Under the pieces are notes generated by a model. The model did not search any database. It saw only the letters and a program-made list of their open reading frames with translations, and was not told the DNA's origin. Below are positions 1-64,000 of a stretch of DNA of 64,000 bases, piece by piece (positions within the stretch are counted from its first letter, which is position 1; the number at the start of each line of letters is the position of its first letter). The stretch is from contig NZ_KB890760.1 of assembly GCF_000373245.1 (NCBI RefSeq), positions 1 to 64,000 on the forward strand, in the 5' to 3' direction. This stretch comes from Echinicola pacifica DSM 19836. GTDB lineage: Bacteria > Bacteroidota > Bacteroidia > Cytophagales > Cyclobacteriaceae. Both the position numbers and the translations under genes were made by a program.

Positions 1-14
1 CCGAAAGCTTACCT
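1..14 (+). rRNA. 3' end of 23S rRNA (partial)
   Basis: The first bases, CCGAAAGCTTACCT, resemble the conserved 3' end of bacterial 23S rRNA (E. coli ends CCGTGAGGCTTAACCTT), and an intact 5S gene follows about 90 bp later, as expected in an rRNA operon. Only this tail is inside the window, so the assignment rests on a short match plus context. The exact mature end cannot be set from sequence. Confidence 0.5.
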
Positions 15-105
15 GTTACAAGGTTGTATTATCTTATCAGTAGTCAATAAACTACCTAAAAATATTAACAGCGAACTAAAGCTGTGGGGCTAGTCCCAAC
101 GACTT

Positions 106-216
106 TAGGGTGGTACGGCGCAAGGGATCCACCTCTTTCCATCCCGAACAGAGAAGTTAAGCCTTGTCGCGCCGATGGTACTGGGGTTACACCTGGGAGA
201 GTAGGTCGCCGCCCGC
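106..216 (+). rRNA. rrf: 5S ribosomal RNA
   Basis: The stretch carries the conserved 5S core: GGATCCACCTC, CCGAACAGAGAAGTTAAGCC and CTGGGAGAGTAGGTCGCC. The ends pair as helix I: GGGTGGT at 108-114 with GCCGCCC at 208-214. It is about 110 nt long, normal for 5S, and lies just behind the 23S tail on the same strand. An apparent 60-codon reading frame across it is an artefact. A hairpin terminator follows at 226-258. Confidence 0.95.
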
Positions 217-225
217 TTTTATTAC

Positions 226-258
226 AAAGCCTTTTACAGAAATGTGAAAGGCTTTTTT
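226..258 (+). terminator. rho-independent terminator of the rRNA operon
   Basis: Inverted repeat AAGCCTTTTACA / TGTGAAAGGCTT (one mismatch) with a GAAA loop and a run of T's, directly after the 5S gene. Confidence 0.85.
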
Positions 259-508
259 GCGTTTAATGCCTTGCTAATTACCCCTTCTAATCCCTAGGAT
301 GATGCTTCAATTTTCCATCCCAAATAGGAGCGATAATTATTATCCCCTTATTTTTCAAGATCACGAGGTATTTGTCTATTAGAGGAGGATTTATCCGGAA
401 TGTTCCCTGAAAACTGAATACTTGGGATGGCGTAATATCATTTTTAATTGAGTCATTAAACTAATATTAATAGCATCGATATGAAGCTTAGGGCTGCTCC
501 CCAATGAC

Positions 509-618
509 TTTAAACTGATATCTCGCCAAGGATCCACCTCCTACATTCCGAACAGAGAAGATAAGCCTTGTTGCGCTAATGACACAGGGCTTACACCTGA
601 GAGAGTAGTTCGCCGCCC
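509..618 (+). pseudogene. decayed second 5S rRNA copy
   Basis: A second copy of the 5S core is visible (GGATCCACCTCCTACATTCC, CCGAACAGAGAAGATAAGCC, TTACACCTGAGAGAGTAGTT, CGCCGCCCGG) with many substitutions relative to the copy at 106-216. The 5' strand of helix I (around 511-520) no longer pairs with the retained 3' strand CGCCGCCC, so it is unlikely to be a working 5S gene. The upstream spacer (about 450-508) is also a diverged copy of the spacer before the intact gene, and the downstream TTTTTTGCGTTTA is shared too. The whole spacer-5S-terminator unit therefore seems to have been duplicated and then decayed. Confidence 0.8.
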
Positions 619-675
619 GGTTTTTTGCGTTTAGAGCATTCTTATTATTCTCCTTCGCATAATATTGCTTATAAA

Positions 676-740
676 TAAGTCAATAAACTTATAATAATGA
701 CAGCAATCTAAAGCTTAGGACTACGTTCGTCTAGTCATCT
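676..740 (+). repeat. third remnant of the 23S-5S spacer
   Basis: AAGTCAATAAACTTATAATAATGACAGC followed by AAGCTTAGGACTACG...CTAGTCAT resembles the spacer before the 5S gene (about 40-103) and before the decayed copy (about 450-510). No recognisable 5S core follows, so only the spacer part survives. Assignment is by eye. Confidence 0.5.
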
Positions 741-1221
741 ATTGTCATGTCCTTTTGGATCTATTTAATATTTACTAGAAGTTTTTATCCTTGACTGGAT
801 TCGTGTTTTTTTGTCTTAATGCGCCCAAATTACAATATCCTCCTGATCAATATATCCCCGTTCATACTAGTTTTATTTTCTTTTTTATACCTTTTATTTT
901 GGGGCGACTTGTATTTTATGATTTATTTTGATGGAGGATAATGTCTAGGGTCCAACTGGATATTGTGCCTCTTTTTTTGTAGTTATTACCTAACAACATA
1001 TCGTTTGTACATGAGATAGGTAAAATACCCCTGGAATGATTATAAGCTATTTTTCATTTATGTCTGAATGTCAATCCTTAAGCGTTATTCCGACTCTTCT
1101 GTATTGATAAAATTTTAGTATATTTGTAATCTATAAGTAGAATGTTAATTATCTAATGCGTTTTTTGCATTATCCTAAAAATGATATTGGGTATATTAAA
1201 GCTATAGTTTGACGCATGTAA
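741..1221. other. AT-rich non-coding stretch with a promoter candidate
   Basis: No gene or stable RNA was recognised. A Bacteroidota -7 box, TATATTTG, lies at 1119-1126, about 100 bp before the next gene. It has no well-spaced TTG, so it is only a candidate promoter for the glycosyltransferase that follows. Confidence 0.4.
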
Positions 1222-1233
1222 TTGTATACTTTT

Positions 1234-2385
1234 ATGTTGTTATTATTTTCTATACTTACCGCCTTCTTTATCGGGGTTATCGTAACCCCTTTATTGATAT
1301 TTCTAATCAAAAAAGGAAATATTCTAGATAAACCAGGAGGAAGAAAAATCCATAAATATTCAGTTCCTTCCATGGGTGGGATTGCTATTTTTATGGGGAT
1401 TTGCGGTGGGATTCTGCTATGGCTTAATTACTCCCAACTTATAGAAATTAGGTTTTTCCTCATAGGTCTTACAATCATGTTTATGCTTGGCCTTAGAGAT
1501 GATATCGTTGAGCTTACCGCTTACCAAAAACTAATTGGGCAGCTAATCGCTATTACCACCGTGGTGGTTCTGGGAGATGTACGGTTTCATAGTTTTTACG
1601 GGTTTTTAGGAATAGAGGAGTTACCGCTGTGGTTTAGCTACGTATTTACCGTATTTGCCATTATCGGCCTTACCAATGCATTTAACCTAATCGATGGTCT
1701 TGATGGCCTTGCGGGAAGCCTTAGTGTTATATCCTTTGTGGTGTTGGGTACCTGGTTTATCTCGGTGGGGAGTGTTACTTATGGCTTTATCGCCTTTACT
1801 TACGCTGGCGCCATATTGTCTTTCCTTATGTACAATTGGCATCCCGCCAAGATCTTCATGGGCGATACGGGCTCCTTGGTTCTTGGATTTTCACTTTCAG
1901 TGATGTGTGTGAAATTCGTAGAGGTAAATGGCAGCTTGCCTTTAAATTCCTTTACTTTTAATGCTCCATTTGCCGCCGCAGCAGCCTTTATGATTGTTCC
2001 TTTATATGATACCTTGAGAGTGTTTATCAAGCGAGCCAAAAAAGGTAAATCTCCCATGGCTGCAGATAAGAGTCATGTTCACCATTTCCTGATGCGCATG
2101 GGGTTCCGCCATGATCAAGTGGCCTTTATCCTTGGTAGCGTAAAAATCCTATGTATACTTTTTGTTTTTGCATTTCACAAGCTTCCTGATATCGTGATGT
2201 TACCTGCTTTGGCCTTCATTATTGTTATCGGTGGAATTATTTTGGATAACCTTACCCTAAAGAGGGTTAAGGAAATAGTAAGAGATTCACCTAGAGTCCT
2301 AGCTCAGAGGAAATATTTTGGGGTTAGGAAGAAGGTGAAGATTGATCAAGAAATCTTTCAAAATGAAGGTGCAAACCCAAACTAA
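1234..2385 (+). CDS. MraY/WecA-family undecaprenyl-phosphate sugar-1-phosphate transferase
   Basis: Polytopic membrane enzyme that moves a sugar-1-phosphate from a UDP-sugar onto undecaprenyl phosphate, the first step of a lipid-linked glycan. Visible family motifs are MGGIAIFMG near residue 45, the LRDD acidic pair near 87, NAFNLIDGLDGLAG near 150, NWHPAKIFMGDTGS near 202 and the HVHH histidine motif near 281. About ten hydrophobic segments are present and the length (383 aa) is normal. The first ATG is taken as the start; an in-frame TTG lies four codons upstream at 1222. The next three genes are also for surface glycan, so WecA-type glycan initiation is more likely than MraY itself. The acceptor sugar is not known. 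Confidence 0.85.
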   Translation: MLLLFSILTAFFIGVIVTPLLIFLIKKGNILDKPGGRKIHKYSVPSMGGIAIFMGICGGILLWLNYSQLIEIRFFLIGLTIMFMLGLRDDIVELTAYQKLIGQLIAITTVVVLGDVRFHSFYGFLGIEELPLWFSYVFTVFAIIGLTNAFNLIDGLDGLAGSLSVISFVVLGTWFISVGSVTYGFIAFTYAGAILSFLMYNWHPAKIFMGDTGSLVLGFSLSVMCVKFVEVNGSLPLNSFTFNAPFAAAAAFMIVPLYDTLRVFIKRAKKGKSPMAADKSHVHHFLMRMGFRHDQVAFILGSVKILCILFVFAFHKLPDIVMLPALAFIIVIGGIILDNLTLKRVKEIVRDSPRVLAQRKYFGVRKKVKIDQEIFQNEGANPN

Positions 2386-2434
2386 TTACCCCAGGTGGTT
2401 TAACCCTATTTCCCCTATTCAGTACTGAGCGTAA

Positions 2435-3553
2435 ATGTCATTAATTAAATTAGCGCATCCCGATCTTGACAGCAGTGGCTTTTCTGATTTTCAGGAAATC
2501 CTAGCAGCCAATGAGGTTGGGTACCTTGGTAAATACATAGACTTATTTATTCAGTCCTTATCCGCAATTTATAAAGATAGCCATATCGGGCTTTTTAGCT
2601 CTGGGACAGCTTCCATCCATTTAGCATTAGCATTGGCGGGTGTGGGAGAGGGAGATGAGGTATTATGCCAGTCTCTGACCTTCGTGGCCTCCGCTAATCC
2701 CGTGCGTTACTTAGGTGCTAAGCCAGTCTTTGTAGGAAGTGAATCCCAGTCCTGGAATATGTGCCCCAATGCACTTCTGCAGGCGATCAAGGATCGCATA
2801 AGGCTAGGTAAGAAGCCTTCAGCCATCATGGTCGTGCATATTTTTGGGGTCTCGGCAAAGATGGATGAACTTCGCGCCATTGCCGAAGAATATAATATCC
2901 CACTCATTGAAGACGCGGCTGAAGCTTTGGGCTCCACCTGGAAGGAGATTCCTTGTGGTCAATTGGGGGATTTTGGAATTCTTTCTTTTAATGCCAATAA
3001 GATAATTACCACCGGTGGTGGCGGAGCCTTGATTTCCTCCGACCCTGCCCTTATTCAAAAAGCTCAATTTCTGGCCCTGCATGCCAAGGATCCTGCGCCC
3101 CATTATCAACATTCCATTATGGGATATAATTATGCTTTTGGGCATCTCAACGCAGTGGTCGGTTATAACCAAATCCAATCTTTGGAAGAAAAGGTCAATA
3201 CTCGCATTAGACGTTTCGAGGACTATAGAAGAAATTTATCCGTAGTCAGCGATATTCAATTTCAGGAGGGTTGGACTGATAGCTTTAGTAATCGCTGGTT
3301 AACAGCCATCTTGTTGCCTGAAGGGACTCTAGCTACTGACTTATTGAGCTTTCTGGGGAGTAAGGAGATTCAAGCAAGACATGTGTGGAAACCAATGCAT
3401 CTTCAGCCCCTATATGCTGATGCGCCTTATTATGGGGATAGAGTGGAAGAAATGCTGTTTTCGAGAGGCCTATGCTTGCCATCTGGAGGAGGTGTGGATC
3501 AAGCTGCGATAAAGAAAATCTGTACTTTAATTATTAATTTCCTCACTAAATAA
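2435..3553 (+). CDS. DegT/DnrJ/EryC1/StrS-family PLP aminotransferase
   Basis: Predicted nucleotide-sugar aminotransferase that turns a 4-keto (or 3-keto) sugar nucleotide into the amino sugar using PLP and glutamate. The family signatures are SSGTASIHLALALAG near residue 53, the Asp of LIEDAAEALGS near 158 and the PLP lysine in SFNANKIITTGGGG near 188. The length (372 aa) is normal. It lies between two phosphoglycosyltransferase genes, 4 bp before the second, and a PglF/WbpM-type dehydratase gene that would supply the 4-keto substrate lies about 1 kb downstream. A PglE-like role making UDP-4-amino-4,6-dideoxy-GlcNAc is a reasonable inference; substrate specificity cannot be read from sequence alone. 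Confidence 0.85.
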   Translation: MSLIKLAHPDLDSSGFSDFQEILAANEVGYLGKYIDLFIQSLSAIYKDSHIGLFSSGTASIHLALALAGVGEGDEVLCQSLTFVASANPVRYLGAKPVFVGSESQSWNMCPNALLQAIKDRIRLGKKPSAIMVVHIFGVSAKMDELRAIAEEYNIPLIEDAAEALGSTWKEIPCGQLGDFGILSFNANKIITTGGGGALISSDPALIQKAQFLALHAKDPAPHYQHSIMGYNYAFGHLNAVVGYNQIQSLEEKVNTRIRRFEDYRRNLSVVSDIQFQEGWTDSFSNRWLTAILLPEGTLATDLLSFLGSKEIQARHVWKPMHLQPLYADAPYYGDRVEEMLFSRGLCLPSGGGVDQAAIKKICTLIINFLTK

Positions 3554-3557
3554 AAGA

Positions 3558-4163
3558 ATGATGTACCAACAATTCTTCAAACCCCTCTGGGAGTGGCTGT
3601 TTGCATTGCTGGGACTTTTATTTTTTTTACCCCTTTTAATTGTCCTGACGCTTTTTCTTGGGTTTTATTACCGGGGGAATCCATTTTTTGTCCAGAAAAG
3701 AATCGGTAAGCATAATCGTGGTTTTAAGATCCTTAAACTTAAAACCATGAGAAACCCTAGGCAAGATGAGCTTGGCCACCATGGCACAATGAATAGAGTC
3801 ACTCCATTTGGAGCTTTTTTAAGGAATAGCTCATTAGATGAATTGCCTCAATTGCTCAATGTGTTGATGGGACAAATGAGTATTATTGGTCCCAGACCCC
3901 TGCTCGAAGAGTATCTTCCTTTATATAATTCTCATCAAATCCGTAGACATGAGGTGAAGCCGGGTATTACTGGTTTGGCGCAAATTAGTGGAAGAAATGC
4001 CATTAGCTGGCAAGAGAAATTCGCCCTCGATGTGGAATATGTGGATCAGCTGAGTTTTAAACTTGACCTCAATATTTTTTTTAAGAGCCTGCTTAAACCC
4101 TTTGACCGAACAGGGATATATAATAGCCAAGATGCGGTCCTTCCTTTCGATGGGACTAATTGA
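3558..4163 (+). CDS. PglC/WcaJ-type monotopic sugar transferase
   Basis: Bacterial sugar transferase (PF02397 type). It has one N-terminal hydrophobic re-entrant segment (about residues 12-36) and a cytoplasmic catalytic domain. Visible motifs are GNPFFVQKRIGKHNRGFKI, the SSLDELPQLLNVL motif with the catalytic Asp-Glu pair near residue 94, GQMSIIGPRPL and KPGITGLAQISGRN. At 201 aa it is the short PglC-like form without the extra N-terminal membrane domain of WcaJ. It probably loads a diNAc-bacillosamine-like phosphosugar onto undecaprenyl phosphate, using the product of the adjacent aminotransferase. The first Met codon of an ATG-ATG pair is taken; the second is equally possible. Confidence 0.88.
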   Translation: MMYQQFFKPLWEWLFALLGLLFFLPLLIVLTLFLGFYYRGNPFFVQKRIGKHNRGFKILKLKTMRNPRQDELGHHGTMNRVTPFGAFLRNSSLDELPQLLNVLMGQMSIIGPRPLLEEYLPLYNSHQIRRHEVKPGITGLAQISGRNAISWQEKFALDVEYVDQLSFKLDLNIFFKSLLKPFDRTGIYNSQDAVLPFDGTN

Positions 4164-4601
4164 TCGATTTATGCCAAGCCATTTTGCCTCAGGTTTTTTT
4201 ATTCTTCTTTTATCAGCTTTACCTAATGCCAGGTTCCATACCACAAAATTATACGGAAAAGGTGAAGCCCTTCATTATATCCTATTTATGAGAATGCTAT
4301 TATAATGATAGAATTGACTTGTGGATGAAGAAGTCAACTAATAGTTGGTCGGATGTCAGCTCCCTGGCTTTGGGATAATAGTGGCTAGAAGATTAAATAA
4401 TTTAAATTTTTTAAGAAAATGTAGATTTATTTCGGTTTGATAGTTAAATACATTAAATTGATTTTTGATTGATAAATAGTGCATTGCATAGCTTCTTGTC
4501 CTCTATTTTTAACGGTTTGCAATAGGTTTTCAAACGATCGTTTGGTATTTCAGATTTGATTTTTAGATGTATTTGTAGCAACTTTAAATAAACATAGTAA
4601 T
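4164..4601. other. 438-bp intergenic region
   Basis: No gene was recognised. It holds a perfect 14-bp palindrome at 4531-4544 and, near 4568-4575, TGTATTTG, one base off the TAnnTTTG -7 box and suitably placed for the dehydratase gene at 4602. A 7-bp inverted repeat TTGACTT / AAGTCAA lies at 4324-4347 without a T-run, so a terminator is not supported. Confidence 0.4.
4531..4544. promoter_or_regulatory. perfect palindrome, candidate operator
   Basis: CAAACGATCGTTTG is a perfect 14-bp palindrome with a central CGATCG, 57 bp upstream of the dehydratase start and about 23 bp before the candidate -7 box. This is the size and placement of a dimeric repressor site (LacI- or TetR-type). No regulator gene is adjacent, so the binding protein is unknown. 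Confidence 0.4.
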
Positions 4602-6476
4602 ATGGTAAAGTGGATCACTCGTATGACCGATTCGGTGATTCTCTTTCAGTCAATCATCCTAGCATTTTTTTTAAGGTTAAATTTTGAATGGGAACTCATC
4701 GGTGATTATCCGGTGGCTGAATGTGCTTTTTTCTATGCCTTTACAGGCTTTGTCTTAATGCTGCTTCCTGATCAAGGGAAATGGATTGGAAAGAGATCTC
4801 GATTAGGTAATTTATCATTTGTCACCCGGTTAGTGATTGGGTTGATGGTAATTGCTTACGCCTTAAAACTCGGCCTTGGGGAGCGGTTTCTTCCTTTGGA
4901 CCATTTATCTCTTTCTGTACTAATCATTGCTTCTTTATTAGCCTTCTTTGCGATGACTCTTTATCGGTTATTGGTAAAGGAAATCTATGCGGCCGTGGTC
5001 ACCAATAGGCAGCCACAAAAGAAAATTGTAATATTTGGAGCGGGAGAAGCGGGACGTTTGTCCAAAACTGTTCTTACTAGTCAGGCGGGAGTCAATCAGG
5101 TCGTCGTAGCTTTTCTGGACGATGATCCTGCAAAAGAAGGAGAGAAGATCGGAGGGGTCCCCGTTTTTTGTGGGCTGGAAAACCTAAGCCAGTTAAAAAC
5201 TGAATGTAAAATTACCGACTTGATTATTTCGGTTATGTATATCTCTCCGCGAAGAAAGAGAGAGATCATTGATGAATGCCTTCGTCTGGATATAAAAGCC
5301 AATATTGTACCTTCCATAGAGGAATGGGTAAAAGGTGGCTTTAGTGTGGGTAAGATTAGGAAAATAAGAATTGAGGACCTGTTGTCCAGGCCAGAAATCA
5401 GCTTGGATAATCCTCAGGTTTTTCGTCAGATTACCAATAGAGTTGTCATGGTGACAGGGGCAGCAGGCTCTATTGGGAGTGAACTTTGCCGGCAGATTAT
5501 TGCTCATAAACCCAAAACATTGATTTTGATCGATAAGGATGAATCGGCCTTATATAATGTGGAGCAAGATTTCAAACTCGTTAAATGGAATACCATCGTA
5601 ATACCCATTTTATTGGACATCAGGAATTCCAGAAAACTGGAGCAGGTTTTTAAAAATTTCAGACCAGATATCGTCTATCATGCTGCGGCCTATAAGCATG
5701 TACCCATGATGGAAAACTACCCTGAGGAGGCTGTAAGTAGTAATATTTTGGCTACTAAATCTCTGGCGGACTTCTCCGTATTATATAATGTAAGCCAATT
5801 CGTGTTTGTCAGCACCGATAAAGCCGTAAACCCGACCAATGTAATGGGCGCCTCTAAGCGCATCGCAGAATTATATGTTCAAGGTTTAAGTGAATACTTG
5901 GAAGCGGATAAAGGCCAGACCACCAAGTTTGCTATTACTCGGTTTGGGAATGTATTAGGCTCCAATGGATCTGTCATCCCATTATTTAAGAAGCAAATCG
6001 AGCAAGGTGGGCCGGTCATGGTTACTGACCCTGAAATTACCCGGTATTTTATGACTATTAGCGAGGCTTGCCATTTGATTTTGGAAGCTGGAGCGATGTC
6101 AAAAGGTAGTGAGATATTTATTTTTGATATGGGAGATCCCGTGAAAATCCTCGATCTGGCCAGAAAAATGATCCAGTTGAGTGATAAGCAAGTGGGGAAG
6201 GATGTTTCTATCATCTTTACAGGCTTACGGGAGGGGGAGAAGCTCCATGAGGAATTAGTTTGTCATTGTGAGGAGTTGCAGATCACTCATCATCCCAAAA
6301 TCCGGGTGGTGAAAATGAAGCCTGCTGCCTTCCAAAAGCTGAATCACCAAATCGAGCTTTTCGATGAAATGGTTAGGCAGAATGCTTCCATGGATATGGT
6401 GCGCCACCTCAAAGCCATCGTACCCGAATACACCAGCAAAACCTCTAGATACAATGTATTTGATAGGATGAATTGA
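4602..6476 (+). CDS. PglF/WbpM-family UDP-sugar 4,6-dehydratase
   Basis: Membrane-anchored nucleotide-sugar 4,6-dehydratase, probably converting UDP-GlcNAc to the 4-keto-6-deoxy sugar. The N-terminal quarter has several hydrophobic segments. A CoA-binding-like Rossmann domain follows (IVIFGAGEAGR near residue 145), then the short-chain dehydrogenase-type catalytic domain with VMVTGAAGSIGSE near 283, the AAAYKHVPMMENYP motif near 362 and STDKAVNPTNVMGASKR near 405. This last segment carries the Met-x-x-x-Lys variant of the catalytic Tyr-x-x-x-Lys that is typical of the family. Length (624 aa) is normal for the long form. It fits functionally with the DegT aminotransferase and PglC-like transferase upstream but is set apart by 438 bp and may have its own promoter. 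Confidence 0.9.
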   Translation: MVKWITRMTDSVILFQSIILAFFLRLNFEWELIGDYPVAECAFFYAFTGFVLMLLPDQGKWIGKRSRLGNLSFVTRLVIGLMVIAYALKLGLGERFLPLDHLSLSVLIIASLLAFFAMTLYRLLVKEIYAAVVTNRQPQKKIVIFGAGEAGRLSKTVLTSQAGVNQVVVAFLDDDPAKEGEKIGGVPVFCGLENLSQLKTECKITDLIISVMYISPRRKREIIDECLRLDIKANIVPSIEEWVKGGFSVGKIRKIRIEDLLSRPEISLDNPQVFRQITNRVVMVTGAAGSIGSELCRQIIAHKPKTLILIDKDESALYNVEQDFKLVKWNTIVIPILLDIRNSRKLEQVFKNFRPDIVYHAAAYKHVPMMENYPEEAVSSNILATKSLADFSVLYNVSQFVFVSTDKAVNPTNVMGASKRIAELYVQGLSEYLEADKGQTTKFAITRFGNVLGSNGSVIPLFKKQIEQGGPVMVTDPEITRYFMTISEACHLILEAGAMSKGSEIFIFDMGDPVKILDLARKMIQLSDKQVGKDVSIIFTGLREGEKLHEELVCHCEELQITHHPKIRVVKMKPAAFQKLNHQIELFDEMVRQNASMDMVRHLKAIVPEYTSKTSRYNVFDRMN

Positions 6477-6587
6477 TGTTAGGATTGATTTAAAAATTCA
6501 TCTTGATTTACAGAATTTTACACTTTTTGTGAAGGATATTATTGCAATTCGCCTGCCCATGTGTGAGGAATTTTTTATCTTGCAGTG

Positions 6588-7733
6588 ATGGAGAATTTCG
6601 TAGTATCAGCAAGAAAATACAGGCCTTCCGATTTTAAGAGTGTTGTGGGACAACAGCATATCACCACCACGCTAAAAAACGCTATTAAAAACAATCATTT
6701 GGCTCAGGCCTTTTTGTTTTGTGGGCCTCGGGGGGTCGGTAAGACTACATGTGCACGGATATTAGCCAAAACCATCAACTGCGAGAATCTTTCTGCAGAT
6801 TATGAAGCCTGTAATGTATGTGATTCATGTACCGCCTTCAATAATAATAGCTCCTTCAATGTGCATGAGCTAGATGCTGCCTCAAACAACTCCGTGGATG
6901 ATATCAGAAATCTTGTGGACCAGGTGAGATATGCACCCCAAAAAGGGTCATATAAAATCTATATTATTGATGAGGTTCACATGCTGTCCACTCAGGCTTT
7001 TAATGCCTTCCTAAAGACCTTAGAAGAGCCTCCAAAGTATGCCATATTTATTTTGGCCACCACAGAGAAGCATAAGATTATACCTACCATCCTTTCGAGA
7101 TGTCAGATTTTTGATTTCAATAGAATTCAGATAAAGGACATTGCTGAGCATTTGCAGTATATTGCCAAGGAGGAAGAAATCACTTATGAAGACGAGGCGT
7201 TAAGACTAATAGCAGCTAAGGCGGATGGAGCATTGAGAGACGCTTTGTCGATTTTTGACTTAATTGTCACCTATTCTGCAGGTGGTAAATTGACCTATTC
7301 GGAGACCATAGACAACCTGCACATCCTCGATTATGATTACTATTTCAAAGTGACAGATTCCCTTCTTCAGGAGAGTGTGTCCAGCGTACTGCTCACCTTT
7401 GATGAGATTCTTAAAAAGGGCTTTGATGGGCATAATTTTATTGTAGGACTAAGTGAGCACCTGCGAAACCTCATGGTGTGTAAGGATGCCGCCACGGTGG
7501 AGCTATTGCAAGTTTCTGAAAGTGCCCGGGATCGTTATATTGAGCAAGCTGCCAAATCTCACCTTTCCTTTTTGCTCTCTGCCCTTAATATTTGTAATCA
7601 ATGTGATATCAACTATAAGAGCAGTAAAAACCAGCGACTACATGTAGAGTTGGCGCTGATGAAATTGGCCAAATTGCCCCAAGCGATTTCTTTAGCTGCC
7701 CTTGCTCGTGAGGAGATAAAAAAAAAAGACTAG
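6588..7733 (+). CDS. dnaX: DNA polymerase III subunit gamma (DnaX, gamma form)
   Basis: Clamp-loader ATPase of the replicative polymerase. Visible features are the Walker A GPRGVGKT (residues 46-53), a zinc-binding set Cys65, Cys75, Cys78 and Cys81, the Walker B IIDEVH (126-131) and the ATTEKHKIIPTILSRC sensor region. The zero frame ends at a TAG only four bases after a run of ten A's (7718-7727), giving a gamma-sized protein of 381 aa. The missing tau tail is encoded just downstream in the -1 frame. ATG at 6588 is preferred over the GTG one codon earlier. A degenerate -7 box, TTATCTTG, lies just upstream. Confidence 0.92.
   Translation: MENFVVSARKYRPSDFKSVVGQQHITTTLKNAIKNNHLAQAFLFCGPRGVGKTTCARILAKTINCENLSADYEACNVCDSCTAFNNNSSFNVHELDAASNNSVDDIRNLVDQVRYAPQKGSYKIYIIDEVHMLSTQAFNAFLKTLEEPPKYAIFILATTEKHKIIPTILSRCQIFDFNRIQIKDIAEHLQYIAKEEEITYEDEALRLIAAKADGALRDALSIFDLIVTYSAGGKLTYSETIDNLHILDYDYYFKVTDSLLQESVSSVLLTFDEILKKGFDGHNFIVGLSEHLRNLMVCKDAATVELLQVSESARDRYIEQAAKSHLSFLLSALNICNQCDINYKSSKNQRLHVELALMKLAKLPQAISLAALAREEIKKKD
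7711..7733 (+). promoter_or_regulatory. candidate slippage / programmed frameshift site in dnaX
   Basis: The zero-frame codons are GAG ATA AAA AAA AAA GAC TAG, over an uninterrupted A10 run at 7718-7727. An AGGAG sequence lies just before it at 7711-7715, like the Shine-Dalgarno-like stimulator of the E. coli dnaX frameshift, though its spacing here is shorter. A shift to -1 (ribosomal slip on A-AAA-AAA, or RNA polymerase slippage on A10) avoids the TAG and opens the tau frame to 8305. No strong downstream hairpin was seen. A sequencing or assembly error in the homopolymer remains possible. Confidence 0.65.
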
Positions 7734-8305
7734 CTAAGCAGAAACAAAAACAAGTAGAATCTCTTCCTGAGACTACCTCTGCTGTGCAAGGAAAGCGGGA
7801 ACTGCCAAAGACAGTAGCTATTCCTGTAAACCTAAATGAGGCCAAAGATCTGGCTCAGAGACAAGCACAACTTGCAAAGGAAAAAGCCGAGAGAGACTCG
7901 ACCGTCCAGTTTAAAGAGCCTGGTGAAATAAGGGAAACGCCTTTTGATAAGGCGATATTTGGCGCCTTCGTAGAGGAGCTTATAATTAAGTATAAGCAGC
8001 AGAAACGCCACCTTGAAGGCTCCTTATTAAAGCAACCCTATAAGGTCGATGGGAATAAAATCCGCTTCTTTATGAATGGTGAGCTTCAGCAGCATCGATT
8101 TATGCAGCTGAAACCTGAGCTAATAGGCTTGGTAAGGAAGAAGCTCAATAATGATCTCATTGAAATTGATCTCGAGGTGAAGGAGGATGCGGTAAGTGAG
8201 GAAGAAAAACTCTATACTTCGACCGATAAACTGGCCTATCTGACTAAGAAGTCGCCAGCGCTGAAGGAGCTCACTAAGCGTTTTGGCCTGGAAACTGATT
8301 TTTAG
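7727..8305 (+). CDS. dnaX: DnaX tau-specific C-terminal region (-1 frame)
   Basis: This open frame lies in the -1 frame relative to the gamma frame and is open from the A10 run onward. It starts Arg-Leu-Ala-Lys-Gln-Lys, becoming a charged linker rich in Gln, Lys and Glu. A folded C-terminal part follows that resembles the tau tails of Bacteroidota DnaX (FVEELIIKYKQQKRHLEGSL; GLVRKKLNNDLIEIDLEV). Joined to the gamma part it gives a tau of about 572 aa. It has no convincing start of its own: the first internal ATG is at 7784, inside the linker. It ends 4 bp inside the convergent DUF3078 gene, with no terminator between them. Confidence 0.75.
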   Translation, partial: RLAKQKQKQVESLPETTSAVQGKRELPKTVAIPVNLNEAKDLAQRQAQLAKEKAERDSTVQFKEPGEIRETPFDKAIFGAFVEELIIKYKQQKRHLEGSLLKQPYKVDGNKIRFFMNGELQQHRFMQLKPELIGLVRKKLNNDLIEIDLEVKEDAVSEEEKLYTSTDKLAYLTKKSPALKELTKRFGLETDF

Positions 8306-9294
8306 AAATCTATCCCTAGGCCAAAATTGATTAGATTCTGAAGCTGAATGGCCTGAGACTTGGTGCCATCATCCATCTCTATCAATACATTTTCATCATA
8401 TATCATCACCGTTTCTATACGCGTGCTAATATATTTATTCACTTTCATACTGATCGTGGAGTTAAAATTGACTACCATATTCCCAAATTTCCCATAGTTG
8501 GAGAAGAGGTTTAGATCTGCTTTCCATTGGATATTGTCCATTACTTTCATATCCACCGAGGTGCCTAGGGAAGCACCCGCCTCAGGCTTTACCTTATCTC
8601 CAGGGATGATCCCAAAGGCTCCCGCCTGATTTAGTGAGTCGTTGAGCACTAAGGTAAACCTCCCCGTGAATGGTGATAGGATGGAGGAAAACTTAAACCC
8701 CTTCTTTTCTTTTTGATAGTTGAGACCCGTGGAAGACTGCACATATGCGGGGCTGAGGAAGTCTGAAATTAAATTCCTGCTGTCCAGTTCCGAGCCACTT
8801 TCTTTATAATATTTATACCCTTCCAATAGCTGGGTTCTAGCCTCCAGCTGGGTGGAGAGGTAGAAACCTTTGGCTAATTCACGGCCATACTTACTCACAA
8901 ACTTAAAGTTGTCGTTGGTTTTTCGTGTTCTATAGGACCGGTCTGCTTGTCGGTTAAAACCGAAATTTACCGTAAGAGAGGTTTCCCAAATCTTATTGGT
9001 TTTCTTATAGTTGGCAAATAAATTTACGCCGGTATTAAGCGCAAATGAACTTGCCCCACCCGCAGCCCAGTTGGCCAGGCTTACTTGCTGCACACTCAAA
9101 TTATAATTTCCCCCGGTCTTCCAAAAAGTCACCTTTACCTTCTCCTCAATAATAAGGCTATCACCCAACATAATCAGGGTGTCGCCATTGATAAGTACCG
9201 TATCGGGAACGACCTTCACTTTGCCGGATTGCGCCAGCACCCGAGGGATACTTATGCACAAAAAAAGTAAGATATAGAGGCAAATCCTATACAT
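8302..9294 (-). CDS. DUF3078 outer-membrane-like protein
   Basis: Bacteroidota-specific family of unknown function. It has a signal peptide (about residues 1-21, ending VLAQ), a short beta segment, then the family hallmark SVQQVSLANWAAGGASSF near residue 68. Alternating hydrophobic strands run to a terminal Phe (GLGIDF), as in outer-membrane beta-barrels. Length is 330 aa. The gene converges on dnaX with a 4-bp overlap. It has a clear -7 box 29-36 bp upstream of the start. Confidence 0.85.
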   Translation of the reverse strand: MYRICLYILLFLCISIPRVLAQSGKVKVVPDTVLINGDTLIMLGDSLIIEEKVKVTFWKTGGNYNLSVQQVSLANWAAGGASSFALNTGVNLFANYKKTNKIWETSLTVNFGFNRQADRSYRTRKTNDNFKFVSKYGRELAKGFYLSTQLEARTQLLEGYKYYKESGSELDSRNLISDFLSPAYVQSSTGLNYQKEKKGFKFSSILSPFTGRFTLVLNDSLNQAGAFGIIPGDKVKPEAGASLGTSVDMKVMDNIQWKADLNLFSNYGKFGNMVVNFNSTISMKVNKYISTRIETVMIYDENVLIEMDDGTKSQAIQLQNLINFGLGIDF

Positions 9295-9322
9295 TGTTTT
9301 TAATCAATTGCGGTTTTGGGTA

Positions 9323-9330
9323 CAAATATA
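9323..9330 (-). promoter_or_regulatory. -7 box of the DUF3078 gene
   Basis: On the minus strand the sequence reads TATATTTG, a perfect TAnnTTTG match, placing transcription start about 20 nt before the ATG at 9294. No well-spaced TTG was seen. Confidence 0.55.
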
Positions 9331-9347
9331 AGGCCTTTATTTAATGC

Positions 9348-10910
9348 TTATGGCTTTTTGATAATTAGTTGCTGCCCAACCTGGATCATCGAGGCATTTT
9401 TGAGCCTATTCCATTCTATTATATCATTCACGCTCACACTATATTTTTTAGAAATGCTATATAATGTTTCGCCCTTACTTACTGTATGCATTCGCTGGCT
9501 AGTATTAGCAGGTGTTGAGCTTGGAGTGGTGGGACGTGGATTATTACTTGGCTGCGTAGAGGAGGGACGAGTGGGTGCGGAGGTGTTTTGATAGGCTATG
9601 CTTTCATTTTTGCCTCGGTAATCCTGGAGGTTTAGTACCATTCCTTGCTTAAGGTCCTCATCTTTATAAAGTCTATTCTTCGCCTTTAGGCTATGAAGCC
9701 TGATGCCGTACATTTGCGAAATGGCCCAGAGTGTCTCCCCAGAGTGTACGACGTGGTAGGGGACTGGACCTTTTGACTTTTTTCTTTTCGTGTAATAGAG
9801 TTTTCCTTTTTGAATAGAGACATTTTTGGGTAGGTCATTGACCCTACGGAGTTTCCCGTCTCCGATTCCTATTCGTTCTGCAAAATCCTCCTGACTGGTG
9901 GTGGCTGCGGCGATGATTCCTTTGATCCCGTTGATTTTGATCTGATTTTTCTCAAAAGGGGCCGTCTGGCTTCCTGAAACCTTGGGATATCCACTGCTGG
10001 TAATGGGGGGACTCGGGGTGGATACCTTCACGGGGCCTGGCTGAGGAGCGGTGTTGGAAGCTACTGAGGGGCTCCAGTCGGGAGCTCCAGAGGCTAGGTA
10101 GGTGAGGCTATAGGTTTTGCCTTCGGGGATTTTTCTTTTCAGAACCCACTTATTGTATTCCTCTAGGTGGGTCTCCGATACCCCTAAGTTTTTTGCAAGT
10201 TCCCTCAGGTCTGTAGGTCCTTGGACGGAGATTTCGGCCAGATGGGTAGAGTAATTTGATTTCCCCAGCTGACTTTCAAAGGCAATTTTGTGGGCTAAGA
10301 ACTTCTTAAAATACCAATGGGTACTGGCAGTTATTTTCATCGTTTTATGGCCTTTGTATTGAGAGCCAAAATACCTTTGGGCTCCGCCCAAACCCATCTG
10401 ATAGGAGACCGTGGCACAGAGCCAATTGTCTAGGTAACTGTTATGCTTTCCCAAATAGGCCGCCGCTCCCTGGGTGCTCGAGACTATGTTCTTGCGTTCA
10501 TCAATATGATGATCCACCTGCATAAACACCTCATGGGCTGTCTCTCTTTTAAACTGCCAAAATCCCACGGCATTGGAAGTGGAAACGGCATCGGGAATAA
10601 GGCCACTTTCTTGGATGACCAAATACTTCAAATCAGATGGCGCTCCAGACTCTTCCAGGACCCTCTCGATGATGGGCATATATAAGTTTACCCGGTCTAG
10701 CTTAACTTGAAAATATTCAGGATTCCGATAGAGGGCGTCCACATCCAGCTGGATATCCTTCTGCGCTTGGGCATTTAGCTGTAGCGTAAGGTCCGCAAAG
10801 TAAATGGTGGAAGGCACCCTCGGAGCTTGAGCCCAGACAGCGCTATGGGCAAATAATAAAAATAGCGCTATAAACAGTGGTGGAAAGGGTGGCGAAATAG
10901 TTTTATTCAT
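9348..10910 (-). CDS. MltD-like membrane-bound lytic transglycosylase with two LysM domains
   Basis: Secreted peptidoglycan-cleaving enzyme. A signal peptide (about residues 8-27, ending VWAQ) is followed by an SLT/GH23 domain with the catalytic Glu in LKYLVIQESGLIPDAVS near residue 101 and the SNAVGFWQFK motif. A proline- and serine-rich middle follows, then LysM repeats YHVVHSGETLWAISQMYGI near 393 and MHTVSKGETLYSISKKYSV near 473. It should act in the periplasm on glycan strands during wall growth or division. At 520 aa the SLT-plus-LysM layout is that of MltD, although lipoprotein anchoring is not evident. The low-complexity linker (about 440-470) is unremarkable. Confidence 0.9.
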   Translation of the reverse strand: MNKTISPPFPPLFIALFLLFAHSAVWAQAPRVPSTIYFADLTLQLNAQAQKDIQLDVDALYRNPEYFQVKLDRVNLYMPIIERVLEESGAPSDLKYLVIQESGLIPDAVSTSNAVGFWQFKRETAHEVFMQVDHHIDERKNIVSSTQGAAAYLGKHNSYLDNWLCATVSYQMGLGGAQRYFGSQYKGHKTMKITASTHWYFKKFLAHKIAFESQLGKSNYSTHLAEISVQGPTDLRELAKNLGVSETHLEEYNKWVLKRKIPEGKTYSLTYLASGAPDWSPSVASNTAPQPGPVKVSTPSPPITSSGYPKVSGSQTAPFEKNQIKINGIKGIIAAATTSQEDFAERIGIGDGKLRRVNDLPKNVSIQKGKLYYTKRKKSKGPVPYHVVHSGETLWAISQMYGIRLHSLKAKNRLYKDEDLKQGMVLNLQDYRGKNESIAYQNTSAPTRPSSTQPSNNPRPTTPSSTPANTSQRMHTVSKGETLYSISKKYSVSVNDIIEWNRLKNASMIQVGQQLIIKKP

Positions 10911-10973
10911 TTCATGCAGCTAATTAATCTGAAATAAGGCTTGGCTTAATAGGGCAGGATCGGCATGAGAAGG

Positions 10974-11618
10974 CTATAATTTCCGCGCAATCATAATTCC
11001 ATCCCGAATGGGGAACAGGACATTTTCCACCCTGGGATCATCCTGAATCTTTTGGTTGAAGTCTAAGATTGCCTGAGTGTCTTTATCTGGTTTTTTGTCA
11101 GAATTTTGAATAACTTTTCCCGACCACAGGACATTATCGGCGAGGATGATTCCTCCAGGATTGACCTTGTCGATGATCATATCGTAATAATTACTGTAAT
11201 TCTTCTTGTCCGCATCTATGAAGACCAGGTCAAATTGCTCTTCCAAAGTAGGGATGATTTCCATTGCATTGCCAAGGATGTATTGGACCCGGTCTGTCAG
11301 ACCCGCCTCCTCAAAATACCCTCTGACCATCTCCTCCAGCTCATCGTTTTTGTCAAGGGTAATGAGCTTGCCTTCTTTGGCTAATCCCCGAGCCATGCAA
11401 ATACCCGAATAGCCTGTATAAGTTCCCACCTCCAAAATTCGCCGAGGGCGAAGCATTTTCGCAAATAACTCCAGGGTTTTGCCTTGCAGATGTCCCGAAA
11501 GCATCCGCGGCATCAAAACTTTTGCATGAGTTTCCCTGCTTATCTTCTGCAATAAAGCATCCTCAGGGCTGGTATGCGCTTCACAATAGGTAAGTAATTC
11601 TTCACTAATAAATTCCAT
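10974..11618 (-). CDS. class I SAM-dependent O-methyltransferase (CCoAOMT-like family 3)
   Basis: Predicted SAM-dependent methyltransferase. The SAM site is ILEVGTYTGYSGICMA near residue 60, the metal and acceptor motif is LVFIDADKKNYSNYYD near 131, and GGIILADNVLWSG near 153 matches the bacterial caffeoyl-CoA-type / catechol-type O-methyltransferases. Length (214 aa) is normal. It starts 2 bp after the end of the M16 peptidase gene and is probably cotranscribed with it. The substrate is unknown. Confidence 0.88.
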   Translation of the reverse strand: MEFISEELLTYCEAHTSPEDALLQKISRETHAKVLMPRMLSGHLQGKTLELFAKMLRPRRILEVGTYTGYSGICMARGLAKEGKLITLDKNDELEEMVRGYFEEAGLTDRVQYILGNAMEIIPTLEEQFDLVFIDADKKNYSNYYDMIIDKVNPGGIILADNVLWSGKVIQNSDKKPDKDTQAILDFNQKIQDDPRVENVLFPIRDGIMIARKL

Positions 11619-11620
11619 GA

Positions 11621-12850
11621 TTAGTTGGGTAGATAAGTTAGAGAACTTAATTGATCTTCATCGAATACCTCATTGGCGAGGGATAATAATTCCTCTGCGG
11701 TGGTTTCCTTAATAATGGTAAATATATCATCCAATGGGTCAATTTTACCTTTGTCCAATAAGTTTTTTCCGTAAACCAGCATTAATCCAGCGTAATTTTC
11801 TTCAGCCATCGCCATTTGACCCACTGTTTGTTCCTTGGCCATATGCAATTGCATCGTGCCTAGCTTTTTGGTGCGGATTTTCTTGAGCTCATTCATGACT
11901 AGCTTCTTTGCTTTGGGCAGCGTCTTTTCATCCGTTCCAAAGAACACCCCTACAAATCCCGTGTCCTTATAAGCCTGAAATACCGACTCCACACTATAGA
12001 CATATCCATGCTTTTCGCGCAGACTTAGGTTTAGGCGGGAGTTCATGCTGGGCCCCCCCAGGATATTATTGAGCAAAAATAACTTGTACCGGGAAGGATG
12101 GTAAAGTGAAAAAGCAGGCTTCCCAATGGCACATTGCGCCTGGGTGATGTCCTTATGCACCACCAGGTTTTTAGGCGAATAATTAGAAAAGGTGCTTCTC
12201 TCAAAGAGAGACTTCTTGAGGGTGATTTCATTTAGCATAGGCTCTACTTGCCTCAGTACTTTTTCGAAACTGATATTTCCCACCACAGAGAAAATGATCC
12301 GCTCGGTGTCCATCCTGGTGGAGATAAAATCGATAAAATCTTGCTGTTGGAAAGAGTTGACTGTCTGCTCTGTGCCCAGAATATTTCTTCCTAGAGAATG
12401 ATTTTGAAAGATGAGCTCATCAAATTCATCCTGGATGGCATCGTCAGGCGAGTCGCGGTACATGGCCATCTCTTCCAAAATCACTTGCCGCTCTTTCTCG
12501 ATTTGCTTTTCTGGAAAAGTACTATGAAAGGTGATGTCAAATAGTAATTCAGCAGCCTTATTAAAATGCTCCTGTAATACGGTGGAATAAAAACAGATTT
12601 TCTCCTTGGTAGTATAGGCATTTAGCTCCCCGCCCACAGATTCCAGGCGATTGAGGATATGAAAAGCTTTGCGCTTATGAGTGCCTTTAAAGGCCATATG
12701 TTCCCAAAAATGCGCAAGGCCTGCCTGCTCCATGGTCTCGTCCCTGCTTCCTATATCAAGCACAAAACCGCTATGAACCAATCGGGTATGTGTGACTTGT
12801 TGATGAACTATTCTGATGCCATTCGGCAACTCCTTAATATGAAATGACAT
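11621..12850 (-). CDS. M16-family zinc peptidase
   Basis: Single-copy insulinase/mitochondrial-processing-peptidase-like protein. The inverted zinc motif HxxEH appears as HFWEH near residue 47, with the downstream Glu of the ligand set likely in the QVILEEMAMYRDSP segment near 127. An inactive C-terminal M16 half follows. At 409 aa it is the short, PqqL/YmxG-like form. No signal peptide is seen, so it is probably cytoplasmic. It is the first gene of a pair with the methyltransferase. The exact substrate is unknown. Confidence 0.88.
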   Translation of the reverse strand: MSFHIKELPNGIRIVHQQVTHTRLVHSGFVLDIGSRDETMEQAGLAHFWEHMAFKGTHKRKAFHILNRLESVGGELNAYTTKEKICFYSTVLQEHFNKAAELLFDITFHSTFPEKQIEKERQVILEEMAMYRDSPDDAIQDEFDELIFQNHSLGRNILGTEQTVNSFQQQDFIDFISTRMDTERIIFSVVGNISFEKVLRQVEPMLNEITLKKSLFERSTFSNYSPKNLVVHKDITQAQCAIGKPAFSLYHPSRYKLFLLNNILGGPSMNSRLNLSLREKHGYVYSVESVFQAYKDTGFVGVFFGTDEKTLPKAKKLVMNELKKIRTKKLGTMQLHMAKEQTVGQMAMAEENYAGLMLVYGKNLLDKGKIDPLDDIFTIIKETTAEELLSLANEVFDEDQLSSLTYLPN

Positions 12851-12967
12851 GTATAACTATGTTCTCTCGGATACTTTTAATAAAATTCATTCTATTCCTG
12901 ATCTTCCCCTAAATCCTGAACAGGGAAATATGATCAAGAATGCTTGTCGGTATAAACCATGAAATTA

Positions 12968-12975
12968 CAAAAATA
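12968..12975 (-). promoter_or_regulatory. -7 box candidate for the M16 peptidase operon
   Basis: The minus strand reads TATTTTTG, a full TAnnTTTG match, about 118 bp upstream of the start at 12850. No clear TTG was placed. Confidence 0.35.
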
Positions 12976-13073
12976 ATGCGCATGTTAATGATATTTTTTT
13001 CCACTAGCTTATTATGCTATTTTTACTTTAATCTTTGGTAATGCCTTATTCAATAGCAATTCATAAATTCCAT

Positions 13074-13910
13074 ATGGAGAATACTAAATTAACAATAAAA
13101 GCCAGCTTGATAATTTCTGTTTACACCAATACAGCGTTTTTGAAAGTGGTGTTAGATTCCTTGCAATTTCAAACGGACAACAGATTTGAGGTCATCATCT
13201 CCGAGGATGGGGAGGACGCCAATATGGCGGAATTTATTAAGAATTACCCTTTTACCCATTCTTATCAGCATCTCAGCAGGCCCGATCAGGGATGGCAAAA
13301 AAACCATGCCCTGAATGAGTCCATTCGAAATGCCAAGGCCGACTGGCTGGTATTTATCGATGGGGACTGTGTCCTTCACCCTAGATTTATGGAATTTCAT
13401 ATAGCCGATGCCGACCCACAAAGGATTTTGGCAGGGAAGCGCATCAAATTGGACCCAGGGACCTCCTTATGCTTATTGGACGGTACCCTTAGCCCTATCA
13501 CCATGAATCGCTATCTCCTCAATAACTTCAGCAAGATCAAGAAAAATGGCGCTCAATTCGTGGAGGAAGGTTTTTTTATTGACCCTTCGGGGCTATTAGG
13601 GAAACTAATGGGCAAGCGGAAGATGAAGCAAATCAAGGGTTGCAATATGTCTTTTCATAAAGAGGCCATTCGGGCGATCAATGGTTTCGATGAGGATTAT
13701 ATTCGGCCTGCAGTGGGAGAGGATATAGATTTGCTTTGGCGATTTGAGGGCTTAGGTTTTAAGATTGATTCCGTAAGAAATAGAGCCGTTCAATATCACT
13801 TATACCATAAGGAAAGTTGGACAGATCAAGCAGAAAATTGGAAAATGATGGAAAATAATATAGCCTTAAAGAATTATAGATGTGCTAATGGGCTGATCAA
13901 AGAGGATTAA
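13074..13910 (+). CDS. family 2 glycosyltransferase
   Basis: GT-A fold transferase. The opening strand ASLIISVYTNTAFLKVVLDS sits near residue 10, the DxD-type metal motif is in LVFIDGDCVLHP near 98, and the C-terminal galactosyltransferase-like motif KGCNMSFHKEAIRAINGFDE sits near 190, followed by VGEDIDLLWRFEGLG. Length is 278 aa from the ATG at 13074. That start is preferred because the fold begins right after it; in-frame TTG 13035 and ATG 13041 are upstream alternatives. No membrane segment is seen. It is monocistronic between a divergent peptidase gene and aminopeptidase P. The donor and acceptor sugars are unknown. Confidence 0.85.
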   Translation: MENTKLTIKASLIISVYTNTAFLKVVLDSLQFQTDNRFEVIISEDGEDANMAEFIKNYPFTHSYQHLSRPDQGWQKNHALNESIRNAKADWLVFIDGDCVLHPRFMEFHIADADPQRILAGKRIKLDPGTSLCLLDGTLSPITMNRYLLNNFSKIKKNGAQFVEEGFFIDPSGLLGKLMGKRKMKQIKGCNMSFHKEAIRAINGFDEDYIRPAVGEDIDLLWRFEGLGFKIDSVRNRAVQYHLYHKESWTDQAENWKMMENNIALKNYRCANGLIKED

Positions 13911-14001
13911 TTCCTTATCCCACCCAAAACCGGCGGCATCTTGAAATATAAAATTGTGTAATAAGCCCAAATGGCCTTAGTTAAAGAAATAACGTGAAGA
14001 A

Positions 14002-15294
14002 ATGAGATACGAGCCCATACCCAGAGATTTATATATTCAAAATAGAAAAAACCTTTCAGAGCGATTGCTGCCAGGGTCTTTAGCACTTTTGAATTCCAAT
14101 GACCTCATGCCCAGTAATGCCGATGGCACGATGAAATTTAGGCAGAACAACGATCTTTTTTATTGTACAGGAATTGATCAGGAGGAAACGATCGTCTTAC
14201 TTTGCCCTGACTTTCCTGATGAGTCCATGCGCGAGGTACTTTTTATAAGAGAGACCAATGAGCAAATTGCGATCTGGGAAGGAAAAAAAATCACCAAAAA
14301 GGAAGCACTGACCCTGTCTGGGGTTTCTAATGTGCGATGGACGACGGAATTTGACCAGGTACTAAGCTTACTTCTTCCTTATCTTCAAAATATCTACCTC
14401 AATACTAATGAACATCGCGGAGCCGCCAATCTCGTGGAAACGCGTGATGGGAGAATGGTAAGATCGTTAAAAGAAAAATTCCCTTTGCATTCTTACCATC
14501 GACTCGCGCCAATAATGGGAGAACTGCGGTCTATCAAGGCCGCGGAGGAAATTACTCAACTAAAAAGAGCCTGTGAAATAACAGAGGCCGGTTTTCGACG
14601 TGTATTGGGTTTTGTGAAGCCAGGAGTAAGGGAATATGAAATCGAAGCTGAATTCCTATATGAATTTGTTCGTAAAGGAAGCCGTGGCTTTGGCTATGAA
14701 CCCATTGTGGGCTCTGGCGCAAACTCTTGCGTACTGCATTATGTGGAAAATGATCAGATATGCAATTCAGGGGAGCTGATCCTAATGGATATAGGTGCTG
14801 AATATGGGAATTATAATGCGGATATGACGCGGACCATTCCCGTCAGTGGCCAATACTCCCCACGCCAAAAAGAGGTATATCAGGCAGTATTAAGGGTGAT
14901 GCGGCTGGCCGAACAGCTGCTAAGACCAGGGGTGATGCTTAAGGATTACCAGAAGGAAGTGGGTAAAGCGATGGAATCTGAGCTAATAGGCTTGGGACTT
15001 TTGGATCGCCATGATGTGCGAAAGCAGGATCCTGTAAGCCCCTTATACCGAGAATATTTTATGCATGGAACCTCCCATCCACTGGGCCTTGATGTACATG
15101 ATATAGGTTCGGTTTATGTTCCCGTCAAAGAAAATATGGTGTTTACCATCGAGCCAGGTATTTATATTCCAGCAGAGTCCATTGGCATTCGATTAGAAAA
15201 TAATTATGTGATAGGGGCAAAGGAAAATCTGGACCTGATGCGAAGTATTCCTATTGAGGTGGAGGAAATTGAGGGCTTGATGAATGAAAAATAA
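14002..15294 (+). CDS. pepP: Xaa-Pro aminopeptidase (aminopeptidase P, M24B)
   Basis: Cytosolic dinuclear metallopeptidase that removes the N-terminal residue before proline. The N-terminal aminopeptidase P domain (FRQNNDLFYCTGIDQEETI) is followed by the creatinase fold. The metal ligands are the two Asp of LMDIGAEYGNYNADMTRTIP near residue 255, the His of FMHGTSHPLGLDVHD near 355, the Glu of FTIEPGIYIP near 383 and the Glu of GIRLENNYVI near 396. Length (430 aa) is normal. It ends at a strong terminator that also marks the left edge of the carbohydrate locus. Confidence 0.92.
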   Translation: MRYEPIPRDLYIQNRKNLSERLLPGSLALLNSNDLMPSNADGTMKFRQNNDLFYCTGIDQEETIVLLCPDFPDESMREVLFIRETNEQIAIWEGKKITKKEALTLSGVSNVRWTTEFDQVLSLLLPYLQNIYLNTNEHRGAANLVETRDGRMVRSLKEKFPLHSYHRLAPIMGELRSIKAAEEITQLKRACEITEAGFRRVLGFVKPGVREYEIEAEFLYEFVRKGSRGFGYEPIVGSGANSCVLHYVENDQICNSGELILMDIGAEYGNYNADMTRTIPVSGQYSPRQKEVYQAVLRVMRLAEQLLRPGVMLKDYQKEVGKAMESELIGLGLLDRHDVRKQDPVSPLYREYFMHGTSHPLGLDVHDIGSVYVPVKENMVFTIEPGIYIPAESIGIRLENNYVIGAKENLDLMRSIPIEVEEIEGLMNEK

Positions 15295-15340
15295 TTTAGG
15301 TAAAGGTAAATTTTCTCAAAGGAAAAAAACGGAGAGCTAA

Positions 15341-15382
15341 AATAAAAAAACCGTAAGTCGTAAGGCTTACGGTTTTTTTATT
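15341..15382. terminator. bidirectional terminator between pepP and susD
   Basis: Stem CCGTAAG (15351-15357) / CTTACGG (15366-15372) with loop TCGTAAGG, flanked by seven A's and seven T's, so it can stop transcription from both sides. It closely mirrors the terminator at 39547-39585 on the other side of the locus. Confidence 0.9.
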
Positions 15383-15404
15383 TTATCCATTACTTTAAAT
15401 CTGA

Positions 15405-17114
15405 TCAATACCCGAAATTCTGGGCGATGCCGGTTTTTTCAACTTCGTTCAGAGGAATGGGAAGGTAATAATTGGCTACATTAAAGGAGCGGTCTTCAAT
15501 GAGGACCTGGGTCATTACCAGCGTTCCATTTTCATCCAGGTTACCGTTAGCATCCACTTTTTTCCACTGCACTCCTTGGATATCCTCAGCTATCTTGTCA
15601 TCATCCATCCATCTTCTAAGGTCAAAGAAGCGATGCCCCTCATAGGCTAGCTCCATTTGGCGCTCATATTTGATGTCTGCAAGCAGGGCCTCTCCACTGG
15701 ACACAATGGCCGGTAAGCCAACTCTCTCGGCTACTCTACTTACATACAGTCTGGCTTCGGCTTCATTGCCTAAGTGATATTGTGCTTCGGCATAGTTGAG
15801 GAGTATTTCGGAATACCTAGCCAGCGGGTAAGGACGATGTGGAGACTGCTCCGCATCTATGGTGATGGACTCATCAAGAAACTTGCGTAGGTTATATCCA
15901 GAGGCAGCAAAATGCACCTGACCAGGCGCTTCCTTGGCATCCGCCCCTCCTGGGGAGGAGTAGTCTAGCTTATCTCCTCTAAAACTGGCTCCCTGGAAAT
16001 TGATATTGGAGTAAAATCGGAGTTCTCTATTGGCATATATGTCATTCGGATCAAAACCACTTGCTGGCTCATCGATTCTTTTACCATTGGCCATCTTAAA
16101 ATCCATCACAAAATTATGCGTTGGGTTACTCAGACCCCAGCCGCCAGAGCTGTGAGGAGACTGTGCTTTGTCTGGCAGGGTGTTGAAGTCATTTGGGGTA
16201 TTCGGGAATTCTGGGCTATAAGGACGGCCTAGTATAAGCTCTCTGTTAGGTCTTAGGAACATTTCCTGATACTCTTTGGAATTGCTTATAGGCAGCAGAG
16301 AATAGGCATTGGTTTCTATCAAATCCATGGCGGCATCTGCTGCATCCTGCCATTTGGTGGATTTGGTATAATCATAAAGTGGGCCGTTGGGGATGGTGGA
16401 TGGATCATGTAGCTCACTGGCGGCATAGAGCAGTACGCGAGATTTTAATGCCATGCAGGCGCCGATGGAGATTCTACCAAATTCACCTCCATCTCTCACC
16501 ATCTTCGAGGAAGGGAGTAAGGAGATGGCCGTATTAAGGTCGCTGACGATGAAGTCCACGCAATCTTCGTAAGAATCCCTAGGAACTACAAAGTCATCAT
16601 TCAGATTAAACGGCTTATCAATAATGGGGACACCTCCATGAAAGTTGATGAGCCTTGCGTAAGCATTTGCACGGAGATATAGCATTTCCGCCTTCAAAAT
16701 GGCCACCTCATCAGGGTTTGTTTTTGCCACTGGGGTATCATCTATCTCTACCAAAAACTGATTGACCACCCCGACGAAGCTGAAGTAGTTTCTCCATTTG
16801 TTTCGGAAGAAGCCCATATTATTGGGGGCAATTAATGATCGAGTGATAAGGAAGTTTTGGGGGACGAAATGAAACCATGCTTCATCAGAAGCATTTTCAA
16901 TATTGACCCTTCTTGTCCACCAATCATCAAAGTTTAAGCCCCAGTTTTCGGTGCTATTATAGGCATAAAATACATATCGTTCGGTAAGTTCAATATTGCT
17001 GAATATATCCACATCCGAATAGGCATTTCCGGGTTTAGTGTCTAGTACTTCCGCACATCCAATAGAAAGGAAGGTGGTCAGCACGGCTAGGATTACTATT
17101 TTTATATTTTTCAT
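15405..17114 (-). CDS. SusD/RagB-family glycan-binding lipoprotein
   Basis: Surface lipoprotein that forms the lid of a SusC transporter and binds oligosaccharides. The signal peptide ends in a lipobox LSIGC with Cys20. The N-terminal SusD-like domain has the TPR-type helices (LKAEMLYLRANAYARLINFHGGVPII near residue 125), and the C-terminal domain has LARYSEILLNYAEAQYHLGN near 425 and YERQMELAYEGHRFFDLRRW near 477. Length (569 aa) is normal. It lies 12 bp after the susC gene and is cotranscribed with it. The context suggests sulfated galactan (carrageenan-type) oligosaccharides as ligand. Confidence 0.93.
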   Translation of the reverse strand: MKNIKIVILAVLTTFLSIGCAEVLDTKPGNAYSDVDIFSNIELTERYVFYAYNSTENWGLNFDDWWTRRVNIENASDEAWFHFVPQNFLITRSLIAPNNMGFFRNKWRNYFSFVGVVNQFLVEIDDTPVAKTNPDEVAILKAEMLYLRANAYARLINFHGGVPIIDKPFNLNDDFVVPRDSYEDCVDFIVSDLNTAISLLPSSKMVRDGGEFGRISIGACMALKSRVLLYAASELHDPSTIPNGPLYDYTKSTKWQDAADAAMDLIETNAYSLLPISNSKEYQEMFLRPNRELILGRPYSPEFPNTPNDFNTLPDKAQSPHSSGGWGLSNPTHNFVMDFKMANGKRIDEPASGFDPNDIYANRELRFYSNINFQGASFRGDKLDYSSPGGADAKEAPGQVHFAASGYNLRKFLDESITIDAEQSPHRPYPLARYSEILLNYAEAQYHLGNEAEARLYVSRVAERVGLPAIVSSGEALLADIKYERQMELAYEGHRFFDLRRWMDDDKIAEDIQGVQWKKVDANGNLDENGTLVMTQVLIEDRSFNVANYYLPIPLNEVEKTGIAQNFGY

Positions 17115-17126
17115 TTCAGGAATAAA

Positions 17127-20100
17127 TTAAAGTTGAATATTTGCCCCAATCGTATAAGTTTTAAGTGGCCCATAAAGTCCAGCTTCAAAATTGTAATAGC
17201 GATTCATCTCAGGGTCAAATCCTTTGAGGTCTTTCATATGGTCAAAGGTGACAAGGTTAGACCCTCTTACATACACCCTGATTCGGGCAAACTTCACCAG
17301 TTGCTCCGGAATATTATAGGCGACCTCTACGTCTTTTAAGCGAACGAATGAGGCATTTCTTATCCAAATATTCGAAAGCCTGGAATTATAGGTGTCGTTC
17401 AGACCAAAAGCTCGCGGGTAGGCCGCATCTATATTGTCTGGTGTCCATCGCTGCTCGTATTCAAATACCGGTCTATTGCCTTCATTGTCATATCGTACTT
17501 CTATTTCAGCTCCACCTTGACCTTGGAACAATACATTTAACTCAAATCCCTTATACATCAGGGCTCCAGAGAGACCGTACTGGAACTTTGGAACCGGGGA
17601 AGTGTATTTTCTGATTTGATCCGATCCTGTGATTTGGCCATCCCCATCAGTGTCAATATATTTGACATCTCCAGGCTTTGTTCCTGGCAGTTTGGCCTCC
17701 GTTTGATCCACTTCCTCCTGAGTTTTAAACAAACCATCGGAGGGATAGATCACGAAGGAATTCATAGGATGGCCTTCTTGCTTCCTGTATTCGGGCACAT
17801 TGGCGGCTTCATCCATATAGACGATCTTATTTTGAGCCATGGTAAAATTTCCACCGACCCTGTAAGTAATCCCCCCTTTGGTATCGGAGTAATTCAATTC
17901 GGTTTCATATCCGAAGCTATTTACTATCCCCAGGTTTTCCTGTGGCAATTGGATCGCCGCATAATCCGGGATAGAGGCATTTCTTTGAATAAGAATATTG
18001 GATCTTTTCTGATAGAAATAGTTGAAATCTCCCGACAGTTTGTCTCCAAACATAGCGAAGCTTAAGCCTATATTTTTGGAGTCAGCTGTTTCCCAAGTGA
18101 TATTAGGATTTGGGACATTATTATTATAGAAGGCATTATATTGAGTAGGGTTTTCACCAAAGAAATAGAAGTTTTGTACTTGTCCATTATAATCACCATA
18201 GCGGTATTGTCTTAGGAATTGGTAGCCAGGTACGCGGTCATTTCCCATCTTTGCCCACGAGGCACGGATTTTCAGGAAGGAGAGCCACATTTTTGATCCC
18301 GACATAAATCCTTCTTCAGAAAGTACCCATCCTGCCGAAACACCCGGGAATAAGCCAAACTGCTTGTCAGGAGCAAAAACACTGGAGCCATCATATCTCA
18401 GGGTAAAATCAAGCAAGTATTTCTTTTGAAAATCATAAGATACCGAGCCGAAATAATTGAGTCGCCCATATTCAGATTCCACTCCTGTGCTTGTCTGACC
18501 ATCTGCTCCCCCAGCAAAGAGTGAAGGATGCTCAGCAGAAATCAAATCCCTTTTATACGCTTCAAAAGAAGAGGTATTTCCTGACATCTGCTCAAAAGCC
18601 ACAAAACCTCTTACCGTATGGCTGCTAAAAGTGCGGTCATAATGCACTTGCACACTATAATATTCATCATTTGTCTTGATATGAGAATCTCTCAAGCTTA
18701 GGAAATTCCCAGAATTGAAATTGAATCCATTGAATGGGATATACTCCCCGGAAGTCTGATCATAATCATATACGGTCCAGGTATCATTGAATTCCTTCCC
18801 TTTATTATTGCTTAGAATATACCTTGCAATAGCTTTGGCAGTAAGTCCTTTGGTGACTTTTTCCAAATTCAAATCCATAGAAAACCTGCCGCGCATTTCG
18901 TTGTAGATTGTCTCATTAAAGCCAGATGCCGCGCTGGCCATTACAGCAGGGTTTGCTCCATTTTCAGCACCTATCCCATATAGGCCATTCGGATATTGCC
19001 CTACTCGGGTAGGAAGATTGGTTTGTAGCTGCTTATGGATAAATCCGGCGTCCACACCCGGCTGGGTTCTCTTGTCATTAGATCCATATAAATCCGCTCC
19101 AAAAGACAAGAAATCATTTACCTTAATATCTAGGTTTGATCTGATTTGGTATTGCTTGAAGTCCAGGTCGCCTGATCGAAATAGTCCCCCTTGGTCAAAC
19201 TGATTTCCACTTATAAAGTATTTTACATTCTTACCCGCGCCAGAAATGGAGAGGCTATTCCGAGTTTCAAATGAATATTTCCTCATGGTCAAATCATACC
19301 AGTTGGTATTCGGATAATTGATAGGATCCTCCCCAGCGGCATAATTTGCGATATCTTCCTGACTAAATTGAGGAGGGTTTCCATTGCTTTGATCCACTTC
19401 ATTTTTATAGGTAGCATACTGCTGAGAATTCATCATTTGTGGTACCCTTGTGAATGCTCCCCACTGATTGGAAGTAGTGAAGTTGACCACTGGTTTCCCT
19501 TCCTTACCGCGCTTGGTGGTGACCAAAATCACTCCATTTGCTGCTCTCGCACCATAAATCGCTGCTGCGGCGTCTTTCAATACCGTAATACTTTCTATGT
19601 CCCCTGGTGCCAGGAACGAGAAATTCCCAGTGGGTACCCCATCAAGGATGATTAACGGGGAATTATTATTCAAGGTGGAAGTACCCCTGATGAGGAAGGT
19701 GGTCTGGTCTGTGCCGGGATAGCCTCCTCGGTCAGCCACTATTAACCCGGGAACTTTGCCCGCCAGAGATTTGCTAAGATTACTGCTGGATGATCTGGAG
19801 ATATCTTCAGAGTTTACTGTGCTGACAGAGCCTGTTAGTTCGCCGCGAGTCCTGGTTCCATAGCCTACAACTACCACCTCATCCAGCTCCGAATCATCCA
19901 GTTCCATTAATGCATTAATTACATTGGTGTCCCCCACGGGTATCTCGAGGGATTGATATCCAATAAAGGAGAAGACTAATATGGCGTCCTCAGCAACACT
20001 GATTTCGTACTCGCCATTCAGTCCGGTAACCGTACCATTAGTGGTGCCTTTCTCTAATATACTCGCTCCGGGCATTCCCTGGCCTGTCTCATCGGAGACC

Positions 20101-20282
20101 ACTCCTTTTATTACTTTTTTGGGGAGATCTTCCGCCGTTTCCATGTGAGGCTTAGTCACAAAGGGACTTGCCTTTACCTGACTTTGGTAGGCTGAAATTA
20201 GCAATATGATCATTCCAATTTTTGCATAGCAATGCCTACTACTGAAAAACCGCTGAGGCTTTTCGAGATTATACCAATTCAT
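17127..20282 (-). CDS. SusC/RagA-family TonB-dependent outer-membrane transporter
   Basis: Outer-membrane importer of oligosaccharides, driven by TonB. A short basic N-terminus and a hydrophobic signal (IGMIILLISAYQSQVKA) are followed by a carboxypeptidase-like domain (IKGVVSDETGQGMPGASI), the TonB box and plug region (VVVVGYGTRTRGELTGSVS; LAGKVPGLIVADRGGYPG; LIILDGVPTG), then the beta-barrel with a C-terminal aromatic-rich strand pattern. From the ATG at 20282 it is 1051 aa, normal for the family; a TTG 75 bp upstream is an unlikely alternative. It is transcribed from the AraC-type operator at 20564-20594, with a long leader. Confidence 0.93.
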   Translation of the reverse strand: MNWYNLEKPQRFFSSRHCYAKIGMIILLISAYQSQVKASPFVTKPHMETAEDLPKKVIKGVVSDETGQGMPGASILEKGTTNGTVTGLNGEYEISVAEDAILVFSFIGYQSLEIPVGDTNVINALMELDDSELDEVVVVGYGTRTRGELTGSVSTVNSEDISRSSSSNLSKSLAGKVPGLIVADRGGYPGTDQTTFLIRGTSTLNNNSPLIILDGVPTGNFSFLAPGDIESITVLKDAAAAIYGARAANGVILVTTKRGKEGKPVVNFTTSNQWGAFTRVPQMMNSQQYATYKNEVDQSNGNPPQFSQEDIANYAAGEDPINYPNTNWYDLTMRKYSFETRNSLSISGAGKNVKYFISGNQFDQGGLFRSGDLDFKQYQIRSNLDIKVNDFLSFGADLYGSNDKRTQPGVDAGFIHKQLQTNLPTRVGQYPNGLYGIGAENGANPAVMASAASGFNETIYNEMRGRFSMDLNLEKVTKGLTAKAIARYILSNNKGKEFNDTWTVYDYDQTSGEYIPFNGFNFNSGNFLSLRDSHIKTNDEYYSVQVHYDRTFSSHTVRGFVAFEQMSGNTSSFEAYKRDLISAEHPSLFAGGADGQTSTGVESEYGRLNYFGSVSYDFQKKYLLDFTLRYDGSSVFAPDKQFGLFPGVSAGWVLSEEGFMSGSKMWLSFLKIRASWAKMGNDRVPGYQFLRQYRYGDYNGQVQNFYFFGENPTQYNAFYNNNVPNPNITWETADSKNIGLSFAMFGDKLSGDFNYFYQKRSNILIQRNASIPDYAAIQLPQENLGIVNSFGYETELNYSDTKGGITYRVGGNFTMAQNKIVYMDEAANVPEYRKQEGHPMNSFVIYPSDGLFKTQEEVDQTEAKLPGTKPGDVKYIDTDGDGQITGSDQIRKYTSPVPKFQYGLSGALMYKGFELNVLFQGQGGAEIEVRYDNEGNRPVFEYEQRWTPDNIDAAYPRAFGLNDTYNSRLSNIWIRNASFVRLKDVEVAYNIPEQLVKFARIRVYVRGSNLVTFDHMKDLKGFDPEMNRYYNFEAGLYGPLKTYTIGANIQL

Positions 20283-20563
20283 ATTTAATACGTTTAGATA
20301 GATACTAATTTTTACATTCCCCGAGGTTGGGATTGCGGATAAGAGGTCATCTTTCAAATGACTTTAGGGTAAAGCGCTAAGCCTTGCCCTATCTGGTGTT
20401 GTAAATTCTCAGAGTTTGAGTGTATCCATAGTTCGGATAGTTTTGGGTTATTATTAATGATTAATTTTCTTTAATTAGAAATTCATCTTGACAATCAGTA
20501 TACTTTTTAAGTGTCATTTCTATAGTATAAATAACCTACTTTCTGGAGTTAATCTATTCATCT

Positions 20564-20594
20564 TATTTACCCTCGAATTACTCTATTTTACCCT
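20564..20594 (-). promoter_or_regulatory. AraC-type operator for susCD (21-bp direct repeat)
   Basis: On the plus strand, half-sites TATTTACCCT (20564) and ATTTTACCCT (20585) start 21 bp apart. Orientation relative to susC is the same as at the three other sites of this locus. The -7 box expected 36 bp on, near 20528-20535, is weak here (GTTATTTA on the minus strand). Confidence 0.7.
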
Positions 20595-20794
20595 TGTTTT
20601 ATATTTGAAAAACTGACACCTAAATAGAAATCGATAAGAGTGGGTGAATAAGGTGTTGGATGTAAAATTCTGAATTTCAATTTGTTATATAATTTTATTT
20701 TGGTGATGATTACCAGGTGGGAAACCATTCTCAGCTATTAACTGATGAGAGAATGGGTAATATAGGCCTAGAATAAGACAGGGGTAAAACCAAA

Positions 20795-20826
20795 AAGCGA
20801 TTCAAGACCTAAATCTGAATCGCTTC
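20795..20826 (-). terminator. terminator of the sulfatase-to-GH129 operon
   Basis: Ten-base perfect inverted repeat AAGCGATTCA / TGAATCGCTT. On the minus strand it is followed by TTTTTGGTTTT. It ends the operon that runs from 31266 down to 20881. Confidence 0.85.
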
Positions 20827-20880
20827 TATTTTGTGGGTTTTTTGGATGAATTTTCTTCCAGATGGAAGATTGGCAATTTA

Positions 20881-22977
20881 CTATTCCATGGTTAGTGTCA
20901 TTTGGAAGCCTCCTTTTTTGACTTTTCCATCTGCGCCAGTTACCTGGTAGCCGTAACCGGGAATACTTACACCAGTATCTGTCTTTTGGCTGACTGGTCC
21001 TAGATTCACGATTACCTCGGTACCGCTTGAGAAGGTGCTGCGCTGCAATTTGAAGTCGGCACTGAGGTATTCATGGCTTAGCAATTCGGCATAGAACGTT
21101 TCCCGATGAACTGGACTTACCAGCGCATTGGACATTTTTAGCATTTCCTTCATACCATCAAATTCATATGGGGAAAAGAAAATCGCTGAGCCAATGCCAA
21201 ATAGCATACTTTGAAGCGACTTTATTCTATAGTCACCATTGGCGGTGACCTCATTATTTGGATCTTGGATTTTGCCAAAATTGGCAATCGCATCATGATA
21301 TACCAAGCTGAATAATGGCGCTGGATGGGAAATCTCGGATAAGGGGGCATCCTCAAGATAAACCAGCCCTTCAAACATATCAAAATAAGGAATCCACTGC
21401 TCCTGGCCATGTTCAGTGCCCATGACCAGATTTAAAGATCTGAGGTAACGGGCCAAATCCCGAATCCCCTCACTTCCTTTTTCTGGAAATACAGCAAAGG
21501 AAATATCAGTAATATCTGCCTCAAGGCCTAAAGTGGCCACTTCTTTTTCTAAATTGGCACTAGCGAGAGACTTCAGTTTATCGGTGTCTACCCGCGCCCA
21601 GCGACTTCCGGTATGCTGAAGTTTGCCCTGTTCATCACGTTCCATCAGACCAATATTGATAGCAGGATCATTTTCCAATACAGGGGAGTAAGCATGGTAA
21701 GAGGAATAAAGGTAGTTGTACTTTTTGGTAAGGTCCACAGCTTCTTTTAATACCGTGGGGCCTCCCAGGTCTTCATTGATCGGCCAGCATACTGGAGCAA
21801 AATTGGAGAATACTCCCCAGGCATGAATGAAGGCGTTTTCAACTCCCAATTCATCGTGGGTGGTTCTAATAATATCCTTAAGTTCCTCAAAAGTAAACTG
21901 CATACCCGGCATATTTACATAATGAGGGTAGCCTCCATAAATCCCGACATAGATGGCGCCGGCGAGTTTATTTACATTTGGGTTGGCCTTCGCTTTATCT
22001 TCTAGGGAAACAAAGAATCCTTTAGCCTTGGCCTCTTCTCTATAGGTCTTTGCCATGGTGACATAATCGCCAGCAGGAAGAAAACGATAGGACATTTTCA
22101 TGCTGGTGTTTTCCTTCGCAAGGTTCCATACCGGATCCAGGAAAACACGTCTTTGATAAGTGGACATCTTTCCTTCAGGGTTGAAGAGGTATTGTCCATT
22201 ATTATTGATATTATAAAACATATCTGGACGAGAGGACTCATCTAGGATGACCATTACCGCAGATTTTTCATTATAGGTACCCCACCAAGGCATGGTCAAC
22301 CCTGTGCCATTATTGAATAATTGTAAGGTGCCAATGGACTTATTATTATAAGTGGCATCATCCCATTTGCAAAATCGACCACCATTCATCGGGAATATAT
22401 ACGAAGGGCTGATTATGCCTTGTTTCTGTGGGATCACTGCCGCCCCCCTGTCCACATCAGTTTCCAGGCTGAAATGCCTTGCTGGATACCTAAGGTCAAC
22501 TAGCTGATAACTGCCCGCTTCCACGTCAGTAATCTCTATGTCCAGACCAGCGGTGCTTGGATTTAAGCTTAGCTTTACCCCGACTTTTGCCCCTTTTGCA
22601 AGGTCCCCATTGTCAAATACGGGCTCGGAAAATTCAATGCTGATGCTGCCATCTGCTTTTTCCTGTACATTTATCGCCTTGCTTTTTGATAAATTTAAGG
22701 TTTGCCTCTTGCCTTTTTTATCGGTTATAGTCAGCAGTCCAGCCGCATTTTCCCATGGATCAGGGATCCATTCTTGCCCTGTTGTTTTTTCCAAAACGGA
22801 GAAATTTCCTGACGTATCGTCGATGGTGACCTTTATCAGTTCATTCTCCAAGATTTTTAAAGCGATATTTTTGATTTCTCCCGTGGACTCAGCCTTGGAG
22901 GAAGCATAGATACTGATGGACAGAAGCGCTATGGCTATCCATGTGAAGGCATGTGAATTTTTGATTTTGGTTTTCAT
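20881..22977 (-). CDS. secreted GH101/GH129-like glycosidase
   Basis: Predicted exported glycoside hydrolase. A signal peptide (about residues 10-29) is followed by a beta-rich, mutarotase-like N-terminal domain, an alpha/beta barrel and a C-terminal beta domain. Candidate catalytic residues are Asp488 in GLEADITD and Glu522 in VMGTEHGQEQ. Their order and 34-residue spacing resemble the nucleophile and acid/base pair of GH101/GH129. GH129 members in the Zobellia carrageenan system release 3,6-anhydro-D-galactose from the non-reducing end, and this gene sits with the same partners (GH127, S1 sulfatases, dau genes). Last gene of a six-gene operon. I recognise the fold class by motif and context only; a DUF5696-type annotation is also possible. 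Confidence 0.65.
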   Translation of the reverse strand: MKTKIKNSHAFTWIAIALLSISIYASSKAESTGEIKNIALKILENELIKVTIDDTSGNFSVLEKTTGQEWIPDPWENAAGLLTITDKKGKRQTLNLSKSKAINVQEKADGSISIEFSEPVFDNGDLAKGAKVGVKLSLNPSTAGLDIEITDVEAGSYQLVDLRYPARHFSLETDVDRGAAVIPQKQGIISPSYIFPMNGGRFCKWDDATYNNKSIGTLQLFNNGTGLTMPWWGTYNEKSAVMVILDESSRPDMFYNINNNGQYLFNPEGKMSTYQRRVFLDPVWNLAKENTSMKMSYRFLPAGDYVTMAKTYREEAKAKGFFVSLEDKAKANPNVNKLAGAIYVGIYGGYPHYVNMPGMQFTFEELKDIIRTTHDELGVENAFIHAWGVFSNFAPVCWPINEDLGGPTVLKEAVDLTKKYNYLYSSYHAYSPVLENDPAINIGLMERDEQGKLQHTGSRWARVDTDKLKSLASANLEKEVATLGLEADITDISFAVFPEKGSEGIRDLARYLRSLNLVMGTEHGQEQWIPYFDMFEGLVYLEDAPLSEISHPAPLFSLVYHDAIANFGKIQDPNNEVTANGDYRIKSLQSMLFGIGSAIFFSPYEFDGMKEMLKMSNALVSPVHRETFYAELLSHEYLSADFKLQRSTFSSGTEVIVNLGPVSQKTDTGVSIPGYGYQVTGADGKVKKGGFQMTLTME

Positions 22978-23012
22978 ATGTTTTTAAGGCTATTTTCTTG
23001 TTTTGGTAAATT

Positions 23013-24482
23013 TTAATTTAACTCATCCAGCAAATGGCTTTCTCCCTTTTGGTCTTTGATAAGCAGGGAAACCTTGCTGGATGGTATTTCTGTAAATTCA
23101 TAATCAATGGATACAGGCTTTAATGGGCTTATTCCCTTTGCCAAAACGATGTCCTGTGTTTTGCCTGAGGCTTCCAGGACTCTAAGGATCATGTCTCCCG
23201 CGACAAAAACTCCGTATTTTCCATTTATAGTTTTTTTGGCTTGATCCCAAGATAATTTTTGGGTGATGATTCCCGCCATATTGACCTCCAATACTGGCGT
23301 TCCATAAATCTTTGCTGCTCCCTGGATTTCCTTATAATCGAAATGCTCCCCTGGTTTCAGATCATAAAGTGGTGTTTTCACCTCTGTTTCGATATATCCA
23401 GTTTCCAATCCGCTACAAAAAATAGCAGCATTGGTTCCGTCCTCGTAATCTAGGTCAGGATCGTAAGGTTCCATGATTTTTACAAATGCAGTATTATTGG
23501 TCTTGTTTACATAGCATAACCAAGCTTCGGAGGCGACCATATGAAAGCCACTCATGAGCTCATAATCATAGTGAATCTCAAAAATCCCAGGCGCCACTTC
23601 CCCAGTCCAATTAGTGCCATGATTATGGTATTTTTTTACATCCTCAGGATTATCCTTATTGAGGGGCTTTATGTTTCTGTTTACATAATTCCACCGACTT
23701 TCGGCCGTGCCCATGATTTCATACTGCTCTCCATTTGGTAATAAGTATTTGGAATCAAATGGAACGTAAGCAAGGAAGTTTTCTCCATCGTATAAGCCTG
23801 GTTTACTTTCTGAGACATGCTGACTGGAGATCATAATCCCTCTTTTTACTGCTTGGTTACCGACATTTTCTAGGCGGTGATTGATGAATACCAAGCTGCT
23901 ATGGTCTTGAATCTTAAGCATACGGCTATAGCGAAGGGACTCATCGATTTCCTCAGGGAGTATGTATTCCCCGGTTTTATAGTTAAACTGCGGGACAGGG
24001 AGGTCCTGGACTCCAGAGATGACGAGAATGTTTTGGTCCCCTTTTTTATCGGTTACGATACTTGCCGAATAGGGGTTATCCCCAATGACCGCTGGTGGAG
24101 GCCATCTGTTTGACCTGCCGCCATCCTGAGTGATAGCGGTAGTATTGATCGGTAGGGGCACCAATCGGTAACCACCAAAATTTCTCCAATCCTCTTTTTT
24201 TACCAACTCATTAGGAGGAAATTCCTTCCCAAAGAGCTTGGGGTTTACCCAGAGCGAAGGTGTATCGCCAAGATTATACTCCAATACCCGGCCAGCAGCT
24301 TGAGGAACCACCGCCACGGATATAAAATTATTTTTGGCTACAAATACACTATCCCAGCCCCAGCTATTATAATTATGCTCTACGGATATCATCCTTTTTT
24401 CCTGAGAAAAAACCGCTGAACTAGCCGCAAACAGTAGAATCACTACGCTGGTAAAGGTGAAATAGATCTTTAATATCTTCAT
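23013..24482 (-). CDS. secreted protein of unknown function (DUF4380-like, mutarotase-type fold)
   Basis: Function not known. A signal peptide (about residues 5-26, ending VFSQ) precedes a beta-strand-rich protein with repeated Gly, Trp and Asn turns (NSWGWDSVFVAKNNFISVAV; VPQAAGRVLEYNLGD; HNHGTNWTGEVAPGIFEIHY). This resembles the galactose-mutarotase / DUF4380 supersandwich that occurs in many carbohydrate-active proteins. It is 489 aa, lies between a sulfatase gene (12-bp gap) and the GH129-like gene (35-bp gap), and is clearly in the same operon. It is therefore a candidate enzyme or epimerase acting on the same oligosaccharide in the periplasm. Confidence 0.6.
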   Translation of the reverse strand: MKILKIYFTFTSVVILLFAASSAVFSQEKRMISVEHNYNSWGWDSVFVAKNNFISVAVVPQAAGRVLEYNLGDTPSLWVNPKLFGKEFPPNELVKKEDWRNFGGYRLVPLPINTTAITQDGGRSNRWPPPAVIGDNPYSASIVTDKKGDQNILVISGVQDLPVPQFNYKTGEYILPEEIDESLRYSRMLKIQDHSSLVFINHRLENVGNQAVKRGIMISSQHVSESKPGLYDGENFLAYVPFDSKYLLPNGEQYEIMGTAESRWNYVNRNIKPLNKDNPEDVKKYHNHGTNWTGEVAPGIFEIHYDYELMSGFHMVASEAWLCYVNKTNNTAFVKIMEPYDPDLDYEDGTNAAIFCSGLETGYIETEVKTPLYDLKPGEHFDYKEIQGAAKIYGTPVLEVNMAGIITQKLSWDQAKKTINGKYGVFVAGDMILRVLEASGKTQDIVLAKGISPLKPVSIDYEFTEIPSSKVSLLIKDQKGESHLLDELN

Positions 24483-24494
24483 CGATAGGTGGGT

Positions 24495-25934
24495 TTACTT
24501 AATCTTGAATGTGTCATTAAAAGTGGCCATGTTTTTATCCTTCCATATTTCCTCAAGTTCCAGCGGGGTAAACCACTGGGGTTCGGCATTTGACTGGCTC
24601 CATTCTTCTACTTCCTTCACCATTTCCTTAAGCTTTTCGGGATATAGTTTACTTAAGTCATACACTTCACTTTTATCTAAGACAATATTGAAGAGCTCCC
24701 ATTTTTCTCCTGATTTTAGTGCCTTCCACTCGTCTTTTCTGGCTCCGATATCGGTATATCCTTCCCAATGTCTTAAGGTATAGATCATATCATTTTGGTG
24801 AGGATTTTTTCCAGACATTAAGTCCCCCCATATATTTTTACCATCGATTTTTTTGCCCTGAGGCAAGGCTTGTTGGGCAAGAGCGGCGAAGGTAGGATAA
24901 AAGTCAATCGCTGAAACCGGATGGTCAAATAGCTCACCTTCGGCAATATGTCCCGGCCAATGGAAAAACATAGGCACTCGATACCCGCCTTCATGGGTGC
25001 TTCCTTTTCCTTCCTGCAAAGGAAAGTTGGTGGCTCCATGCTCTAGATTGCCGCCATTATCACTCAGAAATAAGATCAAGGTATTTTCGTATTCACCGGT
25101 TTCTTTCAAGGTGGCGATCAAGTCTTTTACCCCTCGATCCACCGCATAGACCATGGCCGCATAGGTCTTTCTATCTTCATCTTTAATCGATGAAAAAAGC
25201 GCTAAATCCTCCTCTTTTGCTTCTAAAGGGACATGTGGTGCATTATAAGATAGGTAAAGGAAAAAGGGCTTGTCCTTCCTGGCCGCTTCCTTGACGAATA
25301 CCCTCGCATGATTGGAAAGTGCATCGGTCAGGTATTCCTTAGGATAGATGTCCACCCCGTTATGCTCAAGTGGTTTGAGGTAATCCCAAATTACTTCTAC
25401 ACCTTTTTCCTTTTGAGCTTTGTACCTGGGCTCATATTCCTCAGGATGATAATTATGCCCTCCTCCCAGAAAACCATAGAAATCATCAAATCCACGTTCG
25501 TTGGGATGGAATTCTGGGTTTGCACCCAAATGCCATTTGCCAACTATCCCAGTATAATATCCCGACTGCTGCAGGACTTTGCTGATAAAGGTTTCCTCCA
25601 ATGGGATCCCTTTGCCGATAGTCTCACTATTGGGGGGCAGGTTAAACTGAGCACCATATTCATGAGGATATCGACCGGTCATAAATGCCGCTCTACTGGG
25701 ACCACAGAATGGATGAGCGACATAGCCCGAGGTCATAATAGTTCCCTGGCTGGCCAGAAGGTCTAAAGTGGGAGTCTTAATATCCTGGGATCCGTTGAAG
25801 CCCACATCTGAATATCCAAGATCATCACATAGGATCACGAGAATGTTTGGCCGCTGGTCCTGTGCATAGGATTGACCTAAGGATAAAGCTAGAAGCGATA
25901 AGAATAGGAAGAAATGACGATTATAAAGTTTCAT
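24495..25934 (-). CDS. family S1 sulfatase (formylglycine-dependent)
   Basis: Exported sulfatase that removes sulfate esters from a carbohydrate. Counted from the ATG at 25934: signal peptide to about residue 24 (QSYAQ), metal-binding Asp37-Asp38 in ILCDDLGYSD, the activation motif Cys77-Gly-Pro-Ser-Arg81 with Cys77 converted to formylglycine, GKWHLG near 140 and SDNGG near 300. The reading frame extends upstream to 26006, but the ATG at 25934 directly precedes the signal peptide and lies 8 bp after the GH127 stop. Carrageenan sulfatases of Zobellia belong to several S1 subfamilies; which one applies here cannot be told by eye. Confidence 0.88.
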   Translation of the reverse strand: MKLYNRHFFLFLSLLALSLGQSYAQDQRPNILVILCDDLGYSDVGFNGSQDIKTPTLDLLASQGTIMTSGYVAHPFCGPSRAAFMTGRYPHEYGAQFNLPPNSETIGKGIPLEETFISKVLQQSGYYTGIVGKWHLGANPEFHPNERGFDDFYGFLGGGHNYHPEEYEPRYKAQKEKGVEVIWDYLKPLEHNGVDIYPKEYLTDALSNHARVFVKEAARKDKPFFLYLSYNAPHVPLEAKEEDLALFSSIKDEDRKTYAAMVYAVDRGVKDLIATLKETGEYENTLILFLSDNGGNLEHGATNFPLQEGKGSTHEGGYRVPMFFHWPGHIAEGELFDHPVSAIDFYPTFAALAQQALPQGKKIDGKNIWGDLMSGKNPHQNDMIYTLRHWEGYTDIGARKDEWKALKSGEKWELFNIVLDKSEVYDLSKLYPEKLKEMVKEVEEWSQSNAEPQWFTPLELEEIWKDKNMATFNDTFKIK

Positions 25935-25942
25935 ATCAAGTA

Positions 25943-27949
25943 TTAATTTATGTTCCACACTACCGGCAAAAACACGCTCATCTCCGCCTGCCCCCGGTTG
26001 CTCCAAGAGAAGTAAGGGACCATTTTGGTTTTGATGGGAGTAAATGACGGTTTAGAAATAGACCCGTAAAGGGTGCTTTGTTTATTATTACGTACCAATA
26101 AAGAGCCTTCTAGCGTACAGAGTCCTCCCAGGAAATCAGGTTGAAATACTGGGGTCCACTGCGTGTCGGCGCTGATATATACATCGAGAATTGAGGTGCT
26201 TTTTGGCAAATCTGGTGATTCAACACAATAGACTATTGGTCCTCGCTTCAGTGCAATATGGTTTCTAACCTCTTCGATCCTTGGGTGACCTTCCATTTGG
26301 CAGATTTCCATGGGTAAATCTAGACCGATGTGGTCTCCAGCTTTCCATTTTCGCAGTATTTTGCAGTAGGTGCCGGCCTTGCAGCTTTCTTCCCAAAGCT
26401 CACCATTGATACGTAGAGAAGCTCCCTTTGCCCAGTCAGGAATCCTGAAAGCGATTTCAAAAGCAGCCTCTTTGCATTTTTCTAGGCTTATATTAATTAG
26501 CCCCTCCCAAGGATAGTTTGTTTCCTGGACCAAATGTATCTCAGTTCCATCCTGCAACTGGCTATCTAGTCTATTGCTGCCATAGAGGTTTACCGCCAGT
26601 CCCTTTTCGGATAAGCTATAAGCCCAGTTGGAGAAGTTGGCAATAGTCCTTACCAGATTTGGAGGGCAGCAAAAACAGGCCAAATAGGGTTCGCGATTGG
26701 GGGTTTCCGTGACATTTTCATGAGAATGGTAATCCCGCGTATCATTTACCATTCTTAGCGGATTGGAATAGAAGTACTCTTTTCCCGAATCGCTGATGCC
26801 CACCATACCACTGTTGAACATCACCAATTCGATGATATCGGCATATTTGGACTCCCCATGGATCCCTAACATCCGATAGCTGAACATGGCATTGCAGAGG
26901 TTAGCGCAGGTTTCGTTATAGGCCGTCAGGTTGGGCATCATATACCCATCGATAAAGCCCTCCTCGATCATATCTCTATTGCTGGAAGCACCATAATGCG
27001 CCTGACCTACCGCACCCGTCAGATACATTTTTTGCTCGGTCACATTTTTCCACAGCTTATCCAATGCCTCTATAAGCGCTTTTTCTCCAGTCTCTGCATA
27101 GACATCAGCGGCTCCTGCATAATAATACAAAGCCAAAACGGCATGCCCCACCGCTTCCTCAGATTCTCGCAGTGGCAGTCGTTCCTGCACCATATCACCG
27201 ATGGGATAGCCTTCTGTGGTGGCGTTATGCTCCACTTTATACTTTCCTCGATTATTGATAAATTTCTCAGCTAGCTGCAGGTATTTCGATTCGGAGGTCA
27301 CCCGATAGAGATCCACCAAGCCCATAATTTGAGTTTGGTTGAATCCAAATCGAGCCAAATGATCATTTTCCGGCATAAATAAGCTATAGAGCAGGTCCGC
27401 CTGCCGTAGGGCGATATCCAGAAAATTCCTTTGGCCAGTGATACGATAATGGATACAGGCACTGATCAGCAGGTGCCCCGTATTGTACATTTCATGGTAC
27501 TTTCTGTTTTGGTACCGACCCAGTTCTTCCCGGAGCTGGATCTGGGTTTGTAAGTACCCATCCTCTTCCTGCGCCTTGCCGATTATTCGGATATATTCAT
27601 CCAGCTCCTCTAATAGCTGTGGCGATTGCCGGATGGCATAGACGTAGCATTTTGCCTCCATATACTTATAGAAGTCTCCATCGTGCCAGTACATGCCTTG
27701 ATGTTCTCCAGTCTTTTCTCCCGCAGCAATTTTGAAATTATTCAACGCATGACCCACGTCTCCGCAGAGCAGCTCTCCCATATAGGGAACCATGGTATCC
27801 GTCGCCTTCTGGAATTTATCCGCCCAGAAGCCCTTCGTCCATCGGCTGTGCCCAATAGGCAGATTCCTAAATTTGACATAGCCACTAGTTGGAGATAATG
27901 TAGGTTCTCTAAACCCTGTCATTTCTGTATTTCCAATTTTATTGCTCAT
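25943..27949 (-). CDS. GH127-family glycoside hydrolase, cytoplasmic
   Basis: GH127 enzyme with an alpha/alpha toroid and C-terminal beta domains. From ATG 27949 (668 aa): Glu346 and Cys348 in YNETCA, and Cys427-Cys428 in CFCCPPN, match the zinc and nucleophile set of Bifidobacterium HypBA1 (Glu338, Cys340, Cys417, Cys418). Glu330, 16 residues before Glu346, sits at the position of its acid/base Glu322. There is no signal peptide, so it is cytoplasmic. Founding members are beta-L-arabinofuranosidases, but in carrageenan loci GH127 proteins are 3,6-anhydro-D-galactosidases, which fits this operon. The ATG overlaps the TGA of the MFS gene (ATGA), implying coupled translation. The frame is open upstream to 28201 but lies inside the MFS gene there. 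Confidence 0.88.
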   Translation of the reverse strand: MSNKIGNTEMTGFREPTLSPTSGYVKFRNLPIGHSRWTKGFWADKFQKATDTMVPYMGELLCGDVGHALNNFKIAAGEKTGEHQGMYWHDGDFYKYMEAKCYVYAIRQSPQLLEELDEYIRIIGKAQEEDGYLQTQIQLREELGRYQNRKYHEMYNTGHLLISACIHYRITGQRNFLDIALRQADLLYSLFMPENDHLARFGFNQTQIMGLVDLYRVTSESKYLQLAEKFINNRGKYKVEHNATTEGYPIGDMVQERLPLRESEEAVGHAVLALYYYAGAADVYAETGEKALIEALDKLWKNVTEQKMYLTGAVGQAHYGASSNRDMIEEGFIDGYMMPNLTAYNETCANLCNAMFSYRMLGIHGESKYADIIELVMFNSGMVGISDSGKEYFYSNPLRMVNDTRDYHSHENVTETPNREPYLACFCCPPNLVRTIANFSNWAYSLSEKGLAVNLYGSNRLDSQLQDGTEIHLVQETNYPWEGLINISLEKCKEAAFEIAFRIPDWAKGASLRINGELWEESCKAGTYCKILRKWKAGDHIGLDLPMEICQMEGHPRIEEVRNHIALKRGPIVYCVESPDLPKSTSILDVYISADTQWTPVFQPDFLGGLCTLEGSLLVRNNKQSTLYGSISKPSFTPIKTKMVPYFSWSNRGQAEMSVFLPVVWNIN

Positions 27950-29511
27950 GACCTTACTAGTTTTCGTTGAATATCTTCTAGACTCATATTCTTTGTCTCT
28001 TTTAAGTATGCACTCAATATTAGGAAGCCGATCAATACTATAAATCCATAAGAAAGAAAGGTGGAGGCGGCTCCCATCTCCGCTAGCTGCCAGGGGAAAA
28101 ACTGCTGTACCAAATAGCTGGTAAAGCTGGAGATCAGTGTGAATAAGGGGATGGCTACCCCTCGAATCGGTATAGGAAATATCTCCGAAAATAACACCCA
28201 CATGATGGGCCCTACAGAAAAATGAAAAGCTGCGATGAAGCTCAGAATTCCTATGAATATAAGTCCTGAGTTTAATGAGGCAGCTTTTTGGAGAATTATG
28301 GCCTCATGCTTTTTTCCTGCTTCACGCCCCATGCTTTTTATAATGGCCTGCTTAAAAGCGATATCACCTTCATATTTAATTCCCCTTAGATCCCGTAATG
28401 TAGAGGCGTTTGGGAGCTCGGATAATTCCGATATTGACTGCTCGGTGAGTAGGTATTCTGCGGAATGAAACCCATAGGCACATACCGCTAGGCTTATAAT
28501 AATCCATATTAGCCCACCAAGGACCATTATTTTTCTGCCTATTTTATCGATAAGCAGTAGCGCCAAAAAGGTGAAGGCAATACTCGTAATCCCTATCCAG
28601 ATGGCTTGCAGAAATGCCGCATCCGTACCCAGGCCCATTTGTTCAATTACTGTGGGGGCATAAAATAATATGGCATTGATACCGGTCGCCTGCTGGACAA
28701 TGGCCATCGTCAGACCAATGACAAGTATTACACGCATACGTTTACTAAAAATGGTTCGGATTTGCTCCGCCACTTTATGATTGCTGCTGTGATCGGCCAT
28801 GCTCAGCTTCATCTCTTCTAGTTGGGACTCTACTTTATCCTTAGGATATATTTTGCTAAGGGTGATTTTTGACTGATCCATTTTTCCCTGATAGATAAGC
28901 CAGGCAGGGCTGCGGGGGATTATCATCAATAAGCCCAGCCATAGTAAGGCAGGTATCACCTCCATGCCCAGCATCCATCGCCAGGTATATTGGTCCAGAC
29001 CAATGCTGCGTACCCAGTCCACTCCAGAATCTGCCCAAATAAGAATGAGGTAATTCAGAAAATATGCGGCAGATAGGCCCAGCACGATATTGATTTGGGT
29101 CATCGAAACCAACTTGCCGCGCCAGCGGGGAGGAGCGATCTCCCCGATATACATGGAGGCCAGGGAGATCGAGCTAAACGCCAGGCCACCCACAAACCTG
29201 GCAATGACCAGGTGAATAAAGGTGGGGGCCAACGCCGAGGCGATGGCCGAAATTAAATACAAGAATGCCACAATCTGCAAGGTGGTTTTCCGGCCTAGTT
29301 TATTGCAGGAAATTCCCGCCAGGGGTAAGGCAAATAATACTCCCAAAACTGGTGCACTTACCGCTGCACCGAGCTGCAAATCGCTGAGAGAAAATTCCTC
29401 TACAATAAACTTCACGGTGCCGGAGATCACCGCAGCATCAAGCCCAAAAATGAATCCGCCCATCGCCACGATGGAAGAATATGCATAAGCGTTTCTTTTA
29501 TAGGTATTCAT
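27946..29511 (-). CDS. MFS sugar porter (sugar:H+ symporter)
   Basis: Twelve-helix major facilitator of the sugar porter family, inner membrane. Visible signatures are GGFIFGLDAAVISG near residue 18, GRKTTLQ near 72, RFVGGLAFSSISLASMYIGEIAPPRWRG near 104, QQATGINAILFYAP near 272 and GRKIMVLGG near 323. A long insertion (about 355-405) separates helices 9 and 10, as in XylE-like porters of Bacteroidota. It is the second gene of the operon, 54 bp after the sulfatase gene and overlapping the GH127 start by 4 bp. It probably imports the desulfated oligosaccharide or the monosaccharide; specificity is unknown. Confidence 0.9.
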   Translation of the reverse strand: MNTYKRNAYAYSSIVAMGGFIFGLDAAVISGTVKFIVEEFSLSDLQLGAAVSAPVLGVLFALPLAGISCNKLGRKTTLQIVAFLYLISAIASALAPTFIHLVIARFVGGLAFSSISLASMYIGEIAPPRWRGKLVSMTQINIVLGLSAAYFLNYLILIWADSGVDWVRSIGLDQYTWRWMLGMEVIPALLWLGLLMIIPRSPAWLIYQGKMDQSKITLSKIYPKDKVESQLEEMKLSMADHSSNHKVAEQIRTIFSKRMRVILVIGLTMAIVQQATGINAILFYAPTVIEQMGLGTDAAFLQAIWIGITSIAFTFLALLLIDKIGRKIMVLGGLIWIIISLAVCAYGFHSAEYLLTEQSISELSELPNASTLRDLRGIKYEGDIAFKQAIIKSMGREAGKKHEAIILQKAASLNSGLIFIGILSFIAAFHFSVGPIMWVLFSEIFPIPIRGVAIPLFTLISSFTSYLVQQFFPWQLAEMGAASTFLSYGFIVLIGFLILSAYLKETKNMSLEDIQRKLVRS

Positions 29512-29565
29512 GGACAGCTTTTGACTTTAGAATAATAATAGGACTGCTAAATGGGATAGATACGT

Positions 29566-31266
29566 TTAGAATAAATCCTGACTAAGTTGCTTTAGCATTT
29601 CTTCCACTAGACCGGGGACGGTATCTGCTATATTGACGGTCTCAGAGCCATCGTTTTGATGATCATAGAGCTCCACAAAGATGGGCCGCTCCTGTGGTGA
29701 CCTGCGGTCTTTCCATGCCACCATCCGGTACCTATCCGTTCTCATGGCATAGCCCATTAGGTGATTTTCAAATAAATCCCGATCCCATTTATCTTTTTGC
29801 TGTTCTTTTATTCGTTCCTCTACTTCCTGTATCAAAGGGCCAAAATAAGTCTCCCGCATCCCTTGAGAAAGTGGGTTCGCCGCCCACTCCCGCAAAGCAG
29901 GCGTGGGAAATTGGCTATAGGCAGCCGCCTTCCAGGGAAGATCTGGCTCGCTGAGCAGGGGGACAAAACTCTGACCTTCTACATGGTCTGGTATAGGCAA
30001 ACCCGCTAATTCTGAAAGTGTGGGATATAAATCGATAAGCTCGACCAAGGCATCCGTATGCCGCCCTCTATTCTTTTCCTTCATTGTAGGGCTCCACACG
30101 ATCAGTGGCACGCGAGTCGCGATTTCATAATTGGTTGCTTTTCCCCAAATCCCCATTTCTCCCAGGTGCCATCCATGATCGCTCCAGATCACGATGATCG
30201 TATTGTCTCGCAGACCAGACTCCTCCAGAGCAGCGATCACTTTCCCTATTTGTGCATCTACATAGCTGACACTTGCCAGATAGGCATGCTTTAGGCTGAG
30301 GGCTAAATCCTCGCTAATTGGGCCTTCTTTGGGGATTCCATAGCGCACTCGGAGCTCAAAAGAAGGATGGATCCCCATCGCTGCTCCATCCAGGGGAGGG
30401 GAGGTTTGGGTGGAGAGTTTGATGTCTTTTCGGTCGTATAAGTCCCAGTATTTTTTAGGCACTGCCCAGTTCAAATGGGGTCTATAATAACCTAGCCCCA
30501 TAAAAAACGGCTTATCACTCGTCGCAACGAGGTCCTTCATCGTGGCTATAGCCAGCTCAGTATCGTATCCATCTTCATAGGTATTGTCCGGCACATCTGC
30601 ACTTTCAAAGGCTGGACCATTGCCGAGACCGCGTTTTGCCGCATCTCCATACCGGGCTATCATCTCTGCCTTATATTTTCTGAAAATCTCCTGGTTCTCC
30701 GCCAAGGCATAGCCTCCGATCAACTGAGGTTCCTTTACCTCCATTTTGTCTTTTGCCGGGCGTCTGTTCCATGATAATTCCGGATCATTATATTCCCCAT
30801 GGTATATTTTACCAATATTCACCGCCTCATATCCGTTGTTTATAAAATGCTGAGGAAGGGTGATGATATCAGGGTTAAGATCACGGAAATAAGTGTAGTT
30901 TTCGACCACACCGATCGTTTCCGGTCTAGCACCTGTCATTACACTGGCTCGGGAAGGACTGCAGATTGCCTGCTGGCAATAGGCCCTTTCAAAAAGAATT
31001 CCCTCTGCAGCCAGGGCGTCTAAGTTTGGCGTGACGGCTATCTCAGAACCGTATGCTCCCAATTCCGGCCTAAGGTCGTCTATGGCGATAAAGAGGATAT
31101 TGGGCTGAGTACCCTGAGCGTGCAGCGGTCCTGCCAGACTAATATATAGAAGCAGATATATAATTAAAAATGGTTTTGCGGGGGCAATTAAATGCTTCTC
31201 CTTCAGAAGACTAGTCGTCCTCAATTTTTTATCTTCTACTCCAGTAGCATTGATATGAATCTTCAT
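29566..31266 (-). CDS. family S1 sulfatase (iduronate-2-sulfatase-like)
   Basis: Exported formylglycine sulfatase. A long N-terminal extension and hydrophobic signal (about residues 30-50, ending LHAQ) are followed by metal-binding Asp63-Asp64 in IAIDDLRPELG, the activation motif Cys102-Ser-Pro-Ser-Arg106, IGKIYHG near 152 and WSDHGWHLGEMGIWGK near 337. The DDLRPELG and DHGWHLGE motifs are those of iduronate-2-sulfatase-like enzymes (S1_7), a class that also occurs in the Zobellia carrageenan locus. First gene of the operon ending at 20881, with an operator pair about 226 bp upstream. Substrate is inferred to be a sulfated galactan oligosaccharide. Confidence 0.88.
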   Translation of the reverse strand: MKIHINATGVEDKKLRTTSLLKEKHLIAPAKPFLIIYLLLYISLAGPLHAQGTQPNILFIAIDDLRPELGAYGSEIAVTPNLDALAAEGILFERAYCQQAICSPSRASVMTGARPETIGVVENYTYFRDLNPDIITLPQHFINNGYEAVNIGKIYHGEYNDPELSWNRRPAKDKMEVKEPQLIGGYALAENQEIFRKYKAEMIARYGDAAKRGLGNGPAFESADVPDNTYEDGYDTELAIATMKDLVATSDKPFFMGLGYYRPHLNWAVPKKYWDLYDRKDIKLSTQTSPPLDGAAMGIHPSFELRVRYGIPKEGPISEDLALSLKHAYLASVSYVDAQIGKVIAALEESGLRDNTIIVIWSDHGWHLGEMGIWGKATNYEIATRVPLIVWSPTMKEKNRGRHTDALVELIDLYPTLSELAGLPIPDHVEGQSFVPLLSEPDLPWKAAAYSQFPTPALREWAANPLSQGMRETYFGPLIQEVEERIKEQQKDKWDRDLFENHLMGYAMRTDRYRMVAWKDRRSPQERPIFVELYDHQNDGSETVNIADTVPGLVEEMLKQLSQDLF

Positions 31267-31455
31267 ATTAGTAATTATTTTGGGTTCAATGATTGGTCAA
31301 GTGATCCAGTAACGGCCTTGTCAATTGCCTCACCACCTCATTTATAGATTATGAATAAGCAGAATCCCTAAGTAGTCAAATGGTATAATTCCACTTGTTT
31401 TTCACCTCTCTCAATGTGATTTCGGTGGGTTATCCGACTTAATCAATCTCTATTA

Positions 31456-31522
31456 CAAAAGAGCCGTAAAATTCAGCCCTCCTGTTTGTGGATTTTACCT
31501 TGGTATTACACTATTTTACCTT
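31456..31522 (-). promoter_or_regulatory. AraC-type operator and promoter of the sulfatase operon
   Basis: Two identical half-sites ATTTTACCTT (plus strand, 31492 and 31513) start exactly 21 bp apart. A minus-strand CTCTTTTG at 31456-31463, keeping the TTTG of the -7 box, lies 36 bp from the proximal half-site start, the same distance as at the transporter-dau promoter. This is the cleanest of the four repeats in the locus. Confidence 0.75.
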
Positions 31523-31540
31523 ATTCGCCTAATAGGCAAA

Positions 31541-31569
31541 ATAAAAGGCCCAGAATGCTATCCGGGCCT
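31541..31569 (-). terminator. terminator of the transporter-dau operon
   Basis: Inverted repeat AGGCCC (31546-31551) / GGGCCT (31564-31569), followed on the minus strand by TTTATTTT, shortly after the aldolase stop. Confidence 0.75.
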
Positions 31570-31599
31570 CTTACTACTCACTTTGGTTCCAATTAAGTG

Positions 31600-32250
31600 T
31601 TACTGTATTTGATTATATAAGGCTTCTGATCTGATATGTCTGAAATGCCGCTCAAGGCCTACCAAGTCCTCCATTTCTATTAACTTCTTGTCAAATAGGG
31701 AACTTCCCATGCCAACGCCTATTGCCCCTGCTGCAAAGAAGGAGCGGATATTGGAGGCATCAACGCCTCCAGTAGGGAGCAATTTGATTTGGTTCAATGG
31801 GGCTAAAATATCCCTGATATAAGTAGTCCCTAATTGAGTGGCGGGAAAGACCTTTACCGCTGATGCCCCTGCGGACCAAGCTAGATGGATCTCAGTAGGA
31901 GTGAAGGCCCCTGCAAATACCGGGATTTTTAGCGCTACACATTGTTGGATTACGGCCTTGTCCACTATGGGGGTGACTATAAACTGGGCACCTGAATCAA
32001 TCGCTATATCCAAATCTTCCATGGTGCAGACAGTGCCTGCCCCTATATTAAGATCTGGAAAGGTCTGCCGGAGCAGATGGATCATCTCTGCCGCGGAAGG
32101 GCTGTTCATCGTGATCTCCAAGGTCGTAAGGCCTGACTGGGAATAGACCCTTGTAATATCGGTCAGCAGCGAAGGAGCCATGCCTCTCACAATCCCTATA
32201 ATTGGCGCCTCATAGAATTTTTCCCAGGAAAATGTCTCAATATTTTTCAT
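31600..32250 (-). CDS. 2-keto-3-deoxy-6-phosphogalactonate/gluconate aldolase (DauD/DgoA-like)
   Basis: Class I aldolase of the KDPG/KDPGal family, splitting the phosphorylated keto-deoxy sugar acid to pyruvate and glyceraldehyde 3-phosphate in the cytoplasm. Glu45 in TTLEITM, the GAGTV motif near 70, the Schiff-base Lys133 in SAVKVFPA and the phosphate-binding LLPTGGVD near 157 are visible. Length (216 aa) is normal. It overlaps the kinase gene by 14 bp, so the two are translationally linked. The DgoK-type partner kinase favours the galacto (KDPGal) substrate. Confidence 0.9.
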   Translation of the reverse strand: MKNIETFSWEKFYEAPIIGIVRGMAPSLLTDITRVYSQSGLTTLEITMNSPSAAEMIHLLRQTFPDLNIGAGTVCTMEDLDIAIDSGAQFIVTPIVDKAVIQQCVALKIPVFAGAFTPTEIHLAWSAGASAVKVFPATQLGTTYIRDILAPLNQIKLLPTGGVDASNIRSFFAAGAIGVGMGSSLFDKKLIEMEDLVGLERHFRHIRSEALYNQIQ

Positions 32251-33190
32251 ACAATCCCATTAGTTTACGTTGACCAGTTAAAAAGGCCTTTTCGAGTGCT
32301 TCGCCATCTAGCAATACTAATAGCTCCTGAGGAAATAAATAATTAAGGGCTAGAGCATAATTTTCGAACATAGGACTAGAGGCCGCAAGCACGATTTTTT
32401 CTTTATAAGATTTGAGATGGGAGAGTTCATCGCCAATCAATATCCCACTCAAATAGCTGTAATTTAATTCCTTACTCTGCTGGCTTAAGACCTCCTTGGC
32501 TCGCACTGAAAATAAAGAGCCCGTAAAGCCATTTGTGAAACCTAGGCTAAGTCCTTCCTCAAAAGTAGCCTGCGTCTGTGGATTTAAGGAGGTAGCCTGC
32601 ACCGATGTTTTTAGAATACTATTCAAGGTGAGCAATTCGAACAGCTCCCCCGTCATATAAGTGCTGAAATCCGTGAACACTTCCGAAACATATCGAATAT
32701 GCTTGCTGTGTGTGCCAGGGAGGATCAAGGTCGCCTCGGAGAAGGTCTTTAAGGTCTCTTCTAAACCCAGCGCCTGAACTTCCTCGCCTCTCATCATTCC
32801 ATCTTCACTCTTCACTCCAGAAATTAATAATAAGTCCAAGCCAGAGGCTGTTTGGAGTAGGGTTACTGGCAGCTGGTCCCCGGAAGCCGCAAAGGGCAAA
32901 CTGGCATAAGGGAGATCGATAAGACCAATATTGGAGGTGATCATCCCAGCAGCGATTACAGGGACTCCTATTGGGTCTATGGGCAACTTATTTATTTGGC
33001 TCGCCAAAAAACAAGAAAAATACGTTTCCCTGTTGAGCTCACGTTGCTTCATAAATTCCTCATTGAGGACCTTGATACCCACGGGGGCTTGATGCTGGGC
33101 GAGGACCTTCAGTGATTTAGTTTCCACCAGCCTTAGCCTTAAATTCGTGGTTCCCCAATCACAGCTGATGAAATAAGCAGAAGTTTCCAT
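32237..33190 (-). CDS. 2-keto-3-deoxygalactonate kinase (DauC/DgoK-like)
   Basis: Cytoplasmic kinase of the DgoK family, making 2-keto-3-deoxy-6-phosphogalactonate. Visible features are the N-terminal phosphate loop ISCDWGTTNLRLRL (residues 8-21), GVPVIAAGMITSNIG near 97, ATLILPGTHSKHI near 156 and a C-terminal GEALEKAFLTGQ. It is DgoK-type (galactonokinase), not the PfkB-type KdgK, which points to D-galacto chemistry and so to 3,6-anhydro-D-galactose rather than the L-form from agar. Its ATG follows immediately after the aldehyde dehydrogenase stop. Confidence 0.88.
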   Translation of the reverse strand: METSAYFISCDWGTTNLRLRLVETKSLKVLAQHQAPVGIKVLNEEFMKQRELNRETYFSCFLASQINKLPIDPIGVPVIAAGMITSNIGLIDLPYASLPFAASGDQLPVTLLQTASGLDLLLISGVKSEDGMMRGEEVQALGLEETLKTFSEATLILPGTHSKHIRYVSEVFTDFSTYMTGELFELLTLNSILKTSVQATSLNPQTQATFEEGLSLGFTNGFTGSLFSVRAKEVLSQQSKELNYSYLSGILIGDELSHLKSYKEKIVLAASSPMFENYALALNYLFPQELLVLLDGEALEKAFLTGQRKLMGLYEKY

Positions 33191-34636
33191 CTAAATAATA
33201 GCTTTGGTTACCCGCTTTCGGATGAGGTAATCGTCCAGGGCATAGGAGGAACAATCCACGCCGATGCCGCTATTCTTTATCCCTCCATGTGGAAGATAAA
33301 TATCGAATTTCAACCCATTGAGGTGAACTTCCCCAAACGCCAGCTTCTCGGAGAAGAATTCTAAGAAGGACTTATCTTTGGTGAAGACATAGGAGGCCAA
33401 ACCTGCTTCTGTACCATTGGCATATTGCAATACTTCCTCCTTAGTGTCAAAGGGGATGATGATGGCAATAGGTCCAAAGATCTCCTCTTGTAATACTGGA
33501 GCCTCTGCATTGTCCATCCTTATTATCGTAGGTTGAAAATAAAAGCCCTTAGTGTCCGGGGCCTTTCCGCCATAGACTAATTCTCCTCCTTGCTGCAGGG
33601 CCATGTCCACTATTGAGGCTGCTTTTTTCACTGAGGCCTGATTGGCTAGAGGGCCCATCTGAACAGCATTTTCTCTTCCAAAACCAATTTTCGTCGTGCT
33701 GAATTTTGCCTTTATCCCCTCCATAAATTCATCAATTACAGAGGCATGGATATAAAAACGATTGGGAGCCACGCAAATCTGCCCCGCATTGCCCGTTTTC
33801 AAAGCCGCTCCGATGGCTATCGCTTGATCCATATCCGCATCCTCAAAAACAATAAAAGGAGCATTTCCCCCACATTCCATGCTATAGCGTTTGATGGAGG
33901 TTTTGCAGCTTTGCCCAATGAGCTTTTGCGCCGTTTCGGTGGAGCCTATCATCGTTATTAATTGAGGAATTGTGCTTTCGCAAAGTGGCTTTCCTACATT
34001 TTCCACCGATCCACATAGCACATTGATTACTCCTTTAGGAAAGTCGATTTCATCGCATATCTCTCCAATGATATAGGCCGATAGAGGAGAGAATTCAGAT
34101 GGTTTGATGATAATGCTGCATCCAGAGGCTAGGGCTGGGCCTAGCTTAAAGCCGAGGTTTAGCAAGGGGAAATTATAAGCTAAAAAAGCCACCACCACCC
34201 CAAGAGGCTGGGATACGAGGCTGTGCTCATGAGTCCCTTCCTTATCCGGGATGGGCACATCTTTCTTTTTTTTGATTTCTTCTGTGTAATAGGCCAGGGA
34301 ATTGGTCAGGCTCGTAAGGTCTTCCTCAGTTCCTTCCCATACTTTTCCCATCTCATACATGATACTCTCTCTGAGTCGATCTCCGTAGTGCAATATTGCC
34401 TTGCGGAGTTTCCCGATCCACTCCAACCGCTCCTCCAGAGGCAGGGTGGACCAATAGGCAAAACCACTCTGCGCATACTGCAAGGTATCCAGGCTGTCTT
34501 GCTTACTCGCCCAGGCAATGGTGGCAATAGGCTCTTCTGTGCCTGGACATATAACTTCAAATTTCTCATGGCTTGAGGAATCTCTGAGTTCACCGCCCAG
34601 GTATAATTTTTTATGACCGAATTTCAAATTTTTCAT
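33191..34636 (-). CDS. aldehyde dehydrogenase (DauA-like)
   Basis: NAD(P)-dependent aldehyde dehydrogenase, proposed to oxidise 3,6-anhydro-D-galactose to the aldonate. The active Cys is in GNAGQICVAPNRF and the general-base Glu in YSMECGGNAPF; the Rossmann part shows VAFLAYNFPLLN and IIIKPSEFSPLSA, and LQEEIFGPIAII is the usual C-terminal motif. Length is about 481 aa from the ATG at 34636, which overlaps the end of the upstream enolase gene by 26 bp; an ATG at 34654 is an alternative. Cytoplasmic. The aldehyde substrate is inferred from the neighbours only. Confidence 0.88.
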   Translation of the reverse strand: MKNLKFGHKKLYLGGELRDSSSHEKFEVICPGTEEPIATIAWASKQDSLDTLQYAQSGFAYWSTLPLEERLEWIGKLRKAILHYGDRLRESIMYEMGKVWEGTEEDLTSLTNSLAYYTEEIKKKKDVPIPDKEGTHEHSLVSQPLGVVVAFLAYNFPLLNLGFKLGPALASGCSIIIKPSEFSPLSAYIIGEICDEIDFPKGVINVLCGSVENVGKPLCESTIPQLITMIGSTETAQKLIGQSCKTSIKRYSMECGGNAPFIVFEDADMDQAIAIGAALKTGNAGQICVAPNRFYIHASVIDEFMEGIKAKFSTTKIGFGRENAVQMGPLANQASVKKAASIVDMALQQGGELVYGGKAPDTKGFYFQPTIIRMDNAEAPVLQEEIFGPIAIIIPFDTKEEVLQYANGTEAGLASYVFTKDKSFLEFFSEKLAFGEVHLNGLKFDIYLPHGGIKNSGIGVDCSSYALDDYLIRKRVTKAII

Positions 34637-35780
34637 TTTCTTCTGGGGTTTCATTGTCAATGTATTTTTCGAGGGAATCCATGCATACTTCCACGCCAAG
34701 TCCGGGGGAATTAGGGACTTGAATCAGCCCATTTTCTAGTTTTACCTGATGTAGCGTGACTTCGTCCCGCAGGCTATTTTCGGTTCGGTCTAGCTCCAGC
34801 ATGGGCCTTCCGTTATACATCCTTCCTGGGTTTTTGTCCAGATTTGCCACAAAATGGATAGCAGCACTGATCGCAATCCATGTTCCCCAGGTATGAGGGA
34901 CTAGGTCTTTGTTAAAAGCCTGAGCAAGGGTGGCGATTTTTTTAGCCTCAGTGAGTCCTCCCGCGGCACATATATCAGGCTGTACAATATCCACACTCTC
35001 ATTTTCGAGCAGTCTTCTGAAGCCGTATTTTAGGTACTCACATTCCCCACCTGCGATTGGGATGCTGGTATGGTCTCTCATTCGCCTGTACCCTTCATAG
35101 TCTTCAGGAGAGACGGGTTCCTCAAACCAGCTGATGGAATATTGCTCTACCTGTCTGGCGAGTTCAATAGCTTCTTTATAACTATAGGCGTGATTGGCAT
35201 CGATCATCAGTTTCATTTCGGGCCCAATAGCCTTCCGGACACTGGCCACATTTTTAATGTCCTGCTCGAGGCCTAGCCCCACTTTCATCTTGGTGGCGCG
35301 GAAGCCTTGCGATTTGTACATCAACGCTTCTTCGGCTAAGGTTTGAGAAAGATTATCCACTCGGGTGAAGTACAAACCAGTAGCGTATGGCTCAATAATA
35401 GGATTCTTTACCCCCCCAAGTAATACCGAAACCGGCTGATTCAAGAGCTTACCTTTGAGGTCCCACAGTGCCACATCGATGGCACTTATTGCCGCTTGCA
35501 AAATGCCACTTCGTGCATAATCCATAGATCTACGGTACATTTCTTCCCATAAAATCTCATGCTCCAGGGCCGATTTCCCAAGAAGAAAAGGCTTGAAAAA
35601 ATCAATCCCTGCCTTCAATACATGCGCAGGCCCATATCCTTCTCCCCATCCATAGGTGCCATCATCCAGGGTGATTTTTACTATGCATATCTTGCGCGTA
35701 TCGTATTGCCACTGCGAAAAATAGAAGGGTGTATCTAATTTTTGGCTTATTACAAAGGGTGTTATTTCAGCAATTTTCAT
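34611..35780 (-). CDS. enolase-superfamily enzyme, probable 3,6-anhydro-D-galactonate cycloisomerase (DauB-like)
   Basis: Mandelate-racemase-subgroup enolase enzyme. The catalytic set is complete: Lys164-x-Lys166 in ATKMKVG, metal ligands Asp194 (LMIDANHAY), Glu220 (WFEEPV) and Glu246 (IAGGECEY), and His296 (LVPHTWGTW). Length is 389 aa, cytoplasmic. Acid-sugar dehydratases (galactonate and others) and the anhydrogalactonate cycloisomerases both belong here and cannot be separated by eye. Flanking GH127, GH129-like, sulfatase, DauA-, DauC- and DauD-like genes favour ring opening of 3,6-anhydro-D-galactonate to 2-keto-3-deoxygalactonate. Second gene of the operon, 65 bp after the RhaT-like gene. 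Confidence 0.82.
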   Translation of the reverse strand: MKIAEITPFVISQKLDTPFYFSQWQYDTRKICIVKITLDDGTYGWGEGYGPAHVLKAGIDFFKPFLLGKSALEHEILWEEMYRRSMDYARSGILQAAISAIDVALWDLKGKLLNQPVSVLLGGVKNPIIEPYATGLYFTRVDNLSQTLAEEALMYKSQGFRATKMKVGLGLEQDIKNVASVRKAIGPEMKLMIDANHAYSYKEAIELARQVEQYSISWFEEPVSPEDYEGYRRMRDHTSIPIAGGECEYLKYGFRRLLENESVDIVQPDICAAGGLTEAKKIATLAQAFNKDLVPHTWGTWIAISAAIHFVANLDKNPGRMYNGRPMLELDRTENSLRDEVTLHQVKLENGLIQVPNSPGLGVEVCMDSLEKYIDNETPEENEKFEIRS

Positions 35781-35845
35781 TTTAAAAATTTTAAAGTATT
35801 AATCAAATATTCAGTTCCAACGGAGAGTCTTATCACCCTATAATT

Positions 35846-36859
35846 TTAGTGATAGTTGGAATATCCTAGCAGACAAATGGCGCCAATCAAAACGGCTAGC
35901 CCCATCAATAATTGGGAAAATGGCTTTTTAGCATTGCTCCATTCACCAGCTCGGTAAGCCCATATATTGCTTATGATCAGTGCCAGCCCCAGTAATATGG
36001 GCCAGCCAATCACAGGCCCCAAGGCCCCCATCAATGCGGCACCCTGCCCGTAAACTCCCAGAGCGGCGAACCAGAAGACGCCTGATATAATCGCCCATTT
36101 ATAAGCCTGTTTGCTGGACTTTACCTGGAATGAGCCCCATGATTTATTCTTGAACAGCAGATAAATGGAGTAACCTGCATTCATCAGAAATGCCCCTAAT
36201 AAAACGACCACCCAAGCAGCCAAGCTTGCATTTTGGGTGCTGGCGCCATGCATTTCGGCAGCCTTAATGATAGGACTAGCATTAGAAAAACCCACATTTA
36301 GCAGGGCTGAAAGCACCCCCGAGGTCACTGCAATCAATATCCCCTTGCGGCTTGATTTGCGGCCTTGCCCACTTTCATGGCTTTGTAGAATCTTATCTCT
36401 ATTGATGCCCGCTATTGCGGTGATCAGCACTCCAATTAGTAATAATCCCACTCCAATTAGAATGAATGGAAAGGAGGCTTGTTCCGTAAAATCGTTGATA
36501 TAAAACAAGGGAAGGACGGAGCCTACTGAAGCCGCTAGGCCCATGACGATCCCATAGGTGATGGATATTCCAGTATATTCCACACTAATGCCGAAAAGAA
36601 TCCCGCCTATGCCCCAGAGAAAACCAAAGAGCATGGAGAAGAAGATAACCGATACCGAGACAGAGGCTATAGCCGTCCATAGATCTGGAACCACCGCCAA
36701 GGCCCAGCCTATGGGTAGCAGTATCATGGCGATGAAGGAATAGACCAACCACCAGGCTTCCCATTTGAGGGGTGAAATATGTTTCATTCCCAGTCCGAAA
36801 GTTCCTTGGAAAAAACTGGCGAACAGTACTAAAGCAAAGGCTATAACATAAGTATCCAT
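35846..36859 (-). CDS. RhaT-like sugar:proton symporter
   Basis: Inner-membrane transporter with about ten hydrophobic helices. The N-terminus QGTFGLGMKHISPLKWEAWW and the following segment match the L-rhamnose-proton symporter (RhaT) family, which in Bacteroidota has members of other specificity. The ATG at 36859 is used (337 aa) rather than a TTG eight codons earlier. It is the first gene of the transporter-dau operon, so 3,6-anhydro-D-galactose or a related monosaccharide is a reasonable guess for its cargo. Confidence 0.8.
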   Translation of the reverse strand: MDTYVIAFALVLFASFFQGTFGLGMKHISPLKWEAWWLVYSFIAMILLPIGWALAVVPDLWTAIASVSVSVIFFSMLFGFLWGIGGILFGISVEYTGISITYGIVMGLAASVGSVLPLFYINDFTEQASFPFILIGVGLLLIGVLITAIAGINRDKILQSHESGQGRKSSRKGILIAVTSGVLSALLNVGFSNASPIIKAAEMHGASTQNASLAAWVVVLLGAFLMNAGYSIYLLFKNKSWGSFQVKSSKQAYKWAIISGVFWFAALGVYGQGAALMGALGPVIGWPILLGLALIISNIWAYRAGEWSNAKKPFSQLLMGLAVLIGAICLLGYSNYH

Positions 36860-37029
36860 ACTTTGATCGATATCAGAAACCAAGTCGATTTGCGCAGGAG
36901 GATTCCCGTATCTATTGGTCTTTTGGGTTTTAGATTGTTTTTAGAGACTGGCTGATATATGCTTAGTCCCGGTAAGCAATGAACTCTGGGCTATGCCTAC
37001 TCCAGAAATGCTCCCATTGATTACCTCTA

Positions 37030-37096
37030 CAAAGAAAATGGATTGAAGGCCTTTGCTATTGATAGATTTTAACCCGTGCTTACCGTATTTTACCCT
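37030..37096 (-). promoter_or_regulatory. AraC-type operator and promoter of the transporter-dau operon
   Basis: Plus-strand half-sites ATTTTAACCC (37066) and ATTTTACCCT (37087) start 21 bp apart. A minus-strand -7 box TTTCTTTG (one base off TAnnTTTG) lies at 37030-37037, 36 bp from the proximal half-site start. The leader to the ATG at 36859 would be about 160 nt. Confidence 0.7.
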
Positions 37097-37143
37097 GTTT
37101 TGTATTGCTTAGGTCAAATAAGGAATATACACTGATATAAATT

Positions 37144-38472
37144 TTATAAGCCAAAAAATAGAAGGATGAATACCCCAATAAGGCCCGAAAGGCCCATTAC
37201 CAATGACTGGAGGGTATAAGTACGGTAGAGCACCTGTGGGGGCACCTGATGGAGTCGATTCAATAGCCAAAAAAAGCTTGAGTTGGCATGGAATACACAG
37301 AAGGATCCACAGCCAATTAGTGCAGCGGAGATTTCGGGTGACACTGGCAATGTGGAGGCTATGGGCCCAATCATAGAAGCGGTGCCCACCAGAGAAACCG
37401 TGATCGATCCTGTGGAGGTCGTCAATATAGCCGCTATAAAAAATGGTAATAAAGCTCCCAGTAGTGGGGAGTCAGAAAATAAGGAAATGAGTTCATTTTG
37501 GACTCCTGTGGCTCGAATAACCTGTCCCAATGCACCACCCGCTCCCGTAATCATGATCACTAGTGCGGATTTTATAATGGCTTGCTCCACCATTTTGTTT
37601 AAGCTGGATTGGCTAACTTTCCTGATATAGGTATAGGCCGCTATGGCCGCTCCGATCAGCACAGCGACCATAGGAATGCTTAGGAAATTGAGTGCTGGGC
37701 TTATAAAATGGGCGGTATCTGTTGGTATTAAGGACCCTAGGCCAATTAGGAGAATAGGGATAATGATCGGCAGAAGGTCAAGGAATATAGATTGATTTTT
37801 TTGATGAGTAGAATCGGGAACTTGTGAGTTTTGCTGCGTTTGCAGAGTCTGGTCATAGGGAATCCAGGACTTACTGCAAAAATAGATCACGAAAAGAATG
37901 CCCCCAGTCATCGCAAATAAAGCAACAAATAGATTAATCAGAAGCATATTCCCAATCTCCACTCCCATGAGTGAGGCTACTGCCATGGGCCCGGGAGTGG
38001 GAGGGATCAGGGTATGGGAAACCGTGAGGCCTGCGGTCAGCGATAAGGCGATGTACAGAACTGGCTTTTTTATTTTTCCCGAAAGGGACTCCACCACCGG
38101 CTGCAGGAGAATATAAGCTACATCCACAAATACTGGAATGGACACGATATACCCCGTCATACCCATGGCCCAGGGAAGCTTTTTTTTGCCCACCCAGGAG
38201 ACGATTCTGGATGAAATGCGGAAAGCTCCACCCGTCTCCTGCAAAACTTCCCCAATAAAGGCTCCCAATATCACGATAATAGCGATCCAGCGAAGGGTAT
38301 CTCCAAAACCTTCGAGGAGAATAGTGATGGTCCCTTCTCCTCCCAAACCCATGGTGAGCCCTAGGCCAATGCCAGTCAATAGCAAAGCTACAAAGGGATG
38401 TACCTTCCATTTAGAAATGGAAAATATCAGGAGAACTAAAAATAGAATAAGTGTTAGGATAGGGATGCTCAT
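37144..38472 (-). CDS. GntP-family sugar-acid:proton symporter
   Basis: Inner-membrane permease of the gluconate family with about twelve to fourteen helices. The motifs SIPVFVDVAYILLQPV near residue 110 and TAGLTVSHTLIPPTPGPMAVA near 146 are typical of GntP/GntT. Length is 442 aa. Monocistronic between the AraC gene and the transporter-dau operon, with its own operator. Family members move gluconate-like aldonates, so it may import aldonates formed outside the cytoplasm, or anhydrogalactonate; this is inference. Confidence 0.88.
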   Translation of the reverse strand: MSIPILTLILFLVLLIFSISKWKVHPFVALLLTGIGLGLTMGLGGEGTITILLEGFGDTLRWIAIIVILGAFIGEVLQETGGAFRISSRIVSWVGKKKLPWAMGMTGYIVSIPVFVDVAYILLQPVVESLSGKIKKPVLYIALSLTAGLTVSHTLIPPTPGPMAVASLMGVEIGNMLLINLFVALFAMTGGILFVIYFCSKSWIPYDQTLQTQQNSQVPDSTHQKNQSIFLDLLPIIIPILLIGLGSLIPTDTAHFISPALNFLSIPMVAVLIGAAIAAYTYIRKVSQSSLNKMVEQAIIKSALVIMITGAGGALGQVIRATGVQNELISLFSDSPLLGALLPFFIAAILTTSTGSITVSLVGTASMIGPIASTLPVSPEISAALIGCGSFCVFHANSSFFWLLNRLHQVPPQVLYRTYTLQSLVMGLSGLIGVFILLFFGL

Positions 38473-38501
38473 CTGTTCGGTTATTTTGGATGGTGACGGA
38501 T

Positions 38502-38567
38502 CAAATTAAATAAAACTTACAAATTTGATTCGCTGGAAATTACCCATCCTTACCTCTATTTTATCCT
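38502..38567 (-). promoter_or_regulatory. AraC-type operator and promoter of the GntP gene
   Basis: Plus-strand half-sites AAATTACCCA (38537) and ATTTTATCCT (38558) start 21 bp apart; the proximal one is degenerate. A minus-strand -7 box TTAATTTG (one base off TAnnTTTG) lies at 38502-38509, 35 bp from the proximal half-site start. Transcription would begin about 20 nt before the ATG at 38472. Confidence 0.65.
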
Positions 38568-38586
38568 GTGGGTTTACTGGCTTACG

Positions 38587-39447
38587 CTAAACAGATTTTC
38601 TGAATTGTTTTGGGGTACATCCCATGATTTGCTTGAATTGATTATTGAAATTTGTGATGGAATTATATCCGACGATATAGCATATTTCAGAAACCAGCAA
38701 GTCATCCTGAATCAGGAGTCGTGAAGCATTCCTGATGCGCACCTCATTCAGGAACTGGGTGAAGGACTTATTGGTCAACTTCTTAAAAAACCTACAAAAG
38801 GAATTGGTGGTCATGCAAGCTACATCGGCAATATCTTCAAGGGTAATATTGCTGGCGTAGTTGTCAGAAATATACTTCAAGACGGTATCCAATCGCTGGG
38901 AGTTTTCGGTGGTGTACTGTCTCATATCAGAGGAGGAGAGGACGTTCTTGTCCGTTGTTACCGATAGCCGCGAGAGGATTTCCAATAATTTGATGGATTG
39001 CATGGCGGGGTTGAGCTCGGGAATTCTAATCAATTCCTCATGGAGCTCCTCGCTGATGGACTTACCAAAGCACACTCCAAACTTTGACAGATCGAGGAGT
39101 TTGTCAATTTCAGAAAATTCAGGGTTTTTGAATGTTCCATTACCAATAAAGTCATTGGTAAATTTCATTATAATTGTTTTGACCTGATTTTCGTAATTGT
39201 TTTCCTCATAAAATGAAACGTCATTTCTCCATAAATGCGGCAAGTAGGGCCCCACTAATACGAGGTCTCCTGGGGAGAATTGGGAAACGCTATCGCCTAC
39301 AAATCGAATTCCGCTGCTTTGGGAGATATAGAGTAATTCGTACTGAGCATGGTAATGCCAAGAAGAGTCAAGACAGGGGATTTCCTTTTTACAGATGTTT
39401 ACCCGTTCATTGACAACGTTTTCGGCATTTTTTAAAATCAGTTTCAT
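38587..39447 (-). CDS. AraC-family transcriptional activator of the locus
   Basis: DNA-binding regulator of 286 aa from the ATG at 39447 (a TTG three codons earlier is the alternative). The N-terminal cupin-type ligand domain carries SSWHYHAQYELLYIS and FSPGDLVLVGPYLPHLWRND. The C-terminal domain has two helix-turn-helix motifs, NITLEDIADVACMTTNSFCR and LLVSEICYIVGYNSITNFN, with the closing GCTPKQFRK. Gene position at the edge of the locus, and four operator pairs with AraC-like 21-bp direct repeats upstream of its transcription units, make it the likely activator. An oligosaccharide or anhydrogalactose-derived ligand is inferred. Confidence 0.88.
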   Translation of the reverse strand: MKLILKNAENVVNERVNICKKEIPCLDSSWHYHAQYELLYISQSSGIRFVGDSVSQFSPGDLVLVGPYLPHLWRNDVSFYEENNYENQVKTIIMKFTNDFIGNGTFKNPEFSEIDKLLDLSKFGVCFGKSISEELHEELIRIPELNPAMQSIKLLEILSRLSVTTDKNVLSSSDMRQYTTENSQRLDTVLKYISDNYASNITLEDIADVACMTTNSFCRFFKKLTNKSFTQFLNEVRIRNASRLLIQDDLLVSEICYIVGYNSITNFNNQFKQIMGCTPKQFRKSV

Positions 39448-39460
39448 AAGTCCCAAAAAT

Positions 39461-39470
39461 AGGTAAAATA
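39461..39470 (-). promoter_or_regulatory. single operator-like half-site next to the AraC gene start
   Basis: The plus strand AGGTAAAATA reads TATTTTACCT on the minus strand, the same core as the operator half-sites, 14 bp before the AraC ATG. No partner 21 bp away was found and the orientation relative to the gene is reversed. It could serve autorepression or be chance. Confidence 0.35.
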
Positions 39471-39546
39471 CTTATATAATAGTGTGATCAGGCTGGGGTT
39501 TTACGATAAATGGGCTTTTAGGTGGTGTGGAATTAAGGAAAAGTCA

Positions 39547-39585
39547 CAAAAAAAACCGTGAGCCTTACGACTCACGGTTTTTTTA
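39547..39585. terminator. bidirectional terminator after tsf, right edge of the locus
   Basis: Stem CCGTGAG (39556-39562) / CTCACGG (39571-39577), loop CCTTACGA, flanked by A and T runs. Read from the tsf side, the loop is TCGTAAGG, identical to the loop of the pepP terminator at 15341-15382. Confidence 0.9.
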
Positions 39586-39606
39586 TTTATGTGATTACGG
39601 ATTGGA

Positions 39607-40437
39607 TTATCCGATAGATACACGCTTAAAGTCCACTACTGTAAGACCTTTGGTAATACCGTCAAGGTATTGAGAAACAGACTTGCTGCTGTCTTTTACG
39701 AAAGCCTGGCTAAGCAAGGTGTTTTCTTTGTAGAATTTGTTCAGTTTGCCCATAGCGATCTTTTCGATCATAGCTTCAGGCTTACCTTCGGCAAGAGCTT
39801 GCTCTTTACCTACGGCGATTTCTCTTTCTACTAAGGAAGAGTCAACGCCATCTTTATCTACAGCTACTGGGTTCATAGCGGCGATCTGCATAGCTACGTC
39901 TTTTCCAGCCTCTTCAACTTCTGCACCAGTTCCGTTTTTCAGGGCTACCAATACACCTAATTTACCATTAGAGTGGATATAAGGGACAACTGCCTCACCT
40001 TCAACGACTACGTAATCACTGATTTCGATTTTCTCACCGATTTTACCAGTCATTTCGATAATCTTTTCTCCTACGGTGATCGTGTCAAAAGGAAGAGCGA
40101 TGATTTCCTCTTTAGTAGCAGCTGTATTAGCAACGGCGAGGGCAAGGATTTCATTAGCAAAAGCTACAAACTGATCGTTTTTAGCAACGAAGTCAGTTTC
40201 ACAAGTAAGGGTCAAAAGTACACCTCGGGATGTGTCGTCACTTACATTAGTAACTACTACACCTTCTTTGGTTTCACGGTCAGCTCTAGAAGCAGAGACT
40301 TTCTGTCCTTTTTTTCTTAAGATATCAACCGCTTTTTCAAAATCTCCTTCAGCTTCGGTAAGGGCTTTTTTACAGTCCATCATACCGGCACCGGTCATTT
40401 GTCTTAGTTTGTTTACATCTTGTGCAGTAATAGCCAT
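39607..40437 (-). CDS. tsf: translation elongation factor Ts
   Basis: Nucleotide-exchange factor for EF-Tu. It opens with the UBA-like domain (VNKLRQMTGAGMMDCKKALTEAEGDFEKAVDILRKKG region, in the usual place from residue 9) and has the conserved TLTCETDFVAKNDQF motif near residue 76. Length (276 aa) is normal. Last gene of the rplM-rpsI-rpsB-tsf cluster, separated from rpsB by 157 bp that contain a strong hairpin with a T-run. Confidence 0.97.
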   Translation of the reverse strand: MAITAQDVNKLRQMTGAGMMDCKKALTEAEGDFEKAVDILRKKGQKVSASRADRETKEGVVVTNVSDDTSRGVLLTLTCETDFVAKNDQFVAFANEILALAVANTAATKEEIIALPFDTITVGEKIIEMTGKIGEKIEISDYVVVEGEAVVPYIHSNGKLGVLVALKNGTGAEVEEAGKDVAMQIAAMNPVAVDKDGVDSSLVEREIAVGKEQALAEGKPEAMIEKIAMGKLNKFYKENTLLSQAFVKDSSKSVSQYLDGITKGLTVVDFKRVSIG

Positions 40438-40529
40438 TTTTGATATATTTTAAAGTGATGTTGACTTTTTATAAAAGAACTCGCTTAGCATACGTTGAGA
40501 CAACGGGATAAAACGAGTAGGCAATAACA

Positions 40530-40569
40530 AAAAAATTGAACATAGGTAGTTTACCGTATGTTCAATTTT
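40530..40569 (-). terminator. hairpin with T-run between rpsB and tsf
   Basis: A perfect 13-bp inverted repeat, AAAATTGAACATA (40532-40544) / TATGTTCAATTTT (40557-40569), is followed on the minus strand by a run of T's. By sequence it is a standard terminator, but it lies inside the rpsB-tsf unit. It may attenuate tsf; no obvious tsf promoter was seen downstream of it. Confidence 0.75.
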
Positions 40570-40594
40570 CTGTTATGAATTAATTCATAGTGGA

Positions 40595-41356
40595 TTATTC
40601 TTTGGTTTCAGCGTCCACAGCTTTTTTTGCTTCTTCCTCTTCAGAAAGTTTAGCATCTTCTTTGTCTCTCTTTCTTTCAGATAGACCTTCCTCGATGGCT
40701 GAACCGATAGCTTTCACCAATAATGAAATGGATTTAAATGCATCGTCATTGGCAGGGATTGGGAAATCCACTTCTCCAGGATTGGAGTTAGTATCTACCA
40801 AAGCGAACACAGGGATACCAAGTTTTTTGGCTTCTGCGATAGCGATATGTTCTCTTTTGATATCCACGACAAACAAAGCAGCAGGAAGTCTGGTAAGCTC
40901 AGCGATACCGCCAAGTACGCTTTCCAGTTTCTCACGTTGTCTGGTGATCATCAAACGTTCTTTTTTGGCCAAAACCAAATAAGCCTCTTCTTTCATCAAC
41001 TTGTCGATGGAAGACATCTTCTTAAGTGACTTACGGATAGTAGCGAAGTTGGTCATCATACCACCAAGCCATCTTTCTGTAACAAAAGGCATTTTAAGTC
41101 TTGCCGCTTCTTCAGCTACTAAGTCTTTTCCTTGCTTTTTAGTAGCAACGAACATTACTTTTTTGCCAGAGCGTACGATTTGCTTGAGTGCGTTGGATGC
41201 TTCATCAAGGCACACGAGCGTTTTATTAAGATCGATGATATGGATACCATTCTTCTCCATGAAGATATAAGGTGCCATTCTCGGATCCCACTTTCTTGTT
41301 AAGTGTCCGAAGTGAACACCAGCATCCAGTAAGTCTTTATATTCGATTTTAGCCAT
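40595..41356 (-). CDS. rpsB: 30S ribosomal protein S2
   Basis: Small-subunit protein. The N-terminus [20 protein letters not shown] and the motifs [25 protein letters not shown] and [16 protein letters not shown] are those of S2. At 253 aa it has normal length with an acidic and lysine-rich tail (about residues 230-253), common in Bacteroidota. Third gene of the ribosomal cluster, 42 bp after rpsI. Confidence 0.97.
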
Positions 41357-41398
41357 TTAAATATATGATTTTTATAAAATATCTGTGTAAGGTAAGGA

Positions 41399-41785
41399 TT
41401 AACGCTTGGAGAACTGGAATTTTCTTCTTGCTTTTCTGCGTCCTGGCTTCTTACGTTCTACCATTCTTGGATCACGAGTCAGGAATCCTTCTTTTTTCAA
41501 TGGGCTTCTGTGCTCCTCATTGATTTCGCACAAGGCTCTAGCGATGGCCATACGTGCTGCTTCAGCTTGTCCTTTTATACCACCACCATCTACGTTGATT
41601 TTGATGTCAAAAGTCTCCCCTTCATTCACCAAGGCAAGAGGTTGTCTTACCACGATTTGATGAAGATCAAATGGGAAATAAGCTTCAATAGTTCTGTTGT
41701 TTACAATAATCTCACCTTTGCCAGGCTTCATGTAGATCCTCGCAACAGATGTTTTTCTTCTACCGATTGTATTGATAACTTCCAT
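41399..41785 (-). CDS. rpsI: 30S ribosomal protein S9
   Basis: Small-subunit protein: TIGRRKTSVARIYMKPGKG at the start, GGGIKGQAEAARMAIARAL in the middle, and the basic C-terminal tail ending in RRKFQFSKR that reaches the ribosomal P site. Length 128 aa is normal. It starts 12 bp after rplM, the usual L13-S9 pair. Confidence 0.97.
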   Translation of the reverse strand: MEVINTIGRRKTSVARIYMKPGKGEIIVNNRTIEAYFPFDLHQIVVRQPLALVNEGETFDIKINVDGGGIKGQAEAARMAIARALCEINEEHRSPLKKEGFLTRDPRMVERKKPGRRKARRKFQFSKR

Positions 41786-41797
41786 GGAATGATCAAA

Positions 41798-42241
41798 TTA
41801 AAGTTTAACTTCTTTTGGTTGTTGTGCTTCATGAGGATGCTCAGCACCTTCATATACATACAGGTTAGTGTATAGTTTTCTTCCCAGTCTGTTCTTTGGA
41901 AGCATCCCTCTTACCGCCTTTTCTATAAGGATAGTAGAAGATTTGTCTTTCAAAATTCTTGGGGTAGAAATCCTTTGACCACCTGGATAGCCTGTGTGAC
42001 GTACATATACTTTGTCATCCCACTTCTTACCGGTTAATCTGATTTTGTCTGCGTTGATGACAATTACATTGTCTCCGCAATCCACATGAGGAGTAAAGCT
42101 AGGCTTGTTTTTTCCTCTTAAGATTTTCGCTACCTCACTTGCAAATCTACCTAGTACCAGTGTAGAGGCGTCCACCACTACCCAGTCTTTCTGTACTGTA
42201 GCATTGTTTGCTGATACGGTCTTATAGCTTAAAGTATCCAC
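41798..42241 (-). CDS. rplM: 50S ribosomal protein L13
   Basis: Large-subunit protein. The Bacteroidota-type N-terminus MDTLSYKTVSAN is preceded by no ATG: the start codon is GTG at 42241. Motifs DASTLVLGRFASEVAKILRGK and VDCGDNVIVINADKIRLTGKKW are typical of L13. Length 147 aa is normal. First gene of the cluster, with a well-formed promoter upstream. Confidence 0.97.
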   Translation of the reverse strand: MDTLSYKTVSANNATVQKDWVVVDASTLVLGRFASEVAKILRGKNKPSFTPHVDCGDNVIVINADKIRLTGKKWDDKVYVRHTGYPGGQRISTPRILKDKSSTILIEKAVRGMLPKNRLGRKLYTNLYVYEGAEHPHEAQQPKEVKL

Positions 42242-42297
42242 TGTGTAAATGTTTAATTATTAGCTTGTTAAATACATTTCACCCTCAAAAAGGGACA

Positions 42298-42328
42298 CAA
42301 AGATAGAAGGAATTTCACTACTATGCAA
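42298..42328 (-). promoter_or_regulatory. promoter of the rplM-rpsI-rpsB-tsf cluster
   Basis: Minus strand: TTG at 42326-42328, a 20-bp spacer, then TATCTTTG at 42298-42305. This fits the Bacteroidota housekeeping promoter (TTG, 17-23 bp, TAnnTTTG). Transcription would start about 50 nt before the GTG start of rplM. Confidence 0.75.
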
Positions 42329-42404
42329 AATTTATTTGTGTTTACTGCCTTATTTTCACCAAGATAGCCGCGGGGTTTTTCCACTACTCCTCTTAGTATA
42401 AGTC

Positions 42405-42433
42405 CAAAAAGCCCTTTATTCTCACTAAAGGCT
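42405..42433 (-). terminator. terminator of the pseudouridine synthase gene
   Basis: AGCCCTTTA / TAAAGGCT (42410-42418 / 42426-42433), one bulged base, followed on the minus strand by five T's. It overlaps the stop codon at 42425-42427. Confidence 0.6.
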
Positions 42434-43135
42434 CTTTTCTAGCTGCTTTACCAATACCGATAAGTCCTTCGGGTAGGGAGCATCGACGCTTATCGTCTCT
42501 CCATCCGTCCCACCAAAACTAATCGACTTGGCATGCAGCGCAACACGTTGCATAATAGGAAGCTCTTCTGTTCCCATTTTTAGGTTAAATCGTCTTTTTA
42601 AATCAGAAAGATATAAAGGCTTGCCACCATACATCTCATCTCCGCAGATCGGCGCATTCATATAAGATAGGTGTACCCTGATCTGATGAAGGCGCCCCGT
42701 TACCGGCTTGCATTCCACTAAGGTATGCGCCGAATACGTCTTTAGCGTCGTGAAGTAGGTCGTTGCAGGCTTGCCTTTGAGACTGATCTTTGCGATACCT
42801 TTATTGGTCGCAATTAGGTTTCTGTCCACTAATAAGTGATCATACTCCTGTAGTCCCTCTACCACAGCATGGTAAATTTTCGAAACTGTCCTGTTTTCAA
42901 ACTGGATCGCAATATTTCTATACGCGTCCGGATTTTTTGCAATTACCAAACATCCTGATGTTTCCTTGTCTAATCGGTGACACACCTGGGCATCTGGCGT
43001 GTGACTTTTTGCCAAGTGAAGGATGTTTTGTCTTTCATGCCTGTCGTCTAAGGTCGATAGGTATGGAGGCTTATTGATGACTAAATAGTCATTATTTTGA
43101 AATAAGATCAGTTCCTCAAAATCTACTTTTTTCAT
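42425..43135 (-). CDS. RluA-family pseudouridine synthase
   Basis: RNA uridine isomerase. The catalytic motif HRLDKETSGCLVI (Asp in HRLDKETSG) lies near residue 75, with IHKPP-type opening NDYLVINKPPYLST and the RLHQIRVHLSYMNAPICGDEMYGG motif near 146. At 236 aa it lacks an S4 domain, as do the short RluA, RluC-like and TruC enzymes. It could modify rRNA or tRNA. Monocistronic, between the ribosomal cluster promoter and the histidine kinase gene. Confidence 0.9.
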   Translation of the reverse strand: MKKVDFEELILFQNNDYLVINKPPYLSTLDDRHERQNILHLAKSHTPDAQVCHRLDKETSGCLVIAKNPDAYRNIAIQFENRTVSKIYHAVVEGLQEYDHLLVDRNLIATNKGIAKISLKGKPATTYFTTLKTYSAHTLVECKPVTGRLHQIRVHLSYMNAPICGDEMYGGKPLYLSDLKRRFNLKMGTEELPIMQRVALHAKSISFGGTDGETISVDAPYPKDLSVLVKQLEKSL

Positions 43136-43235
43136 ACCGCCTGGCTTACTCCTTCTGAATTTTAAGGTGCAAAACTAACTAATCCCTGAGTAGTATGAAA
43201 GAAGTTGTAGGAATATTATTGCTGTCGTAGCGTTT

Positions 43236-44294
43236 TTATTTCTTCTGAGTATCAGGATGTTTTTCCGCAATTAACGAAAAACTAAACATAGAACCCTTGC
43301 CCAATGTGGAGCTTACCGAAATTTTGCTCTTATGCCCCTCCAAAATATGCTTGACAATCGCCAAACCTAATCCTGTGCCTCCCATTTCCCTAGACCGACT
43401 CTTGTCCACACGGTAGAAGCGTTCAAAAATTCGCTTGATGTCCTCTGGCGGAATCCCAAGCCCATTGTCTTTGATGTCTATGATGAGGTTATTCTTCGAT
43501 GATTTGATCGAGACCTCAGCCTCCCCGCCTTCATGATTGTACTTGATGGCATTGGAGATTAAATTTTGGCAAACTCTATAGATCTTGTCCCGGTCTCCAC
43601 GGGCAAGATAGTTTTTTTCGGGATTGAAATTTAATTTTAAGGTGATATTTCGCTTTTCTGCCTTATGCTCTAGGTCCTCCATTACTTCTTCTAGGAGCCT
43701 CACCATATTGAATACCTCAAAATTGAATTTTACTACTCCGCTTTCCATTTGGTTGAGCGTAAGCAGATCCTGTACCAGATGGTCTAGGGCATTGAGGCTC
43801 TTAGCAGCTCTTTTGAGGAACTTATCCCGGACATTTACATCGTCCACCGCTCCATCCAATAAGGTGTGCACATAGCCCTGTGCTGCAAATATTGGCGTCT
43901 TTAACTCATGTGATATGTCTGCAATGAATTCCCTGCGGAAGGCTGCGTTTTTCTGCAAGGTTTCGATTTCCTTGTTTTTGGCTATTGCGTAGGAATTAAT
44001 CGTACTATTGATTTTCCGCAGGGGGGAGATAGAGGTTTTTTTGGGCTTTTCAGCTATGGAATTCAAATCCTTTTTCTGGATCTTCTCCAAAGCCGTATAG
44101 ATATTGCTGATTTCTTTAAAAATAAGAAACTCCAAGGTAATATTGGTCAGTAAATAGGAAATGGCCATCGTCAGTCCCCATGAGACCGTGAGTAGCATGG
44201 GAGTGGCGTCCTTAGTCAGTGACAGGAAAGCCACGGTAAGTACTGAAATGGCAAAGGCTAATACAAGTGATATTCCCCTGGAAGTGGTAAGCAT
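43236..44294 (-). CDS. PhoR-like sensor histidine kinase
   Basis: Membrane sensor kinase. Two N-terminal hydrophobic segments (about residues 8-27 and 33-58) are followed by a linker helix, the phospho-acceptor His129 in FIADISHELKTPIFAAQG, and the ATPase domain with the N box NLISNAIKYNHEGG, G1 DNGLGIPPEDIKRIFERFYRVD and G2 GGTGLGLAIVKHI. Length 352 aa. It lacks a large periplasmic domain, so it may sense membrane or intracellular signals. It lies 3 bp after the response regulator, with which it pairs. Confidence 0.9.
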   Translation of the reverse strand: MLTTSRGISLVLAFAISVLTVAFLSLTKDATPMLLTVSWGLTMAISYLLTNITLEFLIFKEISNIYTALEKIQKKDLNSIAEKPKKTSISPLRKINSTINSYAIAKNKEIETLQKNAAFRREFIADISHELKTPIFAAQGYVHTLLDGAVDDVNVRDKFLKRAAKSLNALDHLVQDLLTLNQMESGVVKFNFEVFNMVRLLEEVMEDLEHKAEKRNITLKLNFNPEKNYLARGDRDKIYRVCQNLISNAIKYNHEGGEAEVSIKSSKNNLIIDIKDNGLGIPPEDIKRIFERFYRVDKSRSREMGGTGLGLAIVKHILEGHKSKISVSSTLGKGSMFSFSLIAEKHPDTQKK

Positions 44295-44297
44295 GTG

Positions 44298-44987
44298 TTA
44301 ATTATTATCGAACTTATATCCCACACCTTTCACCGTGGTGATATAGTGGTCACCTATTTTCTCTCTCACTTTTCGGATATGTACATCCACCGTCCTGGCA
44401 AGCACAAATACATCTACGCCCCAGATATTCTGTAAAAGCTCATCTCTGCTGAATACCATATTGGGATTCTTGGCCAGGAAGTAGAGTAATTCGAATTCCT
44501 TCTTAGGTAAAGTGATCGTTTTGCCTGCCTGATCGATGGTGAAGCTGCTTCTATCAATCGTAAGATCCTTGATTTTGATTTGGGATACTTCCTGCTCTTT
44601 CTTGGATTCCCGGCGGAATAAAGCCGCAATTCGGCTCATTAAGGCCCTAGGCTTGATCGGTTTGGTGATATAATCATCCGCTCCCACATCAAATGCCGCC
44701 ACCTCGGAATATTCCTCAGAGCGTGCCGTTAGGAAAATAATAAAGGTGTTTTTCAGCTCTTTGATATCCCTGATTTGCCGGCAGGTTTCCACCCCATCTT
44801 GATTGGGCATCATGATATCTAGGAGGATTACATCTGGATTGAAGGTTTTGGCGGTTTGTACCCCCTTGATGCCGTCACCCGCTGAGGCTACTTCATACCC
44901 CTCCTTCTCGAGGTTATAAGTTAAGATTTCAATAATATCTGGTTCATCATCGACTACCAGAACTTTGATTTTCGGTTTGTCACTCAT
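44298..44987 (-). CDS. OmpR/PhoB-family response regulator
   Basis: Two-component regulator. The receiver domain has the acidic pair at DDEP (residues 13-14), the phospho-acceptor Asp57 in DVILLDIMMPNQDG and the Lys in DDYITKPIKPRALMSRI near 108. The winged-helix output domain ends with TVDVHIRKVREKIGDHYITTVKGVGYKF. Length 229 aa. It precedes the kinase gene by 3 bp. The target genes are not known. Confidence 0.93.
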   Translation of the reverse strand: MSDKPKIKVLVVDDEPDIIEILTYNLEKEGYEVASAGDGIKGVQTAKTFNPDVILLDIMMPNQDGVETCRQIRDIKELKNTFIIFLTARSEEYSEVAAFDVGADDYITKPIKPRALMSRIAALFRRESKKEQEVSQIKIKDLTIDRSSFTIDQAGKTITLPKKEFELLYFLAKNPNMVFSRDELLQNIWGVDVFVLARTVDVHIRKVREKIGDHYITTVKGVGYKFDNN

Positions 44988-45137
44988 TAGACTTTGCCTG
45001 TTTAGGTTGCTTTAAAACACCGCTAATTTAGAAAAAGTATCAAAAGAAATGAGTTTATCTGGTTAAAATCGCCAGCTAAAGTGGGTATTATTTTGGATCA
45101 TTCCATCCTTATTACCTAATTGTTAAAGCAATATTAC

Positions 45138-45926
45138 CTATCGATTACGTAAGCCCTTCACCTGTGTTATCTCCATGTTAAGCGAGCCTACCACCAAGTC
45201 GGCTTCCACTTTCACGGGAATCCTGTTTTTGTCATTGGTAATCCACATTTTGATGGGATTTTCTCCACTGAATAATTTATTGCTCGGCATGATAGGGGAC
45301 AGGACGATCGTTTCAAAATCCCCGATTTTTGTGGAGATCGTTTCCCGGCCTTCATAGATCAGCTTTAGGTTATAAGTCTTCTCGTCAAAAAATCCCTTTA
45401 CGGTGAGGATGTCCCCCTTGCGGTAAAGCCTGAAGTCAACATGGCGGGTATAATAAAATCCACTCACCAGATCCTGGATCCCGGATTCGATAATAAATTC
45501 TTTCTCGCTTTTAATGTTTTTATTGTCCCTGTCATATTCCTTTACCGTCGCAGTCTTGGCTTTATGGTCTATGTCGATCACCTCGTGCTTGCGATATCCA
45601 CCTTCCTCTATATGACGAAAAGACCGGTATGGGATGTTTTTAGTGGTGTCCATATAGGTGCCCCAATTGTCCTTCACCTTAAATAAGCTGAATATACTTA
45701 GGGTCTTGCCATAGACATCGATCTTATAGGTCGGCCGGCCATTGATCTTATGAATGTCATCATCGATGATCATCTTTGCCTCAGCGGCATTAAAAAACAA
45801 ATACTTTACCTTAAACGTTAACTCTTCGCCTTGCTGATAGGGCGGGGACAAATATTGAGCGTGAGCGCCCGTAAGTGGAAGGGCGGTCAGCAGGATAATT
45901 GTAAATAGTATTTTTAGCAAGGGCAT
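45138..45926 (-). CDS. DUF3108 secreted protein
   Basis: Exported protein of unknown function. A signal peptide (about residues 5-23, ending GAHAQ) is followed by a beta-rich domain with the DUF3108 features [21 protein letters not shown] near 32 and a C-terminal [21 protein letters not shown]. Length 262 aa. Members are common in Bacteroidota and Proteobacteria and are probably periplasmic or outer-membrane linked. The gene is divergent from recA. Confidence 0.8.
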
Positions 45927-46114
45927 ATATAGATTTGTTACTTTATTTATTCCAATTTCAAAAGTTATACCAAACAGACTATCGCCATGCCGTACAAATT
46001 TCTAATTTAATAAAACAAGACAACAAAACAATGCTTATCATGAAAGTTGATATTCAGCGGTCGAATGTTTACTTTCACATAATATTTGCAAACAAAGATT
46101 CTATAGATATACGT

Positions 46115-47143
46115 ATGAGTGAAAATACAGAAAAGCTAAAAGCCCTCCAGCTTACCATTGATAAGTTGGAGAAAACCTACGGTAAGGGTACCGTGATGAA
46201 GCTCAGTGATAATAAGGTAATGGACGTACCATCCATCTCCACCGGTTCTCTGGGGCTCGATATGGCATTAGGAATAGGAGGGGTGCCCAAAGGAAGAATC
46301 ATCGAAGTGTATGGGCCGGAATCTTCTGGTAAGACCACGCTGGCGATGCACTGTATTGCTGAGGCGCAGAAAAAAGGAGGCTTAGCGGCCATCGTCGATG
46401 CCGAGCACGCATTCGATAAGTCGTATGCCGAAAAACTGGGGATCGATACGGAAAACCTGCTGATCTCTCAGCCGGATAATGGGGAGCAAGCACTCGAAAT
46501 TGCCGAGCACCTGATCCGCTCTGGCGCTATTGATATTATTGTGATTGATTCCGTAGCTGCTCTAGTGCCTAAGGGCGAGCTAGAAGGTGAAATGGGAGAT
46601 AGCAAAATGGGCCTTCAGGCAAGATTGATGTCTCAGGCCTTGAGAAAACTTACCGGTGCAATCCATAAGTCTGGCTGTGCCTGCATCTTCATCAACCAGC
46701 TAAGGGATAAAATCGGGGTGATGTTCGGAAGTCCCGAAACTACCACCGGTGGTAATGCCTTGAAGTTTTACGCCTCTGTAAGATTGGATATCCGTAGGAT
46801 AGGCCAAATCAAGGAGAGCGCAGACAATATCCTCGGTAACCGTACCAAAGTAAAGGTGGTCAAAAATAAAATGGCTCCCCCTTTCAAAGTGGTGGAATTT
46901 GACATTATGTACGGTCAGGGGATCTCCAAAGTAGGGGAGATTATCGATCTGGGAGTGGAATTTGAAATTGTGAAAAAAGCCGGTTCCTGGTTCTCGTATG
47001 AAGGAAATAAGCTAGGACAAGGACGTGATGCAGTGAAAAATCTCCTTTTGGATAATCCTGAATTGATGGAAGAACTAGAAGTGAAGATTAAAGCCAAAGC
47101 GGGCCTGGGTGGAGCAGTGGAAGAAGAACCAGTAAAAGAATAA
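46115..47143 (+). CDS. recA: recombinase A
   Basis: DNA strand-exchange ATPase for recombination and repair. Walker A is GPESSGKTT (from residue 67), Walker B is [12 protein letters not shown], and the DNA-binding loop region [16 protein letters not shown] with [19 protein letters not shown] are clear. The ATG at 46115 gives 342 aa and the standard N-terminus; the frame is open 60 codons further upstream but that part has no RecA similarity. A hairpin terminator follows at 47172. Confidence 0.97.
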
Positions 47144-47171
47144 TACAATACCTCAAGATTGATTTATTGCA

Positions 47172-47205
47172 AAGGGCATCCTGAATATCAGGATGCCCTT
47201 TTTAG
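47172..47205 (+). terminator. terminator of recA
   Basis: Perfect 13-bp stem AAGGGCATCCTGA / TCAGGATGCCCTT with a 3-nt loop, followed by T's. Confidence 0.9.
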
Positions 47206-47394
47206 TTTTATATGATGCGGATGATCCGCAAAATGAATCGAATAATCCGCCTGTATAATATCCACTTATTAGGATAATGAAGTGAGGCCCTGTGAGACAG
47301 GATGAGAGGCTGGAAGACTAGAAAGTGTCAGCTTGTTAGGGCGGGACATTGGCTTGAAGTTTCTTCTTATGGCCTTGTCATTTTGTGCCGCCTG

Positions 47395-48642
47395 TCAATT
47401 TGTTCTAATCGCTTCCACAGGATCCATTCGTGCAGCCATCGCGGCGGGGATGGCCCCTGACAGCATCCCAATGACCGTCGAAAGCCCAAGCCCAAGGATG
47501 ATATTATTGGCAGACATGAAAATCTCTAATGAACCAAAGGGCACAAAGGTGAAAGCAAAGACCATCATTAAGCCTGTGAGACCACCTATGATACTAAGGA
47601 AGGTGGATTCGAATAGGAATTGCAATAAAATAAAATAGTTTTTGGCACCAAGGGACTTCTGGATACCGATGATATTGGTACGCTCACGGACGGAGACAAA
47701 CATGATATTGGCTATCCCAAATCCTCCTACGAGAATAGAAAATCCGCCAATCACCGCTCCTGCAATACTGATAACGTCAAATACCGCTCCGATGGCATTT
47801 TGAATAAACTCCGATTTGTTTAAGGCAAAACTGTCCACTTCTATAGGTTTTAGGCCTCTTTTTCCTCGAAGAAGGCCTGTCATTTCATTTTCCAAGGCGA
47901 CCAATCCTTTGTCGCTGTCGCTGCCTTTGGCGGCGATGGTGGGCTCTATTCCCCAGCGACCCATATAGAACATCTTTCCAAAAGCGCCAAATGGGATCAA
48001 GCAGGCATTGTCCTTGGAAGGAAGGTCAAATAAGCCTTCTCCTTCTTCCTCCAATAAGCCGATCACCACGAATTTCTGCCCTTTAATTTTAAGTTCCTTA
48101 CCTATGGCCGTGCCTTGGGGGAAGAGGGCAGCGGCTATTTTGGCTCCAAGAATGGTGACATTCCGTGAGGCAGAGATCTCTAATTCGGTGAAATATCGCC
48201 CATCCATCACAGGAACATCATAGACTTCCTGATGGTCAAACACCACCCCTTGCAGGTCAGCGCCTTCAAAGGAACTGCTGCCCCTTTTGAGCGTCGTATT
48301 GGCGGAGGCAGAAATGGTGATCGCTTCCGCGTTCTTCAGCCGCTCCTTGAGATATACGAATTCCCCATAAGTCCCCGGGGGTCGACGGAAATACTTCCAC
48401 CAGGGGTATTCGCCAGGCCCGTTAGAAAATGGGAACCTATCCACTCTTAATACGTTAGTTCCTAAGAATGAGAAGCTGGACTTTATATTCTTCTCCAATG
48501 AATCAACCATTGTAAATACCGCTATAATCGCAAAAATACCAATGGTTACACCCAATAATGATAATACTGTTCGTGTAAGGTTAGACCTCAACGCTTGTAT
48601 CGCAAACCTAATACTCTCCAAAATCTGTCTAACAACCACCAC
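47395..48642 (-). CDS. MacB/FtsX-type ABC transporter permease
   Basis: Inner-membrane permease with the MacB topology: one N-terminal helix (SLLGVTIGIFAIIAVFTMVDSL near residue 30), a large periplasmic MacB_PCD-like domain (about 55-275), then three C-terminal helices in the FtsX domain (GGFGIANIMFVSVRERTNIIGIQKSLGA). Length 415 aa. It starts at GTG (two GTG codons in a row; no nearby ATG). No ATPase or membrane-fusion gene is next to it, so its partner must be encoded elsewhere. Divergent from queA. Confidence 0.88.
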   Translation of the reverse strand: MVVVRQILESIRFAIQALRSNLTRTVLSLLGVTIGIFAIIAVFTMVDSLEKNIKSSFSFLGTNVLRVDRFPFSNGPGEYPWWKYFRRPPGTYGEFVYLKERLKNAEAITISASANTTLKRGSSSFEGADLQGVVFDHQEVYDVPVMDGRYFTELEISASRNVTILGAKIAAALFPQGTAIGKELKIKGQKFVVIGLLEEEGEGLFDLPSKDNACLIPFGAFGKMFYMGRWGIEPTIAAKGSDSDKGLVALENEMTGLLRGKRGLKPIEVDSFALNKSEFIQNAIGAVFDVISIAGAVIGGFSILVGGFGIANIMFVSVRERTNIIGIQKSLGAKNYFILLQFLFESTFLSIIGGLTGLMMVFAFTFVPFGSLEIFMSANNIILGLGLSTVIGMLSGAIPAAMAARMDPVEAIRTN

Positions 48643-48703
48643 TTTTCAAAACTTTAGTAAAAAACTATTTGCCAATATAACTAGAATTCGCTATTATTCT
48701 TAT

Positions 48704-48711
48704 TAACTTTG
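48704..48711 (+). promoter_or_regulatory. -7 box of queA
   Basis: TAACTTTG matches TAnnTTTG in full, about 60 bp before the ATG. A well-spaced TTG was not found. Confidence 0.5.
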
Positions 48712-48769
48712 CGGTTTTTACGACTAAATCGTAAATCAAAATATTCATCATATTTCTATAAAAATACAT

Positions 48770-49819
48770 ATGAAATTATCAGATTTCAAATTCGAAGTTC
48801 CTAAAAAACTCATATCTCTTTATCCACAAGAAAACAGGGATGAATCCCGCCTAATGGTGGTCCATCGCGACACTGGTGAGATTGAGCATAGGATTTTCAA
48901 GGATATTATTGAATATTTTGATGAAGGCGATGTCTTTGTCACTAATAATACTAAAGTTTTCCCAGCCAGACTATATGGTAATAAGGAGAAAACAGGCGCG
49001 AAGATCGAGGTTTTCCTTTTGAGAGAACTTAATCAGGAATTGAGACTTTGGGATGTACTTGTGGATCCTGCTCGTAAAATCCGTGTTGGGAACAAACTTT
49101 ACTTTGGAGACAGTGATTTGGTCGCTGAGGTGATAGACAATACCACTTCTCGTGGCCGTACCATTCGTTTCCTTTTTGATGGTACCGATGAGGAGTTTTA
49201 TAAGACCATAGATACGCTTGGGGAGACCCCTATCCTGAAAGACTTCATCGACCGTAAGGTGGAAGCAGAAGACCGGGAGCGCTATCAGACCATATATGCT
49301 GAGCACGTAGGCGCTGTAGCCGCTCCAACGGCCGGCTTGCACTTCACCCCTCACTTGCTGAAAAGACTTGAGATCAAGGGTGTGGAAGTTTCTCCAATTA
49401 CCTTACATATTGGCTTAGGTACTTTCCGCCAGGTGGACGTGGAAGACCTTACCAAGCACAAGATGGATTCTGAGAATTATAATATCCCGGAAAAAACCGT
49501 CGATTATGTAAATGACGCGCTGGACCAGAAGAGACGCGTTGTCGCTGTGGGGACCACTTCCCTCAAGACCGTGGAATCCTCCGTGACCGCTAGCAATCGC
49601 TTGAAGCCTTCCAGCGGATGGACGGATAAATTCATCATTCCTCCTTATGAGTTCAAGATTGCCAATGCTTTGGTGACTAATTTTCACCTTCCAGAGTCAA
49701 CTTTGCTGATGACCACGGCCGCTTTTGGAGGCTATGATCTGATCATGAAAGCCTACCAAGAGGCGATCAAAGAGAAATATAGGTTCTTCTCCTATGGAGA
49801 TGCCATGTTAATACTTTAA
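48770..49819 (+). CDS. queA: tRNA preQ1(34) S-adenosylmethionine ribosyltransferase-isomerase
   Basis: Queuosine-pathway enzyme that moves the ribosyl part of SAM to preQ1 in tRNA. The opening [18 protein letters not shown], the [23 protein letters not shown] region, [12 protein letters not shown] near 186 and the C-terminal [19 protein letters not shown] are typical. Length 349 aa is normal. Monocistronic, with a terminator just after the stop. Confidence 0.96.
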
Positions 49820-49820
49820 T

Positions 49821-49848
49821 AAAAAAGGCTCTGAAAGGAGCCTTTTTT
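49821..49848 (+). terminator. terminator of queA
   Basis: GGCTC / GAGCC stem (49827-49831 / 49838-49842) with flanking A's and a T-run. Confidence 0.8.
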
Positions 49849-49908
49849 ATTGACCATTATTTCATGGTAGGGTAATATACACATGGGCCCTGTTTCAGAA
49901 TTTATTTT

Positions 49909-49916
49909 TACTTTTG
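49909..49916 (+). promoter_or_regulatory. -7 box of ispD
   Basis: TACTTTTG matches TAnnTTTG in full, 24 bp before the ATG, giving a short leader. Confidence 0.55.
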
Positions 49917-49940
49917 CGCTGAATTAGAGATCGTTGATAT

Positions 49941-50615
49941 ATGAATAAGTCTGCAATAATTGTAGCAGGAGGAAAGGGGACCCGCATGGGCTCACCCATA
50001 CCAAAACAGTATCTAGAGATAGGTGGCAAGCCAGTGTTGATGCATACGCTGGAGGTTTTTTACCAGCTAGATGCCCAGATCAGGCTGATCCTGGTGATCC
50101 CCGAAGTGGATATGGATTTTTGGATAGAATTATGTGACAAGTTCGACTTTGAGATCCCACATCAGCTCGTGGCTGGAGGACCATCCAGGTTCCAGTCTGT
50201 CAAAAATGGTTTAAATGCCATTGCGGACACCCAAGGAGTGGTGGCGATACATGATGGTGTAAGACCCTTCGTGAGCCCTTCAGTGATCGCAGAGAGCTTC
50301 CGGATGGCCTCGCAGTACGGAAGTGCCATAGCTGTGGTGCCGCTAAAAGATTCCATCCGGAAACTGACCGATGAAGGAAAATCCTTCTACCAGGAAAGAC
50401 AATACTTTAGGCTGGTCCAGACCCCACAGACTTTTGACCTGGTTCGTATCAAAAAAGCCTTTGACGTTACCGAACTGCATCATTTTACCGATGATGCCAC
50501 GGTGTTTGAGCATCAGGGATGGCAGGTGCACCTGATCGCAGGGAATGCTGAAAACATTAAAATCACCAGTCCGGAGGATATGGATTACGCGCAGTTTTTG
50601 CTGCTGAAGTCCTGA
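49941..50615 (+). CDS. ispD: 2-C-methyl-D-erythritol 4-phosphate cytidylyltransferase
   Basis: Non-mevalonate isoprenoid enzyme that makes CDP-methylerythritol. The CTP-binding loop AGGKGTRMGSPIPKQYLEIGG starts near residue 9 (AGGKGTRMG, then PKQY), and VAIHDGVRPFVSP near 98 and DDATVFEHQGW near 187 complete the signature. Length 224 aa is normal. Monocistronic. It shows that the organism uses the MEP pathway. Confidence 0.95.
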   Translation: MNKSAIIVAGGKGTRMGSPIPKQYLEIGGKPVLMHTLEVFYQLDAQIRLILVIPEVDMDFWIELCDKFDFEIPHQLVAGGPSRFQSVKNGLNAIADTQGVVAIHDGVRPFVSPSVIAESFRMASQYGSAIAVVPLKDSIRKLTDEGKSFYQERQYFRLVQTPQTFDLVRIKKAFDVTELHHFTDDATVFEHQGWQVHLIAGNAENIKITSPEDMDYAQFLLLKS

Positions 50616-50799
50616 TCCACTTACCGCCATTTTTCGTTGATTAACCGAGTTTTTGTCTCCATTTGCATATTTCCTATAGTCTGGCGCGAGTGGTCTGCTT
50701 ACCTTCGAATATCTTATAACTGATCATCTAAGACTCGGTCGCATCCGAAAGATGAATTTCAGAAGAAAACCGAAAGTGTAACCAAAAACTATTTTAACA

Positions 50800-51594
50800 A
50801 TGGGAAAGTATTATAAAAGTGGAGATGGTGGACGTATGACCACTGGAATGATTGTTTTGGCTGTAGGCTTATTTTTACTGGTACGTAAGATGGGGATTTT
50901 TATCCCTGATTGGATCTTCTCCTGGCCAATGATTTTTGTGGCTGTAGGGATCATCTCCTTGGCTAAACATAATTTTCAAAGTGGTTTTGGGCTCTTTATG
51001 GTGATTTTTGGAGGGTATTTCTTGTTAAAGAAGGAGCTCAATATCCCCCATGAAATCGAAACGTTTCTGATTCCGGCAGGCTTAATCGCCTTGGGTGTTT
51101 TCTTGATGTTGACCAAAGGGAAAAAGGATTATCTCAATTGGTCCGGTATGAATAGTATGGACTATGGCAAGGAACAAGGGATAGGAGGTAGCTCCAAAAC
51201 CAGTGATTCATCTTCCTATTCTGACCTGGGGTCGGCGGGATTTACCACTGAGCAAAATGACCGGGTTTTCTCTCAGGCCTTATTTTGTGGGATTCAGAAG
51301 AGGGTATTGTCCAAAAATTTTATTGGCGGCAAGGTATCCGCTATTTTTGGAGGAACGGAAATTGACCTTACTCAGGCAGAGCTCGGCCCCAATGCGGTAT
51401 TGAATGTTGAGGTGGCCTTTGGTGGCGTCAAGTTAATGATGCCAGCCAACTGGGAGGTCAAAATGGATGTGACCAACGTATTCGCCGGAGTGGAAGACAA
51501 GCGCATGTATCCCCAGCATAGCGAAGAGCAGCCTAAAGTGCTTAGAATAACCGGTACGGTGCTATTTGGCGGATTGGAAATCAAGTCCTTTTAA
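50800..51594 (+). CDS. LiaF-like membrane protein (cell-wall-active antibiotic response family)
   Basis: Membrane protein with two to four hydrophobic segments in the N-terminal half (about residues 15-105, LiaI-LiaF-like) and a soluble C-terminal domain of short beta repeats (AIFGGTEIDLTQAELG; VAFGGVKLMMPANWEVKMD; VLFGGLEIKSF). This is the DUF2154/LiaF type. In Firmicutes LiaF restrains a sensor kinase of envelope stress. Here the next two genes are a LytS-type kinase and a LytTR regulator, 13 bp on, so a comparable role is likely. Confidence 0.82.
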   Translation: MGKYYKSGDGGRMTTGMIVLAVGLFLLVRKMGIFIPDWIFSWPMIFVAVGIISLAKHNFQSGFGLFMVIFGGYFLLKKELNIPHEIETFLIPAGLIALGVFLMLTKGKKDYLNWSGMNSMDYGKEQGIGGSSKTSDSSSYSDLGSAGFTTEQNDRVFSQALFCGIQKRVLSKNFIGGKVSAIFGGTEIDLTQAELGPNAVLNVEVAFGGVKLMMPANWEVKMDVTNVFAGVEDKRMYPQHSEEQPKVLRITGTVLFGGLEIKSF

Positions 51595-51607
51595 GCCCTT
51601 GCCCCGG

Positions 51608-52660
51608 ATGATTAATAATAGATTTGCAAATGGCTTTAAGCAGGCCTGGATCAAAGTATTAATAGGCCTGGTCGTCATTGCTGGCGGCCAGGCTTTATTG
51701 CTTTACCATTATGGACTGAGTCCCTATCGCTCGATTATGGACGCATTGGTCTTTGGGGGACTCTTGGTGGGGGGCTTGTTTTTATTGTCCAATATTTTTC
51801 GATATTACCAACCCGAGGAAAGGAATTATGGGGTGGTCTTATTTCTAGTTATTTTGCTGGCCTTTACCATTGTGTTTGGCGGCAATTTCGCCCTTAGAAA
51901 ACTGGTGACCGATGATCCTATGTACCTGGAGTGGATTGCCTATATATCCTGGCTTCGCCTAGCGTATATGATGCTGATTCTTTCGGGTTTTGCGATATTC
52001 ATGATCGTTGCCGGGCGCCTGGAAGACCAGCTGGCCGCTCATGAGCGCGAGGAGCAGATGGCGCAGCTGTCCAAGGAGGCAGAGCTATATCATCTCCGTC
52101 AGCAGCTTCAGCCCCACTTCCTCTTCAATAGCCTCAACTCCATCAGCGCTTTGCTCAAAAGACAGCCTGAGCAAGCACGTGAGATGATTTTACAGCTGTC
52201 TGAGTTTCTCCGCAGCACTATCCGTAAGAATGACTTGAAATGGGTCACTGTGGCGGAAGAAATCAATACGGTACGTCTATTTCTAAGTATAGAAAAGGTT
52301 AGGTTCGGCCATCGGCTGGAGGTGGATATCGCTGAGGATACCTCCGTGGAGAAATGTATCATCCCACCCTTGCTGATCCAGCCCGTGGTGGAGAATGCCG
52401 TCAAGCACGGGGTGTATGGACTCTTGGGCAAGGTAAAAATAGAGGTGGAGGTGAAGGTGGTCCAAGGCATGATCTTGATCAGCGTTCAGAATCCTTATGA
52501 TCCCAATGGAGTGGCAGAAAGTGGGACCGGCTTTGGCCTGGACTCTGTTCGCCGAAGGCTTTATTTACTTTTTGGACGGCGAGATCTGATTTCCGTATCT
52601 TCGGAGAATGGATTGTTTAGTGTAGTGATGAAAATCCCAATAAGAAATACACTGGTATGA
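51608..52660 (+). CDS. LytS-type sensor histidine kinase
   Basis: Membrane histidine kinase of the HisKA-less PF06580 family. About four hydrophobic helices (residues 12-130) are followed by a coiled coil, the phospho-acceptor His in LRQQLQPHFLFNSLNSISALL near 166, and the ATPase motifs PPLLIQPVVENAVKHG and GTGFGLDSVRRRL. From the ATG at 51608 it is 350 aa; the frame is open upstream but overlaps the previous gene. The stop and the next start overlap (ATGA), so the pair is translationally coupled. Confidence 0.9.
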   Translation: MINNRFANGFKQAWIKVLIGLVVIAGGQALLLYHYGLSPYRSIMDALVFGGLLVGGLFLLSNIFRYYQPEERNYGVVLFLVILLAFTIVFGGNFALRKLVTDDPMYLEWIAYISWLRLAYMMLILSGFAIFMIVAGRLEDQLAAHEREEQMAQLSKEAELYHLRQQLQPHFLFNSLNSISALLKRQPEQAREMILQLSEFLRSTIRKNDLKWVTVAEEINTVRLFLSIEKVRFGHRLEVDIAEDTSVEKCIIPPLLIQPVVENAVKHGVYGLLGKVKIEVEVKVVQGMILISVQNPYDPNGVAESGTGFGLDSVRRRLYLLFGRRDLISVSSENGLFSVVMKIPIRNTLV

Positions 52661-53385
52661 AGAAAGTAATTATTATAGATGATGAGCCTCTGGCGGCCTC
52701 CTTGGTGGAGGAGTATATTGCAGAATACCCGGACTTTGAGGTGGTGGATATTTGCCAGGATGGCTTTGAAGGCTTGAAATCAATCCAAAAGCATGCGCCT
52801 GACTTGGTCTTTTTGGATGTGCAGATGCCAAGGATTTCTGGTTTTGAGATGCTGGAGCTATTGGAGGAGCCTCCTGCCATTGTTTTTACCACGGCTTTTG
52901 ATCAGTATGCGATGAAGGCCTTTGACAGTCATGCGGTGGATTATTTACTCAAGCCTTTTTCGCGAGAACGCTTTGATGCCGCCTTGAAGCGCTATTATCA
53001 GCTGGGGGCAAAGGCCGAGGTGGCTGACCTGGTGCAGTCTGGATTGCAGTCTTCCGTGGCGCAGCGGGTGGTGCTGAAGGATAAGAATGAGATAATTGTG
53101 ATCCCGACTAGGGAAATTTCGCATATGGAGGCCAATGACGATTTTGTGAATATTTATCGTGGAGGTAAGAAGTTCCTGAAGAATAAGACATTGAAATATT
53201 TTGAGTCGGGCATGGATGAGGCGCAGTTTGTCAGGGTCCATCGCTCCTATCTTGTGAATGTGGGTTTTATCCAGAAAGTGGAAAATTATGAGAAGGATGG
53301 ATATGTGGTTCGGCTCAGGACAGGGGAGGGGATTCCTGTGAGCCGCACGGGAATGGTCCGCTTGAAGAAGGTGCTAGGGATATAA
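52657..53385 (+). CDS. LytTR-family response regulator
   Basis: Receiver domain with DDEP (residues 8-9), phospho-acceptor Asp54 in LVFLDVQMPRISG and Lys in VDYLLKPFSRERF near 103, followed by a LytTR DNA-binding domain (IIVIPTREISHMEANDDFVN; VRVHRSYLVNVGFI). Length 242 aa. It is the output of the LytS-type kinase just upstream. Its targets probably include the LiaF-like operon itself, by analogy. Confidence 0.93.
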   Translation: MKKVIIIDDEPLAASLVEEYIAEYPDFEVVDICQDGFEGLKSIQKHAPDLVFLDVQMPRISGFEMLELLEEPPAIVFTTAFDQYAMKAFDSHAVDYLLKPFSRERFDAALKRYYQLGAKAEVADLVQSGLQSSVAQRVVLKDKNEIIVIPTREISHMEANDDFVNIYRGGKKFLKNKTLKYFESGMDEAQFVRVHRSYLVNVGFIQKVENYEKDGYVVRLRTGEGIPVSRTGMVRLKKVLGI

Positions 53386-53410
53386 AAAAAAGCCCAATTA
53401 AGGGCTTTTA
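53384..53410. terminator. bidirectional terminator between the LytTR and DUF2795 genes
   Basis: AAAGCCC / GGGCTTT stem with a 6-nt loop, A-run before and T's after; it serves the convergent genes on both sides. Confidence 0.8.
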
Positions 53411-53411
53411 G

Positions 53412-53633
53412 TTAATATTCGTCTTCATTGAAGAAGAAATCATCTTTTGTTGGATAATCTGGCCAAATCTCTTCGATGTTTTCATAAGGCTCGCCATCAT
53501 CTTCCAGTTCCTGCAGGTTTTCTACTACTTCCAGAGGAGTACCTGTACGGATAGCGTAATCGATCAATTCATCTTTGGTCGCTGGCCATGGTGCGTCTTC
53601 AAGATAAGACGCTAATTCTAAAGTCCAATACAT
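53412..53633 (-). CDS. DUF2795-family small acidic protein
   Basis: A 73-residue, acidic, soluble protein. It opens with MYWTLELASYLEDAPWPATK and continues with the family core DELIDYAIRTGTPLEVVENLQELEDDGE, then a tail rich in Asp, Glu and Phe. It is conserved in Bacteroidota; function unknown. It has a good -7 box 40 bp upstream. Confidence 0.85.
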   Translation of the reverse strand: MYWTLELASYLEDAPWPATKDELIDYAIRTGTPLEVVENLQELEDDGEPYENIEEIWPDYPTKDDFFFNEDEY

Positions 53634-53672
53634 AGTCTCAACATTTTAAGTTTTCCGCTGTACACGGTGAAG

Positions 53673-53680
53673 CAAAAATA
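53673..53680 (-). promoter_or_regulatory. -7 box of the DUF2795 gene
   Basis: TATTTTTG on the minus strand matches TAnnTTTG in full, 40 bp before the ATG at 53633. Confidence 0.5.
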
Positions 53681-53712
53681 TAAAATCTTTTATTTTGTTA
53701 AACTCTAACCAA

Positions 53713-54960
53713 TTAATTATTGGAAAGTTCCTTAAGTATATGATTTTTTACATCAAGCTTCCTTTTGTACGTGGATATTTTTCGGTATAACATGGTTTCA
53801 AAATCACTCTCCTGAGATCGAAACTTCTCTGAATTCTCTTTAACAGTGCTTAATTCTTTCTCATCAGTATTGATGAGGTCCTTCAATATATTGATTTTGA
53901 TCTGATTCTGTTCGGTTTCGCTTAAGTCATAATAGTTATCATATTTTGACCTGGCAAGTTTATGTAAGAATGATTTCTCAAAAACAATATCAGTAAAGAA
54001 GACGAACAATCTAGAATATTGTTGTGCCTCTCTTGGTTTTTTGGGAGGCAGTGCTTTAAACTCCGCCTGGAGGCGTTTGGCTTTGGATATTTTCTCTGGA
54101 TTGGTGATGCCTAGTGATAGGTCTCTCATGGACTGGGCCAGCTGCTCGATTTTCTTGACCACTTCAAAGGGTCTGAGCTGCTGCTTGCTTTGCATGGTTC
54201 TCTTATACCGTCCAAAAATCTTATTGTTCAGCCGTGAAAATTCATCCCACAATGGCTGGCGACGTTCGGCGGGTACTTTACCGGATTCCTTCCATTGCTT
54301 TTGGATTTTTTTGCTTATTTCAAAGGCCTGCTTCACATCATGCATATTATAGGCTTCTTTGGCTTGTTCTACCAAAGCTTCATATACCACGATATTTTGC
54401 TCCGCTTGTAGGGCAAGGCCTTCAAAGAAGTTGGTACGACTTTCATAGAAAGTGTCCAGCGCATTTTTAAATCTCCTATCGATTTCTTCCTTATGCTCAG
54501 GGTCAACAGGTCCGGTTTTTATCCATCGTAGCTTGATATCACGAAATTTTTCACTGGTTTCTTTCCAATCAGTGTCGTGCATCAGCTCCTCAGCCTCCTG
54601 GATCAATGCTTCCTTGATCTCATAATTCCGCTCTCTATTGGACTGAATTATTACATTTAAGGATTCTTCCTGCTCATTGAGCTCCTCAATCAACGGAATG
54701 AAATCTCCCAAAGCATCATATTTCATAAGCGCCTCACGCAGGTGGATTAGCTTCATGAGGAATGACCCTTTGTTCTGATTGTCTTCTATATCTTGCTTAA
54801 GGTCAGCTACTTTCTTCTTCGCTAGCTCAAACCGGTCCTCAAAGTATTTGATGGTGGAAGCCTCGCTCTCCTTAACCTCACCAATCACTCTGTCTTCCTG
54901 ATTTAAAAATCCTTTTAAATAAACTTTGTCGTCTTTGATATACCCGTATGGATGCTCCAT
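53713..54960 (-). CDS. DUF349-repeat protein
   Basis: A 415-residue, highly charged, mostly helical protein with repeats of the DUF349 type, each with a Trp-containing turn (TDWKETSEKFRDIKLRWIKTG; KKIQKQWKESGKVPAERRQPLWDEF). No signal peptide or membrane segment. Long coiled-coil stretches are expected. Common in Bacteroidota; molecular role unknown. Divergent from ettA. Confidence 0.88.
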   Translation of the reverse strand: MEHPYGYIKDDKVYLKGFLNQEDRVIGEVKESEASTIKYFEDRFELAKKKVADLKQDIEDNQNKGSFLMKLIHLREALMKYDALGDFIPLIEELNEQEESLNVIIQSNRERNYEIKEALIQEAEELMHDTDWKETSEKFRDIKLRWIKTGPVDPEHKEEIDRRFKNALDTFYESRTNFFEGLALQAEQNIVVYEALVEQAKEAYNMHDVKQAFEISKKIQKQWKESGKVPAERRQPLWDEFSRLNNKIFGRYKRTMQSKQQLRPFEVVKKIEQLAQSMRDLSLGITNPEKISKAKRLQAEFKALPPKKPREAQQYSRLFVFFTDIVFEKSFLHKLARSKYDNYYDLSETEQNQIKINILKDLINTDEKELSTVKENSEKFRSQESDFETMLYRKISTYKRKLDVKNHILKELSNN

Positions 54961-55106
54961 CTCAATTTAAAATAAGTTGGTGGTTAGTTGGCCAATGCTT
55001 GTTTCCTGCAAATTAATTAATTAAGATGCATTTATCCTAAAGAAGGCGATTATTTGCCATATTTGTTCCTTCATAAAATTATAACCAACAGGTAAAAGAT
55101 AAAAGT

Positions 55107-56786
55107 ATGAGTGACGAGAAAATTATATTTTCCATGGCAGGAGTATCAAAAATCTATCCTCCGCAGAAAAAAGTGCTAAAGGATATATACCTGTCATTTT
55201 TTTACGGAGCTAAGATTGGGGTACTCGGCCTCAATGGTTCAGGGAAAAGCTCCCTTCTCAAAATTATTGCAGGAATGGATAAGGAATTCTTGGGTGAAGT
55301 GGTCTGGTCTCCTGGCTATTCTGTTGGAATGCTGGAGCAGGAACCACAGCTGGATCCCGACAAGACCGTGAAGGAGGTCGTGGAAGAAGCGGTGGCCACC
55401 ACCGTCAACCTGCTCAAGGAATTTGAAGAAATAAATGAGAAGTTTATGGATCCCGCTCTGATGGAGGATCCTGATGCTATGAATAAACTGATCGAGCGCC
55501 AAGGCGATGTCCAGGAAAAACTCGATGCTGCCAATGCCTGGGAGCTCGATGTGATGCTGGATAAGGCAATGGATGCTCTCAGACTTCCCCCCGGTGATGC
55601 TAACGTAAAAAACCTTTCCGGTGGTGAAAAGAGAAGAGTGGCCCTGTGCCGCCTTCTGCTCCAGGAGCCAGATGTATTATTACTCGATGAGCCTACCAAC
55701 CACCTGGACGCTGAATCTGTCCTTTGGCTGGAGCAACACCTGAAGCAATATAAAGGTACTGTGATTGCAGTAACTCACGATCGTTACTTCCTGGATAATG
55801 TAGCCGGATGGATACTGGAACTCGATAGAGGTGAAGGGATTCCATGGAAGGGAAACTATAGTAGCTGGCTAGACCAGAAACAAAAACGATTGGTTCAGGA
55901 AGAGAAAACTGAATCCAAACGTCAGAAAACCCTGGAAAGAGAGCTCGACTGGATCCGAATGACTCCCAAAGCCCGACAAGCCAAAGGGAAAGCTAGGCTG
56001 TCCGCTTATGACAAACTCGTGGGCGAAGAGTCCAAAGAAAGAGAATCTAAATTGGAGCTTTATATTCCGCCAGGACCTAGGTTGGGAGCCAAAGTGATAG
56101 AAGTAAATGGCGTTTCTAAAGCTTTTGGAGACAAGTTGCTATTTGACAACCTTACTTTCGCCCTACCTCAAGGAGGGATAGTAGGGATTATTGGGCCAAA
56201 TGGAGCTGGTAAATCCACGCTCTTTAAGCTAATCACCGGAAATGAAAAGCCCGATGAGGGGAGTTTTGAAGTAGGGGAGACGGTGCAACTGGCTTATGTC
56301 GATCAAGAGCATGACCAGCTGGATGCCGGTAAGTCGGTCTATGAATCCATTTCGGAAGGTAATGAATTTATAAAACTGGGCAATAAAGAAATGAATGCCC
56401 GCGCTTATGTGAGCAAATTTAATTTCTCAGGCTCTGACCAGGAAAAGAAAGTGGGCAAACTATCCGGTGGGGAACGAAATAGAGTCCACCTGGCTATGAC
56501 CCTTAAGGAGAATGGAAACCTACTTCTTCTCGATGAACCTACCAACGACCTGGATGTAAACACCCTTCGTTCCTTGGAAGAAGCTTTAGAGAATTTTGGG
56601 GGTTGTGCAGTGGTGATTTCCCACGATAGGTGGTTCTTGGATCGTATTTGTACCCATATCCTGGCCTTTGAGGGAGATTCTCAGGTGTATTGGTTTGAGG
56701 GGAACTTCTCGGATTACGAAGAAAATAAGAAGAAAAGACTTGGAGATGTGGCTCCTAAGCGAATTAAATACAAAAAGCTGAAATAA
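55107..56786 (+). CDS. ettA: energy-dependent translational throttle protein (ABC-F)
   Basis: Cytoplasmic ABC-F ATPase that binds the ribosomal E site and gates the first elongation steps according to energy state. Two ABC domains: first Walker A GLNGSGKS (residues 41-48) with [12 protein letters not shown], second GPNGAGKST with [12 protein letters not shown]. The linker between them carries [19 protein letters not shown], the arm and P-site tip motif of EttA. Length 559 aa is normal. Monocistronic. Confidence 0.93.
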
Positions 56787-56864
56787 GCCTTTATCTAGTT
56801 TAGCGCTTAGCAGCCGCGCCAAATATTGTTGGTGTTTGCTTAAGGTCGGGGAGATTATTTTCCC

Positions 56865-56872
56865 TACCTTTG
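56865..56872 (+). promoter_or_regulatory. -7 box of the aminotransferase gene
   Basis: TACCTTTG matches TAnnTTTG, 33 bp before the ATG at 56905. It favours that start over an in-frame ATG at 56836, which lies upstream of the box. Confidence 0.5.
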
Positions 56873-56904
56873 GCCGAAATTTTGAGAGATTTATTGGTGG
56901 AATT

Positions 56905-58215
56905 ATGATCAGACAGATTTTGCTTGCTCCTGGAGCGGACGAACTCAATTATGAGATCCGCGGGATCGTAAAAAAAGCGAAAATTATTGAAAGCTTAGGC
57001 TTTGAGATCACCTGGGAAAATATCGGTGATCCAATCCAAAAAAGTAATACCATACCTGCATGGATGAAGGAAATCGTGCAGGAATTGGTCAGTGATGACA
57101 AAACTTACGGCTATGCAGACTCCAAAGGAATGTTGCAAACCCGTCAGTACCTGGCTGCATTGAATAATAAGCGCAGCGGTGTACAGATTACCGCTGAGGA
57201 TATCTTGTTCTTTAATGGCCTAGGCGATGCGATTGCCAAACTGTACCAGTTCCTTATTCCTACGGCCAGAATTATCGGCCCTTCACCGGCATATTCCACC
57301 CATAGCTCTGCAGAGGCAGCACATGCCAACTCTCTGCCTATCACCTATAGGCTGGATCCTGATAATAACTGGTATCCGGACATGGAAGACCTCTATAATA
57401 AGGTGAAGTATAATCCCAATATTGTGGGCTTATTGATCATCAATCCTGACAATCCGACCGGAATGGTGTATCCTCGGGAGGTGCTGGAGCGATTTGTGTC
57501 CATTGCTCGGGAATTTAACTTACTCCTGATTGCCGATGAGATATATCAAAACATCACCTATAATGGGTATGAGGCCATCTCTCTATCCGAGGTGATAGGA
57601 GACTTGCCAGGTATTTCACTCAAAGGTATCTCCAAGGAATTTCCCTGGCCTGGATCCAGGTGTGGATGGATGGAGTTTTATAATAAGGGAGCCTCTGAGG
57701 AATTCAATAAACTTTGCACCACGCTGGAGAATGCGAAGATGATAGAGGTGTGCTCTACCATGCTGCCGCAATTGGCGATTCCTAAGGTGATGAGTCACCC
57801 GGCCTATCAATCCTACCGTAAGGAGGCCAATGAGCGGATAGGAAAGCGCAGCAGGATCATGGAAGAAGTATTAGCTGGAGTTCCTGGAATTAAATTCAAT
57901 AAAACCAAAGGGGCCTTTTATAATACCATCGTCTTTGATGAAAGTATGCTGAATGAGCGCCAGCATCTGCCCGTGGAGGATACCCGAGTAAAAGGATTCC
58001 TGGATCAGTGGCTCAGCGAAGGCGATATGCCACATGATAAGCGTTTCGTGTATAACCTATTGGCTTCAGAAGGTATATGTGTCGTTCCCGTGAGTTCCTT
58101 TTGTTCCAATTTGAGGGGCTTTAGGGTGACTTTATTGGAAGAAAACGAAGATAAATTCCGAGATACCTTCACCAAAATTGCCAATAGCATCAGGGCTTAT
58201 TTGAAGTCTGCCTAA
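56905..58215 (+). CDS. class I/II PLP-dependent aminotransferase
   Basis: Fold-type I aminotransferase. NPDNPTGMVYP near residue 181, the Asp of LLIADEIYQNITYN near 211 and the PLP lysine in LKGISKEFPWPGSRCGW near 240 are clear. From the ATG at 56905 it is 436 aa, somewhat longer than usual for AspC-type enzymes because of insertions near the C-terminus. The substrate is not known; alanine or aspartate/aromatic transaminases are the nearest types. Confidence 0.88.
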   Translation: MIRQILLAPGADELNYEIRGIVKKAKIIESLGFEITWENIGDPIQKSNTIPAWMKEIVQELVSDDKTYGYADSKGMLQTRQYLAALNNKRSGVQITAEDILFFNGLGDAIAKLYQFLIPTARIIGPSPAYSTHSSAEAAHANSLPITYRLDPDNNWYPDMEDLYNKVKYNPNIVGLLIINPDNPTGMVYPREVLERFVSIAREFNLLLIADEIYQNITYNGYEAISLSEVIGDLPGISLKGISKEFPWPGSRCGWMEFYNKGASEEFNKLCTTLENAKMIEVCSTMLPQLAIPKVMSHPAYQSYRKEANERIGKRSRIMEEVLAGVPGIKFNKTKGAFYNTIVFDESMLNERQHLPVEDTRVKGFLDQWLSEGDMPHDKRFVYNLLASEGICVVPVSSFCSNLRGFRVTLLEENEDKFRDTFTKIANSIRAYLKSA

Positions 58216-58302
58216 TGTTTTTGGACGGTGGGGGACGGTCTCCGCTGGAGAACCTGTATTTAATAAGAAAAGAATAAGCCTAATTCAATAAAGGCGATAA
58301 GG

Positions 58303-58342
58303 GGCACTTACTGGTAATTCTACTGGTGAGTGCCTTTTTTTT
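58303..58342 (+). terminator. terminator of the aminotransferase gene
   Basis: GGCACTTAC / GTGAGTGCC stem (one G-T pair) followed by eight T's. Confidence 0.8.
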
Positions 58343-58399
58343 GTGGCTGGATAGATGGTTTTAGTTGACCGAAGATCCTTCTGGCTGTGGTCGGTGGTA

Positions 58400-59365
58400 C
58401 TAGTGGTCGTGAGAGCGAGAGGGGATAGGCGCAGTTCCTTCCAGTACTTCCTCATCCAGCAGCATAGGGAGTGGCTGTAAGAGGAGTTCGTTTAGGTCGG
58501 GCTGTCCTCCATCCACCCAGGCGGTAAACCAGAAATTGGCCACCATTCGGATTGATTTTTTCATTTGCCTCTCCACCTGACCATGCAGCATCTGGTTATA
58601 AGCCATGGTATATTCTTTAGAATAGACCCGCACATTAAGGTTGCCTCTTTGTTCAAAGCTATATTTTTTGTCCTGGGTAAATTGGCGGTTGAGTTCTTTT
58701 TCGAAAATAAGTACACTGTCTAAGGCTTCGTGGGAGGCGATGATAGCGTCCCATGCTGCCAGCTGGGTGTTTTTTATATATTCGGCCTTGCCCACAAAGA
58801 AGTCAAAGTCTTCCGCTAATAATTCAGGTATTCGACTTTCCCAAAATCCATGTATGCCTACCTGGTCGGTAAGTTGGCCATTATAATTTTCGGTGGTATG
58901 GAGTGGGACGTTGATATCTCCGATATAATGCCCCAGGTCAGCGGATAATCGCAGGATGGCTGAGGGGTTTTTGTCCAAAAAGGCATAGGTAAGTTGGCTT
59001 TTGACCCGCTCTACATTCCAAGGGGCTATGCCATAAGCTCTAAGGCTGTCCTCTCCGTACAGGGCGACGGCGTCTTGCCAGTACCTAGGTAGGGTATATA
59101 CGGCGCTGTCTCCATAGATATCAGCATCAAGGTAGTGCTTTTCGGCTTCCCCTTCCACGGCGTATCGGCGCTTATCTGGGTTGACGGCATTTTCGGTGAT
59201 AAACTGGATGTTTTCTTTGTAGAAAGGCAGCATTTCTATGGGCAAAGAAAACACTGCCAGTTGATTAATTTTCTTGTGAGCATAAAAGCCCCAAGGTGCA
59301 AAGCTGTGAAAAGCTACCATCCAACTGCACAAAAACAATCCCACTACTCTCCCCGCTCTTTTCAT
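58400..59365 (-). CDS. zinc-dependent phospholipase C / S1-P1 nuclease-fold protein
   Basis: Exported all-helical metalloenzyme. The N-terminal signal (about residues 5-24) ends just before WGFYAHKKINQLAVFSLP, where Trp and His are the first zinc ligands. ADLGHYIGDINVPLHTTENYNG near 141 and GIHGFWESRIPE near 169 carry the other His, Asp and Glu ligands of the phospholipase C / S1-P1 family. Length 321 aa. Reaction (phosphodiester hydrolysis of lipid or nucleic acid) is inferred from the fold; specificity unknown. Confidence 0.85.
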   Translation of the reverse strand: MKRAGRVVGLFLCSWMVAFHSFAPWGFYAHKKINQLAVFSLPIEMLPFYKENIQFITENAVNPDKRRYAVEGEAEKHYLDADIYGDSAVYTLPRYWQDAVALYGEDSLRAYGIAPWNVERVKSQLTYAFLDKNPSAILRLSADLGHYIGDINVPLHTTENYNGQLTDQVGIHGFWESRIPELLAEDFDFFVGKAEYIKNTQLAAWDAIIASHEALDSVLIFEKELNRQFTQDKKYSFEQRGNLNVRVYSKEYTMAYNQMLHGQVERQMKKSIRMVANFWFTAWVDGGQPDLNELLLQPLPMLLDEEVLEGTAPIPSRSHDH

Positions 59366-59496
59366 TTTAAAAATATAATAATAATTTATGAAAAAGTCTA
59401 GGGTGTTTTGCTTACATTTGCATTTGCTTCAGGGCAGAAAAAAAGGAATAAACTTTTGGGTGATAAAACTTTATCGCTTAAACTTTCACATTCTTT

Positions 59497-59526
59497 TTGG
59501 GAATATAAATAAAAGAGTTAACTTTG
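59497..59526 (+). promoter_or_regulatory. promoter of rpsT
   Basis: TTG at 59497-59499, a 19-bp spacer and TAACTTTG at 59519-59526: a near-ideal Bacteroidota housekeeping promoter. The leader would be about 50 nt. Confidence 0.8.
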
Positions 59527-59582
59527 CACTCCTATTAATGGACAGTGGGCAAATTCAAAGAAATTATAAGCAAAATTAAGAT

Positions 59583-59837
59583 ATGGCAAATCACAAATCA
59601 GCTCTTAAGAGAATTCGTGCAAACGAAGCCAAGCGTTTGAGAAACAAATATCAGGCTAAGACGACAAGAACTTTCATCAAGAAATTGAAACATACAACTG
59701 ACAAATCAGAAGCTCAGGAGTTGTTCAAGAAAGTATCTTCTATGATCGATAAACTTGCGAAGAAAAACATTATTCACAAAAACAATGCGGCTAACAAAAA
59801 GTCTAGCCTTGCTAAAATTGTGAATGCTTTGGGGTAA
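59583..59837 (+). CDS. rpsT: 30S ribosomal protein S20
   Basis: Small basic ribosomal protein binding 16S rRNA. The N-terminus MANHKSALKRIRANEAKRLRN and the C-terminal NIIHKNNAANKKSSLAKIVNAL are typical. Length 84 aa is normal. Monocistronic with its own promoter and terminator. Confidence 0.96.
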   Translation: MANHKSALKRIRANEAKRLRNKYQAKTTRTFIKKLKHTTDKSEAQELFKKVSSMIDKLAKKNIIHKNNAANKKSSLAKIVNALG

Positions 59838-59860
59838 ATTATTACTTCCTAAGATTTCAG

Positions 59861-59896
59861 AAAAGTCCTGCTACTACTGTGGCAGGACTTTTTTTA
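59861..59896 (+). terminator. terminator of rpsT
   Basis: AAGTCCTGC / GCAGGACTT stem followed by a T-run. Confidence 0.85.
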
Positions 59897-59962
59897 TTCT
59901 TTGATTTTAGGTAGATTATTGATTATGAGTGGGTTCCAGTTAGAATTTACCTTAAATAATCA

Positions 59963-60658
59963 ATGTATACCTACAACTCTATTAAAATTACCGCTTTAGC
60001 GGAGGAAGACAGGCCCAGAGAGAAGTTGCTGCTGAAGGGGAAGGGGAATTTGACCGATGCCGAATTGATCGCCATTTTGATCGGATCCGGAGTTCAGAAT
60101 ATGAGCGCTATAGATTTGTCAAAACTTATCCTTGCCAGCGTCGAAAATGACCTCGGTGCATTGGCTAAGTTAAGCGTAAAGGATCTACAACAGTTTAAGG
60201 GGATAGGAGAAGCCAAGGCGGTCACCATCGTAAGCGCCCTAGAGCTGGGGCGAAGGCGTAAAGTGGCAGACGCCCCCATCAGGCCACGAATTTCCAGTTC
60301 CAAAGAAGTCTATGAGCTCATGCGACCCGAAATGCAAGATGAGTCCGTGGAGTATTTTTACGTTATCCTGATGAATCGAGCCAATTATGTCCTGAGAAAG
60401 GAGATGATCAGCAAGGGAGGAACCAGTGGAACGGTGGTAGATCCGAAATTGATCTTTAAAAGCGCCCTACAATATGGCGCCTCGGGAATGATCCTCGTTC
60501 ATAACCATCCTTCCGGCACCCTTAAGCCCTCCCAGGCGGACGAAGCCCTCACCCATAAACTGGTAGATTTAGGAAAGAAATTAGAGATGCCGGTCATTGA
60601 TCATGTTATTTTCACCGATGTTGGTTATTTTAGCTTCGCAGATGAATCAATGATCTGA
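59963..60658 (+). CDS. radC: RadC/JAB-domain protein
   Basis: MPN/JAB-fold protein. The N-terminal helix-hairpin-helix part (LKGKGNLTDAELIAILIGSG; KGIGEAKAVTIVSALELG) is followed by the JAMM metal motif, Glu in the DESVEYFYVILMN strand and HNHPSGTLKPSQAD near 175. Length 231 aa. Once linked to DNA repair; real function unclear. It is 7 bp upstream of the DUF1684 gene and likely cotranscribed. Confidence 0.93.
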   Translation: MYTYNSIKITALAEEDRPREKLLLKGKGNLTDAELIAILIGSGVQNMSAIDLSKLILASVENDLGALAKLSVKDLQQFKGIGEAKAVTIVSALELGRRRKVADAPIRPRISSSKEVYELMRPEMQDESVEYFYVILMNRANYVLRKEMISKGGTSGTVVDPKLIFKSALQYGASGMILVHNHPSGTLKPSQADEALTHKLVDLGKKLEMPVIDHVIFTDVGYFSFADESMI

Positions 60659-60665
60659 ATGAACT

Positions 60666-61283
60666 ATGAACCAAAAGAGAGTATTACTGACTATAGGGGG
60701 CTTAATTGCCGTTACAGCCATTTTTTATATGTTTTCCGGGGGCGCAGATGTCGAGGATTATAAAGCCAGGGTTTTGGCAGAGCGCACACGGCAATTTAAA
60801 TTCTTGAAATTTAATGATGAATCGCCACTCACCCCTGACCAAAAGAAAGAATTAGATTCCCTGGATTGCTTTGATGTGGCGCCAGAGTATAAAGTAAGGG
60901 CCAGATTGGTGCCGCTACAGGAGCGGCAGGTATTAGAAATCCCCATGACCGATGGTACTCAGGAGAAATACCTTAAGCATAGCTATGCAGAATTTGAGCT
61001 TAATGGCAAGGCCCTGCGCTTATTATTATTGCAGTCCGTAACGGAGCCAGATAAGAAGAATTTTTTCCTTCCTTTTGCGGATAAAACCAGCGGCGAAAGC
61101 ACCTATGGAGGCGGCAGGTATTTGAATATCAGGCAAGATGGCTTCAATAGCATCACCCTTGATTTTAACTTAGCCTATAACCCTTACTGCGCCTATAATC
61201 CCGATTTTGCTTGTCCCATTCCTCCAAAAGAAAACCTACTCGAAGTGGCGATTGAAGCAGGAGAGAAAAATTACAGCAAATAA
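60666..61283 (+). CDS. DUF1684 membrane-anchored protein
   Basis: A 205-residue protein with an N-terminal membrane anchor or signal (about residues 6-25) and the DUF1684 core: KFLKFNDESPLTPDQKK, FADKTSGESTYGGGRYL and FNLAYNPYCAYNPDFACPIPPKENLL with conserved Cys residues. Widespread and of unknown function. Follows radC closely. Confidence 0.88.
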   Translation: MNQKRVLLTIGGLIAVTAIFYMFSGGADVEDYKARVLAERTRQFKFLKFNDESPLTPDQKKELDSLDCFDVAPEYKVRARLVPLQERQVLEIPMTDGTQEKYLKHSYAEFELNGKALRLLLLQSVTEPDKKNFFLPFADKTSGESTYGGGRYLNIRQDGFNSITLDFNLAYNPYCAYNPDFACPIPPKENLLEVAIEAGEKNYSK

Positions 61284-61288
61284 ACTTT

Positions 61289-61315
61289 TTGCCACGGGCA
61301 TTTATCTTAAATTTG
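61289..61315 (+). promoter_or_regulatory. promoter of pheT
   Basis: TTG at 61289-61291 and TAAATTTG at 61308-61315, 16 bp apart; leader about 25 nt. Confidence 0.6.
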
Positions 61316-61346
61316 CTCCTTAATTCAGCCAAATAAGATTGAATAC

Positions 61347-63758
61347 ATGAAAGTATCGATAAATAGATTAAAGAAGTATATACATTTTGACGAAGATACC
61401 ACCACTATCGCCGACCTGCTGACCCAATCGGGTCTGGAGGTGGAAGGAGTGGAGCGATATGAGTCTATCCAAGGTGGGCTGGCAGGCATGGTGATCGGTG
61501 AGGTCCTCACTTGTGAACCACACCCCAATGCCGACCGACTGAGATGCACCACAGTGGACATTGGTACGGAGGTGGTTCCCATCGTCTGCGGAGCCCCAAA
61601 CGTGGCCAAAGGCCAAAAAGTGGTGGTGGCCACCGTTGGAGCTACTTTATATCCGGAAGATGGCGAGTCATTTGTGATCAAAAAAGCCAAGATTAGAGGA
61701 GAAGTATCTGAGGGAATGATCTGTGCAGGGGATGAATTAGGCCTGGGCCACAGTCACGACGGGATCATGGTCCTGGATACCAGCCTTGAAAATGGGACTT
61801 CTGCCAAAGCGTATTTTGATATAGAAGAAGGAGATGTATTAGAGATAGGCCTAACGCCAAATCGCGCTGATGCCGCTTCTCATCTAGGGGTGGCCAGGGA
61901 CCTGAAGGCCCTGCTGAAGAGAGAGCTGCATATGCCAGATATCTCTTCCTTCAAGGTGGATAATACCAGTCGGCCAGTCAAGGTGGAGGTCGAAAGCGCT
62001 CAGGATTGCCCACGTTATGCGGGACTTACTATTTCGGGATTGAAAATTCAGGAATCTCCGGCATGGTTGCAAAATTACCTGCGGGCTTTGGGGCTGGAGC
62101 CTATTAATAATGTGGTGGATATCACCAATTTTATCCTGCATGATCTAGGTCAGCCGTTGCATGCTTTTGACTTGGACAAGGTGGAAGGGGATACCATTCT
62201 TGTAAAAAAACTTCCTTCAGAGACTGCCTTTATTACTTTGGACGAAAAAGAAAGAAAGCTTACGGGTGAAGAGCTGATGATCTGTGATCCTAAAGGAGGG
62301 CTCTGCATCGCAGGGGTCTTTGGAGGGGAGGATTCAGGAGTTAGCGATCAGACGACTTCCATCTTTTTGGAAAGCGCTTATTTCAGCCCTGACGTGATCC
62401 GAAGAGGTAGCCTGGTGCATGGTCTGAAGACTGACGCCTCTTTTAGATTTGAAAGAGGTACGGATCCAAACATGCCTTTATTTGCGCTTAAAGCCGCGGC
62501 ACTATTAATTAAGGAGATTGCTGGAGGGGAGATTAGCTCAGAGCCAATTGACCTGTATCCTCATCCTGCTGCGGATTTTGAGGTGGCCGTAAAGTATGCC
62601 AATGTAGATAGGCTTATCGGTAAGCATATTCCAGCAGAGACCATCAAGGAAATCTTAGAAAACTTAGAAATAGGTCTCAAAAATGAAACGGAAGTAGGTT
62701 TTACCGCCATTGTGAAGCCTTATCGCGTGGATGTGACCAGAGAGGCGGATATCATCGAGGAAATTCTTCGAATATATGGCTTCGAAAATGTCCTTCTTAG
62801 CGATACTTATCAGGCGGGATTCCTTGCCGAGCATCCTTCTAAGGATGGAAATAAACTGCAATACAGGGTTTCAGAATTGCTAACAGGTATGGGGTATCAT
62901 GAGATCATGACCAATTCCCTTACCAAGCCAGTATATTCTGCCAAAGCGGCTCACTTGAAAGAAGAGGATAATGTAGAAATTTACAATAAACTCAGCGAAG
63001 ACTTGGGAGTAATGCGTCAAACTTTGTTATTTACAGGCTTGGAAGTCCTTGCTCATAATATCAACAGACGTCAGAAGGACCTGAAGTTTTATGAGTTTGG
63101 GAATACCTACTTCAAGGAAGAGTCAGGATACCGGGAGGAAAGTCATTTATCACTGTTCCTTACCGGAGCCAAATCCTCCGAAAGTTGGCTTGAGCCGAAT
63201 AAAGAGGTGAGTTTTCCGGATCTTTATACCATTGTAGAGCGCTTGTTTGAGAAGCTCAACTTGCAGACTCCAGCAGTGGAGATTATCCATGAGGCACCTT
63301 ACGATTATGCGCTTCGGCTGATGATAGGAGCCAAGGAGGTGGGTACCATAGGGCTGCTGTCCGCAGCAGTGACGCAGCTGGCAGAGGTGAAGCAAGCGGT
63401 GTTTTACGCTGAGCTAAGCTGGGATATAATGACCAAAAAGGCAAAAGGCCTGAAACAATATGAAGAAATCAGCAAATTCCCAGAGGTAAGGAGAGATCTT
63501 TCGTTGGTGATCGATAAGGAAGTGTCCTTCGATGCCGTAAAGAAAGTGGCTTCCAAGGCTGGAGGGAAGTTGTTAAATCATATTGGGGTTTTTGATGTAT
63601 ATCAAGGAGATAAAATCGATGCAGGGAAGAAAGCCTATGCCTTGAGTTTCTATCTTCAGGACAATACAAAAACATTGAACGACAAAATGATTGATCAGAC
63701 GATGAACCGATTGATGCAATCATTTGAAAAAGAAATTGGCGCTTTGATTAGAAAGTAA
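61347..63758 (+). CDS. pheT: phenylalanine-tRNA ligase beta subunit
   Basis: Beta chain of the alpha2-beta2 Phe-tRNA synthetase. The N-terminal tRNA-binding domain (GMVIGEVLTCEPHPNADRLRCTTVD region from residue 49), the B3/B4 domain (LTPNRADAASHLGVARDLKALL near 171), B5, the catalytic-like core (GYHEIMTNSLTKPVYS) and the C-terminal anticodon-binding domain (KFPEVRRDLSLVIDKEVSF near 708) are in order. Length 803 aa is normal. pheS is not adjacent. Confidence 0.96.
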   Translation: MKVSINRLKKYIHFDEDTTTIADLLTQSGLEVEGVERYESIQGGLAGMVIGEVLTCEPHPNADRLRCTTVDIGTEVVPIVCGAPNVAKGQKVVVATVGATLYPEDGESFVIKKAKIRGEVSEGMICAGDELGLGHSHDGIMVLDTSLENGTSAKAYFDIEEGDVLEIGLTPNRADAASHLGVARDLKALLKRELHMPDISSFKVDNTSRPVKVEVESAQDCPRYAGLTISGLKIQESPAWLQNYLRALGLEPINNVVDITNFILHDLGQPLHAFDLDKVEGDTILVKKLPSETAFITLDEKERKLTGEELMICDPKGGLCIAGVFGGEDSGVSDQTTSIFLESAYFSPDVIRRGSLVHGLKTDASFRFERGTDPNMPLFALKAAALLIKEIAGGEISSEPIDLYPHPAADFEVAVKYANVDRLIGKHIPAETIKEILENLEIGLKNETEVGFTAIVKPYRVDVTREADIIEEILRIYGFENVLLSDTYQAGFLAEHPSKDGNKLQYRVSELLTGMGYHEIMTNSLTKPVYSAKAAHLKEEDNVEIYNKLSEDLGVMRQTLLFTGLEVLAHNINRRQKDLKFYEFGNTYFKEESGYREESHLSLFLTGAKSSESWLEPNKEVSFPDLYTIVERLFEKLNLQTPAVEIIHEAPYDYALRLMIGAKEVGTIGLLSAAVTQLAEVKQAVFYAELSWDIMTKKAKGLKQYEEISKFPEVRRDLSLVIDKEVSFDAVKKVASKAGGKLLNHIGVFDVYQGDKIDAGKKAYALSFYLQDNTKTLNDKMIDQTMNRLMQSFEKEIGALIRK

Positions 63759-63762
63759 CGAG

Positions 63763-64000
63763 ATGATTCACGAAGAACTCCAACATCTGCAGCAACTTGC
63801 CAATAAGGTCACAAAGAAAATGGATTTTCTGGAGCAGGAAAACCATGCTCTCCGCCAGAGAGTGGGGAGCTTGTTGGAGGAATTGCAGGAAAAAGAGGAA
63901 TCTTTGGAATATTTTAAAAATCAAATTAAAATTAGTAAAATTGTAAACAACATACCGGTAGAGAATATGGCATCAGCTGAGCTCCGGAATAGAATAGATA
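63763..64000 (+). CDS. coiled-coil protein, 5' part only
   Basis: An open frame starts 4 bp after the pheT stop and runs off the window (79 complete codons, no stop). The first 60 residues form a heptad-type coiled coil (LQHLQQLANKVTKKMDFLEQ, then LEELQEKEES), followed by a segment with KNQIKISKIVNNIPVE. In Bacteroidota, pheT is often followed by such a short coiled-coil gene and then zapA; a division-linked role is inference. No known domain was recognised. Confidence 0.75.
   Translation, partial: MIHEELQHLQQLANKVTKKMDFLEQENHALRQRVGSLLEELQEKEESLEYFKNQIKISKIVNNIPVENMASAELRNRID

Follow-up and report, generated by a model that had tools for sequence, protein, structure and literature searches.

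A predicted 21-bp direct-repeat operator for a CgrA-type AraC regulator in a carrageenan-utilization locus of Echinicola pacifica

At the araBAD promoter of Escherichia coli, AraC binds head-to-tail half-sites about 21 bp apart, with the proximal half-site reaching the -35 region. Direct repeats of 21-bp periodicity have also been reported for AraC-family rhamnose regulators of Bacteroides and other bacteria (PMC3870299, available text). In Zobellia galactanivorans, the carrageenan regulon comprises ZGAL_3145-3159 together with distal genes, under the regulator CgrA; deletion of cgrA results in a lag and in reduced growth on carrageenans (PMC5698469, available text). This kind of regulator is known from genetics, and no description of its operator was found: the available text of PMC5698469 gives none, and among the literature matches listed only the two Zobellia papers bear on the regulator.

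The window analysed here is a stretch of 64,000 nucleotides (positions 1 to 64,000 of NZ_KB890760.1) from Echinicola pacifica DSM 19836, which has a genome of 5.44 Mb. It contains a carrageenan cluster with dauA-D, GH127, dagB, sulfatase, susCD and AraC genes, all on the minus strand. The AraC-family regulator, CgrA-type (38587..39456; the true start is probably the ATG at 39447, as in relatives), neighbours a GntP-family permease (37144..38472). The next operon encodes a RhaT-like symporter (35846..36883), a dauB-like 3,6-anhydrogalactonate cycloisomerase of the enolase superfamily (34611..35780) and a dauA-like aldehyde dehydrogenase (33191..34699), both with roles assigned by homology, a dauC-like kinase (32237..33190; assigned by gene order and homology to Zobellia loci, with no NCBIfam match at 1e-3) and a dauD-like 2-keto-3-deoxy-6-phosphogalactonate aldolase (31600..32250). 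A further operon carries a sulfatase (29566..31266; 65% identical to the distal Z. barbeyronii sulfatase that has the operator), an MFS-type sugar transporter (27946..29511; homologous to the MFS gene in Zobellia loci), a dagA-like GH127 (25943..28201), a second sulfatase (24495..26006), a protein of unknown function with no Pfam match at 1e-3 (23013..24482) and a dagB-like 3,6-anhydro-D-galactosidase (20881..22977; 5opq). The susC-like gene (17127..20357, start uncertain; 49% identical to the distal Zobellia SusC) and the susD-like gene (15405..17114) complete the cluster.

All nine kinds of gene in the Bacteroidetes carrageenan-utilization core given in the available text of PMC5698469 have homologues in the window, with cgrA counted by position and not by orthologous clade. 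To the extent that the same source describes it, the Z. galactanivorans regulon agrees with the window in gene set, gene order and the position of araC, which is placed as Zobellia cgrA is, and Zobellia relatives carry the same operator before the same units. Unlike in Z. galactanivorans, susCD lies inside the cluster in the window and the AraC protein belongs to another clade. The rhamnose systems, as described in the text available, differ in their regulators, half-sites and sugar. The likeness to E. coli AraC at araBAD extends to the head-to-tail spacing, the proximal half near -35 and, judging from structure models, probably related DNA-binding and sensor folds; the half-site, sigma factor and inducer differ.

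The sequence-only reading had proposed paired half-sites ahead of four transcription units, and all eight were recovered at the positions it gave, as AGGGTAAAAT-like sequences on the minus (coding) strand with starts 21 bp apart. The susCD operator occupies 20564..20594 (proximal half 20564-20573, distal half 20585-20594), that of the sulfatase-MFS-GH127-sulfatase-unknown-dagB operon 31492..31522, that of the rhaT-dauB-dauA-dauC-dauD operon 37066..37096, and that of gntP, the weakest of the four, 38537..38567. Mismatches to the consensus (proximal/distal) are, in this order, 2/0, 1/1, 2/0 and 3/1; by these counts the distal half is the better conserved at three sites, as had been claimed. Pairs with up to 3 mismatches occur three times in the window at spacing 21, and at most once at each other spacing from 10 to 40. 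When both strands were scored with a position weight matrix (PWM) built from Flavobacteriia only, the four operators took ranks 1-4 (39.2, 26.8, 24.5 and 18.7), followed by a next score of 4.8. The maxima were 15.3 in 30 local shuffles and 16.9 with 200 column-permuted PWMs, so the gntP site at 38537 stands only modestly above the controls. The gntP operators are weak in general, scoring 7.3-18.3 in four Zobellia relatives. The suggestion of one operator per transcription unit applies to the four catabolic units and has to be restricted to these, because the araC gene is without such a site. None was found upstream of the window gene or of the regulator genes of the four Zobellia relatives, and autoregulation of araC through this operator was rejected.

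Two elements can be added to the half-sites described earlier: one turn beyond the distal half-site lies a conserved middle box, and the proximal half-site is followed by a box that is weaker. The resulting four subsites are the number that a pair of AraC monomers would require, and direct-repeat half-sites about 21 bp apart are of the kind used by AraC class II activators. As proposed, three sites have a -7 TTTG at 35-36 bp, counted from the low-coordinate edge of the proximal half: those before the sulfatase-to-dagB operon (31456..31459), the rhaT-dau operon (37030..37033) and gntP (38502..38505), with the last G at 31456, 37030 and 38502. At the susC promoter, TTTA stands in that register (20528..20531), both in the window and in A. 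oliviformis. Among sites gathered by motif and thinned to one per genus and operon (the author's choice), 28 of 30 have a TTTG that ends 45-47 nt from the start of the proximal half-site, compared with 2.1% in shuffles; the sites without it number 4 of 58 in all and 2 of the thinned 30. This nearly invariant distance supports the class II placement put forward previously, and from it the operator would be expected to adjoin or overlap the -35/-33 region. A composite pattern gave 56 and 28 matches in two groups of loci, against 0-9 at other spacings; the 13-locus group in this count contains 3 loci that lack a flanking AraC gene and were assigned there by the author. On the dauB strand, there are 103 such matches versus 2.

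Conservation upstream of orthologous operons, on which the regulon reading depended, was found. In Zobellia, Arenibacter, Cellulophaga and A. oliviformis, the operator is again found ahead of these operons; all four window operators are kept in the last of these genomes, and the rhaT-dau operator also in genome G212, whose second dauB locus has no site at 3 mismatches. Over 80 loci and two distal stretches, half-site pairs number 28 at spacing 21 and 0-5 at other spacings. The PWM was trained on 20 few-mismatch sites; 12 of the 80 loci supplied 18 of these, and the other 2 are distal Zobellia sites. Matches in the training loci are not independent. Held-out support comes from the window, A. 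oliviformis, nine of nine held-out Zobellia-group loci and the TTTG register, a feature absent from the PWM. Those nine loci, whose genomes have a Zobellia-type regulator, all reach a PWM score of at least 14, as do 4 of the 29 loci whose flank lacks a CgrA-like gene, one of these 4 being a training locus. For the AraC lineage of the window itself, the PWM reaches 14 in 4 of 10 loci and the composite pattern matches in 10 of 10. A third lineage in the tree gives a composite match in 15 of 16 loci; the group counted as third pools these 16 with 5 Wenyingzhuangia/Ochrovirga-type loci. The AraC of those 5 branches outside the clade, and they score 0 of 5 by the composite pattern and 0 of 5 at a PWM of at least 14.

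Published RNA-seq shows which units 3,6-anhydro-D-galactose induces; in the four Zobellia relatives it is these units, two distal ones included, that have the operator upstream, and the non-induced cluster genes that were tested have none. The agreement between site distribution and induction holds unit by unit for the data given in the published text available. Among the 20 motif matches in these relatives, 4 lie away from the expected units, and the two of these inspected are inside genes.

The window AraC and Zobellia CgrA are about 36% identical and fall in separate, fully supported clades (13 and 17 rows), so the window protein, which lies outside the clade of CgrA (ZGAL_3159) and its orthologs, is named CgrA-type and not CgrA. 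Hidden orthologs of the other lineage were looked for and not found: the best matches to the window AraC in 10 Zobellia-type genomes reach 35-38%, and those to the Zobellia-type regulator in the window genome and A. oliviformis 35-40%. A structure model of the window protein predicts a RhaR/AraC-like sensor domain with a double helix-turn-helix (HTH), the domains expected of a class II activator.

Very probably, then, the four repeats serve as operators of the CgrA-type AraC activator (38587-39456), acting in class II fashion with 3,6-anhydro-D-galactose or a product of it as the likely inducer. The AraC-regulon reading is borne out in its operator, conservation and promoter placement; binding by the neighbouring AraC protein, activation and the identity of the inducer are what these most likely point to. 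Two CgrA-type monomers would bind head to tail at a distance of 21 bp, or two helical turns. Each monomer would use its two HTHs to contact a pair of subsites about one turn apart, giving four boxes: GGnTAAAAT, a middle TG/GTAA box, GGnTAA and a weaker AA box. If the -7 box is taken as -12 to -5, the operator would span about -71 to -34, so that the proximal monomer could substitute for the -33 element and recruit sigma-A RNA polymerase to a TTnnTTTG promoter. With 3,6-anhydro-D-galactose or a compound derived from it as the most likely inducer, this sugar would jointly switch on uptake (susCD, gntP, rhaT), desulfation and cleavage (sulfatases, GH127, dagB) and catabolism (dauA-D).

Another AraC-type HTH protein, either a hybrid two-component sensor or an AraC paralog, might read the sites, the neighbouring araC being incidental. 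The genome has four further AraC-family matches (E up to 1e-25), and in the Zobellia relatives the distal operator-bearing sulfatase is divergent to a 1304-aa protein that is hybrid-sensor-like by length and N-terminus only. However, both regulator lineages adjoining these clusters accompany the operator genome by genome, the sole matching araC gene in the window adjoins the sites, and the growth defect of the cgrA deletion (PMC5698469, available text) speaks for CgrA; a different reader is thus very unlikely. That the CgrA-type protein binds but mainly represses, with the sugar relieving repression, or is dual like E. coli AraC, is if anything less likely still. AraC-family regulators with dual action are known, but an operator ending at about -34, upstream of the -7 box and at a fixed distance from it, fits activation, and the Zobellia cgrA deletion mutant grew less well on carrageenans (PMC5698469, available text).

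Chance or AT-rich sequence bias has next to no probability as the source of the repeats. A 31-bp motif with up to 3 mismatches has 3 matches in the 5.44-Mb genome, all at the locus, and a reversed control also finds 3 places; since the numbers are equal, the evidence lies in the location of the matches and not in their count. A strict pattern gives 4 matches, 3 of them at the locus (control 2). Many equally good repeats elsewhere would have spoken against a regulon; these scans find them to be rare in the genome, with none in comparable places. The fourth strict match (G000:C13:762126), GGTAAAA repeats 21 bp apart between the end of an AraC-type gene and an MFS gene, was rejected as a regulon member as its PWM score is not above 0. 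Location, the ranking across classes, conservation, spacing, promoter register and strand bias all stand against chance.

The CgrA-type activator reading provides a genetically identified carrageenan regulator with a predicted operator. On this reading, the genes already published as induced by 3,6-anhydro-D-galactose, including some at a distance from the cluster, become a direct regulon that can be tested. The locus also offers a tractable case of an operator retained while its regulator diverged. We lean towards a broader view for carrageenan and anhydrogalactose regulons, in which several Bacteroidota families have retained the geometry (a 21-bp head-to-tail repeat with the -7 TTTG at 45-47 nt from the proximal half-site). 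The regulator would have diverged into lineages that share only about 36-40% identity, two reading the same half-site and a third with the same geometry and drifted half-sites, and operator presence would predict the genes, near or distant, that respond directly to 3,6-anhydro-D-galactose. In marine Bacteroidota, the motif can be used to search for carrageenan genes that are unlinked to a cluster. Eight matches outside carrageenan clusters in other genomes were inspected: most lie in or against genes, two are intergenic upstream of unrelated-looking genes, and one is upstream of a susC-like gene.

The gene content and gene order of the locus are those of the carrageenan cluster of Zobellia galactanivorans, the two having in common sulfatases, GH127, DagB-like and DauB-like enzymes, an aldehyde dehydrogenase, a kinase, an aldolase, RhaT-like and GntP-like transporters and an AraC regulator. 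Solved relatives are available for the DagB-like enzyme (5opq, "3,6-anhydro-D-galactosidase"), the DauB-like enzyme (5olc) and the aldehyde dehydrogenase (6pnu). Almost the entire locus is present at 56-86% identity in Algoriphagus oliviformis (G332/G400, locus L064), which belongs to the same family, Cyclobacteriaceae. A 489-amino acid protein with no Pfam match at 1e-3 (23013-24482) yielded no homolog in the A. oliviformis locus; homologs of 48-55% identity occur in the carrageenan-type loci of a further relative, G212, and of Flammeovirga.

The sequence-only reading had proposed an AraC-type regulon with four direct-repeat operators, and all four repeats were found where it placed them: at 20564 (susCD), 31492 (the sulfatase to dagB unit), 37066 (the rhaT-dauB-dauA-dauC-dauD unit) and 38537 (gntP). 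On the coding (minus) strand, each consists of AGGGTAAAAT-like half-sites with 21 bp between their starts. At up to 3 mismatches, the window holds three half-site pairs at spacing 21 and at most one at every other spacing from 10 to 40. Across the 5.44 Mb genome (22 contigs), the 31-mer at up to 3 mismatches matches only 20564, 31492 and 37066. Three matches are likewise obtained with the pattern reversed as a control; thus, it is the clustering before operons that counts. The same genome carries a further GGTAAAA direct repeat of 21-bp spacing (G000:C13:762126-762153; L001:1501-1528), flanked on one side by an AraC-type gene end and on the other by an MFS transporter with 35% identity to that of the window. 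This repeat gave no match to the carrageenan weight matrix, and may belong to a paralogous regulator as its operator.

For comparison, loci were anchored on dauB and the best 80 of 109 relatives were fetched from named records. In these loci and two distal Zobellia stretches, 28 half-site pairs (up to 3 mismatches) occur at spacing 21, against 0-5 at each other spacing from 11 to 40. A weight matrix trained on 20 Flavobacteriia sites, to which the window's family contributes none, ranks the window sites first to fourth; the weakest scores 18.7 and the next best 4.8, with maxima of 15.3 for shuffles and 16.9 for permuted matrices. The repeats are kept before orthologous operons, all four in A. 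oliviformis and one in G212, and the regulon reading is therefore upheld as to real and conserved repeats, to which the window regulator would most likely bind. In Kriegella aquimaris, an operator-like site (L186, G398:C19:100447) lies upstream of a susC-like gene, on the contig of the Zobellia-type regulator and ~14 kb from it; the dauB cluster is on another contig.

The geometry relative to the promoter is narrow. The end of the -7 TTTG lies exactly 46 nt from the proximal half-site start in 49 of 58 sites and at 45-47 in 54, two distal Zobellia rows reading 47 through a one-base offset in their entry. With one site per genus and operon, TTTG stands at 45-47 in 28/30 (at 46 in 26; shuffles 2.1%); in the remaining two, the susC promoter of the window and a sulfatase promoter from Maribacter, the register is occupied by TTTA. 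When the spacing is varied from 16 to 27, the composite of half-sites and TTTG gives 56 matches (21 loci) and 28 matches (13 loci) at 21 versus 0-9 at any other value; when the TTTG distance is varied, it gives 56 and 29 at the observed distance versus 0-9 at others. The other 46 loci hold 21 matches, or 2.5 per 100 kb versus 13.1 and 10.3 in the two groups. Across all 80 loci, 103 matches are on the dauB strand versus 2 on the opposite one. When the -7 box is set to -12 to -5, following an excerpt of PMC9723704, the operator is placed at approximately -71 to -34.

Column counts from the 30 thinned sites, themselves chosen by motif, point to four boxes with about one turn between neighbours: an invariant G at offsets 2 and 23, a TG at offsets 12-13 (T 24/30, G 29/30) and an AA at offsets 36-37 (22/30 each). 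Two AraC-family monomers, with two HTHs each, would need four subsites, and the layout fits this as expected. The model of the window regulator (38587..39456, minus strand; mean pLDDT 82.4) predicts a beta-rich sensor domain and a double HTH. Ranked by E-value, the solved structures closest to it are those of full-length family members with differently arranged domains (TM ~0.3); among the single-domain matches are AraC-type DNA-binding domains (TM up to 0.91 of target) and the regulatory domain of RhaR (TM 0.61).

In a tree of 83 rows, the window regulator falls in a clade of 13 (support 100/100) with A. oliviformis, G212, Flavivirga, Hyunsoonleella, Algibacter, Flavobacterium, Tamlana and Seonamhaeicola. 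The Zobellia-type clade is separate (17 rows, 100/100), and a third lineage of 17 rows groups weakly with it (87/70); support for all three combined is 99/96. No window-type regulator was found in ten genomes with the Zobellia type, nor a Zobellia-type one in the window genome or A. oliviformis. A second AraC copy in G212 (L054:3627-4482; 62-64% to the window regulator) has its match split across two reading frames. The shared operator could reflect convergence or an old architecture kept while the regulator proteins diverged. The third-lineage loci have drifted half-sites and keep the spacing and TTTG register: in 16 loci, 15 composite matches are on the dauB strand and 0 on the other, with 9/15 before an aldehyde dehydrogenase or dauB homolog and 1 within a gene. 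The pattern is absent from five Wenyingzhuangia/Ochrovirga-type loci, whose regulators branch outside. Together, these observations favour the kept architecture over convergence.

Direct repeats of 21-bp periodicity have been reported for AraC-family rhamnose regulators, Bacteroides included (excerpt of PMC3870299), a periodicity common to the carrageenan operators. No CgrA operator is described in the promoter and binding-site text or sections 8, 9 and 11 of PMC5698469, and none was found among the open-access papers listed. The regulon is ordinary in kind, new in identity and clean in geometry, and is open to direct test.

In four Zobellia relatives, 16/20 genome-wide matches (up to 3 mismatches) sit before four units, two of them distal (a sulfatase and a susCD) and the others rhaT-dauB-dauA and GH127. 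For the window SusD, each genome gives its distal SusD as the clear best match, with 49% identity in three of them (E 1e-162 to 1e-165) and 44% in the other one (E 7e-132), against E 6e-36 for the runner-up; the window sulfatase at 29566 shares 65% identity with the distal sulfatase of Z. barbeyronii. By the composite pattern, gntP has a weaker site in 4/4 (matrix scores 7.3-18.3) and cgrA, dauC, dauD and dagB have none in 4/4; sulf1, which could be placed in three of the loci, has none there. Twelve genomes together give 53 operator matches, and the reversed control 8. The genes that 3,6-anhydro-D-galactose induced in Z. galactanivorans were ZGAL_181, 3145-3150, 3155-3158 and 3580-3581; ZGAL_3151-3154, 3159, 3629-3638 and the carrageenases 236, 1973 and 4265 were not induced (PMC5698469, section 9, Table 1). 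For the cluster genes and the two distal units, the predicted operator distribution agrees with this induction unit by unit, the sites being those of the four relatives and the gene numbers being transferred by synteny and homology. In these relatives (L174-L177), the distal operator-bearing sulfatase gene is divergent to a 1304-amino acid protein that, by length and N-terminus, looks like a hybrid two-component sensor.
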